Shown one piece after another: positions 1 through 43,415 of a stretch of DNA of 43,415 bases. How positions within the stretch are numbered: the first letter of the stretch is position 1; each line of letters begins with the position of its first letter. Origin of the DNA: a virus; the IMG/VR virus record IMGVR_UViG_3300008117_000132, positions 1 to 43,415 of that record. The stretch is one strand, 5' to 3'. Under the pieces are notes generated by a model. That model was given only the letters and a program-made list of their open reading frames with translations. It did no database searches and had not been told where the DNA came from. A program made the translations under genes and the position numbers.

Positions 1-176
1 GAGATTTTGACAAAACTTTTCACGATTTCCTACACATTTGGCACACCGTTTGCTCTCTGCTAAACAGAAGATCGTGTCGATCACCACATTAGCCGTAAGT
101 GCTTATGCAGAAAGGATTTACGTCGAATCGGGCCGCCCCGATTTGCTCTAAACCCTTACGGGTAAAGATTTTACGC
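1..176. other. Gene-poor left end with a GC-rich hairpin
   Basis: I see no convincing gene here. The stretch is noticeably more GC-rich than the rest of the window. It contains a perfect hairpin at 126-143 (arms AATCGGG/CCCGATT, 4-nt loop CCGC), without a T-run after it on either strand, so it is not a standard terminator. It also carries the first copy of a diverged direct repeat (61-106). It lies downstream of the leftward gene ending at 177 and may be its 3' untranslated region, or the region before a further leftward gene outside the window. Confidence 0.4.
61..106 (+). repeat. Diverged direct repeat, copy 1
   Basis: Bases 61-106 align without gaps to 745-790, with 35 of 46 positions identical by my count. 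The shared core includes ATCGT-TC-ATCA and CGTAAGT. Neither copy has an obvious gene. The two copies bracket the two small leftward genes. Confidence 0.5.
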
Positions 177-326
177 TCAGAGAATCGTACCATCACCACG
201 GATACGATACATGATACCACCGATACTGTACAGATAGATACCGTTACCCATGTTCTGCACGAACGTGGCCGAATATCCATGACGGGCGACAAGGCGACGA
301 ATGGTGTTTTGGATTTGGCTGGTCAT
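177..326 (-). CDS. Small protein of unknown function (49 aa)
   Basis: A 49-residue basic protein starting MTSQIQNTIRR and ending YRIRGDGTIL. I chose the ATG at 326 because a purine-rich ribosome site (GAGAGAAAAGAA) lies directly upstream. An in-frame TTG at 362 falls within the promoter and is rejected. The C-terminal half (GNGIYLYSIGGIMYRI) has alternating hydrophobic residues that look like a short beta hairpin. It has its own promoter at 353-381, so it is probably transcribed separately from the neighbour at 398-616. No family is recognised. Small leftward genes with individual sigma70 promoters are typical of early phage regions, where products often modify host machinery, but that role is only inference. 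Confidence 0.6.
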   Translation of the reverse strand: MTSQIQNTIRRLVARHGYSATFVQNMGNGIYLYSIGGIMYRIRGDGTIL

Positions 327-352
327 TTCTTTTCTCTCTTTCTTGTGAGCGT

Positions 353-381
353 ATTCTAACAAAACTTTTTCGTAGCGTCAA
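353..381 (-). promoter_or_regulatory. Sigma70-like promoter for the 177-326 gene
   Basis: Read on the minus strand, a -35 box TTGACG (376-381) and a -10 box TAGAAT (353-358) are separated by exactly 17 bp. The start codon of the 49-aa gene lies 27 nt downstream of the -10 box. Both boxes are close to the bacterial housekeeping consensus, so host RNA polymerase could read it without phage factors. Confidence 0.7.
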
Positions 382-397
382 CCCCTCTTTGAGCAGA

Positions 398-616
398 TTA
401 GATTCCCTCGCCATCGTCAAGGCCGGGAATGTAGTCAGCATCCAATCGCTCAACATAGCGAGCGTCCAACCGATGATAGCATCCGTCAGAATCGGACACG
501 GTAACCGATCCGTCATCGTTCACCGACTCGACACGATAGGCCACAACGTCCTCATTATCTACGCCCCACTCCTCAACCGATTCGACCCAATCACCAACCG
601 CGAAATCGTTTGCCAT
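398..616 (-). CDS. Small acidic SH3-like-barrel candidate (72 aa)
   Basis: A 72-residue strongly acidic protein (MANDFAVGDWVESVEEWG to the end GLDDGEGI). The pattern of F-x-V-G-D-W-V, then Y-R-V-E-S-V-N-D-D-G-S-V-T-V, resembles small SH3-like or KOW-like beta barrels, in which a GD turn and a DGSVTV strand pair recur. That is fold resemblance only, not a family assignment. The start at 616 is fixed by a strong ribosome site (AGAGGAGAAAG, a few nt upstream) and by a near-perfect promoter at 647-674. Codon use is GC-richer than in the late genes. It may be a host-directed early protein, as its acidity would suit a DNA mimic or RNA polymerase binder, but nothing in the sequence proves this. Confidence 0.7.
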   Translation of the reverse strand: MANDFAVGDWVESVEEWGVDNEDVVAYRVESVNDDGSVTVSDSDGCYHRLDARYVERLDADYIPGLDDGEGI

Positions 617-646
617 GATTCTTTCTCCTCTGTTTCTTATATCGAC

Positions 647-674
647 ATTATACCATCTCTTTCTGTAGTGTCAA
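647..674 (-). promoter_or_regulatory. Near-consensus sigma70 promoter for the 398-616 gene
   Basis: On the minus strand the -35 box is TTGACA (669-674) and the -10 box is TATAAT (647-652), both perfect consensus hexamers, with a 16-bp spacer. The start codon is 30 nt past the -10 box. This is the strongest housekeeping-type promoter I found in the window. Confidence 0.8.
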
Positions 675-726
675 CAAAAACTTTCCTTACAATACCGTAA
701 GATTACACATAGCAAATATCGTGCCA

Positions 727-742
727 GAACATATTTTATTTT
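727..742 (+). repeat. 16-nt exact direct repeat, copy 1
   Basis: GAACATATTTTATTTT occurs here and again at 1031-1046, both within the non-coding control region. A second short exact repeat, TTACACATAGCAA, links 703-715 with 1100-1112 at a different spacing, so the region is not one simple duplication. Confidence 0.6.
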
Positions 743-744
743 TT

Positions 745-790
745 AAAACACAACATCGTATCAATCATCATACTAGTCGTAAGTCATTAT
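745..790 (+). repeat. Diverged direct repeat, copy 2
   Basis: Partner of 61-106, offset 684 bases. It sits in the control region between the leftward small genes and the rightward late module. Weaker similarity seems to continue for about 20 bases past the end of both copies. Confidence 0.5.
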
Positions 791-843
791 ACCACAATCA
801 TTTAGGTCAAAACTTCGCGATTCTATTTGACGTAAAGTGTTAT

Positions 844-854
844 CCTATAATAGG
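844..854. promoter_or_regulatory. 11-nt palindrome overlapping a TATAAT box
   Basis: CCTAT-A-ATAGG is a palindrome with 5-bp arms around a central A and contains TATAAT at 846-851. An operator overlapping a -10 element is possible. Short AT-rich palindromes also arise by chance, so support is limited. Confidence 0.35.
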
Positions 855-1030
855 TTAGGGGGTTTTTCTGTTTTTAATCGGATTGTGGAATATTTTCTGA
901 AAACCGCAGGGTGGTCTAAACACAATACCAACCCATAAAAACAAAATGTATCACCTAAACTTCCCCATTTGCCCTGCTATTTGATATGATCTTACACAGA
1001 TTCTTTTCTCTAGTAACTAGCCCCTAACTG

Positions 1031-1046
1031 GAACATATTTTATTTT
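1031..1046 (+). repeat. 16-nt exact direct repeat, copy 2
   Basis: Second copy of GAACATATTTTATTTT. It ends 12 nt before the GTGTATATC motif and 43 nt before the start of the first rightward gene, where an upstream activating or AT-rich promoter element could sit. Confidence 0.6.
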
Positions 1047-1058
1047 ACTAAAGTATTT

Positions 1059-1067
1059 GTGTATATC
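1059..1067 (+). promoter_or_regulatory. Candidate late promoter motif before the virion module
   Basis: GTGTATATC lies 31 nt before the ATG at 1090. It is a variant of the GTGTATAAT motif seen before 8955, 13813 and 27072, and it would drive the long rightward gene run. Confidence 0.45.
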
Positions 1068-1089
1068 TTTATATCAAGGAAACATTAAA

Positions 1090-1365
1090 ATGATATACTT
1101 TACACATAGCAATAAAATTTATTACAATAGATTTGGCCAAAATATATCTAGTCAACTTCCCGAAGATAGTAAAAATTTCTGCAACTTTCACTATCCTAAT
1201 GATATCAAATTTGGCATTAATTACGACAGACTTGACAATCAAAAATTAAGAAATGAAAATTATTCGGCCAACACCACCTATTTCTTATACAATCAAGCCT
1301 TTAATTCTGATAATCCATCATTCCCCATAATTAACCAAACACCAGAAGACCTAGCTTCTGAATAA
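1090..1365 (+). CDS. Small virion-module protein A1 (91 aa)
   Basis: A 91-residue protein, first gene of the rightward accessory module. I chose ATG 1090 because AAGGAA lies just upstream. An in-frame TTG at 1057 overlaps the promoter motif. It is a diverged homolog of the 8955-9281 product: both share N-[KR]-IYY-[ND]-R, then NF-x-YP-[ND]-[DE], FG-[IV]-N-[YF] and a final LYxxxF. The IYYNRF string also resembles the start of the ~140-residue N-terminal module of the 11320, 13813 and 15959 genes. No known family is recognised. It is followed after 14 nt by the next gene of the block. A structural or docking role in the virion is inferred from context. Confidence 0.8.
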   Translation: MIYFTHSNKIYYNRFGQNISSQLPEDSKNFCNFHYPNDIKFGINYDRLDNQKLRNENYSANTTYFLYNQAFNSDNPSFPIINQTPEDLASE

Positions 1366-1379
1366 TCAAAGGAATTATC

Positions 1380-1772
1380 ATGTCAGAAATAACCATAAAT
1401 GACTTAGAAGATCCGGCCACAGTCATGAATTCAGACTTTTCTTCCTGCACAACTAATCTTATTGATTCTGTTGGCAGATACATATTTGTATTTGTTAATG
1501 ACCAATTATTCTATAGTGCTCAAATAGATGATTCTTTAAAAAAGTTTGATGAACAATATAATCCAGAAGTTATAGACGTTAACGATACAGAATTTATGAA
1601 TACTCTCTTGAACTATACTAATAAGGTTATACGTTCAGATAATTTAGGATCTAAGTATTTTATGACACTTAAAAATGATGATATTAATATAAAAGTTTAT
1701 CTTTCAACAGTATGTCAAAATAAATATGATGATACTACTTTACAATCCAAGCCAGGAATATTTAGACCATGA
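1380..1772 (+). CDS. Small virion-module protein B1 (130 aa)
   Basis: A 130-residue acidic protein with an AAGGAA ribosome site before ATG 1380. It is the positional and weak sequence counterpart of the 9288-9692 product: both have a V-x-x-x-[DN]-[DQ]-x-x-[FI]-Y strand, a charged middle ending KF, a late [IV]-K-[IV]-x-x-x-x-[VL]-C strand, and end in PGI-x-RP right at an ATGA overlap with the following gene. It has only two or three Cys and no signal peptide or membrane segment. Function is unknown. Its conserved place just before the C and metalloprotease genes in both copies suggests the four products work together. Confidence 0.75.
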   Translation: MSEITINDLEDPATVMNSDFSSCTTNLIDSVGRYIFVFVNDQLFYSAQIDDSLKKFDEQYNPEVIDVNDTEFMNTLLNYTNKVIRSDNLGSKYFMTLKNDDINIKVYLSTVCQNKYDDTTLQSKPGIFRP

Positions 1773-2095
1773 TTCATAACGCAAATAACATCCACTCAGC
1801 AAAATATGCTCCATCGTACTCTAACAATCAGAGTATAACTTCATCTAAACAAAAAGTATATCAACCATCATCTCATTCAATAGTTCAAGAAAGTAATAAT
1901 GGTGGAATTGATTCTATTATGAATGAAATAGAAAACGGATACAGATTGCCCAATTCATATATTCCTATAATTTCCACATCATACCTAAAGCCAGTATATG
2001 ACAATCCCAAATCAGTCTTTACAGTATCAGAAACTTTAGACCCTAATGATTTTCAACCAATAGTATCAGGTCTTACATCATATCTGAAAGATTAA
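1769..2095 (+). CDS. Small virion-module protein C1 (108 aa)
   Basis: A 108-residue Ser/Asn/Tyr-rich protein whose ATG overlaps the previous stop (ATGA), indicating translational coupling. It is the counterpart of the 9689-9964 product: both have an E-[SA]-N-x-GG-[IL]-D segment near the middle and a PVY-[DE]-x-P segment towards the end. The N-terminal half is low in hydrophobic residues and probably extended or disordered. No family is recognised. It directly precedes the metalloprotease gene by 2 nt. A linker, chaperone or propeptide-like partner for the protease is possible but unproven. Confidence 0.7.
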   Translation: MIHNANNIHSAKYAPSYSNNQSITSSKQKVYQPSSHSIVQESNNGGIDSIMNEIENGYRLPNSYIPIISTSYLKPVYDNPKSVFTVSETLDPNDFQPIVSGLTSYLKD

Positions 2096-2097
2096 CT

Positions 2098-3480
2098 ATG
2101 ATAAATAATACTGTTTTACCATCATCTGCAACTCTTAAAGAAGGTATTAAAGCAACATTTGTTTCTACGATCACAGGACGAATTCTAGGAACAACTTGGA
2201 CAGCTCGATACATATGGGAACGACAACTTCCAGGATCATCATCATGGACAATCGTTAGAGATATAACTAAAGATACTAGAAATTTAAATCCTAAAGATTA
2301 TGCGGGAAAAAGAGCTTCTTTAACAGATACTTTCATTACCAGCAAATCAACACTAGCCAAAAGTGGAAGAAAATTTAGATGTCGATTGGAACTAACAACA
2401 TACTATACTGAACAATCTACAGGAATATCATATGTTTATAATTGGACTTCTACCTCTTCTGAAGTAACATGGCTAGTAGAAAATAATGTAAAACTATTTG
2501 ATACTGATTCTTTTTTATCAGCACCCAGATTAAATAAAAACGGAGAATCTATAGGCTCAGGAGTTCCAGCACCATATTTAACTCCTCTCATCAACGCATG
2601 TAATAGATGGGCAAAATTCCTACGAATGAATAATAGCGTAATTACTAGCATACGATCTGAGCTAGGAGCAAATTGGAAAGGTATCACAATTAATTCAATT
2701 TATATTGATAATTTACAAGGAACAGATTTAGATGGAGCAATTGCTGCTTGTGGAATATCAGCTCACAAACAATTAAGTTCGTCTGCTCCTTATTTAAGAT
2801 GGAATACAACATCCATAGACTTATATATTAATACTCATTATCAAAATAATTATACACAAGCTGAATGGGAAGGAGTAATGCTGCATGAGTTAGGACATGG
2901 TTTAGGAATAGGATTCTATTGGGATCCTGAGTATACTAATGCTGATACAGTAAATACAGAACCTTATATTAAAATTGGAGTATATGAATGGTATAATGCT
3001 AGTTCTTTAAATACTGATTATTATCCTGGAATGGGTAGTATCTATGAGTCAGCTGGTAGAATATCTTATGATCCGGCATATTCATTAAGACCAGTTCCAT
3101 TACAAACAGTAATTGGAGCACACTGGTCGTGGTATTCTTTTCCTATACAATATAGTAAACCTTGTGAATGTAAATTTCCATGGAGACCTGGAGCATGTGA
3201 TAATATTGGAATGTGTCTTAAAGGTCAGAAATTACCAGGAATAGGTAATGATCTTATGGTTCCATATTTTGATCCAGATATACAACAAGTTATTACTCCA
3301 TTAACTATTAAAATGTTAACTCATTTTGGATATGAAGAAATAGTTCCTGGAGCATCAGAAAGTCCATTAACAACAACTTATAGATATCCTGATAATGGAT
3401 TTGTTATACAAAATACAGATAATATGCTGTATACTTGTAATCATGTATCAAAAGCTAAAAAAACTAATATAAATTATTAA
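2098..3480 (+). CDS. Leishmanolysin-like metalloprotease D1
   Basis: A 460-residue predicted zinc protease. Residues ~1-130 look like an Ig-like beta domain (repeated W, a late C-R-x-x-L strand). The catalytic part carries HELGHGLGIG, with H263, E264 and H267 as zinc ligands and base. The usual third metzincin His is not at the eleventh motif position (Phe there). Instead a GAHW at H342, about 79 residues on, fits the displaced third ligand of M8-type (leishmanolysin-like) enzymes, and a DLM Met-turn follows at M387. A short Cys cluster (CECKFPWRPGAC) lies between them. No clear signal peptide is seen, consistent with a protein assembled on virions. It is paralogous to the 9974 gene. The likely role is cutting host surface or extracellular proteins. 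Confidence 0.85.
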   Translation: MINNTVLPSSATLKEGIKATFVSTITGRILGTTWTARYIWERQLPGSSSWTIVRDITKDTRNLNPKDYAGKRASLTDTFITSKSTLAKSGRKFRCRLELTTYYTEQSTGISYVYNWTSTSSEVTWLVENNVKLFDTDSFLSAPRLNKNGESIGSGVPAPYLTPLINACNRWAKFLRMNNSVITSIRSELGANWKGITINSIYIDNLQGTDLDGAIAACGISAHKQLSSSAPYLRWNTTSIDLYINTHYQNNYTQAEWEGVMLHELGHGLGIGFYWDPEYTNADTVNTEPYIKIGVYEWYNASSLNTDYYPGMGSIYESAGRISYDPAYSLRPVPLQTVIGAHWSWYSFPIQYSKPCECKFPWRPGACDNIGMCLKGQKLPGIGNDLMVPYFDPDIQQVITPLTIKMLTHFGYEEIVPGASESPLTTTYRYPDNGFVIQNTDNMLYTCNHVSKAKKTNINY

Positions 3481-3508
3481 TATTATCCTCTACGGTCTTT
3501 ACTCTACC

Positions 3509-3817
3509 ATGAACATATATAATATAAAAAATAAAAACGAATACAACTTATTGATAAGAAATGATGAGTTTAAATATAGTAAACAATCTCTAAATTTTAA
3601 AAACTATCATTTTTACTATAAAGATCCTGTGTTACCAGGTTCAAATACTCCAGTATCTTTCAGTAATGACAGAATAATCAATAGCAGTTATATATTAACT
3701 TCTGATAATGATAAAAATAATCAAATTAATGATTTAGTAACTAAAGATAAATTATCATCACTATTACCAGTGGCCGACGATATTTGGAGAGCCACCTGGA
3801 GGAGAATTAAAAACTAA
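3509..3817 (+). CDS. Small virion-module protein E1 (102 aa)
   Basis: A 102-residue, Asn/Lys/Tyr-rich protein, paralogous to the 8564-8890 product. Shared features are M-x-IYNI-x-N-x-N at the start, P-[VL]-x-FSNDRI-[IL]-N in the middle and L-LP near a Trp-containing basic C-terminus. No convincing ribosome site precedes ATG 3509 (the upstream bases are pyrimidine-rich), unusual in this window. Its stop overlaps the next start (TAATG), so the two are coupled. The pairing with the large Cys-rich genes is mirrored: E1 precedes 3817-5073, while its paralog follows 5098-8541. Function is unknown, probably a structural adaptor. Confidence 0.75.
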   Translation: MNIYNIKNKNEYNLLIRNDEFKYSKQSLNFKNYHFYYKDPVLPGSNTPVSFSNDRIINSSYILTSDNDKNNQINDLVTKDKLSSLLPVADDIWRATWRRIKN

Positions 3818-5073
3818 TGGGATCTACATCACACAAACCAACATTTCCTCCTTTTAATAAACCACCTCTTGATCCGATAGGTAAAGATGAATTAGTTGTT
3901 GTTCATGATAGGCATTATTATGAACCATCATTAGATATGTTTCTTCCAATGAACCTTGGATATTCTGCTTATAGAGAGGAGATGATAGTATTACCAGGTA
4001 ATTCAGCATATATAACAACATATGCCGCCGCTCTTTACGAACAGAGAAGATTTACAAATGATAGCAAATCAGATATTTTAGAAAATCCTAACTCAGTTTT
4101 AAAAGATAATGATCTAGATCGTAATATAGAGACTTTTAGTCCCACCATAACACCAGTTAAAGATATATCAGCAGAACATGATAAAGTGAGTAATGAAGAT
4201 ATAATATCATCTTTAAAAAGATTATTTTGTTTAGTATTATTAGAAGATGATCCAATAACAGGAGCAAAAAAAGGAACGTATTTTGGCTGTGGATTAGCAG
4301 AAAGTCATGAAGAAGATTATGTTGCCATTGACGCATACTTTCTTAACACTGGAATACTATTCAAACCAAGTAAATATATAGGCGTTTATTGGGTTGGGTT
4401 GGATGTTACCATGGATTCTCCAAATATGTGTGATGCTTGTAAAAAATGGGCTGTAAAATGCAATCCTATAGAAGATAGATTATTTCTTAATGAATTAGGA
4501 TTAGATGCAGGTTTTACCGATGTCGAACCGTATGTTGACGGAGAGGATGAGAATGTTATTGGAGTATTTAAGTCTTTCAATGATGCCACACAGTTTTCGG
4601 ATAAATGCAATAAAGATATCACATGGGTATGTAAAGACCAAAGAGAGTTTCCTTATTATGCTATTGGAGATGCCATCTACAGATGTTTTCCATATAGCAA
4701 ATGCTGCGTACCAGACGGCTACGATACAGAAAATGAATGTATTGACAAATGCCCAAATCCTTGTCCAACATGTGCTGAGAATCATGTGAATATGGGATGG
4801 ATATCAGTTGCTGACCCTGAGGAGGGCTATGATGGATTGGATAAATGTCGAAAAGGAGACAGAATAGTCTGCTGTCCTTCAACAGTTTCTCTAGGATTGG
4901 TAAACTATAGCCAACCCATATTAGGTCCTAGCACAGAAGGCGGAACTGATGTAAAATGCTCATATTTCCCTATCGTAAATACTGAAGGAGATACAGTATA
5001 TGTTAATTGGCAAATTTCTAAACATCGTTGTAATGATGGAAGATGTTTAGATAACTGCGTAGAGTGCGACTGA
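3817..5073 (+). CDS. Cys-rich virion protein F1 with C-terminal knob
   Basis: A 418-residue protein with 22 cysteines, 15 of them in the last ~130 residues. The C-terminal ~100 residues match the end of the 1147-residue neighbour (5098-8541): shared [KR]-VCCP-type CC, an EGGTD-x-KC segment, a [VT]-NW-[QE]-I-[SA]-K strand and a terminal C-x-DG-x-C...C-x-x-C. The N-terminal half is acidic and unrecognised, with an isolated CDAC around residues 205-210. Such cysteine density suggests disulfides formed outside the cytoplasm or metal sites, fitting a surface-exposed virion protein. It starts by TAATG overlap with E1 and is 24 nt before its larger relative. Molecular function is unknown. Receptor binding by the shared knob is the simplest guess. 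Confidence 0.8.
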   Translation: MGSTSHKPTFPPFNKPPLDPIGKDELVVVHDRHYYEPSLDMFLPMNLGYSAYREEMIVLPGNSAYITTYAAALYEQRRFTNDSKSDILENPNSVLKDNDLDRNIETFSPTITPVKDISAEHDKVSNEDIISSLKRLFCLVLLEDDPITGAKKGTYFGCGLAESHEEDYVAIDAYFLNTGILFKPSKYIGVYWVGLDVTMDSPNMCDACKKWAVKCNPIEDRLFLNELGLDAGFTDVEPYVDGEDENVIGVFKSFNDATQFSDKCNKDITWVCKDQREFPYYAIGDAIYRCFPYSKCCVPDGYDTENECIDKCPNPCPTCAENHVNMGWISVADPEEGYDGLDKCRKGDRIVCCPSTVSLGLVNYSQPILGPSTEGGTDVKCSYFPIVNTEGDTVYVNWQISKHRCNDGRCLDNCVECD

Positions 5074-5097
5074 GCTACTAACTAAAGGGTCCAACAT

Positions 5098-8000
5098 ATG
5101 GCAATATTTAGTACAAATTTTAATAATCCATTACCCAAAACCAATATCGATTCTGACAATCCATGTTATTGGATAATATATAAACCTACTCCATATACTA
5201 TAAATTGTGGAGATAAAGATGTTTCATTAGAAGTTCCAATCGCTCCAGAAAAAATTAATCATAGTATTTCTACTACATGGTGGTCAAATAATCAACATTT
5301 AATTAAAGCTATTATTCCTTGTGATCAAATATCATTAGATATAAATGCTTCAGGACAAATCCCATATTGTGTCATATCACCACTAGACAATACTAATAGC
5401 TCGTATGTTAAAGACTGCGTATCCTTATATCCAGAAGCTCAAAAACTCATAGAATTTTTACAAAATAATGATTGTGCTCTAGACAATCCAAATCATCCAG
5501 TACTATCATGGTTTAACAGTATCATTGCCAATAATCCAGAAATAATAAATTCTTCACAAAAATTTTTAACAAGTTTTACTAAACCTTGCGATAACTGTAA
5601 TGTTTTTTGTGATTCTTGTGTTCCTTTTGGACAATATGCTGTAACTAATGCATTATTAGAGCATAATGGATTAGAAATTTCTGGCAGCAGCATATCAGTT
5701 AATAATGAAGATATAGATCTTAATGATTATTTTAATACTAATTTATTACCTATAGTATCATATTCCAAACAAAGCATATCAAATAAAATCTTTTTAACTA
5801 ATGAAACTTCTGATTTAAATTTTCAAATTCCATCTTGGTTAGGATTTAATAAAGCTCTGATTATAGATGATCAAGGCAACTTGTCTTCACATAACGTAAT
5901 ACCAGGTCAAATTCTTCAGCTATCAGATACTATTATTCTTGGCGCTACAACAGAATCTGCTCCGACAGGAGCATCTCTGACAGTATCTGCTCCATCTGCT
6001 CCTACAATTTTATCTTTTAGAATCTCCGACGGAGAGTTAGGAGCAAATACAGTTATTACTCTAGCACCTAATCCTAATATAAGCAATGAAGATATTGTAA
6101 AATCATATGCGTTTAGATTTAATGGAGTTGCAATACGTCCAAAAAGAGTAGGTCCAGCAGATGCTATACAAGATGTAGCAGAAGGTTTGTCAAATAACGA
6201 ATATGAATTCGAAGGATTATTAGATGGACAATATGTTACAGTGGCTTCTGTCGGATCAAATACTATAGGATCATACGGAGACTCAGTATTTTTAGGGTCA
6301 GGATGTTGCTATATTTCTGATGGAACAGTTTTTGATGGGATTGAAGAAAGTTGTCAAGAATATACAACAGATACAGAATTATCCTATACATGGAGTGAAA
6401 ATAGTTGTGCTCCAACAGGATCATGGAATGTCGGATATATCGTAACTGATAGTGGCTTATTTAAAGATAAATTTTTTATTACAGGATGTAACTCTGGAAC
6501 TTTTGATAGTTGGCTTAACTCATACAATTCTGGAATCGCAACTAATTTTAGAAGAAACGTAGACTGTTCGATTTTATCAACGGGTACCGTCTATGATACT
6601 TTAAGACCAATACCAACAGGAGATAATATTAATCTTGATATATCTCCAAGCCTATCTCTAACATTCGATAGTGTATTGTCACAAGGCTCAACAAAAATCT
6701 CATATACAGATAATATGTTTACTTTTTCTACAGATGCTGCAACTAGTGGAAATATCGGATTTGTAATTGCAAAACCTGAAAACTTTACATATGGGGATGA
6801 AATTTTAAGTTTATCTCATGAAGGAACAATAACTTCAGTACCATTCGTATTAGAAGGAAACAACATAGTATGTTCTAATGTATTCGCCAACAATACACAT
6901 TACAATCCAGCAGAGTCAGGATTTTTAGATATCAATTATTCTTCACAAGATATTAAGCCAGCTGTTATGCCCAGAACTCATACTATTGGAATTTTTCAGT
7001 TTGTTCCTGCTGGCGCTTCAGCTACTGCTCAATTTGGTCAGCATTATATAAATCTATTTCATACTCATTCTGATCAGATATATTTTACGGATGCTAACAA
7101 TAAAAGAGTTGATCTTAGTAGATATGTATCAAATTCATATTTAAGTCCAGTTATATATCCAGAACCAATAATTGTTCAATCATTATCTAATGATGAATTT
7201 TCAGCTTGTGTTGCTATTGGACCTCCTCAAGGATGGTGGGACCCTGATGCTAGAAATATAGAAAATGATTTTACATTACCATTAGCTCCTAATCTTCTGG
7301 AGTATCCTTGTGAGAATCCTTTCTATATCCGCGGCGGATATAATATAAACGATTTATTTACATTTGAATGTGGATGTTGGATTGTGTTAATGTCAAGACA
7401 ACAGGCATTAGATCTAGCTATAGCAATTGCTACAATTGTACTAACAATGGCGAGACTTTATAAATTATTATCCGGCTTACTTCCAGCCATATTATCTCTT
7501 GATAGTCAGATTTCTAGTAAAAATGCAGAAAAAGATAATTTATTAGATATAATGAAAAGAGCTACAGAGGCAATGCAGCGCATTGAGGGCGAACATCCTC
7601 AAATTCCTGGAGCTTTTCCTCCTGATTTTGGTTGGGTAAATCATATTGATAAGCATGATGATGGATACGATGGTCCTAGAGTTATAATTGTATTTCCAAC
7701 TTACGATGAAGATGGAAACAAAATTACATTATCTTGGGATGAATGGTTAGCGAAACATCCATTTGATGAAAATCTCCAAAATTTAAATAATATTTATGAA
7801 GATTATCAGGCTTGGGTTAATAATAAAGAACTAAGAGATGGAGCTGATTGGAATATGCGTGGTTTAGATAAAGAAATAGCAAAACTAGTTGCAGAAGTAG
7901 AGCCACTAAGAAGTGAAGCACAAGGTATACAAGCTCAGTTAGCAGGGTTAGCCGCTTCATTAGCTCTTCTAAAAAGTCAACTCGATCAGTTTATGAATGG

Positions 8001-8541
8001 ACCAGCTTTTACAGAAAGAAAAACTTGTAATCCTGGCTTTGATTTTTGTGCATGGAATGCGCTTTATGATGTTTGCGGTGGATCAGCAGAGCCCAGAGCA
8101 TATTGGGAAAAAGGATACTCTCCAGATGGAGTAAGATTAACAATGCCACAAGGATGGCCAAGCTGTGATTGTTGCTCAGATTGTGAAGCGTGTGCAGATC
8201 CTCCACCAGAAACAGGATGGGGAGAAGCAGCTTCAAGTCCTTGTCAAACATGTCCTGATGGATATACCTCATACTGGGTACAGCACTCAGTAGTTGATCC
8301 AGACGTTTTTGATCCTTCTGACCCTTGTGAAGTAAGCGATAAAGTATGCTGTCCTCCCGCTAACACTCTTGGGGCTTTTGGTTATACTCTTGAAGGTATC
8401 GGTCCAGTAACTGAAGGAGGAACAGATAAATGCAGATACTTTAACATATCAGATCCAACAGCACCAGTACTATCTACTAATTGGGAAATAGCAAAACGCT
8501 GTTGTGATGGAGAATGTGTAAATTATTGTGATGATTGTTAA
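5098..8541 (+). CDS. Giant Cys-rich virion protein F2 with hydrophobic and coiled-coil segments
   Basis: A 1147-residue multidomain protein. In order: an N-terminal domain with a CDNC...CDSC cluster near residues 163-175; a Ser/Thr/Gly-rich beta middle region like phage fibre and adhesin modules; a strongly hydrophobic stretch around 770-800 (LDLAIAIATIVL followed by LLSGLLPAIL) that could cross or bury in a membrane; coiled-coil-like segments around 800-830 and 921-966; then a Cys-rich end (19 Cys in residues ~977-1147) whose last ~100 residues are shared with the 3817-5073 product. The start at 5098 has AAAGGG upstream. No enzyme motif is evident. It is probably a large spike, fibre or host-penetration protein. 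The internal hydrophobic segment is unusual for a soluble fibre. Confidence 0.75.
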   Translation: MAIFSTNFNNPLPKTNIDSDNPCYWIIYKPTPYTINCGDKDVSLEVPIAPEKINHSISTTWWSNNQHLIKAIIPCDQISLDINASGQIPYCVISPLDNTNSSYVKDCVSLYPEAQKLIEFLQNNDCALDNPNHPVLSWFNSIIANNPEIINSSQKFLTSFTKPCDNCNVFCDSCVPFGQYAVTNALLEHNGLEISGSSISVNNEDIDLNDYFNTNLLPIVSYSKQSISNKIFLTNETSDLNFQIPSWLGFNKALIIDDQGNLSSHNVIPGQILQLSDTIILGATTESAPTGASLTVSAPSAPTILSFRISDGELGANTVITLAPNPNISNEDIVKSYAFRFNGVAIRPKRVGPADAIQDVAEGLSNNEYEFEGLLDGQYVTVASVGSNTIGSYGDSVFLGSGCCYISDGTVFDGIEESCQEYTTDTELSYTWSENSCAPTGSWNVGYIVTDSGLFKDKFFITGCNSGTFDSWLNSYNSGIATNFRRNVDCSILSTGTVYDTLRPIPTGDNINLDISPSLSLTFDSVLSQGSTKISYTDNMFTFSTDAATSGNIGFVIAKPENFTYGDEILSLSHEGTITSVPFVLEGNNIVCSNVFANNTHYNPAESGFLDINYSSQDIKPAVMPRTHTIGIFQFVPAGASATAQFGQHYINLFHTHSDQIYFTDANNKRVDLSRYVSNSYLSPVIYPEPIIVQSLSNDEFSACVAIGPPQGWWDPDARNIENDFTLPLAPNLLEYPCENPFYIRGGYNINDLFTFECGCWIVLMSRQQALDLAIAIATIVLTMARLYKLLSGLLPAILSLDSQISSKNAEKDNLLDIMKRATEAMQRIEGEHPQIPGAFPPDFGWVNHIDKHDDGYDGPRVIIVFPTYDEDGNKITLSWDEWLAKHPFDENLQNLNNIYEDYQAWVNNKELRDGADWNMRGLDKEIAKLVAEVEPLRSEAQGIQAQLAGLAASLALLKSQLDQFMNGPAFTERKTCNPGFDFCAWNALYDVCGGSAEPRAYWEKGYSPDGVRLTMPQGWPSCDCCSDCEACADPPPETGWGEAASSPCQTCPDGYTSYWVQHSVVDPDVFDPSDPCEVSDKVCCPPANTLGAFGYTLEGIGPVTEGGTDKCRYFNISDPTAPVLSTNWEIAKRCCDGECVNYCDDC

Positions 8542-8563
8542 AACTAATTAAAAGGAAAATCTA

Positions 8564-8890
8564 ATGCCAATATATAATATTAATAATCAAAATAGCACCC
8601 AATATGATGCTCCAGTATTATTATCAAATAATAATATTACATTAAATAATAAGTATGGCTATAATTTTGATATTAGTTTACCAATTATTGATAATTTTAA
8701 AATTAAATCTAAATATTATCCATTAAATTTTAGTAATGATAGAATATTAAATAAAAGCCAAATAGTATCTAGTAACTTGTCTCGTGCTACAAATCATAAT
8801 CTTAGTATTAATGAAGAAAAATTTGGTAATTTACTACCATCTCAATCTAGCATACATATTGCTAATCCGTGGAAAAGGCCGAATAACTAA
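8564..8890 (+). CDS. Small virion-module protein E2 (108 aa)
   Basis: A 108-residue Asn-rich protein preceded by AAAGGA, paralogous to the 3509-3817 product (shared IYNI-x-N-x-N start, NFSNDRI-x-N centre, N-LLP and a Trp-Lys-Arg end). It follows the large F2 gene by 22 nt, so the pair order is inverted compared with E1-F1. No signal peptide, membrane segment or enzyme motif is seen. Probably an adaptor or capping protein paired with the Cys-rich proteins; this is inferred from synteny only. Confidence 0.75.
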   Translation: MPIYNINNQNSTQYDAPVLLSNNNITLNNKYGYNFDISLPIIDNFKIKSKYYPLNFSNDRILNKSQIVSSNLSRATNHNLSINEEKFGNLLPSQSSIHIANPWKRPNN

Positions 8891-8914
8891 GAATAGTATA
8901 AATCTATAAAAGTA

Positions 8915-8923
8915 GTGTATAAT
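8915..8923 (+). promoter_or_regulatory. Candidate late promoter motif GTGTATAAT
   Basis: GTGTATAAT (followed by ATA) sits 40 nt before ATG 8955, in one of the few sizeable gaps of the module, with a TATAAAAGTA stretch upstream. It is identical over 12 bases to the motif at 27017. No -35-like box is visible. Probably recognised by a phage-modified polymerase. Confidence 0.55.
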
Positions 8924-8954
8924 ATAGTAATACTACATAAAGGAATTTTATATT

Positions 8955-9281
8955 ATGGCTATTTATCAACCACAGATTCCTCCAACAGGATATCAGACCG
9001 CCGACCCATATGATATTTGGGAATTAAGTTTGACCGAATTCCCACCTACAAACTCTTATTATTGCAATAATAACAGAATCTATTATGACCGAAATGACAT
9101 AGATAAAAATGTTTTTAATCAACTTGATCAACAAGATAAATATCTTAGCAATTTTAGTTATCCTGATGAGCTAGCTTTCGGAGTAAATTTTGCAAGAGCT
9201 AATAATAGACGCTTAGGTGTTGATAATTTTAAAAGTGGAATGGTATATAATTTATATTTAAATACATTTATTACGGAGTAA
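8955..9281 (+). CDS. Small virion-module protein A2 (108 aa)
   Basis: A 108-residue homolog of the 1090-1365 product with a ~30-residue N-terminal extension. Shared: N-[KR]-IYY-x-R, NF-x-YP-[ND]-[DE], FG-[VI]-N-[FY], and a C-terminal [FL]-x-LY-x-N-x-F-like strand. AAAGGA lies 11 nt before the ATG and a late-promoter motif stands 40 nt upstream, so this gene opens the second copy of the A-B-C-protease block. Function unknown; structural role by context. Confidence 0.8.
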   Translation: MAIYQPQIPPTGYQTADPYDIWELSLTEFPPTNSYYCNNNRIYYDRNDIDKNVFNQLDQQDKYLSNFSYPDELAFGVNFARANNRRLGVDNFKSGMVYNLYLNTFITE

Positions 9282-9287
9282 TTATCA

Positions 9288-9692
9288 ATGCCAATACCAA
9301 ATAATTGTAATGATATTCCTGATAATGTGATGGAAGATGCAGCAGAAAAAAATGAAAATGACTACAACAATTGTAAGGATCCTGCTACGGGAGGTAAAGA
9401 TAAAGATAGGGTTATACGAGTAATGCAAGGAGATAAAGTTATTTATGAAAGCACAGCATTAGATAAACTTATTAAAGATCTTGAAAGAAAATTTCCAAAT
9501 GGAATCCCACCAGAACAAGCTGCCCCAGTTTATAAAAAAGCTATAGATAATATTCTGAAACCAGGAACAGAGGGTAGAAAAGCTATAGATGGAGCAAAAG
9601 GTCCAGTTAAAATTGTAGTAGGAGTACTATGCCCATCTAAAAATCCAACAGTACCATCCACCACTCCAATACCAGGAATAGCCAGACCATGA
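9288..9692 (+). CDS. Small virion-module protein B2 (134 aa)
   Basis: A 134-residue charged protein with GGAG before ATG 9288. It is a diverged counterpart of the 1380-1772 product, with a matching order of strands and the same PGI-x-RP C-terminus overlapping the next start by ATGA. The middle (LIKDLERKF, then PPEQAAPVYKKAIDNIL) looks alpha-helical. The tail PTVPSTTPIPG is a short Pro/Thr-rich piece, a small form of the long stalks seen further downstream. No known domain is recognised. Confidence 0.75.
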   Translation: MPIPNNCNDIPDNVMEDAAEKNENDYNNCKDPATGGKDKDRVIRVMQGDKVIYESTALDKLIKDLERKFPNGIPPEQAAPVYKKAIDNILKPGTEGRKAIDGAKGPVKIVVGVLCPSKNPTVPSTTPIPGIARP

Positions 9693-9964
9693 CACCATAT
9701 CGCCCAACCTATAATTATGGCATAAGCACGAATACTTCTTCACGCAATTTTACTTGTGGCTATGTTCCTAAAACGACAGAAGCTAATAGAGGCGGTTTGG
9801 ATAAAATTAATGATGATCGTCTTAGATATAATAGATTTTCATCAAAAGATTTAATTAATTTTGCTTTAGATAATAATGATCCAGTTTATGAATGTCCTCC
9901 ACCAGAACCAACTCCAACACCAGATATTTATACTTTACCTAATTTAGTAAACAATATACCATAA
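9689..9964 (+). CDS. Small virion-module protein C2 (91 aa)
   Basis: A 91-residue Tyr/Asn-rich protein starting by ATGA overlap with B2. It corresponds in position to the 1769-2095 product (E-[AS]-N-x-GG-[LI]-D and DPVYE-C-P segments) and also contains RYNRF, echoing the IYYNRF/YYNRF string of the A proteins and the N-terminal module. A short PTPTP stretch lies near the C-terminus. It is 9 nt before the second metalloprotease gene. Function unknown; probably acts with that protease. Confidence 0.7.
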   Translation: MTPYRPTYNYGISTNTSSRNFTCGYVPKTTEANRGGLDKINDDRLRYNRFSSKDLINFALDNNDPVYECPPPEPTPTPDIYTLPNLVNNIP

Positions 9965-9973
9965 GGATAATAT

Positions 9974-11245
9974 ATGGCATCTATTATTAGTCAACCGTTA
10001 TCCACAAGTGCAACAGCTGGAACAACAATATCTTTTACGGTAGCTGTTGACAGAATTGGAGATCCTACTCCATCTGTCGGAGCTATTCAATATGATTATC
10101 GTATTACTTATGATTGGCAATATCGAATTGATAGTTCATCATCGTGGATATCTGCTAATAGAAAAATTACTAAAAATACTTTTATTCCAAGTACATGGAC
10201 AGGATCAACTAGAAATTCAGTGTATAGCGATACATTAACAATAAATGCATCATTAGGTAGAAATAATAGGCAGTATAGATGCATTATAACTTATCAGAGA
10301 AGAAACTATGGTATCAATGTTAATATTTTTGAACAAACATTAATTTCTCTACCAGCAACGATAACTATTTTAGATAGACTCAATATATTTAATTTACAAT
10401 CTTTTGATTTAATACCAAATGAAGATATCATATATAAAAATGCATTAATTGAAGCTGCTAATATCTGGAATAATTTTATTAAATATCCCAAATTTTTATT
10501 AGATTATTTAACAAGTTCACAAACAAATTTTAATGGATTGTCATTATCACAATACAGAAAAAAGAATGAGAATGCTTCATGGATTGCTGGAGTTATAAGA
10601 ATAGAAAATATTAATTTTAGCTCTACAGCTCGTCCAGTACTCAAGTTTTATAGATATTTTGAACTAGACGTAAATTCCAAATATTTTATAAATACATTTG
10701 GATCTCCATACACATATAACGATTGGGTAAAAATACTCACTCACGAATTAGGACATGCTTTGGGTATTGGTGCTTGGAATAATTTTCTTGAGATTAATGA
10801 ACTTGCTCCGTTTACAGGATCTTTACCAAGATTAACAAGATTCACGCATCCCAGTACGGTTAATAGCTATAATAGAATAGCCTTAAATGTACCATTGACC
10901 AGAGAAAGTGTGCCAGTTGAGAATGTTGGTCCTATAGGATCATCTGGGGTTCATTGGCAAAATAACTACGTTCCCGCAAGATCTGCAATATCAGGATCTA
11001 TAGAATATATAAGACCAGACTATAATGGAATATATAATGAATTAATGGTTAAAACATATCGTTCAGATAATATTATTACTCCTTTATCCATAGGATATTT
11101 ACAAGACTTAGGATATGAAGAGGTTTCTCCTGGCGCTAGACAACCAGGAATAATAACCACAGATAATGGTAGAACTCCATTAATTAATCCACAATCAATA
11201 TCAGAAAACTTTTGCAAAACATGTAATAATGTATATTTATCATAG
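9974..11245 (+). CDS. Leishmanolysin-like metalloprotease D2
   Basis: A 423-residue paralog of the 2098-3480 product. Residues ~1-130 form an Ig-like beta domain (DWQYRID, then YRCIITY). The protease core has HELGHALGIG with H257, E258 and H261. The eleventh motif position is Ala, so the third zinc ligand is probably H327 in GVHW, 70 residues on, as in M8-type enzymes. An ELM Met-turn follows at M358. It lacks the Cys-rich insertion present in D1 between the third ligand and the Met-turn. AAGGATA precedes ATG 9974. The two copies are strongly diverged outside these motifs, suggesting different targets. Predicted to cleave host surface proteins or to be a virion-borne lysin-like factor. Confidence 0.85.
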   Translation: MASIISQPLSTSATAGTTISFTVAVDRIGDPTPSVGAIQYDYRITYDWQYRIDSSSSWISANRKITKNTFIPSTWTGSTRNSVYSDTLTINASLGRNNRQYRCIITYQRRNYGINVNIFEQTLISLPATITILDRLNIFNLQSFDLIPNEDIIYKNALIEAANIWNNFIKYPKFLLDYLTSSQTNFNGLSLSQYRKKNENASWIAGVIRIENINFSSTARPVLKFYRYFELDVNSKYFINTFGSPYTYNDWVKILTHELGHALGIGAWNNFLEINELAPFTGSLPRLTRFTHPSTVNSYNRIALNVPLTRESVPVENVGPIGSSGVHWQNNYVPARSAISGSIEYIRPDYNGIYNELMVKTYRSDNIITPLSIGYLQDLGYEEVSPGARQPGIITTDNGRTPLINPQSISENFCKTCNNVYLS

Positions 11246-11319
11246 TAGCATACTGAATAAATCTCAGAATGGGCAAACTTCTCCAAGTTTTAATAAATTT
11301 CAATGTGATACCATAAAAT

Positions 11320-12054
11320 ATGTCAAAATTTATCATAAATAATAATATTGCAGAAAATAATCAAAATCAGAATGCGTATTTTAATAAGTATCAAACTGTC
11401 GAACAAACAGGAATTATTCCATCCAATAATCCTAGTATAAGATATAATCAAACATTATTTGATCAAAATCTTAATAGTGTTATTTATCAAGGTAATAATC
11501 TCACATCAAATAATGATGCCAGATCAATTACTTTAAACTGGACTCCACAATCGATCAGAGAATTTACATATAATATACTTACAAATAATTTTGAAATAAA
11601 TTATCCAATTACTGACTCATATAATTTGTGTGATCAAAAAATTTCTATAGTATTTCAAGCTGGTAATACTCATTGGACAAGATTTTCTAATAGCTCATTA
11701 TCCTATCCTATAAATCATCAATTCTCTAGAGTTAATCAATCTGATCATAAATTAGATTGTCGCATTAAACTTCCTAAGCCTCGTGTTGGTCCGCCAGATG
11801 AATGCGATTTAACTTTTAATTTTACTTATTTTGTTGAAAATTCTGTACGCAAAGTTCGTGTTATAGTCTCTAGTATTCCAACAGCATGTTTACTATTACA
11901 AATTAAATTTTTTGATGATATGTCTACACCACTATCTGATTGGATTAATGTTCAATCTATTAACAGTCTACAAACTGATATAGAGATACCATTTTTTAGT
12001 GATGAGGTATCCAAAGCGATTGTTAGACTATACTCATGTGAATATCTGTACTAA
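11320..12054 (+). CDS. N-module protein with short beta C-terminus (244 aa)
   Basis: A 244-residue protein. Residues ~1-140 are the first of three copies of an N-terminal module (also in the 13813 and 15959 genes): AY-[FY]-N-[KR]-[YF], TG-[IV]-[IV]-P, IRYN-x-TLFD, SI-x-x-x-[WL]-T, [YF]-x-[LF]-CDQ and a TSYP-like turn. The remaining ~100 residues look like a single beta-sandwich domain (DLTFNFTYFVEN, VRLYSCEYLY) and match no family I know. There is no clear ribosome site before ATG 11320, and the 74 bases before it hold nothing recognisable. By comparison with the others, the N-module probably anchors the protein to the virion and the C-terminus is the variable part. Confidence 0.8.
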   Translation: MSKFIINNNIAENNQNQNAYFNKYQTVEQTGIIPSNNPSIRYNQTLFDQNLNSVIYQGNNLTSNNDARSITLNWTPQSIREFTYNILTNNFEINYPITDSYNLCDQKISIVFQAGNTHWTRFSNSSLSYPINHQFSRVNQSDHKLDCRIKLPKPRVGPPDECDLTFNFTYFVENSVRKVRVIVSSIPTACLLLQIKFFDDMSTPLSDWINVQSINSLQTDIEIPFFSDEVSKAIVRLYSCEYLY

Positions 12055-12071
12055 AACAAGAAAGTGATTTT

Positions 12072-13748
12072 ATGGACATTTTAAATAGCATACAAATACA
12101 ATCACAACCAGACACTTGCTTAAGTAAAGAATTTTATTTTGTTATTCCAGAAAATATTGGAGGATATAATCCAGATTATTTATACTTTCTTGGAGAACCA
12201 GGAACAGTGGTGTCTATTCGATATCTTGGAGAAACACATACAGTAACTATAGGCTCTAATAATCTAGCATCTTATAACTTTCCTAGTTATAAACAACTTA
12301 GTATCTCTTATTCTCAATTATTGGTGCCAGATTATAGAGGCATAAAAATAGTATCAAGTAAAACTATTACATGTCACTATTTATATCGTAATGCTTATGC
12401 TTGTAATGGAACAGGACTATTACCAATAGAACAATTATCTAAATTATATTACATATGTCCATTCTTTTCACAAGGTCTTTATGCAACTGCGAACATTAAT
12501 ATAGTTAGTACATCAAATAATAATGTAATTACAATCACTAATTTAAAGAATAATGGGAAAAAAACATATACATTACAAGATGGACAAACCTTAAAACATA
12601 GATATGCAGGAGAGAGGGCTGGTAATGGACGCTTATTGCCAGGACCAGTATTTAAAATAGAAAGCACAGAAAAGATAGCTGTTTTTATAGATAGTCTCTG
12701 TTATGTTTGGGTAGGTGCGTGTAATTCTCAAATTTGTCAAATATATGGATATGAATATTTTGATAAAACTTTTATTTTACCATTAACCCAAAATTATAAT
12801 AATGTTATAGGATATAATCGTGAATGGAAAAATGATTTTGAGGGAGAGCACCTAGTTCTTCGTACTGGAGATGCTTTTAAGATTTTATCTGTAGATGCTA
12901 ACAATACCATTTCTATAAATGGAACATCAATAACTTTAGGACAATATGAGACTTATGAAAAATTATCTGTAACTAGTCCAACTATGATAACAGCAACATA
13001 TCCAATATTTGTATATCAATGTAAAAGAGGTATGGGTACAAACGATATTGGCGATGCGTCAATGAATGCTATTTTTCCATTCAATAGATTATCAAAAAGA
13101 TATGTTCTAGCACTTCCTCCATTGCCTGTTAGCGATACTAAAGATAATCCAAAATATTATGCTCTTATTGGTATCAAACAAAATGCGTTATCTAGTGTTA
13201 AAGTTAATGGTACACTATTAAATAGTACTGAATTAAATAATTTTATTACTATTCCAGGAACAGATTATGTTAGTGGCTGGATAGAATTATTAGGATCTAA
13301 AAATAGACTTGATGGATCTTCAGCTACTGCCTATATATTCGAAGCATCAGATAATTTTATTGTAATACTTGATGGATATAATTGGTATGATTCATATTTA
13401 TTTAGTGCTGGTGGAAGTATGTGTGAGAATTTAATACCGAATTTGCCAACCCCAAATCCAAATCCATCTGCTACTCCAACTCGCACTCCAACTCTTACCC
13501 CAACTCCAACTATAACTCAGACTCCTACCATAACTCTAACCCGCACTCAAACTCCAACACCTACTCCATCTCCAAGTATAGCTGCGTCCCCTACACCTAC
13601 TCCTACTCTTACTCCCACTATTTCACTTACTCCTTCTTATACCCCTACTCATACTCCTACTTGTACCCCTACTCCATCACATACTCCTCCTCCAGTAGCA
13701 TGTTGCTATACATTAGGAAATATTATTGATTTTACAATTGTGCCATAA
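12072..13748 (+). CDS. IgGFc-binding-like adhesin with Pro/Thr stalk
   Basis: A 558-residue protein. Residues ~1-460 resemble the IgGFc-binding N-terminal domain found in bacterial secreted and adhesive proteins: an opening FYFVIPEN, repeated beta strands, a VFIDS-x-C strand, QCKRG, a YVLALPPLP segment and a late FIVILDGYNWYDSY. A ~75-residue Pro/Thr stalk (TPTPT-type repeats) follows, then a very short end beginning VACCYT. The ACC after the stalk matches the SACCFC after the stalk of the next gene, so this end may be a truncated or minimal version of that C-terminal domain. AAGAAAG precedes ATG 12072. The likely role is binding host or environmental glycoproteins. It may instead be a generic fibre beta domain. 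Confidence 0.7.
   Translation: MDILNSIQIQSQPDTCLSKEFYFVIPENIGGYNPDYLYFLGEPGTVVSIRYLGETHTVTIGSNNLASYNFPSYKQLSISYSQLLVPDYRGIKIVSSKTITCHYLYRNAYACNGTGLLPIEQLSKLYYICPFFSQGLYATANINIVSTSNNNVITITNLKNNGKKTYTLQDGQTLKHRYAGERAGNGRLLPGPVFKIESTEKIAVFIDSLCYVWVGACNSQICQIYGYEYFDKTFILPLTQNYNNVIGYNREWKNDFEGEHLVLRTGDAFKILSVDANNTISINGTSITLGQYETYEKLSVTSPTMITATYPIFVYQCKRGMGTNDIGDASMNAIFPFNRLSKRYVLALPPLPVSDTKDNPKYYALIGIKQNALSSVKVNGTLLNSTELNNFITIPGTDYVSGWIELLGSKNRLDGSSATAYIFEASDNFIVILDGYNWYDSYLFSAGGSMCENLIPNLPTPNPNPSATPTRTPTLTPTPTITQTPTITLTRTQTPTPTPSPSIAASPTPTPTLTPTISLTPSYTPTHTPTCTPTPSHTPPPVACCYTLGNIIDFTIVP
13447..13695 (+). repeat. Low-complexity Pro/Thr-coding repeat (stalk)
   Basis: Imperfect tandem 6-base units (ACTCCA, ACTCCT, ACACCT types) encode Thr-Pro pairs in the 12072 gene. 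The varied third positions show selection for the amino acids rather than recent slippage. Encodes an extended stalk. Confidence 0.85.
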
Positions 13749-13767
13749 AACATAATATACTGATATG

Positions 13768-13776
13768 GTGTATAAT
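13768..13776 (+). promoter_or_regulatory. Candidate late promoter motif GTGTATAAT
   Basis: An exact GTGTATAAT 45 nt before ATG 13813, in a very AT-rich 64-base gap. It matches the motifs at 8915 and 27017, and suggests that the 13813-20463 genes can be transcribed from here. Confidence 0.55.
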
Positions 13777-13812
13777 TATATATTATAATCATATTAATAA
13801 TGGTACAAAATT

Positions 13813-15327
13813 ATGTCAAAATATATTATCAATAGTGGATTATTATCAAATAAACAAAATGATTTAGCCTATTATAATCGTTTTGAAACAGTACAAGACA
13901 CAGGTATTGTTCCTCCTAATAATTCTAATATTAGATATAATAATACATTATTTGACCAAAATAATAATTTATCTACATATATTAATAATGAGAAATCAAA
14001 TAATAATGCCAATTCTATAACAATAGATTGGACCCCTCAATCTGTTAGGAATTTTAAATATAATATATTACAAGATAAATTCAATGCTGGATATCCTAAA
14101 AATTATACTTATACTTTTTGTGATCAAAAATTATCTACAGTATTCAATATGGGATCAAAACACTTTAGTGTTGATCAAACTGTAGACACATCATATCCTA
14201 GATATCAATCCATAAGTATCGTAGAAGATAATATTAATAATCCATTCTTGTGTGGATTTACTCCTCCATCATGTCAATCTGTTATTTGTCCATCAGGACA
14301 AACTTTTGATCCAGCATCTTGTGCTTGTGTTAGTCCTCCATTATGTATTCCTCAACCTTTAGAGCCATGCTCTCCAACTATTCAGTATGCAACATTAAAA
14401 CCAAAAATTCAAGGATATGCATGGTACCTAGATAGTCCCAAAAATATTACTATTCCAGATATGGGAGTTTTTACTGCAACTTGCGGAGGTGGACATATTT
14501 GTGATTATACTTTATTTAGACCTATTCTAGTATTTCCTGATAATTCTACTATAGAAGCAAATAGAGATATTAATCTCAATAATGCTTTTGATCCAAATCC
14601 CAATAGAATTCCTGTTCCTGGTTTTATTGGTCTTCCTTACGAAAGATCTGATACTTTTGAATTTGTGGTTGATGATGTTTCTACTCTAGACGGAGCAAGA
14701 GTAGAGTTAGTGTGTCAAAATAGATATTGTCACGGTGGAGTAACTTTTATTGTTTTAGTTGCAGAAACAGTAGAAACAAATGAGAAAGTGTTAATATTTG
14801 CAACGTGTCTTGCTCCTGGTCCAGTAAAAAGCAAAGTTATAGGATATGTTGATTGTCCTGGGTCGGATCCTGGTCCATGCGATACTCCTCCTCCAACATC
14901 ATCTCCCACTCCTACTCCCACCGTGACCTCCACAGTTCCTGAAACACCAACTCCAACACCGACAGTGACTCCTACATTAACAGAAACACCAACTCCTACA
15001 CCAACATCAACAGTTACTCTCACACCAACTTTAACAACCACTCCAACACCAACTCCTAGTCCAGCAAATAATAGCGCATGCTGTTTTTGTGAAAATATAG
15101 GTAGTCCGTCTTTCCAATTCCACGGACCAGGTACAGTAGGAGGAGAACCAACTCAAGCTTGGTTTTTACTAGTACAAAATTGCGGAATAACAGGCGAAAT
15201 GTTAGAATCAACAAATACTATAACCATTAATTGCAATGGAACGCAGTATCAAGTCGAATGGACGTACTCCGGATTAGACAACTCATTTGGAGGAAAGATA
15301 TACGATGCAACAATCACCCCAATTTAA
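13813..15327 (+). CDS. N-module protein with Cys-rich segment and Pro/Thr stalk
   Basis: A 504-residue protein. Residues ~1-140 are the second copy of the shared N-module (AYYNRF, TGIVP, IRYNNTLFD, FCDQK). A compact Cys segment follows at ~151-180 (CQSVIC, then FDPASCACV), then a beta domain to ~355 (TFEFVVDDVSTLDG resembles extracellular adhesin strands), a Pro/Thr stalk (~359-417) and a C-terminal domain that opens SACCFC and ends in EWTYSG...TITPI. No catalytic motif is evident. ATG 13813 lacks a clear ribosome site, as does 11320. The 23-nt overlap with the following gene indicates coupling. Probably a surface fibre or adhesin docked through its N-module. Confidence 0.8.
   Translation: MSKYIINSGLLSNKQNDLAYYNRFETVQDTGIVPPNNSNIRYNNTLFDQNNNLSTYINNEKSNNNANSITIDWTPQSVRNFKYNILQDKFNAGYPKNYTYTFCDQKLSTVFNMGSKHFSVDQTVDTSYPRYQSISIVEDNINNPFLCGFTPPSCQSVICPSGQTFDPASCACVSPPLCIPQPLEPCSPTIQYATLKPKIQGYAWYLDSPKNITIPDMGVFTATCGGGHICDYTLFRPILVFPDNSTIEANRDINLNNAFDPNPNRIPVPGFIGLPYERSDTFEFVVDDVSTLDGARVELVCQNRYCHGGVTFIVLVAETVETNEKVLIFATCLAPGPVKSKVIGYVDCPGSDPGPCDTPPPTSSPTPTPTVTSTVPETPTPTPTVTPTLTETPTPTPTSTVTLTPTLTTTPTPTPSPANNSACCFCENIGSPSFQFHGPGTVGGEPTQAWFLLVQNCGITGEMLESTNTITINCNGTQYQVEWTYSGLDNSFGGKIYDATITPI
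14888..15063 (+). repeat. Low-complexity Pro/Thr-coding repeat (stalk)
   Basis: Thr-Pro-coding tandem units inside the 13813 gene, interrupted by Val, Glu and Leu. Second of three long stalks in the module. The antisense reading is an artefactual Val/Gly-rich frame. Confidence 0.85.
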
Positions 15328-15943
15328 TTTTCATTGTCAGTTTAGATGCGGTAATAACAGTCCAGCAATATGCAAATATCAATCACTAAGACTTGGACAT
15401 ATTGTTAAAGCTTCTTATTTATTTTGTAATAATAGTTGTCCTAAAAATATATATGAGGATGCACAGGAAGATGATAATTTTTTAAAAACATGTTTCAATA
15501 GACGATATGATATAAATTTTATTCAAGAAGTTATAGATAAATATAAAAAACAAACAACTATTACCATTCCCAAAATTTGGGATACTATCAATACTACACT
15601 AGTTCCGCTACTAAAAGATTACTCTTGGTTCAAAGATATAGGGCTCACAGGATCCATTATTGTTGATGGAGTAGAAAACCATAAAGATATAGATGTTGTT
15701 ATATATATCAATAATATCCATAGCTATACCGAATGGCACAATAACAATACGTTACCATCTCATATATCAGACTATAAAATTGATTATTACATTTATATTG
15801 ATCCTTACTGTCAGTTTTTTGTTTCTGTATGGCCTAACTCAAACAGTATTATCATAAATAAAACCTTTGAACATAATGTTAAAATTCCTGTTGGCTATAG
15901 TATTTCATATAATAATTTTAATTTTGAAAAATACCTTAATTAA
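15305..15943 (+). CDS. Predicted nucleotidyltransferase-fold protein with Cys-rich N-terminus
   Basis: A 212-residue protein. ATG 15305 is chosen because a near-perfect ribosome site (GGAGGAAAG, 15289-15297) precedes it; a TTG at 15287 is less likely. The N-terminal ~65 residues contain six Cys (11, 15, 23, 41, 45, 63) and may bind zinc. Around 114-134 the string LTGS...DIDVVIYI fits the polymerase-beta-type nucleotidyltransferase signature: GS at 116-117 followed by D128 and D130 as metal ligands. A third acidic residue could be D145-D160 region, not certain. Family examples transfer nucleotides to antibiotics, proteins (as in toxin-antitoxin pairs) or RNA. Target here is unknown. It is odd to find such an enzyme embedded among virion proteins. 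Confidence 0.6.
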   Translation: MQQSPQFNFHCQFRCGNNSPAICKYQSLRLGHIVKASYLFCNNSCPKNIYEDAQEDDNFLKTCFNRRYDINFIQEVIDKYKKQTTITIPKIWDTINTTLVPLLKDYSWFKDIGLTGSIIVDGVENHKDIDVVIYINNIHSYTEWHNNNTLPSHISDYKIDYYIYIDPYCQFFVSVWPNSNSIIINKTFEHNVKIPVGYSISYNNFNFEKYLN

Positions 15944-15958
15944 TTTCAGGAAATAATA

Positions 15959-17911
15959 ATGTCTATTTTTTCTATTAATAGCTCAATAAACACCAATCAT
16001 CAAAATTATAATGCATACTATAATAGATTTGATAATATTGGAAGTACCGGTGTCATACCATTAAATAAAGTAAATATTAGGTATAATAAAACACTGTTTG
16101 ATGATAATGCTAAAAATATTTATAATAGTACTTTTACCATTGATAATAGTAGAAGATCCATTAGCACAGACCTTACTGCCACTTCTATAAGAGAATTTAA
16201 GTATAATATACTACAAAATTTATTTGAGCCAGGATATCCTCAAAATTCTCAATATAATTTATGTGACCAAAATATATCTACTACTTTTGCTATTAATGGA
16301 AATACTCATTTTAGCTCCAATCTCAAATCAGGAACAAGTTACCCAAATAACCACTATATAACAATAATAGAAGATCAGAATAATTATAATTTCTTTAATT
16401 GCAAGCCACTATTAAATACATATGTTTCCGATCAGATTAGAGCTTTAACTGCTAATAAAGATAGTAAATCTAGATATTTTGATGGTATTCAACAAAATGG
16501 TTTATATGGTCTTGATTTATTTTTAGATTTTTACCAAAATAATGTTAATAGTGGACTTGATGATGATTCAGAAAGAACCAAAAATTTTGTTAGAAATCCT
16601 AATTGTTGGGCTTATGATATTGATTTAACTTGCTGTTCGCCATGGAATATGCATCCCACATTAAGATTACCTGGAGGATATTTAACAACTACCAGTAATC
16701 ATACTGCTGGAACTCTTATTAGCCCTAGGCATGTTATATTCTGTAAACATGCTGATTTTTATCCACCCATAGGTAGTGATATTAGATTTATTACAAAAGA
16801 TAATCAAACTATAACAAGAAATATTACTAATATTATTAAAGTACAACCTATTTCTGGTAATGGGGCTACCGATTATGCTATAGGATTATTGGACAGCGAT
16901 GTTCCTGACTCTATCAGTTTTGCTAAAGTTTTACCAGATAATGCTTTTGAAAGAATGCAATTAGAATGGTTAACTCCTGGATTACCTGTTGGAAATATTA
17001 TAAATAAAATACATATTATACAATTAAATCAAGATAAAAGTGTAAGAATAAGTGGATTAGGCTTATGGTTTAATGTATGGTTCTATTTAACAAATTCTGG
17101 AGGCATAGATAATTCATTACAAGAATTTATTTTTAATATAAGACTATATGATTCTGGTAGTCCTAATTTTCTTGTAATAAATAATGAACCCATCCTCATA
17201 GGATTAGATTTGGGACCTAATAGAATACATCAACATAGACTAGATATTAATACAGTAATGAATCAATTAGGAGGAGGATACGAATTAACATCATACAATC
17301 TAGATAATTTTGCAGAATGTGTTGCCCCAAGTTTATCTTCGTCTCTACCACCAACGCCATACCCAACTCCTTCAGCAGCACCTCCACCACCACCAAATTA
17401 TCCCGCTATTTTATATGGTTGTGAAATTGTTAATAATAATGGAATTCCTGATACTTTTACCTTTAGATATGTTGGATCATATGTATGGTTAGATTCTGGA
17501 CGATATGCATATTTATACTATGATTCTAATGATAGTTTATGGAAAATTAATATTAATTATTTAGATTCTTATTATTCAGATGATATTTTTGGAATATGGA
17601 AAATTCTTTCAGACCAAGCTATTCCAGGATACAATATAGATGATCCTATTTCAGGATATATATCATCAAATAGTGATTGTTCTCAGTCATTGTCTACGCC
17701 AACACCAACACCAACGGTAACTTCTACTCCAACTTTAACTCCGACACCTACTTTAACAATTACTCCTACGCAAACGCCAACACCAAGTGCAACACCAGTA
17801 ACTCTGATTTCATTTACTAGAAGTAATGCTTATGCTGTGAGTTCAGATAATAATTGGGGCGTATTAAGAGGTGTTATAACAAACAATATTCCTAACTGGG
17901 GTCAATCATGA
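15959..17911 (+). CDS. N-module protein with trypsin-like serine protease domain
   Basis: A 650-residue protein with AGGAAA before ATG 15959. Residues ~1-145 are the third copy of the shared N-module (AYYNRF, TGVIP, IRYNKTLFD, LCDQN). Residues ~200-420 look like a chymotrypsin-fold protease: AGTLISPRHV with candidate H264 (in CKHAD rather than the usual AAHC), D305 in DYAIGLLD, and S399 in YDSGSP, the equivalent of GDSGGP. A Pro-rich linker (PTPYPTPS...PPPPP, ~460-475), a beta domain and a Thr/Pro stalk (~580-612) follow, ending in a short tail. It overlaps the subtilase gene by ATGA. Likely a virion-anchored protease. If any triad residue is misassigned it would be an inactive homolog. Confidence 0.75.
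   Translation: MSIFSINSSINTNHQNYNAYYNRFDNIGSTGVIPLNKVNIRYNKTLFDDNAKNIYNSTFTIDNSRRSISTDLTATSIREFKYNILQNLFEPGYPQNSQYNLCDQNISTTFAINGNTHFSSNLKSGTSYPNNHYITIIEDQNNYNFFNCKPLLNTYVSDQIRALTANKDSKSRYFDGIQQNGLYGLDLFLDFYQNNVNSGLDDDSERTKNFVRNPNCWAYDIDLTCCSPWNMHPTLRLPGGYLTTTSNHTAGTLISPRHVIFCKHADFYPPIGSDIRFITKDNQTITRNITNIIKVQPISGNGATDYAIGLLDSDVPDSISFAKVLPDNAFERMQLEWLTPGLPVGNIINKIHIIQLNQDKSVRISGLGLWFNVWFYLTNSGGIDNSLQEFIFNIRLYDSGSPNFLVINNEPILIGLDLGPNRIHQHRLDINTVMNQLGGGYELTSYNLDNFAECVAPSLSSSLPPTPYPTPSAAPPPPPNYPAILYGCEIVNNNGIPDTFTFRYVGSYVWLDSGRYAYLYYDSNDSLWKININYLDSYYSDDIFGIWKILSDQAIPGYNIDDPISGYISSNSDCSQSLSTPTPTPTVTSTPTLTPTPTLTITPTQTPTPSATPVTLISFTRSNAYAVSSDNNWGVLRGVITNNIPNWGQS
17696..17793 (+). repeat. Low-complexity Pro/Thr-coding repeat (stalk)
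   Basis: Thr-Pro units near the 3' end of the 15959 gene, the shortest of the three stalks. It lies immediately before the subtilase gene. Confidence 0.8.
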
Positions 17912-20463
17912 AAAAAAAATATTCTCTTGTATTAAAAAAGAATTGCAATAAAGAACAGTTTAAATCAGATTTATCTGGTATATCATCACTAGAGTTTATA
18001 CCTAATAGAGAATGTGATATTATTGATATTGTTGATTCTAGAGCACTATTTACTGAGTTAACAGATGAAGAAGTTAACACTTTAAAAAATGATCCAAGAG
18101 TTTATAGTATACAACAAACTATGCCATTAGGAAAACTAGAACCGGCAGTAATATTTCCGGTACAGAGTAGCGGAGTAGGACCAAAGCTACAACCAAAATT
18201 TTATCAAAATAAACAAAATCATACTAATATTAATGATACTGTATTTAATACTCAAGCTTTAACACAACAAGCCTACGTATCAAATCTCCCAGACGGTTCT
18301 GGTGTGGATGTTGTGATTGTTGATGGTATTATTTCTGGCAAATCATCACAAACTTTTTATTCTACAATATTATTTAGCAATACTGATATTCATCCAGAAT
18401 TTTTAGACTCAAATGGAAATTCTAGAGTAGAATTAATCGATTGGAATACCTATGTTAACGAGCCATCTTCATATCCATATCAGTCTATTATAGAAAACGC
18501 AAATCCATCTGTTATGGATAATAATATTCACGGAACACACGTTGCAGGAACAGCTTGCGGCAAAACATTAGGATGGGCAAAAAATAGTACAATATTTAAT
18601 ATTTCTCCATACAATGGCCCACTTGCAGCAAATGAATTTAAATTTTTAACAGCAATTAAAAATTGGCATTTATCAAAAACAAATAATAGACCAACAGTTA
18701 CTAATCATAGTTATGCCTTCCGTCTTCCTGTGTTTGATACTAGATATATTAATAAAATTACAAAAGATGGAATAGAATATATTGCTCCTAGAGAAACAGA
18801 AAGGGCAATAGTAGAAGTCTCATCTATAACTCAAAGCGGTCAAATGGAATCTTTCAATATTATTAATTCTGGTAATGGATATACCAACAGACCAGATATA
18901 TCATTTAATGGTGGTGGCGGAGATGAAGCAACATTAACCATGGCTAGTGGCACTATAAAAGAAATAGTAATAACAAATATTGGATCGGGATATAATCCTA
19001 GTAGTCCACCAAATATGCTATTTTCTTCGTCGCCAGCTGGTCTAACAGCATCAGGAGTATGTTCTGTTAATGAGAGTGGACAAATTGACGGCATTAATAT
19101 GATAGAGTGGGGTAGTGGATATGATAATCCTCCTAGTATAACATTTGATGATCCAATTTCTGGAACAACAGCAACAGCCACAACAACTATTGGTTCTAAT
19201 TTTGTAAAATCCATTAATATTATAAATAGCGCTCCCGCATTGTTAAGAGCGACTATATCACTTTTGTATGATCCTCCATCTATGATAATTAGTGACGGAG
19301 GCTGTATAAAAGAAGCATTATGGAAATTATCAGAAGAAGGTAATTTGATATTTAAAAATCAACTTATTATAGTTGATGGATTATATAAAATAGCTACAAA
19401 AAAAACAATAATCAATGAAACAAGTTTTAAATATACATTATTGGGAGGGGAATATAACTCTATTCCAAATGTTTCATTTAGATATTGGAGTAGTGGAGGG
19501 CTTATAGCAGGACCACAAGCCAGGGCTGTTATAAATAATGAAGGTAAAATTTCTGAAATAATACCATACTGGATATTAGATCCATCATATAGTGTTGAAG
19601 GTGCTGGATGGTTTACTTCTATTCCTCAAGTTTACATAACAAATGGTGGAGGATTTAGTGAGCAAACATTAGAAGATTTTGAAATGGTATTGTCAACAGA
19701 TATATCTTCCATTGGTTTATTTTATCCTACTTATATTTGGATTAATAATGCAAGAAATATCATTATGGATTCAATTATAGAAGATCTTATCGAAGCTAAT
19801 ATTATAGTTGTTGGAGCAGCCGGTAATTTTAGTTGGAATATAAAAAGACCAGGTTCTAGCGGATATGATACTACGCTTGAAGTTAATTATTGTAATAATT
19901 TAAAAGATAATCCTTCAATACCATATGAAGATAATATTGATAATTTTTTACAATATCCTACTTTTAATCTACCTTGGGGCGATAATATATATGACACATT
20001 ACCATTACAAGGGTCAAGTCCAACAGCAGCTAGCGGAGTAATATGTGTTGGATCTATGTCCACTTCATGTTGTCCAGAAATAAAATCTGATTTTAGTAAT
20101 ACAGGAGAGAGAATAGATATATATGCAGCAGGAAGCAATATCCCTTCAGCTTTAGTATTTAATAATACCGATTGGTATCACCTAAGTAACAAGCTATATG
20201 AAGCTGCAGACTATCCAACCGATAATAGATTTGGCATTATCAAGCTTAATGGAACTAGTATGGCTAGTCCACAAGTTTGTGGAGCAATAGCAAGTTATTT
20301 AACAGAAGGTAACGTAGCGAGATCAGAAAATATAGTAGAGCAAGTTAGACAATGGATTAGTGATAATGGAATACCAGCATTATCCGGCTTGGCTTTCCCA
20401 TATAATCTTTCTAATGGAACAAATAAAATTTTACATTTTCCTAATATAACAGTGCGATACTGA
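17908..20463 (+). CDS. Subtilisin-like serine protease with large insertion
   Basis: An 851-residue S8-type protease starting by ATGA overlap. The N-terminal ~90 residues look like an I9-type propeptide (LTDEEVNTLKNDPRVYSIQ). The triad is D139 (VIVDG), H208 (IHGTHVAGT) and S784 (NGTSMASP), with oxyanion N640 (GAAGN). The H-S gap of 576 residues is far larger than in ordinary subtilisins. Residues ~310-540 form an insertion with repeated GxGY-x-x-x-P-x-[IM]-x-F units (NGYTNRP, GSGYNPSSPP, GSGYDNPP, and a weaker GGEYNSIP), a repeat type met in phage structural proteins. Transcription from this gene meets the hairpin at 20475. Likely a virion-borne protease matured by removal of its propeptide. 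Confidence 0.85.
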   Translation: MKKKYSLVLKKNCNKEQFKSDLSGISSLEFIPNRECDIIDIVDSRALFTELTDEEVNTLKNDPRVYSIQQTMPLGKLEPAVIFPVQSSGVGPKLQPKFYQNKQNHTNINDTVFNTQALTQQAYVSNLPDGSGVDVVIVDGIISGKSSQTFYSTILFSNTDIHPEFLDSNGNSRVELIDWNTYVNEPSSYPYQSIIENANPSVMDNNIHGTHVAGTACGKTLGWAKNSTIFNISPYNGPLAANEFKFLTAIKNWHLSKTNNRPTVTNHSYAFRLPVFDTRYINKITKDGIEYIAPRETERAIVEVSSITQSGQMESFNIINSGNGYTNRPDISFNGGGGDEATLTMASGTIKEIVITNIGSGYNPSSPPNMLFSSSPAGLTASGVCSVNESGQIDGINMIEWGSGYDNPPSITFDDPISGTTATATTTIGSNFVKSINIINSAPALLRATISLLYDPPSMIISDGGCIKEALWKLSEEGNLIFKNQLIIVDGLYKIATKKTIINETSFKYTLLGGEYNSIPNVSFRYWSSGGLIAGPQARAVINNEGKISEIIPYWILDPSYSVEGAGWFTSIPQVYITNGGGFSEQTLEDFEMVLSTDISSIGLFYPTYIWINNARNIIMDSIIEDLIEANIIVVGAAGNFSWNIKRPGSSGYDTTLEVNYCNNLKDNPSIPYEDNIDNFLQYPTFNLPWGDNIYDTLPLQGSSPTAASGVICVGSMSTSCCPEIKSDFSNTGERIDIYAAGSNIPSALVFNNTDWYHLSNKLYEAADYPTDNRFGIIKLNGTSMASPQVCGAIASYLTEGNVARSENIVEQVRQWISDNGIPALSGLAFPYNLSNGTNKILHFPNITVRY

Positions 20464-20468
20464 CAGTA

Positions 20469-20503
20469 TAAAAAAAGCGAACACCCTAAAAGAGTATTCG
20501 CTT
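20469..20503 (-). terminator. Intrinsic terminator, leftward (possibly bidirectional)
   Basis: The arms AAGCGAA and TTCGCTT (20475-20481 and 20497-20503) form a hairpin, extended by AC/GT pairs. On the minus strand the hairpin runs straight into a T-run (20469-20474), ending the leftward unit. On the plus strand only a weak T tract follows, so it may partly stop the subtilase transcript. Confidence 0.75.
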
Positions 20504-20529
20504 AGTTTAAACAATCATAATAGATTATT

Positions 20530-20838
20530 TTAATAGTTTATCCAATTATTATATCCATAAGGATAATAGATATCATATCTATCAATAGGATAAACAACCT
20601 GAGTACCATAATAAACAGTAATTGGCCTATATTGTATTGTATTTTCTACAACTGGTACCATTCTCACATTTTGGGTTACTATTGGACTATAATAATGCCC
20701 ATAATAGTTATAGTATGTTGGATGACCACTATATACAACTACTGGTTGTGGAATAACCTGATACTGTTGGGCTGGCTTATGACACCAGTTGGCACCACAG
20801 CAACACAACAATAACATCAGTATCGAAATGTATTTCAT
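20530..20838 (-). CDS. Tyr-rich small exported protein or lipoprotein
   Basis: A 102-residue protein. It begins MKYISILMLLLCCCGANWC, a short basic start plus hydrophobic core followed by Cys, as in a lipoprotein or secretion signal, although the residues before Cys do not match a textbook lipobox. The mature part contains 19 Tyr in all, in clusters such as YYNYYGHYY and YYPYGY, with many Pro and Val. Its ATG overlaps the upstream gene's stop (ATGA) and it ends just before the leftward terminator, so it is the second gene of a two-gene leftward operon with a DNA-binding regulator. A cell-envelope role during infection, such as superinfection exclusion, is possible but not shown. Confidence 0.75.
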   Translation of the reverse strand: MKYISILMLLLCCCGANWCHKPAQQYQVIPQPVVVYSGHPTYYNYYGHYYSPIVTQNVRMVPVVENTIQYRPITVYYGTQVVYPIDRYDIYYPYGYNNWINY

Positions 20839-21071
20839 GCTTCTACCACATCATTAGATACTGGTGTTACATTATTTGATATGATTTTCTTTGGGCGACC
20901 CCTACTCTTTTTGAGAGATAGTTTGCGTCTTTGGCGACGAACCATAGCAGTACTAATATTCTGTCCTGTCATTTGGCTCAACTTTGATGCCAATGCCTCA
21001 TCACATAGAATACCATGGTTGTTTTGAATAAAATCTAATTCTGCATTTGACCATTTTTTATAATTAGCCAT
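20835..21071 (-). CDS. Myb/HTH plus AT-hook DNA-binding protein
   Basis: A 78-residue basic protein starting MANYKKWSNAEL. I prefer ATG 21071 (AAAAGGAAC upstream) over the in-frame ATG at 21107, which has no ribosome site and lies close to the operator. Residues ~5-50 look like a Myb/SANT-like or homeodomain-like helix-turn-helix (WSNAELDFI, then RRQRRKL in the recognition helix). Residues 56-62 contain RGRPKK, an AT-hook core that binds the minor groove of AT-rich DNA. It is transcribed divergently from the sigma-like factor operon, and an inverted repeat lies between them, so autoregulation and control of the operon is a reasonable inference. Confidence 0.75.
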   Translation of the reverse strand: MANYKKWSNAELDFIQNNHGILCDEALASKLSQMTGQNISTAMVRRQRRKLSLKKSRGRPKKIISNNVTPVSNDVVEA

Positions 21072-21108
21072 AAATCTGTTCCTTTTATGTATATTGACTA
21101 AAAACATA

Positions 21109-21133
21109 TCAACCTTATTATACTAAAGGTTGA
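21109..21133. promoter_or_regulatory. Inverted-repeat operator in divergent promoter region
   Basis: TCAACCTT (21109-21116) and AAGGTTGA (21126-21133) are perfect 8-bp inverted arms around 9 bases. A -10-like TATACT (21119-21124) lies between the arms, with TTGACT at 21094-21099 as a poor-spacing -35 (19 bp). On the other strand TATAAT also falls in the same space. A dimeric repressor here would block both directions. Confidence 0.6.
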
Positions 21134-21156
21134 CAAGTTTCGTGCAAGGAGTTTTT

Positions 21157-21315
21157 ATGACAAAACAACAAATTAATCTTACCGATTCTGTTTTGGATAT
21201 CAAAGCATCTGGTTGTGATGTTTCTGATCGTGCTATTGCAGCAGACTTAAATTTACCAGAAGGCAAAACCATAGCAGAACTATTAAATGAACAAAAAGAA
21301 AAAAACAGACAATAA
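21157..21315 (+). CDS. Small HTH-like protein (52 aa)
   Basis: A 52-residue protein with AAGGAG placed 5 nt before ATG 21157. An in-frame TTG at 21130 lies within the operator arm and is unlikely. The sequence VSDRAIAADLNLPEGKTIAELL resembles a helix-turn-helix core of the kind that opens small regulators and terminase small subunits, but it is too short to assign. It heads the rightward operon and overlaps the sigma-like gene by 29 nt. Probably a small regulatory or accessory protein. Confidence 0.6.
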   Translation: MTKQQINLTDSVLDIKASGCDVSDRAIAADLNLPEGKTIAELLNEQKEKNRQ

Positions 21316-21925
21316 AGTTTCAGAAGAAGATTTTTTAAGAGTACTAGAGAATATAGGCAAAAGATTAGCTCATAAATTTCGTTTTGGCTATCACGATATA
21401 GAAGATATGAAGCAGCAGGCAGCTATTTTTGCTCTAGAAGGCTTAGAAAAATATGATAATAAAAGACCATTAGAGAATTTCTTATGGACACACGTAAGAA
21501 ATAGATTGTTTAATTATAAACGTAATAATTATCAACGACCAGATATTCCTTGTTTATCATGTCCTCTATATGATCCTAACTATAAAAACTCAAAAAATCA
21601 ATGTTCTAAATATGCAAATAAAGATGATTGTGAATTGTATTCTACATGGGCGTCTCGCAATATTGCCAAAAAAAATATTATGCAACCATCATATATAGAA
21701 TATGATATTAGTAATAATAAAAATTTTGATTCTAAGATGCAAAATCATGAGATTATCAAACTATTAGATGAAAATATAGAGCCAGAATTCAGAGAAAGTT
21801 ATTTAAGACTTAAGCATGGTGAGAAAATTCCTAAACAACAGCTTAAAAAATTACAAAGCCATATAGAATTGATTATAGGAGAAGATAAATGTCAGGAAAT
21901 ATTCCCAAAAAACGAGGACAATTAA
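21287..21925 (+). CDS. Phage sigma-like factor (late transcription)
   Basis: A 212-residue protein whose residues ~25-85 match sigma70 region 2: RLAHKFRFGYHDIEDMKQQAA (helix ending in Gln-rich core recognition), ALEGLEKYD, and FLWTHVRNRLFNYKRN, which includes the -10 recognition and melting helix. No region 4 helix-turn-helix is evident, as in T4 gp55-type late sigma factors. After region 2 come C89, C92, C106 and C115, which could bind zinc. It would bind host core RNA polymerase and direct it to phage late promoters, for which the GTGTATAAT motif in this window is a candidate. Start ATG 21287 lies inside the upstream gene with only a weak ribosome site, implying coupled translation. Confidence 0.75.
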   Translation: MNKKKKTDNKVSEEDFLRVLENIGKRLAHKFRFGYHDIEDMKQQAAIFALEGLEKYDNKRPLENFLWTHVRNRLFNYKRNNYQRPDIPCLSCPLYDPNYKNSKNQCSKYANKDDCELYSTWASRNIAKKNIMQPSYIEYDISNNKNFDSKMQNHEIIKLLDENIEPEFRESYLRLKHGEKIPKQQLKKLQSHIELIIGEDKCQEIFPKNEDN

Positions 21926-22701
21926 GTCTTGAAGAAGAAAAGTTTATTAGAGAGAATATTATAGTTCTATCCGTTGAGGAAATAGCAGAAAATTTAAACA
22001 GAAATCCTGAGCCTATAAAAAGATATATCAAAGAAAATAATATAACTGCTAGCGAAAATGCTAAGGATCTTGAACTTTTAAAAAGAAAATTACATACTAA
22101 AACCTTTTGGCATGAAATTACTAGACAGTTTGATAGTGATACCGGAGAACTAGCATACTTTGAGGATACCTGGATAGGATTAATTCAACAGTTTAGAGAG
22201 GATGTTTTACCAGCAGAAGAACTACAAATTAAACAATTTATTACCATAGATATTCTTATTAATCGTAGTATGAAGGAGAGAAAAAGACATATTGCAGAAA
22301 CAGACAAATTACAACAGCTTGTAGATAAAGAATATGAAAAACCAGAAGATCAAAGAGATATACCTAAATTGGCTAATCTGGAAACACAATTAAGTTTCGC
22401 TCGTAATAGTATTGCTAATTATACAAATGAATATACTAAACTACTTAATGAGCAACAAAAAATTAGTAAAGATTTAAAAGCAACCAGAGAGCAAAGAATC
22501 AAAAGAATAGAAGATGGTAAAAGTTCTTGGATAGGATTAATACGTATGTTAGAAGACGAAACCATAAGAGAAAAAGAAGGTAGAGAAATGGAGATTCTCG
22601 CCATCGCAACAGAAAAAAATAAAAATAAACTACAAGAATATCATCAATATCAAGATGGTATAATAGATCAACCATTTTTAACACCAGATAGCATACAATG
22701 A
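21889..22701 (+). CDS. HTH and coiled-coil protein, candidate terminase small subunit
   Basis: A 270-residue, highly charged protein. AGGAGAAG stands before ATG 21889, which lies 37 nt inside the sigma-like gene. Residues ~13-50 form a helix-turn-helix (LSVEEIAENLNRNPEPIKRYI). Residues ~125-250 are mostly alpha-helical with long coiled-coil-like charge patterns (MKERKRHIAETDKLQQLVDKE, TKLLNEQQKISKDLKATREQR). HTH plus coiled coil is the usual plan of small terminase subunits, which recognise packaging sites and stimulate the motor, and the large subunit lies ~2.3 kb downstream. No sequence signature fixes the assignment, and a scaffold or other DNA-binding role is possible. It ends by ATGA overlap with the dehydratase gene. 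Confidence 0.5.
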   Translation: MSGNIPKKRGQLSLEEEKFIRENIIVLSVEEIAENLNRNPEPIKRYIKENNITASENAKDLELLKRKLHTKTFWHEITRQFDSDTGELAYFEDTWIGLIQQFREDVLPAEELQIKQFITIDILINRSMKERKRHIAETDKLQQLVDKEYEKPEDQRDIPKLANLETQLSFARNSIANYTNEYTKLLNEQQKISKDLKATREQRIKRIEDGKSSWIGLIRMLEDETIREKEGREMEILAIATEKNKNKLQEYHQYQDGIIDQPFLTPDSIQ

Positions 22702-23690
22702 CTAAAACAGCAGCTATAACAGGAATAACTGGACAAGATGGAAGTTATTTAACTGAACTATTACTTAATAATGGATACAATGTTGTAGGACTATATAGAA
22801 GAAGTAGTAACTCTAATTTTCAAAGAATTAAACATTTACTTGGTAATAAAAGATTAATCTTAGAAGAATTTGATGTTACTGATCCTGCAGATTGTGTTGA
22901 TATTATAACCAAACATAGACCTCATCATTTTTATAATTTGGCAGCACAAAGTCATGTGGCCACGAGTTTCAAACAGCCAACCACAACATTTGAAATTAAT
23001 ACTATTGGAGTAATAAATATATTAGAAAATATCAGAAAGTTTTCATCAACAACTCGATTTTATCAAGCTAGTACTAGTGAAATGTTCGGATCTAATTATA
23101 TTTTAGATGAGCATGGCGAAAAATACCAAAATGAAACCACTGCTTTTTTACCTCAGAGTCCTTATGCTGTTTCTAAACTGTCTAGCCATAGAATGATACA
23201 GATCTATAGGGAAGCATATGGGTTATACGCTACCAGTGGCATATTATTTAATCACGAAAGCCCACGACGTGGTGAAAACTTTGTTACTAGAAAAATTACT
23301 AAGTATATCGGTCATTTGGTTAATAAAAAAACAACCGAAAGATTAAAATTAGGAAACATTAAAGTTTTAAGAGATTGGGGTCATGCTAAGGATTATGTGC
23401 TTGCTATGAGGTTAATGTTATCTCATGGTAATCCTGATGATTTTGTTATTAGCACAGGATACTCTCATACCGTTGAATCTTTTCTTGAATATGCTTTTAA
23501 GTGTGTCAATTTGAATTATTTAAACCATATAGAAATTGATCATAATCTTTACAGACCAATGGAAGTTGAGTTTTGCAGAGGAGACTCGACAAAAGCTAAA
23601 AATATTCTAGGATGGCAACCAAAAATATCATTTGAACAATTGGTAGAAGATATGGTTTTTTCAGACATAGAGAGTACTAGGTATGAATAG
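22698..23690 (+). CDS. gmd: GDP-mannose 4,6-dehydratase
   Basis: A 330-residue short-chain dehydrogenase-type enzyme that converts GDP-mannose to GDP-4-keto-6-deoxymannose, the first step to GDP-fucose, rhamnose and related sugars. It shows the NADP-binding GITGQDGSYL at the N-terminus, STSEMFG with the catalytic Thr/Ser and Glu around 125-132, the YAVSK catalytic Tyr156 and Lys160, and the subfamily signature NHESPRRGENFVTRKI. Length is close to that of bacterial Gmd (~340-370), slightly short. Such enzymes occur in several large tailed phages. Here it sits between packaging genes, overlapping both neighbours, which suggests modification of host surface sugars or of phage glycans late in infection. 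Confidence 0.95.
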   Translation: MTKTAAITGITGQDGSYLTELLLNNGYNVVGLYRRSSNSNFQRIKHLLGNKRLILEEFDVTDPADCVDIITKHRPHHFYNLAAQSHVATSFKQPTTTFEINTIGVINILENIRKFSSTTRFYQASTSEMFGSNYILDEHGEKYQNETTAFLPQSPYAVSKLSSHRMIQIYREAYGLYATSGILFNHESPRRGENFVTRKITKYIGHLVNKKTTERLKLGNIKVLRDWGHAKDYVLAMRLMLSHGNPDDFVISTGYSHTVESFLEYAFKCVNLNYLNHIEIDHNLYRPMEVEFCRGDSTKAKNILGWQPKISFEQLVEDMVFSDIESTRYE

Positions 23691-23958
23691 AGACTTTAAT
23701 GATCCTAGTTACAAACGATGGAGACAGGACGTATATAAAAGAGATAATTTTAAGTGTCAATGGCCAAATTGTAATATGAAAAGAAAACTTAATGCTCATC
23801 ATATAAAAACATGGGCACACAATATTGGTTTAAGATTTAATACAGATAATGGTATTACTTTGTGCTCATATCATCATAAATTGATCAAAGGATTAGAACA
23901 CCTATATGAAGCAATATTCCTAAAAATAGTAGCGAGTAAAAAATATGGTAAATCATAA
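23683..23958 (+). CDS. HNH endonuclease
   Basis: A 91-residue protein with a complete HNH fold: zinc-binding C25 and C30, the catalytic H39-H40 pair, N56 in the middle, and C61 with H64-H65 (GITLCSYHHKLI). Short HNH enzymes adjoining terminase genes are common in HK97-type phages and assist specific cutting during DNA packaging. Alternatively, it is a free-standing homing nuclease. It overlaps the dehydratase gene by 8 nt and the following nuclease gene by 14 nt, arguing for a resident operon member rather than a recent invader. Confidence 0.85.
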   Translation: MNRDFNDPSYKRWRQDVYKRDNFKCQWPNCNMKRKLNAHHIKTWAHNIGLRFNTDNGITLCSYHHKLIKGLEHLYEAIFLKIVASKKYGKS

Positions 23959-24439
23959 TGACTTTGTGATAATTGTGGACACCAGAGAGCAGCAACCATG
24001 GGAGTTTCCACATCATGCTACTGCTAATAGAAAACTTGATACTGGCGACTACAGCGTAGAAGGATTAGAAGATATAGTTTGCATAGAAAGAAAAAAAAGC
24101 GCTAGTGAATTTGCTAATAATATTGTAGAAAGTAGATTTGCAGATGTTATATCTCGTCTTAGTAATATTAAATATTCTTTTCTTCTAATGGAATTTGATT
24201 TAGAAGACCTATTAATTTACCCTATAGGAAGTACAGTTCCTAAAAAAATGTGGGATAAAATAAAAATAACTCCAGCATTTTTGATTAAAAATATTTTAGA
24301 GTTGCAGATTAATCATAATATTATAGTATATTTTTGTGGAGACTCGTCTAATGCTCAAAAAATGGCAGAGTACATACTTAAAAAAATCTATTATATAGAG
24401 GAAGTAGTTAAAAAAAAGGAGAAAAAAAATGAAACTTAA
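23945..24439 (+). CDS. ERCC4 (XPF)-type nuclease
   Basis: A 164-residue nuclease domain. It shows VDTREQQPW (D12, R14, E15), LDTGDYSVEG (GD at 34-35) and IERKKSASEF (E48, R49, K50, with E55 in the usual acidic position), the ordered metal-binding signature of the XPF/ERCC4 family. There is no helicase or tandem HhH domain, so it is a minimal stand-alone form, as found in archaea and large phages. It probably cuts branched or flapped DNA during recombination or before packaging. The Lys-rich C-terminus (EVVKKKEKKNET) may bind DNA. The start overlaps HNH by 14 nt. Confidence 0.85.
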   Translation: MVNHNDFVIIVDTREQQPWEFPHHATANRKLDTGDYSVEGLEDIVCIERKKSASEFANNIVESRFADVISRLSNIKYSFLLMEFDLEDLLIYPIGSTVPKKMWDKIKITPAFLIKNILELQINHNIIVYFCGDSSNAQKMAEYILKKIYYIEEVVKKKEKKNET

Positions 24440-24995
24440 TAAAGAAATTGTGATTCAACAGCCACCATATACAGCTTCTAATGGAACCATAGTCAAGCCA
24501 GAACCAATGACATATACAGAATTAGATGTTACATATATTATTAGACCAATAAATAATACTATATATGCACAGATCGCTGGTATACCTAGTCCAATTATGC
24601 TTTTACAAGAAGATAATATTGGAGTTTTGAATTTAACAATCGAAAACTTAGAAGCTATATTATTGAATAAGTTAGGAGAAGACCCTCAGAGTTTCTTACA
24701 GTCTTTATTTCCAAAAACACTAGAATCTGATCCTGATGGACCAGGAAGTATCTTATCTGGAATGATAGCTTCTATGGGTATTAAGACTACTCCGACCTGT
24801 AGCTGTAAGAGACATGCTATAGAAATGAATGAGAAAGGTAGTGATTGGTGTGAGCAAAATATGCCTACTATTCTGAAATGGCTAAAAGAAGAAAGTGCTA
24901 AACGCAATCTTCCTTTTGTCGAGACTGTAGCAAAAATTATGGTATCTAGAGCGATTAAAACATCACGCAGACTAAAAGCAAAAAATGCCAAATAG
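24429..24995 (+). CDS. Conserved-looking protein with C-x-C...WC motif (188 aa)
   Basis: A 188-residue protein with AAGGAGAAAAAAA before ATG 24429. The N-terminal ~120 residues are mixed beta and helix with no known motif. Residues 124-152 contain C-S-C-K-R-H, then SDWCEQNMPTILKWLKEES, and the end is a basic amphipathic helix (VSRAIKTSRRLKAKNAK). The C124/C126/H129/C141 spacing could bind a metal. It overlaps the terminase gene by 11 nt, so it belongs to the packaging operon, where a head-to-DNA or terminase accessory role is possible. I do not recognise the family. Confidence 0.7.
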   Translation: MKLNKEIVIQQPPYTASNGTIVKPEPMTYTELDVTYIIRPINNTIYAQIAGIPSPIMLLQEDNIGVLNLTIENLEAILLNKLGEDPQSFLQSLFPKTLESDPDGPGSILSGMIASMGIKTTPTCSCKRHAIEMNEKGSDWCEQNMPTILKWLKEESAKRNLPFVETVAKIMVSRAIKTSRRLKAKNAK

Positions 24996-27015
24996 TCAAA
25001 GTATAATTACTAATTTTGACGATGCCTGGTTAGGCTTAGGAGATTTATCTTCTCTAAGTATCATAGATAATCCTATGATACATAGAAAAGAACAGGACAT
25101 AGAAAATCCTGATCTTCATTTGATAAAACTCTTAAGAAATCCTAAATATATTGGAACTACTTGTAAACTACTTTTTAATATAGAACTTCATCCTATACAA
25201 ATAGCAATTATTCAGGAATTTTGGATCAGATCTTTTCCTATGTATGTTGCTAGTCGTGGTTGGGGTAAAAGCTTTTTATTAGCATTATATTCAGTGTTAC
25301 GATGTGCATTTTTTCCAGGAACTAAAATAGTAGTTGTTGGAGCAGCATTTAGACAGAGCAAGATTATATTTGAATATATGGAAACAATTTGGAGAAATAG
25401 TCCTATCTTGCGTAGTATTTTTAGTGGTAATGATGATGGCCCACGAAGAGATGTTGATAGATGTACAATGAGATTAGGGGATAGTTGGACAATAGCAATT
25501 CCTATGGGTGATGGTAGTAAGATTAGAGGTTTAAGAGCACATATTATTATTGCTGACGAGTTTGCGTCTATCTCTCCTGATATATACGAAACTGTTGTAT
25601 CGGGATTCGCAGCAGTTAGTGCTAGTCCAATACAGAATGTTAAAGAACAAGCTCGTAAACAAGCTATGATCCAGGCAGGAATATGGAATGATGATCTTGA
25701 AGAACTAAATGTCAAAATGGGTAATCAGGCTATTATTAGTGGTACTGCTGATTATGATTTTAAACATTTTTCTAGTTATTGGAAAAGATACAAAGCTATC
25801 ATAGAAAGCAAGGGAGATCAGCAAAAACTAACTGACATTTTTAAAGGAGAAGTACCTAGTAATTTTAATTGGAAAGACTATAGTATTATTCGCATACCAT
25901 ATGAATTAATTCCTAAAGGATTCATGGATGATAAACAGGTGAGTAGAGCAAAAGCTACCATCCATACTGGCATATATAATATGGAATATGCAGCATGTTT
26001 TGTTAAAGATAGCGAAGGATTTTTCCGTCGCAGTTTAATAGAAAGTTGTGTTGTATCTAATACTAATATTATGATAGATAATAAACCATTAATATTTGAT
26101 GCAACTATCCATGGAGATCCAAAAAAACAATATATTTATGGAATCGATCCCGCAAGCGAGCAAGATAATTTTAGCATAGTAATATTAGAAGTAAATCCAA
26201 ATCATAATAAAATTGTATACTGTTGGACAACCAATAGAAGTAATTTTAAGGAAAGACTTAAGAAAGGATTAGCTCAGGATTATGATTTCTATGGATTCTG
26301 TGCTAGGAAAATTAGAAATTTAATGAAAACTTTTCATCCTATCAAAATTGGAATGGATGCTCAAGGAGGAGGTGTTGCTATAGAGGAATCATTACACGAC
26401 CCAGGAAAGATAGAACCTGGAGAACAATTAATATGGCCAATAATTGATCCAGACAAAGCCAAAGATACTGACAATCAGGCTGGTTTACATGTGCTAGAAC
26501 TAGTTCAATTTGCGAAAGCAGAATGGACCAGCCAAGCAAATCATGGATTAAGAAAAGATTTTGAAGATAAAGTTTTATTATTCCCTGCTTTTGATAATTT
26601 GACACTAGGGTTAGCTATGGAAACAGAAGGAAAAGACATCTTTACGGATGATCTTAGTCCATTATATGATAGCTTAAGTGAATGTATATTAGAAATAGAA
26701 GATCTTAAAAATGAATTAACAACAATTGTTATGACTCAAACTAGCACAGGACCAAATGCTAGAGATCGATGGGATACTCCGGAAACAAAATTACCAGGAG
26801 GCAAAAAGGGTCGAATGAGAAAAGACCGCTATAGTTCATTATTAATAGCTAATATGCTAGCAAGACAAATACATAGATCATTAAAACCTATAGACTATGA
26901 CATTATTGGAGCAAATGCTAGAGACTCATATAAGGCAGACGGCAACATGTATAAGGGGCCAGATTGGTTTACGGGAGGAGCTAATGATGATATATATACT
27001 GGAATTTATAGATAA
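24985..27015 (+). CDS. Terminase large subunit
   Basis: A 676-residue DNA-packaging motor. The ATPase has a Walker A ASRGWGKS (K95) and Walker B IIIADE (D191, catalytic E192). The C-terminal RNase H-fold nuclease shows its acidic set: D388 in GIDPASEQDN, D458 in GMDAQGGG, and DDLSPLYDSLSE near 555. The order and spacing fit a full-length enzyme, on the large side for terminases. It powers DNA entry through the portal and cuts the concatemer. The start at 24985 has only a weak ribosome site and relies on overlap with the gene before. The portal gene follows behind a promoter-like motif. Confidence 0.95.
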   Translation: MPNSQSIITNFDDAWLGLGDLSSLSIIDNPMIHRKEQDIENPDLHLIKLLRNPKYIGTTCKLLFNIELHPIQIAIIQEFWIRSFPMYVASRGWGKSFLLALYSVLRCAFFPGTKIVVVGAAFRQSKIIFEYMETIWRNSPILRSIFSGNDDGPRRDVDRCTMRLGDSWTIAIPMGDGSKIRGLRAHIIIADEFASISPDIYETVVSGFAAVSASPIQNVKEQARKQAMIQAGIWNDDLEELNVKMGNQAIISGTADYDFKHFSSYWKRYKAIIESKGDQQKLTDIFKGEVPSNFNWKDYSIIRIPYELIPKGFMDDKQVSRAKATIHTGIYNMEYAACFVKDSEGFFRRSLIESCVVSNTNIMIDNKPLIFDATIHGDPKKQYIYGIDPASEQDNFSIVILEVNPNHNKIVYCWTTNRSNFKERLKKGLAQDYDFYGFCARKIRNLMKTFHPIKIGMDAQGGGVAIEESLHDPGKIEPGEQLIWPIIDPDKAKDTDNQAGLHVLELVQFAKAEWTSQANHGLRKDFEDKVLLFPAFDNLTLGLAMETEGKDIFTDDLSPLYDSLSECILEIEDLKNELTTIVMTQTSTGPNARDRWDTPETKLPGGKKGRMRKDRYSSLLIANMLARQIHRSLKPIDYDIIGANARDSYKADGNMYKGPDWFTGGANDDIYTGIYR

Positions 27016-27016
27016 A

Positions 27017-27025
27017 GTGTATAAT
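27017..27025 (+). promoter_or_regulatory. Candidate late promoter motif GTGTATAAT
   Basis: Exact GTGTATAAT with ATA following and TATAGATAAA before, 55 nt upstream of the portal ATG at 27072. The best conserved example together with 8915. No -35 box is apparent, fitting a late-type promoter. Confidence 0.6.
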
Positions 27026-27071
27026 ATATAATATAATCAAATTACAATTCTATTAAGATATAATTAAAAAT

Positions 27072-29279
27072 ATGGCTAAAAGAAAAACAAAAGACGATAT
27101 TATTCAAAACTCACCAATTATTCCTCAAGAAGCTTATATTACTTGGGGAGATGATCTAGAAAGTAAAAAAGAAGCTCTTAAAAATTCAGGAGCATCATTA
27201 GATGAATTTACTCTTATAGATAAATCTACAGCATCATTTGGTAGATATCGTATGGATTTTTCTAATCTTGATGGACCAACTGGTGGTCGCCCAGGATTAA
27301 CAAAACAAGATTACTATAATTTCAGACCAGAGGAAGCTCCTCCTGTAAGAATCAAATTAATACTTAAAAAAGCTGAAGAAATTTATCAGAGAGTTGGTTT
27401 AGTAAAAAATGTTATTGATCTTATGGGTGATTTTGCTAGTCAAGGAATACGACTAGTTCATAGAAATAAAAGAATAGAAAGATTTTATAGAAGATGGTTC
27501 AAGAAAATTAATGGTAAAGATAGAAGTGAAAGATTTTTAAATAATCTATACAAGAGTGGTAATATTGTTATAGATAGAAGAACTGCAAAGATTAGTTTAA
27601 AGATCACAGATAAATTATATAAGAGTTTAGGATCCCCAGATATGATCCTATCTGATACTGATGAAATCAATATAGAGAAAAGAGAGATACCATGGAAATA
27701 TACTTTTATAGATCCTGTATTTGTTGACGTTACTGCTGGAGCGCTATCTTCATTTGTTACAAACAAAACTTATGAACTACAGGTTCCTCCTTCCTTAAGA
27801 AAAATTATTAATAATCCAAAAACAGAAGCAGAAAAAATGGTTGTAGCCAATCTTCCTCAACAGATTATTGAAGCGGCCAAAATCAAAAAAGGATATCCTC
27901 TTGATCCTGAGAAGACTTCAGTTTTTCATTATAAAAAAGATGATTGGCAGAGTTGGGCTTATCCAATGATATATGCTATTATGGATGATATTGCCGTTAT
28001 CGAAAAATTAAAATTAGCAGATATGGCGGCATTAGACGGAGCTATTAGTAATATCAGAATATTTAAACTTGGAAATTTAGAGCATAAAATTGCACCAACT
28101 AAAGCAGCAACATCTAAGCTAGCTAGTATTTTAGGAAATAATGTTGGTGGTGGAACAATGGATTTAATTTGGGGTCCAGATATTGAACTTATAGAAAGTA
28201 ATACAAATGTACATAATTTTCTAGGAGAAGGAAAATATATTCCACACTTAAATAGTGTTTATGCTGGTCTTGGTATTCCTCCTACTTTAACAGGAACTTT
28301 CGGCGCAGCTGGTACAACAAATAATTTCATTAGTCTTAAGACGCTCACTCAAAGACTTCAATACGGAAGAGATGTTTTAATAGAATTTTGGGAACAAGAA
28401 ATTGCTTTAGTTCAAAAAGCTATGGGTTTTAAATATCCAGCACGAATAGAGTTTGATAGGATGGATCTTAGTAATGAAGATACAGAAAAAGCATTATTAG
28501 TACAACTAGCAGATAGAAATCTCATTAGTGATGAACTATTACAAACAAGATTTGGTTTTGATCCGGACATTGAAAAGACCAGACTAAACAGAGAAAGCAG
28601 AGAAAGAGATAGTAATCGTATGGTTCAAAAATCTGGTCCATGGTTTGATCCTGAATTTGAAAAATCATTGAAAAAAATAGCCTTACAAACAGGAATAGTA
28701 ACTCCGAGTCAGATAGGACTAGAATTAGATAAAAAGAAAAATGGAGAAAAAAATGCGATAGAACTCAAAACGCCTGCAATTCCTGGTATGCCTTCAAAGC
28801 CAACTAAGTTGGCAAACGATTCGCCAGAATCGTTATCTGGACAGCCCCAACAAGGTCGCCCCAAAAATTCCAAAGACCAGACCACCAGAAAAACAAAAAC
28901 GTTTTCGCCCCAGACAGGAGCCTCAATTATGTTATGGGCGATCAAAGCACAGGACGAAATTAGTCAAACAATAAATCCAATACTATTAGAATTTTATGGT
29001 AAAAAAGATCTAAGAAGCCTATCTGCTGAAGAGAGTAAAGAGATAGAAAAATTTAAAACAAAACTGTTTTTATCTATGAAACCTAATGCGTCCATTACTA
29101 AAGATAATTTTAACGAATATATTAGTAGTATGGATTTAGCAGATAATGCTCACTTATACCATAATTATCAAAGTTGGATTAAACAAGTAGCAGCAGAACA
29201 ATCAGAACCCTTATCAAGCGACCAACAAAAACAGGCCAAAATATCTTATTATTGTATGGTGTACAGTAATATTACTTAA
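27072..29279 (+). CDS. Portal protein
   Basis: A 735-residue portal, identified from position between terminase and prohead protease and from typical features: an N-terminal RVGLVKNVIDLMGDFAS helix, a SVFHYKKDDWQSWAYPMIY stretch, an ADMAALDGAISNIRIFKLG core helix, the wing/stem LTGTFGAAGTTNNF, and a LLVQLADRNLISDELL helix. It forms the dodecameric ring through which DNA passes. It is longer than many portals (~500-550), mainly through a charged C-terminal extension after ~560 with a low-complexity linker and a helical end, which may project into the head. The ribosome site is weak. A GTGTACAGTAAT near its 3' end (29259-29270) could act for the next gene. Confidence 0.85.
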   Translation: MAKRKTKDDIIQNSPIIPQEAYITWGDDLESKKEALKNSGASLDEFTLIDKSTASFGRYRMDFSNLDGPTGGRPGLTKQDYYNFRPEEAPPVRIKLILKKAEEIYQRVGLVKNVIDLMGDFASQGIRLVHRNKRIERFYRRWFKKINGKDRSERFLNNLYKSGNIVIDRRTAKISLKITDKLYKSLGSPDMILSDTDEINIEKREIPWKYTFIDPVFVDVTAGALSSFVTNKTYELQVPPSLRKIINNPKTEAEKMVVANLPQQIIEAAKIKKGYPLDPEKTSVFHYKKDDWQSWAYPMIYAIMDDIAVIEKLKLADMAALDGAISNIRIFKLGNLEHKIAPTKAATSKLASILGNNVGGGTMDLIWGPDIELIESNTNVHNFLGEGKYIPHLNSVYAGLGIPPTLTGTFGAAGTTNNFISLKTLTQRLQYGRDVLIEFWEQEIALVQKAMGFKYPARIEFDRMDLSNEDTEKALLVQLADRNLISDELLQTRFGFDPDIEKTRLNRESRERDSNRMVQKSGPWFDPEFEKSLKKIALQTGIVTPSQIGLELDKKKNGEKNAIELKTPAIPGMPSKPTKLANDSPESLSGQPQQGRPKNSKDQTTRKTKTFSPQTGASIMLWAIKAQDEISQTINPILLEFYGKKDLRSLSAEESKEIEKFKTKLFLSMKPNASITKDNFNEYISSMDLADNAHLYHNYQSWIKQVAAEQSEPLSSDQQKQAKISYYCMVYSNIT

Positions 29280-29290
29280 GGAGTTAATTC

Positions 29291-30814
29291 ATGTATATAT
29301 TTCAGCAAGAATACGATGACGGCCTAGAAAACCAAATTAAATCTTCTGCATCAATATCTTATGCTGCTTTAGCTCAACCATGTTCAGATAATAACATAAC
29401 CAATACTATGAAGCATATTAAGAGTATTGCTTCTTTAGATGATCAAGATCTTTATTATGTTCAATCTATTTTAGTAACTTCTAGTTGGAATAAAAATGAC
29501 GATATTTTTGATAAAACAGAAATATGGTTAGCCAAAAATACCCCAGAAGATAAACCGACAAATCTTGAACATGATGAGAATACTATTATTGGTCATATAG
29601 TATCAAATTATCCAATAACAGAGGATGGAATTCTTATAGATGAAAATACTCCTCTAGAAAATTTACCAGACAAATACCATATTCTCACAGGATCAGTTAT
29701 TTACAAAGCTTTTTCTAGTCCAGAACTTAGAGAAAGATCAGAAAAACTAATAGCTGAAATAGAAAATGGCCAAAAATATGTTAGTATGGAATGTTTATTT
29801 AAGGGATTTGATTATGGATTATTAAACAAGGCTAATAATGAATATAAAATATTAGCTAGAAATAATGAAACAGCATATTTAACAAAATACCTAAGAGCTT
29901 ACGGCGGATTAGGCGAACACCAAGACTATAAAATTGGAAGAGTATTGAGAAATATCACATTTTCTGGCAAAGGTTTTGTTAATAAGCCAGCTAATCCTGA
30001 TAGCGTCATCTTTACTCAAAAACAATCTTCTGCACAAATTCAAAATATTTTGCTCGAAAAAAATGAAGATTTTTCAATATCAGGTGTATCTGATAAGCAG
30101 TTAACCAATAGCATGGAGAACAATACTATGAGTTTAGATCTAGACCCAGTAATGAAAGACGTAGCAGAAATCAAAAGCAAGATCGAAGCTATGGAAGTTA
30201 AAACAGCTCAATCAGCCTCTGAAACTATTCTATCATTAGAAGAAGTTATTAAGGCTAATAATGAAACAATCAAAAGTCATGAAGCTAAGATAGCCGAAAT
30301 AACAGCAGCTCTAGAAGTTCTAAACTCTGAAAAAGAGCTAGCTGCTAAGACAGCAGACGAAGCTATGAAGAAAAAGATGGAAGAATTCAAAAAAGCACAA
30401 TCAGATCTTGATGCTGCTTTGGAAGTTATTGCCGCATACAAAGGCAAAGAAGAAGAAATGATGAAAAAAGAAAAGAAGATGAAAAGAATGGCTACTCTAA
30501 TAGAAAATGGCTTAGATAGCGACGAAGCTCAAGCCACAGTAGACAAACTAGAATCTTTAGACGATGAAACTTTTGAAGCTGTAACATCACTAGCTGCTGT
30601 TATGAAAAAGAAAACAAAAGTTGAAGAAAAAGTAAAATCTTCAGATAATACTGAAACAAAGCCTTCTGAGCTAGTTACAGAAGCAGCTTTAGAAAATGTT
30701 GAAGTTGAAGAACAAGTTAATCTTGGAGTTGGTGGCGAAGCAGAAAGTTCTGTTGAGACTACCAGAGCAGCATTAGTAGAATTTGTTTCAAGCAGATTAG
30801 GTAAGAAACTCTAA
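29291..30814 (+). CDS. Prohead protease fused to scaffold domain
   Basis: A 507-residue protein with AAGGAG before ATG 29291. Residues ~1-240 look like a prohead maturation protease: LEHDEN (H94 candidate), KYVSMECLF (S165 candidate nucleophile) and GFVNKPANPDS near 235, the conserved strand that precedes the active-site region in HK97/T4-type enzymes. Residues ~280-450 are an Ala/Glu/Lys-rich coiled coil, a scaffold, and the C-terminus ends with a helix (RAALVEFVSSRLGKKL) fit for capsid binding. The fusion organises head assembly and then digests itself. An internal start at 30128 could make the scaffold alone. Confidence 0.85.
   Translation: MYIFQQEYDDGLENQIKSSASISYAALAQPCSDNNITNTMKHIKSIASLDDQDLYYVQSILVTSSWNKNDDIFDKTEIWLAKNTPEDKPTNLEHDENTIIGHIVSNYPITEDGILIDENTPLENLPDKYHILTGSVIYKAFSSPELRERSEKLIAEIENGQKYVSMECLFKGFDYGLLNKANNEYKILARNNETAYLTKYLRAYGGLGEHQDYKIGRVLRNITFSGKGFVNKPANPDSVIFTQKQSSAQIQNILLEKNEDFSISGVSDKQLTNSMENNTMSLDLDPVMKDVAEIKSKIEAMEVKTAQSASETILSLEEVIKANNETIKSHEAKIAEITAALEVLNSEKELAAKTADEAMKKKMEEFKKAQSDLDAALEVIAAYKGKEEEMMKKEKKMKRMATLIENGLDSDEAQATVDKLESLDDETFEAVTSLAAVMKKKTKVEEKVKSSDNTETKPSELVTEAALENVEVEEQVNLGVGGEAESSVETTRAALVEFVSSRLGKKL
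30128..30814 (+). CDS. Candidate nested scaffold protein (internal start)
   Basis: An in-frame ATG at 30128 (residue 280 of the fusion) is preceded by GGAG at 30115-30118, 9 nt away, giving a 228-residue scaffold-only product beginning MSLDLDPVMKDVAEI. From about here codon choice becomes more like that of the capsid gene. Nested protease/scaffold pairs are well known (for example lambda C/Nu3). Not proven here. Confidence 0.45.
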   Translation: MSLDLDPVMKDVAEIKSKIEAMEVKTAQSASETILSLEEVIKANNETIKSHEAKIAEITAALEVLNSEKELAAKTADEAMKKKMEEFKKAQSDLDAALEVIAAYKGKEEEMMKKEKKMKRMATLIENGLDSDEAQATVDKLESLDDETFEAVTSLAAVMKKKTKVEEKVKSSDNTETKPSELVTEAALENVEVEEQVNLGVGGEAESSVETTRAALVEFVSSRLGKKL

Positions 30815-30828
30815 TAAGGGAGAATAAA

Positions 30829-31287
30829 ATGGCTCTTAAACCAGATCGTATCGAAGCTTACACAGACATTTCATACTTCATGAACACAGTTGCTGAAAGA
30901 GGCGGCGTAGTCGTTCATCTAACCAGTGGATCTGGTGTTTCAATGGATGATGCTAATGCTGTTGTAAGTTATCCAACCGGAGTTCTAGCTGGTACCAATC
31001 CAGCTGGCGTTCTATTAAATGATGTTGTTAATCTTGATCTAACAAGACAGCACATTAATTGGTACCGTGATGAAATGCAGGTTGGTGGCAAGGTTACTCT
31101 ACTACGTCAGGGTCAAGTTACTACTAACGTAGTTGCCACAGGAGTATCCCCAACAGCCGGTGCTGATGCCTATTATGATGCAAACGGTAAGTTTACAACT
31201 GTTAGTACAGATAGCACCAAAGTTGGAAGATTCCTTGGCGGCAAAGATTCTGATGGTTATGTCAAAGTAGATATCAATATCACCTGA
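30829..31287 (+). CDS. Capsid cement/decoration protein
   Basis: A 152-residue beta-rich protein with a strong ribosome site (AGGGAGA) before ATG 30829. The pattern ITxxM...GGVVVHLTSGSGVSM, PTGVLAGTNPAGVLLNDVV and GKFTTVSTDS...VGRFLGGKDSDGYVKVDI fits the small beta-barrel head-decoration proteins encoded between scaffold and capsid genes in many phages. It would bind the capsid surface and stabilise the expanded head. Codons are richer in C-ending and GC forms than most of the window, matching high expression. The assignment is by position and fold pattern. Confidence 0.7.
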   Translation: MALKPDRIEAYTDISYFMNTVAERGGVVVHLTSGSGVSMDDANAVVSYPTGVLAGTNPAGVLLNDVVNLDLTRQHINWYRDEMQVGGKVTLLRQGQVTTNVVATGVSPTAGADAYYDANGKFTTVSTDSTKVGRFLGGKDSDGYVKVDINIT

Positions 31288-31301
31288 TAAGGGAGAAAAA
31301 A

Positions 31302-32312
31302 ATGTCAGCTAAAACAGAAAGATTTCAGCCTTCGCCAGAATTAACAGAACTTCTTGTTCGTTCTGGCTCGCAAAATAGAGAAGTTGCTCTTGCCGCTAAT
31401 GCAGAATTTGCAAAAGCGCTAGAGCTTCCATTGAGAAAAGGTCTTCTTAGTGGTGATATTCTAGACGGCATCTTCGAGCCAATTCAGCTTCAGCAAGGTG
31501 CTACTCCTGAATTTCCACTAGATTTCTTAGCTCCTGGAACAGAAAAAGATTTCGTAGCTTATACTATTCCAAATCACGGCTACATCCCAGAAAAGCATGT
31601 TGAGAGCGATTATGTCATGGTTCCAACCTATGACATCGGATCTTCAATAGATTATCTATTAAAGTATGCTCGCGATGCTCGTTGGGACGTTGTTGGTCGT
31701 GCTATGGAAGTTCTAGAGGGTTCATTCGTCAAGAAGATGAATGATGACGGTTGGCACACACTACTTGCTGCTGGTGTTGACCGCAATATCGTTGTATACG
31801 ATAGCGATGCTTCTCCAAATCAGTTTACTAAGAGATTAGTAAGCTTAATGAAGACCGTTATGCGTAGAAACGGTGGCGGTAATAGTGCTAGTACCAATCG
31901 TGGTATCCTAACAGACCTTTATGTCTCACCAGAGGCTATGGAAGATATCCGTAACTGGGGTATCGATCAGATCGACGAATTTACTCGTCGTGAGATCTAT
32001 ACAGCCGCTGACGGAACTCTTAATAGAGTTTTTGGTGTTAATCTTCATGATAGAGACGAGTTGGGTGTTGGACAAGAATATCAGCTATTCTATAGCAATG
32101 TTCTACAAGCCACACTACCATCAGGCGATAGTGAAATTGTTGTTGGTCTTGATCTACGCAAGAGAGACAGTTTCATTATGCCAGTTCGTGAGCAAGTTCA
32201 GATCTTCGAAGACGAAACACTACATCGTCAAAAGAGAGCTGGCTTCTACGGATGGGCAGAACAGGGTTTCGCTGTTCTAGATAATCGCAGAGTCATCCTC
32301 GGATCTCTATGA
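31302..32312 (+). CDS. Major capsid protein
   Basis: A 336-residue HK97-fold capsid protein by position (after scaffold and decoration genes), size, strong ribosome site (AGGGAGA) and pattern: an N-terminal helical region, an E-loop-like stretch, an alpha spine helix (WDVVGRAMEVLEGSFVKKMNDDGWHTLLAAG), the ILTDLYVSPEAMEDIRN A-domain helix, and a C-terminal QVQIFEDETLHRQKRAGFYGWAEQGFAVLD core strand. Arg codons are often CGT/CGC, whereas neighbours use mainly AGA, a mark of strong expression. It is followed immediately by an intrinsic terminator. Seen: sequence and context; known: the fold family; inferred: the detailed domain assignment. Confidence 0.9.
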   Translation: MSAKTERFQPSPELTELLVRSGSQNREVALAANAEFAKALELPLRKGLLSGDILDGIFEPIQLQQGATPEFPLDFLAPGTEKDFVAYTIPNHGYIPEKHVESDYVMVPTYDIGSSIDYLLKYARDARWDVVGRAMEVLEGSFVKKMNDDGWHTLLAAGVDRNIVVYDSDASPNQFTKRLVSLMKTVMRRNGGGNSASTNRGILTDLYVSPEAMEDIRNWGIDQIDEFTRREIYTAADGTLNRVFGVNLHDRDELGVGQEYQLFYSNVLQATLPSGDSEIVVGLDLRKRDSFIMPVREQVQIFEDETLHRQKRAGFYGWAEQGFAVLDNRRVILGSL

Positions 32313-32340
32313 TCAGATAATCAATCACATCTGAAAATTA

Positions 32341-32371
32341 AAGGCTGGCCGAATGGCTGGCCTTTTTTTTT
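32341..32371 (+). terminator. Strong intrinsic terminator after the capsid gene
   Basis: AAGGCTGGCC-GAAT-GGCTGGCCTT folds into a 10-bp stem (two G-U pairs) with a GAAT loop and runs directly into a T-run up to 32371. It ends the packaging/head transcription unit. Confidence 0.9.
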
Positions 32372-32373
32372 AG

Positions 32374-32384
32374 GTGTATTTAAT
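32374..32384 (+). promoter_or_regulatory. Candidate late promoter motif variant
   Basis: GTGTATTTAAT, 43 nt before ATG 32417 and directly after the terminator, where a new promoter is needed. It differs from the exact motif by two inserted T. A similar GTGTATATAAA inside the next gene (near 32595) warns that the motif can occur by chance in AT-rich DNA. Confidence 0.4.
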
Positions 32385-32416
32385 ACTGTATCTTATAACA
32401 TAAAGGTGCTATTATT

Positions 32417-32839
32417 ATGGCAGCAAGCAAATATGATTTTGCTATAGAGCAGGGATCATCTTTTAAACTAAGTATTATCTATAAAGATTCTGCTGGGGTT
32501 CCTATTAATTTGACCAATTATTGCGCTAGAATAACGTGGAAAACCAATACTGGAGTAACTCAAATATTTAGTTCAGATAATACAATCAATCAAGGTGTAT
32601 ATAAATTTATCATTAATGATGAAGAAGGTAAGTTAACTTTCCTTTTACCATCTCATACTACTAATCAATTTAATTTTAGTAATGCAAAATATGATCTTGA
32701 GTTACAGTCGAATGAGCCGTTTTATGGTGACGGTAGTGTGAATGAAGGAGGAAAGTATACTATAAGAATATTATTTGGAACTATTAATATTGTTAAACGA
32801 TATAGTCAATCAGGATCAAATTTGGAGTGCTCAACATGA
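32417..32839 (+). CDS. Ig-like phage structural protein (140 aa)
   Basis: A 140-residue beta-rich protein with an AAAGG ribosome site. It opens with DFAIEQGSSFKLSIIYKDS, then GVPINLTNYCARITWK, a combination (EQG-x-[ST]-F, DSxGxP-[IV]-[ND]-LT-[GN]-Y-x-A) seen in small beta domains of phage baseplate or tail-associated proteins. It is the first gene of the fibre operon and overlaps the next gene by ATGA. Probably a structural adaptor at the tail or fibre base. Exact role not determinable. Confidence 0.65.
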   Translation: MAASKYDFAIEQGSSFKLSIIYKDSAGVPINLTNYCARITWKTNTGVTQIFSSDNTINQGVYKFIINDEEGKLTFLLPSHTTNQFNFSNAKYDLELQSNEPFYGDGSVNEGGKYTIRILFGTINIVKRYSQSGSNLECST

Positions 32840-33183
32840 GTGATTTTATATTAGAAATATTGGAACCGAGCATAACTTATTTAGATGTTAGTACTAGTTT
32901 TATTGAGAATGTAAATAATATTGAGATCGAAAGATCTGAAAATTTTAATATAGAAATAGTTAATAGCGAAAAAATACTTTGGAGCGACCTACCAGACAAT
33001 ATTCCAATAAGTAAAATTAGTGGTAATTTACATGTATCAAGAATTGATGATTTAGATAGCTATATACAACAATTTTTAACAGATAATGCAACAGTTCATG
33101 TTGATGATCTACTTTGGGGTAATAATAATATTGGACTGAGTGGATATTTAGATCAGTATGAATTTGACTGTGGTACTCCTTAA
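32836..33183 (+). CDS. Small fibre-operon protein (115 aa)
   Basis: A 115-residue acidic protein. ATG 32836 overlaps the upstream stop (ATGA) and has GGAG before it; a GTG three codons earlier is less likely. It has no recognisable domain. The end (YLDQYEFDCGTP) echoes the end of the next gene (NFIIDGGTP), suggesting a shared C-terminal surface or a conserved stop-proximal peptide of fibre-associated proteins. The middle ISGNLHVSRIDDLDSYIQQFL looks like the short repeat-plus-helix segments in phage fibres. Probably a fibre base or adaptor protein. Confidence 0.7.
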   Translation: MSDFILEILEPSITYLDVSTSFIENVNNIEIERSENFNIEIVNSEKILWSDLPDNIPISKISGNLHVSRIDDLDSYIQQFLTDNATVHVDDLLWGNNNIGLSGYLDQYEFDCGTP

Positions 33184-33209
33184 AATAACTTTACAGAAAG
33201 GTTTCTACA

Positions 33210-35657
33210 ATGGCTGTTAATACAAGAATTCAACTCAGAAGAGGATATTCACACGGTTATACAGGAGCACAAATAGGATCTCTTGCCGTTGCTGGCAATG
33301 TCTGGAATAATACCACAAGTCTTCTTGCTCAAGGTGAAATTGGATATGAAATTGATACTGGTCGATTTAAGATCGGTAAAGACGGTACAACAACCTGGGG
33401 AAGTTTGCCATATGCTGGTGGATCATCCATACTTCCAGGAAGTGGTATGGCCACACTATTTGATCAAACTAACAATACATATACATTACATAGCCCATTA
33501 GCCACAGGAAATAGTATTACTATAAGCTCCTATCAGGTAGCAGGAAATGGTACATCAGCGCCGTCTGGCAGCGGATATACTATTGGATTATCTGAAAATA
33601 TTAATGTTGGATCAATTCAAGCTACTGGAAGCGGAGGCAGTTATTTTAACGATCTTGGTATTAGTGGAACATTAACTGTTGGTGGTGGTATAGATATTTT
33701 ATTGGCAGCAGAAATTCTTGCTCAAGGACCAATTGCTTACTCTGGAAATCCAACAAGATTTCAAGGAGATGTATATTTTGATAATGTACCAAAGGTGGGA
33801 TCATCCGGTAATGGAGGTATAAATGCCACAGGAGTAAGCTTACAAGGTCATACTCATCAATGGTCAGACATTACTAATCTTACTGGTTTTTGTAACAGTG
33901 TTGCTGATTGTGTTGATACTCAATTAATTGCTAGTACGGGAGTACAATTAGTATACGATGCAGCAGGCAATGGTGGTAGTGGCACAATGAGTTTGGCCCT
34001 AAGTGGACAAGCTCTTGCTTTACATAATCTAAGTTCTAATGGACTAATAGCACGTTCAGGCACGAATGAAATTGTTGCTAGAACTATCACGGCTAGCGGA
34101 AACAATATACTTATTGGTAATGGAGACGGGATTCTAGATAATCCTTCTATTGGATTAAATCCAAATGTGACTATTTCAGGTTTAACAACAACAGGAGATG
34201 TTACTGTTGGAGGAAATCTGATTGTTCAAGGAGATACAATAACTGCTAATGTTTCAACTATGCAAGTTGAAGATCCTGTTATTACTCTTGGTGGAACAGG
34301 AACTATTGTTAATGACGGTCTAGATAGAGGTATTCAGTTTAGATACTGGAACGGAGCAGCAGCCACAGGTTTTATGGGCTGGGATGCTCAAAATAGTGAA
34401 TTTTCTTTCCTCAGTTCAACCACAGGAACTATTGCTGGTAATGATTATGGCTTAGGTACTCTTGGTCGTGTCAAGGTTGGATCATTAGTTAGTACAGGAG
34501 CTATCAGTGGTAGTAATTTGTATGTAACTGGAGCTACAGCTAGTACAATAGCAATATTTGATGGAAATAAACAGATAGTTTCAACAGGATCACCAACACT
34601 CACAGAACTAAGCTATTTGAGTGGCGTTAGTAGTAGCGTTCAAACCCAATTAAACAATAAGCTTGCTTCTGATAGAACAGTATTCCCTGGCAGCGGTTTA
34701 GATGGCAATATTGCTCTTGCTTTGAGTGGTAATCCTACTTTAAATATCGGAGCAGGATATGGTATCAGTGTTGGACAAGATGCTGTTGCTGTTGATACAT
34801 CTGTTGTTGTTATGATTACTGGTACACAAACCGTCAGTGGCGTTAAAACATTTAATAATGGATCAACAACTAATGTTGGTATTAACACTTCGTCTAATGG
34901 TACTGGTACTCTCACATTCCAAGACGGATCTAATACTGCAACTATCTCTTGGCAAGGTGTTGGAGATAATCTAGTTTTTGATAGTAGTGTTGCTGGGGGC
35001 ACATTTGATTTTAAGAAAACAATAAGATATCAGACCCCATCAAGCGCCACATCTGCAACAAGTATTCCTGTATTTACTGGAACCAATCCAACGCTTAGTG
35101 TTCAGAGTTTAGCATCTAGAAGTATTAGTGATTTCAAATCAGACTTAAGTTTGAATAACGTATCAAATAATAGTCAGATGATAGCATATGCTGGTAGAAC
35201 ATCTGGCTATATTCCGACATGGAGCGGAACAGATGGAACAACACTCAATAACGGATATGCTGTAAGTATTAGCAATACTGGTAATGCTATAGTTTTAAGA
35301 GATAGTAATGGCGATTTTACTGCAAGGAATATAACTGCCACAGGATTTATTGGCGACGGTAGTAGTGTTACTGGTGTTAGTGCATTTAACTTAAATATAT
35401 ATTCTAATAGTAGAACTGAGACTGAAGCATCGTTAGTAATGATTAGTGGCTCATCTACTGGTAATTATAGGCCATTTATTGATAGTGGATTAAAATTTAA
35501 TGCCAACACCGATACTTTAATATTAAAAAATGCTAGCGGCAATGTTAATGTATCATATTTAAGTAATAGTATAGATATTATTGGTACTACTTCTATTAGT
35601 GGATTATCATCAACAACATATTTACTAAACTTTATTATTGATGGTGGAACACCATAA
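33210..35657 (+). CDS. Long tail fibre or spike protein 1
   Basis: An 815-residue fibre. The N-terminal ~70 residues (MAVNTRIQLRRGYS, LLAQGEIGYEIDTGRFKIGDG-like turn, TTWGSLPY) match the Mtd-type fibre N-terminal domain that attaches to the virion. Long Gly/Ser/Thr/Asn beta repeats follow. Around 330-420 a module with VGGNLIVQGDTITANVSTMQ, EDPVITLGG, LDRGIQFRYW and GFMGWD matches one in the next gene. AAAGG precedes ATG 33210. It ends IIDGGTP. No cleaving chaperone domain is seen. Likely a trimeric receptor-binding fibre. Confidence 0.85.
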   Translation: MAVNTRIQLRRGYSHGYTGAQIGSLAVAGNVWNNTTSLLAQGEIGYEIDTGRFKIGKDGTTTWGSLPYAGGSSILPGSGMATLFDQTNNTYTLHSPLATGNSITISSYQVAGNGTSAPSGSGYTIGLSENINVGSIQATGSGGSYFNDLGISGTLTVGGGIDILLAAEILAQGPIAYSGNPTRFQGDVYFDNVPKVGSSGNGGINATGVSLQGHTHQWSDITNLTGFCNSVADCVDTQLIASTGVQLVYDAAGNGGSGTMSLALSGQALALHNLSSNGLIARSGTNEIVARTITASGNNILIGNGDGILDNPSIGLNPNVTISGLTTTGDVTVGGNLIVQGDTITANVSTMQVEDPVITLGGTGTIVNDGLDRGIQFRYWNGAAATGFMGWDAQNSEFSFLSSTTGTIAGNDYGLGTLGRVKVGSLVSTGAISGSNLYVTGATASTIAIFDGNKQIVSTGSPTLTELSYLSGVSSSVQTQLNNKLASDRTVFPGSGLDGNIALALSGNPTLNIGAGYGISVGQDAVAVDTSVVVMITGTQTVSGVKTFNNGSTTNVGINTSSNGTGTLTFQDGSNTATISWQGVGDNLVFDSSVAGGTFDFKKTIRYQTPSSATSATSIPVFTGTNPTLSVQSLASRSISDFKSDLSLNNVSNNSQMIAYAGRTSGYIPTWSGTDGTTLNNGYAVSISNTGNAIVLRDSNGDFTARNITATGFIGDGSSVTGVSAFNLNIYSNSRTETEASLVMISGSSTGNYRPFIDSGLKFNANTDTLILKNASGNVNVSYLSNSIDIIGTTSISGLSSTTYLLNFIIDGGTP

Positions 35658-35725
35658 TATAGACAGTTTAATAAAATTTATTAATATAAAATGGTATATG
35701 GGAAACTTTCAATTATGGGAAACAA
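35658..35725 (+). promoter_or_regulatory. Fibre intergenic region with AT-rich perfect palindrome
   Basis: The 68-nt gap between the two fibre genes contains TTAATAAAATTTATTAA at 35668-35684, 8-bp perfect arms around one base, and a loose late-motif-like GGTATATGG near 35693. The palindrome could be an operator or a weak terminator element. No further gene fits. Confidence 0.4.
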
Positions 35726-38314
35726 ATGCCAAGACAAAACAATATACAATTTCGTAAAGGATCATATTCTCAGTGGGATGCTAATAGTACCACAGTTTTA
35801 GCTAGCGGTGAACCAAGTTTTGTAACAGATTTTAATATATTAAAAATTGGAGATGGAACCACTCAGTGGGGAGACCTTGCTGCTGTTAATGATAATTTAA
35901 TAACTGTGGTTCGTAATGATACTGGTAGTACTATACCAGAGATGAGTGTTGTCTATATTAATGGAGCTCAAGGAGATACTCCAAGAATAACATTAGCTTT
36001 AGCTGGTAATGAAGGTTCTAGTAGTAAAACGTATGGATTAGTTGTTAATGATATTACTACTGGAAATAAAGGTACGGTTATTGTTAATGGAACATTAAGG
36101 AATCTTAACACAAATTCTCAATTTAGTAGTGTTAGTGAAGGAACCGCACTGTGGCTAAGTCCAACAGTATCCGGTGGTATGACTACAACCAAGCCGTATG
36201 CTCCAGATCATTCTGTATTTATTGGAACATTAATACGAAAACATTCTCAACAAGGAATTATCAATGTTAATGTTCAGAACGGATACGAATTAGAAGAACT
36301 TCATAATGTAGCAACTACGGGCGCGACTAACGGACAGTTTTTGCAATATAATAGCGGTAGTGGATTGTGGGTACCAAGTAGTAGTGGAAGTTTTAATTAT
36401 CTATCGTCTATTACGGGTATAACTTCTGGATTATATGTTCGTACTAGTCCTGATAGTAATTTTGTAAATCTAGCTTCAAATTCAATTAATTGTAGTAGTG
36501 GTATTATTAATAATAACTTGACTGTTGGTGGTAATTTAATAGTAAATGGAACAACAGTTACTGCTAATGTTGATAGTATCACAATAGAAGATCCTATTAT
36601 TACTTTAGGATTAAGTAGCGGGAATATTGTTCCTAATTTAACGCACGATAGAGGATTAGCATTAGTAAGAGGAACAGGTCTCACAGCTTTTATGGGTTGG
36701 GACACTAGTTCATCTCAATTCGTGATGCTGAGTAGTGGTATTGCCGGGGTTAACAGTGGAACATATACAGCAGGAACTTATGGAGATTTACAACTTAATA
36801 AACTTAATAGTACTGAAATTAATGTTAATGAATTAATATCGATTATATCATCTGGTATTTCATTTTCAAATTTTATTAAATTTAATGATAGTAGTACTGC
36901 AAGTGGTCCATCATTAGGGTCTGTTAGTAATGGAACTAGGCTATTATTGAATGAAAATAATACCGATGGTCATAATGCTATTGGCATACAATATGCTGGC
37001 ATTAATGGCACTTGGTTTAGTGTTCCTAGTGGTGGCACATTCACATTTTACAACGGAACAGCTCCACAGCTTACAATAAATAGTACATCATTAAATTATG
37101 GTAGTTTGACAGCTAGTCCGAACGGTAGTATAACGAGTGCTTCATGGGATGCCTCGACAATAGCAGTCAATAAAGGAGGAACAGGGCGAACCAGCTATAG
37201 TAATGGTCAGCTGTTAATAGGAAGTGGTACTAGTCTTGTTGCTAATACATTAACTGCCGGTACTGGTATTAGCATAACTAATGGTAGCGGTACCATAACA
37301 ATTAATACTAGTGCTATAACCGGAGTAGGAACCAGTGGATATTTAACTAAGTGGATTAGTGGCAGTACAGTAAGTAGCGGTATTATTTATGATAATGGAA
37401 CAAATATTGGAATAGGAACATCAAGTCCATCATATAAATTAAATGTTAATCCAGCATCAGATTCTAATAATGGTATACAAATACTTAATAATTCTGCTGG
37501 AACATCCGCAAGGTCATTATTATCTTTATTTAATGGAAGCTATGGAGCGGAAATTAGTTTGGGTGGCACTGGATTTACCACCAATGGATTTTATAGACAA
37601 AATAGATTACTAATTAGTGGACCATTTATAACAGACTATGTTACTGGACAGCATATTTTTAGCATTGGTGGAGGAGGAGCTTCACAGGCTGTTTCTGGAT
37701 CAACACAGGTCGTGTTGATAGATGGTAATGCTATGCAGATGGTAAATGGATATCCTATTGCTGGTGGAGCTACAGCAAGCAGTTTTTTAAATTTAAGATC
37801 AACAGTAGGAGCTGGAACATCAGATTCTATTAGGTTTAGTGTTGGTAATAATGGTGCTACTGAAGCCATGAGAATTACTACTAGTGGCAATATTGGTATT
37901 GGGACAACAAACCCAACATATAAACTTCAAGTTAACGGTAGTTTTGCTGCTAGTACCAAGAGTTTCCGAATACATCATCCGTCTAAAAAAGATCATTCTT
38001 TAGAATATGGGTCGCTAGAAAGTCCGTATCACGGAGTAAGATTAACAGGACGAGGAACGGTGATTAAAGGCGTTGGCACAGTATCTCTACCATCTTATTT
38101 AAAAGATCTTATCCACGATGACGATACTTTAAATATTCAAATTACCAATATTAAACATGGTAAAACTATTTATTTGGAAGAGATTGATTTACAGAATGAC
38201 CAGTTTATTGTTAAGGTTGATCGAGCCAAAAGTTTAGGAGAATTACAATTCTGCTGGACATTAACTGGAGTACGCAAGGATGTTGATCATCTAGTTGTTG
38301 AAAAGGAGAATTGA
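35726..38314 (+). CDS. Long tail fibre or spike protein 2
   Basis: An 862-residue fibre with GGGAAAC before ATG 35726. The N-terminal MPRQNNIQFRKGSYSQWDA, ASGEPSFVTDFNILKIGDGTTQWGDL is a clear Mtd-type virion-attachment domain. Its ~265-340 region repeats the module of the previous fibre (VGGNLIVNGTTVTANV, EDPIITLG, DRGLALVRG, AFMGWD). Residues ~745-862 form a distinct C-terminal domain (FRIHHPSKKDHSLEYGSLE, VRLTGRGTVIKGVG, LPSYLKDLI) similar to a C-terminal domain of cyanophage-type fibres and related to HPxxP-type chaperone or tip domains. The stop overlaps the next start by one base (TGATG). Confidence 0.85.
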   Translation: MPRQNNIQFRKGSYSQWDANSTTVLASGEPSFVTDFNILKIGDGTTQWGDLAAVNDNLITVVRNDTGSTIPEMSVVYINGAQGDTPRITLALAGNEGSSSKTYGLVVNDITTGNKGTVIVNGTLRNLNTNSQFSSVSEGTALWLSPTVSGGMTTTKPYAPDHSVFIGTLIRKHSQQGIINVNVQNGYELEELHNVATTGATNGQFLQYNSGSGLWVPSSSGSFNYLSSITGITSGLYVRTSPDSNFVNLASNSINCSSGIINNNLTVGGNLIVNGTTVTANVDSITIEDPIITLGLSSGNIVPNLTHDRGLALVRGTGLTAFMGWDTSSSQFVMLSSGIAGVNSGTYTAGTYGDLQLNKLNSTEINVNELISIISSGISFSNFIKFNDSSTASGPSLGSVSNGTRLLLNENNTDGHNAIGIQYAGINGTWFSVPSGGTFTFYNGTAPQLTINSTSLNYGSLTASPNGSITSASWDASTIAVNKGGTGRTSYSNGQLLIGSGTSLVANTLTAGTGISITNGSGTITINTSAITGVGTSGYLTKWISGSTVSSGIIYDNGTNIGIGTSSPSYKLNVNPASDSNNGIQILNNSAGTSARSLLSLFNGSYGAEISLGGTGFTTNGFYRQNRLLISGPFITDYVTGQHIFSIGGGGASQAVSGSTQVVLIDGNAMQMVNGYPIAGGATASSFLNLRSTVGAGTSDSIRFSVGNNGATEAMRITTSGNIGIGTTNPTYKLQVNGSFAASTKSFRIHHPSKKDHSLEYGSLESPYHGVRLTGRGTVIKGVGTVSLPSYLKDLIHDDDTLNIQITNIKHGKTIYLEEIDLQNDQFIVKVDRAKSLGELQFCWTLTGVRKDVDHLVVEKEN

Positions 38315-39015
38315 TGAGTGTACATTATTCTCCTAAAATAGTTACTAATGGATTAGTTTGTCTTCTTGATGCTGGTAACTCTAAGAGCTATCCTGGAACT
38401 GGCAATGTTTGGTATGATCTTAGTGGAAATAATAGACATTATACTAAAAATTCTGGAGCTACTTGGAACTCAAGCGGATATTTTTCTGTTAATACAAACG
38501 CTAGCTCAATTGGGTTCACTGGACCTCCGTCTAACTCTTTCGGTTTTACAGATATACAACATACGATTTTTAGTTTTATAGACATCACAGGAAATAGCGG
38601 TAGTACTTTTTGTCGTTGGGACGCTAGTCCTAATACCGGAAGTGACAGAAGAGCAATATCTGCACATATCCCGTATGGTGTTGATTTTTATTATGATGTT
38701 GCTGGATGCTGTGGGGCAACTCAAAGAATTTCTGCTAATAATGGAACAGCTTTATTAAACTATGGTATTTTTTGTGCTATCTTACGAACAAGAACTAACA
38801 CCACCCCGAATAGAGAATTTTTTGTTAATTTAACATCTACTGTTAATTCTTCCACAAACTCAACCGCTTCTGTCACATGGAACGACACGACTGCTGCATA
38901 TATTGGAAGTAATTGGAGTGGTAGGATCTATAATTTTTTAGTTTACAACAGAGCATTAACAAACGAAGAACTAGCTCAGAACTATAATACTTTTAAAAAT
39001 AGGTTTGGATTATGA
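38314..39015 (+). CDS. LamG/concanavalin-like lectin protein 1
   Basis: A 233-residue protein. ATG 38314 is chosen since AAAAGGAG sits ahead and an in-frame TTG three bases earlier is unlikely. It is a single concanavalin A-like (LamG-3) domain: GLVCLLDAGNSKSYPGTG, WYDLSGNNRHYT, a middle beta sandwich, and IYNFLVYNRALTNEELAQNY near the end, the last motif typical of lectin-like phage proteins. Such domains bind sugars. Likely sits at a fibre tip or as a surface accessory. It overlaps the next lectin gene by ATGA, which shows the same ends with an extra domain. Confidence 0.85.
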   Translation: MSVHYSPKIVTNGLVCLLDAGNSKSYPGTGNVWYDLSGNNRHYTKNSGATWNSSGYFSVNTNASSIGFTGPPSNSFGFTDIQHTIFSFIDITGNSGSTFCRWDASPNTGSDRRAISAHIPYGVDFYYDVAGCCGATQRISANNGTALLNYGIFCAILRTRTNTTPNREFFVNLTSTVNSSTNSTASVTWNDTTAAYIGSNWSGRIYNFLVYNRALTNEELAQNYNTFKNRFGL

Positions 39016-40121
39016 CCAGAATACACGGACCAAAAGTAGTAACAGATGGACTAATATTATATCTAGACTCTACAGTAGAGAAAAGTTATCCTGGCACAAT
39101 TTCTTACGGGCCAGAACTAGTAACTGAGGCCAGTGTGTTAACTGCTGGAGACGGTCAAGTTAAAACAATTAGCAGTATCGGGGGAAATTATATTGGTTTC
39201 TCTAATATTGCAGCATGTGTGGCTGGTAAAAGATACAAAATGGTTTGGACAATATCAGCAAGAAGAGGAACAACGAGTGCTAGTTTTAGTCCTAATGTTC
39301 CGCCATACAGTACAACACCATCTTTTCAGTCACAAATGAATCTGCCCGTTGGAACATATTCAAGAACATTTACTTGTAATGCTACTGGAAGTTTTACTTT
39401 AAATGCAGATAATGTTGGAGCAGATTTTGATATTGATTATTTAAGTATTAAAGAAGTATTAACTCCAAACTCTAATTTATGGTATGATCTTAGTGGTAAT
39501 AATAGGCATTTTAATGTGGGCGGTGGAGTATCCTCAGACAATAAAGCATTACTGTATACTAGCGCTAATAGTAATGCTTATGAAAATGTTGTTAATAGTG
39601 TTCCTTTTACTGATCTTATGACTATTGATATATGGTATAAGGCTAGTAGTTATTATAATGTTAATAGTGGTTGTGGAATAACAAATGGATATAGTTTATT
39701 TAGTAAGCAAGGCGGCTTCAATGGACCTAGCGGACCACTTTACACAGGACTCAGAGCACAATTTGATACTACTACAGCAACTACCGCAAGACTGTTCTTT
39801 AATATTGCTGGATCATCTAGTCTTAGTGTGTTTTATGATAATAATATAGTTAATACCTTATATAACTATACTTTTCAACAAATTATTGTTGGGGGTACTC
39901 AAACATTACTAATGTATGTGAACGGAATTCTTGTGGCCTCAGCAAGTGGTGCTCAGAGCTATTCCCATCCAACTTTAGTTTTTAATCTGGGAGGAAATAC
40001 TAATCATTGTGGAAACCATTCTATTTTTGGTCATTTATATAGCACTAAAATATATAATCGAATTTTAAGCGCTAATGAAATTAAGGCTAATCATGATGTT
40101 ATGAGACAGAAGTACTTATAG
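39012..40121 (+). CDS. LamG lectin protein 2 with an inserted domain
   Basis: A 369-residue relative of the previous product: it shares VVTDGLILYLDS, SYPGT, WYDLSGNNRHF and KIYNRILSANEIKANHD. Between SYPGT and the WYDLSGN motif it carries about 105 additional residues with their own beta pattern (SYGPELVTEASVL to FDIDYLSIKEVL), resembling carbohydrate-binding module domains of phage fibres. The insertion near the N-terminal end of the LamG fold suggests that the first strands flank an independently folded sugar-binding unit. Starts by ATGA overlap. A GTGTATATTA motif lies after its stop. Confidence 0.8.
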   Translation: MTRIHGPKVVTDGLILYLDSTVEKSYPGTISYGPELVTEASVLTAGDGQVKTISSIGGNYIGFSNIAACVAGKRYKMVWTISARRGTTSASFSPNVPPYSTTPSFQSQMNLPVGTYSRTFTCNATGSFTLNADNVGADFDIDYLSIKEVLTPNSNLWYDLSGNNRHFNVGGGVSSDNKALLYTSANSNAYENVVNSVPFTDLMTIDIWYKASSYYNVNSGCGITNGYSLFSKQGGFNGPSGPLYTGLRAQFDTTTATTARLFFNIAGSSSLSVFYDNNIVNTLYNYTFQQIIVGGTQTLLMYVNGILVASASGAQSYSHPTLVFNLGGNTNHCGNHSIFGHLYSTKIYNRILSANEIKANHDVMRQKYL

Positions 40122-40130
40122 TGTATATTA
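40121..40130 (+). promoter_or_regulatory. Candidate late promoter motif variant
   Basis: GTGTATATTA, preceded by CTTATA, 24 nt before ATG 40145. A variant of GTGTATAAT in the small gap between lectin and next gene. Confidence 0.4.
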
Positions 40131-40144
40131 GATTGAGGTAATTT

Positions 40145-40369
40145 ATGATAATTTATGTTAATATCGATAAAAATACTGGAACTATAACTATAAATAATGA
40201 TCAATATCCAGATAGTGATGTTGTGCAGCTCAACCCGACTACTTTAGTAGAGACAGAAAGCGCCACAACCTTTGAGATAGCTTTCAACACAACTTCATTT
40301 GAGAACAAAATGTTTCCTAATACAAATCCCTCACCAATATTAGACAATATTAATGGCAACACGAACTAG
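40145..40369 (+). CDS. Small fibre-associated protein (74 aa)
   Basis: A 74-residue acidic protein with GAGGTAA before ATG 40145. A short beta start (MIIYVNIDKNTGTITI) is followed by a Thr/Asn-rich region; the C-terminus overlaps the next gene by 17 nt. No domain is recognised. The position between lectin and G8 protein genes suggests a small structural or assembly protein of the fibre complex. Confidence 0.65.
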   Translation: MIIYVNIDKNTGTITINNDQYPDSDVVQLNPTTLVETESATTFEIAFNTTSFENKMFPNTNPSPILDNINGNTN

Positions 40370-42887
40370 TACTCAAAGCGGTAATTTTAATAGCACAGCA
40401 ACATGGGGTGGAAATCCTGTGCCTGTTGATGCTGATATTTTTATTGTTAATTACGGCCATATTGTTACCATAGACGATGACCGCAGAGTAACAAACGGAT
40501 TTGATGATAGTTTCGTTAGGGGTAAATTAGTAATAACAAGTACCGGCAAACTAAGGATGAATGGCATCCTTTATGTTGACAATACCGCTTCTTATACCAC
40601 ATGGTTTACAGAAAACACAAATAGTGCTGGATTTTTTAGAATGGATCCTGGCAGCTTGTTAGAATTTAAGGGAAGTAATGCTGAACAACACCGACTACAA
40701 ATACAGGCCCACCAATATGTCACTTGTGAAATAGAAGGAACTAATCCTAACCCTAAAACTACCCTGGCGAGTAACGCTAATAATAATGATACTTCTCTTA
40801 GTGTTGTTGATGCTAGTAATTTTGTGGCCGGTGATTGGATAACAGTTTATAGAAATGATTATACTAATAAGGTTCATCAGTTCTTAAAAAGCGACGAGGG
40901 AATGTGGATACATGACGTAAGTGGTAATACTATTTATTTTCGACATTTTGTTAGTCCATCAACAGTTATATCTGCAACAACTGGGCCTACTGTAACAGTT
41001 TCTGATGCTAGCGTAATGAGAGTTGGTTATAAGATTATTTTTGGTACTGGAGCTAATAGAAATATTCTGACTATAACAGATATTAATTATGCTACTAATT
41101 TATTAACATTGTCTGGTACTCCTTCAGGAAGCATAATAGGACAAACTATATATAGGACAGGGCTAGAAAAAAGTCATATATCAGGAGATATTGTTCTTAG
41201 AATAGCTGCTATTGTTACTGCTGATAGTAATCAAGGAACTAATACTATTACTGTTAATAATACTAATGGTTTTAGTGTTGGCGATTTAATCATGATTCCT
41301 GTTAATGATCCACAGTATAGTAATGCTACTAGTTGGGATAATATTATGGATTATACTATCTCAGCTATTAATACAACAACAAAAGTTATAACTCTGACTG
41401 GTGGATTTACATCTCCGGCCACCACTACCTTGCAAAGAAACGTAAAGGTGGGAGTTGGTGGAATCGTAGTTAATTTGAATAGAGATACAAAAATTAAAGC
41501 TCCAGAAGGCACTTTATATGGTGCTGATCAACGAAGTTTTATCTATTCTAATAACTTACCTAATAATCATACTAGAAGAATGAGAATTACTAATTGTTTA
41601 ATTAATGTTGGAAATAATACTAATAGCGCTGATTATGGGGCGATAGGACTAAGAGGTAGTTTTAGCTATCAAAATACTACAGCAAGTGGAATAGGAACAA
41701 GTTATACCAGTTACTTTGATGGCATTGTTATAAATCCTGTAGAAAGAAATAATCGCAATTGTGGCTATTGGTGGGATCATCATTTTTTAAATATTAGGAA
41801 TTGTGTTAGTTATAATACTAATAGTTGGGCTTTTGCTCGATATGGCAATGATCATGGATTTTTTAATAATATAGCAGCAAGATATGGTGATCAAATATAT
41901 TTAGAAGGAATGTATGGTACTACCACAGAAGTAGCATATAATTTTGCTACTAGAAATCCCAACCTTGGATTTAGTATCAATCAATGGTACGAACCATCAG
42001 CAAAATTTAGACAAAACTATATGTTGTTTATGCTGAGTCGCCCATTTAGTGTGCAATATCAAAACGGCAATAATTATATAGATAATTGTTATATAGATTA
42101 TTTTCCTATCTGGCCTAATGGTGAACGAAGTAATATGACAGTTATGAATAATTGTTATCTTGGAAATTCTTGGGATGTTACAAATTACAATGGATTAGGA
42201 TGGGTTAGTGATAGTGTTAATTTTACAGATGGTGTTCAAGGCCGATTAGATGGTAAATCAGCATTTGGTCAACAATTTATTTGTAATGGTTACAATTTTA
42301 AGTATGGTAAAAGTATTAATTGGAATAGAAGAGCATTAAGAATTTATGACCTTAATGAGACAGCATGGAGAATATATCCAGATAGAGATGAAAGTGGATG
42401 GATGGGTTTTAATAATGACGTATATGTTCCTGCTAATAGTAGAGTATTTATCAGAGGTTCTGTGAAAACAGCAAGTGGCAATACTAACTATCCTTATATC
42501 TATGCTAGACATTATTCTGATGGTTATAACAATGGTCTTTATCATAATAATAGCGAAAGTATAATAACATTTGATGGTGCTAACGTTACAGCCGGAGTTG
42601 GCTTCCGAGATATTAGTGTACAATTTACAAGCAGTTCTAATGTTTGGGAAAATAGAACTCTTACACTTCCAAAACTTCCTTTTGACTATTATTTGAGCGT
42701 AGGAATAGGATGTCTTAATTCTGCTAATAACAGTAGGTTAGGATGGTGGGAAAAAGATTTGGACATTAGTATAGAAAACTCAAACGGTTTTTCAGAAGCT
42801 GATCCTGTTATTAATTATCTAAATACTAGAGTACCAGTTAGGGTAAAATCATCACTCACACAATTTAAAACTATATTAGGCGGATAA
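40353..42887 (+). CDS. G8-domain and beta-helix surface protein
   Basis: An 844-residue protein. The first ~130 residues fit a G8 domain (STATWGGNPVPVDADIFIVNYGHIVTID, repeated Gly and strand pattern). Residues ~380-640 form a likely right-handed beta helix (NCLINVGNN, CGYWWDHHFLNIRNCVSYN, FFNNIAARYGD, YNFATRN), the combination of G8 plus helix found in CEMIP/TMEM2-type hyaluronan-binding proteins and in bacterial surface proteins. A C-terminal beta region with WRIYPDRDESGWMGF follows. No signal peptide is visible. It may bind or depolymerise a polysaccharide coat. Catalytic residues cannot be assigned. Confidence 0.75.
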   Translation: MATRTSTQSGNFNSTATWGGNPVPVDADIFIVNYGHIVTIDDDRRVTNGFDDSFVRGKLVITSTGKLRMNGILYVDNTASYTTWFTENTNSAGFFRMDPGSLLEFKGSNAEQHRLQIQAHQYVTCEIEGTNPNPKTTLASNANNNDTSLSVVDASNFVAGDWITVYRNDYTNKVHQFLKSDEGMWIHDVSGNTIYFRHFVSPSTVISATTGPTVTVSDASVMRVGYKIIFGTGANRNILTITDINYATNLLTLSGTPSGSIIGQTIYRTGLEKSHISGDIVLRIAAIVTADSNQGTNTITVNNTNGFSVGDLIMIPVNDPQYSNATSWDNIMDYTISAINTTTKVITLTGGFTSPATTTLQRNVKVGVGGIVVNLNRDTKIKAPEGTLYGADQRSFIYSNNLPNNHTRRMRITNCLINVGNNTNSADYGAIGLRGSFSYQNTTASGIGTSYTSYFDGIVINPVERNNRNCGYWWDHHFLNIRNCVSYNTNSWAFARYGNDHGFFNNIAARYGDQIYLEGMYGTTTEVAYNFATRNPNLGFSINQWYEPSAKFRQNYMLFMLSRPFSVQYQNGNNYIDNCYIDYFPIWPNGERSNMTVMNNCYLGNSWDVTNYNGLGWVSDSVNFTDGVQGRLDGKSAFGQQFICNGYNFKYGKSINWNRRALRIYDLNETAWRIYPDRDESGWMGFNNDVYVPANSRVFIRGSVKTASGNTNYPYIYARHYSDGYNNGLYHNNSESIITFDGANVTAGVGFRDISVQFTSSSNVWENRTLTLPKLPFDYYLSVGIGCLNSANNSRLGWWEKDLDISIENSNGFSEADPVINYLNTRVPVRVKSSLTQFKTILGG

Positions 42888-42888
42888 T

Positions 42889-43415
42889 ATGAGCGACATT
42901 ATTATAACTCCTGCTAGTGGCAAAATAGACTTTTATCAAGATCTTGGGGCGTCATCATTAGCAAAGATTGAATTAACAGTAGCTAATGATTTAGCACTAT
43001 CTACTACTAGTGGTAATTTAATTATTGGAGATGCTAGTAGAGACATTTATATTGGTAATGGTATTAATGATGTTGATATAATTTTTGAACAAAACGGTGA
43101 AATCAGACCACTTCCATCCAAAACTCTCAACATAGGAACTTCTGGGTCTTTTACCCAGATACTAGCTAGCAAGGTTAATATTAATCAAAATAGTTTTACT
43201 AGTATTCCATTGGATGTTTATAGTTCAACTAGCGGAGCAACCATATTAAATGTGGCAGGAACCAAAGGAGCCCTGTTTTCTGTAACAGATAATCTTAGCG
43301 GAAGTTTAATGAGCGTTAATAATGATGCGGGACTTCCGGTATTTGAAGTTTTTAGTGATGACCGAGTAGTTGCTGGTCGTTTTGGTCAGAATGATTTTAT
43401 AATGACTAGTGGTGG
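42889..43415 (+). CDS. Truncated fibre or structural protein (cut by window end)
   Basis: An open frame beginning MSDIIITPASGKIDFYQD, with AGGCGGA before ATG 42889 and running off the window after 175 codons. The Gly/Ser/Asn-rich pattern (SGNLIIGDASRDIYIGNG, IRPLPSKTLNIGTSGSF) is like the repeating body of phage fibres, and VINQNSF-like and SVTDNLSGSLMSVNND turns resemble cyanophage structural fibres. No stop is seen. Partial. Confidence 0.75.
   Translation, partial: MSDIIITPASGKIDFYQDLGASSLAKIELTVANDLALSTTSGNLIIGDASRDIYIGNGINDVDIIFEQNGEIRPLPSKTLNIGTSGSFTQILASKVNINQNSFTSIPLDVYSSTSGATILNVAGTKGALFSVTDNLSGSLMSVNNDAGLPVFEVFSDDRVVAGRFGQNDFIMTSG

Follow-up and report, generated by a model that had tools for sequence, protein, structure and literature searches.

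A phage gene module encoding M8-like metalloproteases, a subtilase and a predicted chymotrypsin-like protein upstream of the packaging genes

Introduction

Of the enzymes that phages carry on their particles, most of those known cut sugars or peptidoglycan. What, then, would a large aquatic phage do with four predicted proteases that are encoded in one run of genes beside those that build its head? The DNA analysed here is a linear IMG/VR virus record of 43,415 bases (this whole stretch is called the window below), and the module in question lies at 1,057–20,463 on its + strand, upstream of the terminase, portal and capsid genes. The original prediction held that two leishmanolysin-like metalloproteases, one chymotrypsin-like protease and one subtilase lie there in a single rightward run, and that they suggest a surface apparatus which digests a protein coat or S-layer of the host or processes its own partners. 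The run is as described, every gene from 1057 (probable ATG at 1090) to 20463 being on the + strand, and three of the four protease assignments, the M8-like pair and the S8 protein, are firm; the chymotrypsin-like protein is a motif-level prediction. We put at about 0.55 the probability that the module encodes swappable virion-surface fibres with protease tips that act on host surface proteins.

Results

Integrity and lineage of the contig

The right half of the window carries terminase, portal-like, prohead-type, decoration-like, major capsid and fibre-like genes. The packaging and head block (24985–32312, + strand) adjoins the module; its terminase was identified by PHROG and tblastn and its capsid gene by phage G gp27 and IMG/VR relatives, and the genes between these two are candidates that were named from their position. 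The capsid protein has a distant likeness to the major head protein (gp27) of Bacillus phage G, and at least 598 capsid-related stretches are present in IMG/VR, on contigs of up to 244 kb. The terminase is closest to those of Bacillus phages such as Staley and Slash and of Microcystis phage MaeS, at ~24% identity. A 123-kb relative, G025, encodes a very long protein that resembles a tape measure, and no sheath was recognised in that contig, so the phage is likely a long-tailed siphovirus.

A chimeric origin of the contig was ruled out: a second contig, G023, is identical to the window over its right part, a third, G024, is collinear with it through the module and the packaging genes, and the GC-richer left 1 kb of the window also shares stretches with G024, which counts against a chimera as well. 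These first 1000 bases (GC 0.43, against ~0.31 elsewhere) contain short minus-strand frames, apparently a series of small early genes; the stretches shared with G024 lie at the left end of that contig. Two further genes lie to the right of the module. A lipoprotein-like small protein (20530–20838, − strand) marks the module boundary, has homologues in G001, G024 and G025, and could be a putative exclusion or envelope protein, and a GDP-mannose 4,6-dehydratase gene (22698–23690) is kept beside the terminase block in ~60 loci of the lineage.

The module in close relatives

The module is present in five contigs, the window included, whose capsid proteins are 98–100% identical, and its order upstream of the packaging genes is conserved in G024, G025, G001 and G023. 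The last of these comes from another metagenome and belongs to the same species, and its sequence matches the window exactly from a point inside gene 13813 as far as the capsid gene. The search of metagenomes for the same neighbourhood, which had been proposed as a check, found it, complete with the four proteins, in the independent contig G024. Purifying selection acts on every module unit tested (dN/dS 0.08–0.53), and since all four protease frames are intact in G024 and under such selection, the observation goes beyond chance. The four do not form one fixed apparatus, as the original prediction had implied: G025 and the incomplete G001 show M8-2 only, and one of the two M8 proteins of G024 is presumably dead (below).

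The M8-like metalloproteases

M8-1 (2098–3480, + strand) consists of an Ig-like N-terminal region and a catalytic domain with HELGH at residue 263, the third His in GAHW at 340 and an NDLM Met-turn at 384, and M8-2 (9974–11245, + strand) has an Ig-like N-terminal domain followed by HELGH at 257, GVHW at 325 and an NELM Met-turn at 355. Both genes encode HExxHxxG, a third His ~70–80 residues further on and then a Met-turn, features that they have in common with the leishmanolysins of MEROPS M8 and Pfam PF01457; unlike those, the window pair is phage-encoded, has no secretion signal, stands on an Ig-like N-terminal region and falls below the Pfam cut-off. Neither protein matches PF01457 on its own, and because that cut-off is not reached we call them M8-like rather than M8. 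A family profile made from the pair, a Pfam-confirmed bacterial M8 protein and the marine phage protein BAQ94410 has leishmanolysin (1LML) as its best match in the PDB (E 0.0023), and the alignment runs through HExxH, the third His and the Met-turn. This E value is modest, so the weight rests on the residue-by-residue agreement; with 1LML as the best solved match of the family profile, the prediction of two leishmanolysin-like metalloproteases is borne out. The AlphaFold model of 9974 (pLDDT 58) has a confident Ig fold at its N-terminus and a catalytic C-terminal half of low confidence.

The two copies have different histories in G024. M8-1 is 91–92% identical there, and its synonymous divergence from the window is 0.098, compared with 0.3–1.0 for the other module genes, which suggests a recent exchange of M8-1. 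M8-2 is 47% identical over the aligned residues, and the G024 copy (12434–13687 of its upstream region; L129:5443–6696, − strand) reads HELGY where HELGH is expected, and its third His is missing. This copy, which accompanies an intact M8 paralogue, is presumably a dead protease, having lost two of the three zinc-binding histidines; the M8-2 motifs are intact in G001 and G025. Since it is catalytically dead, binding without cutting may suffice for this one protein. Its frame has nonetheless stayed intact at a dN/dS of 0.53, and it could be argued from this that the protease folds of the module are mainly protein-binding tips, that is, adhesins in which catalysis is dispensable. We regard that as quite unlikely, given that every genome seen has at least one M8 protein with all of its ligands, that nearly all M8 relatives (below) keep HExxH, the third His and the Met-turn, and that the S8 and chymotrypsin-like catalytic triads are kept in G024.

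The subtilase

The last gene of the module (17908–20463, + strand) encodes a subtilase (S8) that matches PF00082 with E 3e-17 and 63.3 bits against a cut-off of 21.8. Its triad and oxyanion Asn are in place (D139, H208, S784 and N640) and are kept in G024, where the protein is 62% identical over the aligned residues; as a reading of the sequence the assignment is certain, and the one subtilase that had been predicted is confirmed. In alignments to leishmanolysin for the M8-like pair, and to subtilisins for this protein, the catalytic residues come into register. The catalytic domain is split by an insertion of ~330 residues that resembles phage structural-protein families and repeats.

The N-terminal 275 residues belong to PHROG 9158, whose members related to this subtilase adjoin baseplate genes in cyanophages. 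The subtilisin-like proteases of the cyanomyophages S-CREM1 and Sf-FR1 (PHROG 9158) are homologous to it in these N-terminal ~275 residues and in the S8 catalytic parts, but the window protein has a larger insertion, belongs to a multi-protease module upstream of the terminase gene, and comes from a lineage that is unrelated and has a capsid protein like that of phage G.

The chymotrypsin-like protein

The subtilase gene joins the gene before it (15959–17911, + strand) by an ATGA overlap. The protein encoded by the latter has the N-terminal domain shared by several module proteins (below), a domain with H264, D305 and S399, and a Pro/Thr stalk. The order of the three residues and their spacing (41 and 94 residues) fit a chymotrypsin-like protease, and all three are kept in G024, where the whole protein is 84% identical over the aligned residues and the domain 87%, with a dN/dS of 0.19. 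Among 1673 proteins the His-Asp-Ser pattern with DSGxP matched three orthologues only, a count to be read with the fact that the pattern was written after the sequence had been seen. Profile and structure tests added nothing to this: there was no match to the S1 family in PF00089, the PDB or a DegP/Q/S profile, for which reason the protein is not filed as S1; the AlphaFold model of the domain has a pLDDT of 35, and Foldseek and profile comparisons were uninformative; and no homologue of the domain was found in the phage and plasmid collections. The chymotrypsin-like identity is therefore given here as a prediction from motif and spacing.

Among the relatives, the chymotrypsin-like and subtilase genes, which are translationally overlapping, are either both present or both absent. 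In G025 the counterparts of 15287 and 20530 are immediate neighbours, and because both protease genes are skipped at that place the two behave as one unit. Such joint travel, together with the encoding of proteases beside many multi-domain surface proteins, is what would be expected if the proteases matured or trimmed surface proteins of the phage itself (in the processing of fibres or in self-release) rather than cutting host proteins. This seems unlikely to us: G001 and G025 have similar stalked and Cys-rich proteins without the chymotrypsin-like and subtilase genes, many unrelated phages have M8 domains joined to stalks, and a head-maturation protease would vary less.

Cassettes, cysteine-rich proteins and stalks

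Each M8 gene closes a four-gene cassette, and the two collinear cassettes, 1057-1380-1769-2098 and 8955-9288-9689-9974, are to judge from their paralogous genes old duplicates. All of the genes described in this section lie on the + strand. The first genes encode small proteins (1057–1365, with a probable start at 1090, and 8955–9281) that are paralogues of one another (35% identity, E 1.6e-12). The second genes, also paralogues, encode a 130-aa protein ending in PGIFRP (1380–1772) and a 134-aa protein ending in PGIARP (9288–9692); of the module genes measured, the latter is under the strongest purifying selection, with a dN/dS of 0.08. The third genes encode a small protein (1769–2095, overlapped by the 1380 gene by 4 bases) and a small Pro/Thr-tailed protein (9689–9964), which are counterparts by their order and by a homologue in G001 that links them.

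Between the cassettes lie a pair of paralogous genes for small proteins (3509–3817 and 8564–8890) and, enclosed by these, two genes for Cys-rich proteins. That at 3817–5073 has 22 Cys and a C-terminal domain in common with its neighbour (40% over 110 aa), and the neighbour (5098–8541), a 1147-aa protein with 40 Cys, has homologues in G024 (63%) and G025 (33%). Residues ~773–800 of the larger protein form a hydrophobic helix, which is followed by a coiled-coil-like stretch.

Downstream of the second cassette, a ~140-aa N-terminal domain is shared by the proteins of 11320, 13813 and 15959, and it may serve for docking. In the first of these (11320–12054) it is followed by a second domain of ~80 aa, and in the second (13813–15327) by a Cys-rich middle, a Pro/Thr stalk and a C-terminal head. 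A comparison of the shared domain with the small cassette proteins gave no support for a common origin. The intervening gene (12072–13748) encodes a protein with a Pro/Thr stalk (residues 451–550) and an IgGFc_binding domain (PF17517; E 5.4e-23, 82.1 bits against a cut-off of 25.6) that is present in G024 and G025 too; no match to this protein was found in the phage or plasmid collections. The Cys-rich (3817 and 5098) and stalked (12072, 13813 and 15959) proteins that had been foreseen are thus present, and in place of the lectin-like proteins, of which none was found, there is this IgGFc_binding domain. The expectation that no metabolic genes intervene nearly holds, with the one reservation that the Cys-rich protein of 15287–15943 has a nucleotidyltransferase-like motif (TGSIIVDG..KDIDVVIY..KIDYY). 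That likeness is to the motif, with no match in Pfam or in PDB and PDB-profile searches; the protein is kept at 91% in G024 and at 61% in G025, and the motif is kept in G025.

In the module genes of L115 (G001), G024 and G025, unrelated proteins have Pro/Thr repeats followed by a short terminal tail (SIFNIP, for example), and small proteins begin with M-x-I-(F/Y)-N-I; the tails are possibly shared attachment tails.

No secretion signals were seen in the module proteins, so they must act in the cell or ride on the particle. Proteins of the cytosol would also lack such signals, and the module of the window lies upstream of the terminase gene and outside the tail block, which counts against virion fibres and would suit action inside the infected cell or after release by lysis (takeover of the host, breakdown of proteins of the host or of competitors, or release of nutrients). 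We hold this to be very unlikely in view of the stalked and Cys-rich architecture and of relatives in which M8 genes lie inside the structural block (below), and favour the particle over the cell because of that architecture and the synteny with the structural block.

M8-like proteins of other aquatic phages

A scan of IMG/VR with the M8 profile A8 found 32 contigs with M8-like proteins (a scan with the single M8-2 protein had poor seed peptides and gave no matches). About 28 of these, some of them duplicates of each other, lie outside the sub-lineage when the G001, G024 and G025 matches are left out. HExxH is 135–230 residues from the C-terminus in nearly all of the relatives; nearly all keep the third His and the Met-turn, and the domain is preceded by spacers of up to ~2,000 residues made of fn3, RCC1, FGE/C-type-lectin-fold or Pro/Thr stalks. 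Two examples, L158:1941–8864 and L167:6411–8555, have M8 tips on RCC1-repeat and/or FGE/C-type-lectin-fold proteins; the FGE/C-type-lectin fold is one that variable receptor proteins of phages use. M8 genes in tandem occur again in L157, L169 and L172, and S8 genes are also present in 5 of the 25 M8-bearing contigs searched, G434 having two S8 genes that encode long proteins.

Six M8-bearing contigs have capsid proteins 76–89% identical to that of the window. In L163, L172 and L182 the M8 gene is between the capsid and neck genes and the tail tube and tape measure genes (these last two probable from their likeness to the G025 order), and such a position inside the structural block was seen in relatives whose capsid proteins are 76–86% identical. 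In L176 the M8 gene comes shortly after the capsid gene, and in L158 it is between sigma-like genes and the terminase gene, near the position of the window module. Beyond the lineage, the BAQ94410 protein of MedDCM-OCT-S31-C1 has, like these relatives, an M8-like catalytic domain behind a repeat stalk, and its gene adjoins a "cell wall/surface repeat" gene and a terminase gene; that phage differs from the window in being an unrelated podovirus with a single protease.

Possible hosts

The subtilase genes of wider relatives (L088, L089, L091, L092, L093 and L094) lie upstream of the same sigma gene, and in 6 of 6 distinct cases their products have, immediately ahead of the mature subtilase, an N-terminal motif of the type LExR/K/H-xLLS/T, which is present in none of the other frames among ~2,100. 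We take it to resemble the LEPR-XLL start of planctomycete surface proteins, and it hints weakly at planctomycete hosts. The NCBIfam LEPR model did not match these subtilases. The MAG contigs that hold the capsid gene give contradictory host taxa (Alphaproteobacteria, Flavobacteriales, Chitinophagia and SAR202), and 395 genomes of one MAG's phylum gave four weak matches to the M8 profile and none to the chymotrypsin-like profile. Because the NCBIfam model is silent and the other host hints conflict, planctomycetes are a lead only. One account (PMC3035269) describes planctomycetes as having a protein-stabilised wall, and this would agree with the lead.

Discussion

The indirect evidence for a surface apparatus is the stalked architecture, the synteny with the structural block, the absence of secretion signals and the subtilase homologues beside baseplate genes; it is the fixed set of four proteases that has to be given up. 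From these observations we infer a location on the virion, a docking role for the shared domain, a supporting role for the small genes and action on host protein. In the virion-fibre reading most of the long proteins would have three parts: an N-terminal one on the phage side, which is Ig-like or consists of the shared ~140-aa domain; a spacer that is rich in Pro and Thr or of Ig type; and an outer one that varies and might be an IgGFc-binding-like adhesin, a Cys-rich head, an M8 domain, the chymotrypsin-like protease or the subtilase. Adsorption would come first and the adhesin-like heads would then hold the particle, while the protease tips would cut host surface proteins and so clear a path or free the phage from unsuitable ones; the small genes before each M8 gene would probably help to fold, silence or attach the M8 protein. 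A protein coat or S-layer as the substrate is a guess.

Such proteins would be like depolymerase tailspikes and virion-associated hydrolases in having a structural stalk that presents an enzyme head where phage and host meet, and would differ from them in cutting proteins rather than polysaccharide or peptidoglycan. It is tentatively possible, although we would not count on it, that aquatic phages use a general class of stalk-tethered M8-like tips, to which some lineages have added subtilases and chymotrypsin-like proteases, in the role that depolymerase tailspikes have but with proteins as the target, and that the window is an extreme case in which four proteases are directed against protein-based envelopes, possibly those of planctomycetes. 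A literature search of incomplete coverage found no paper that describes leishmanolysin-like proteins of phage virions. The wider family of M8-like proteins on stalks is of more general significance, and of more interest, than the four-protease module itself. Recurring stalk-borne metalloproteases in large aquatic phages would, if true, mean a protein-cutting way through the host surface; they would also help to show which hosts uncultured phages infect, and new specific proteases might be obtained from them.
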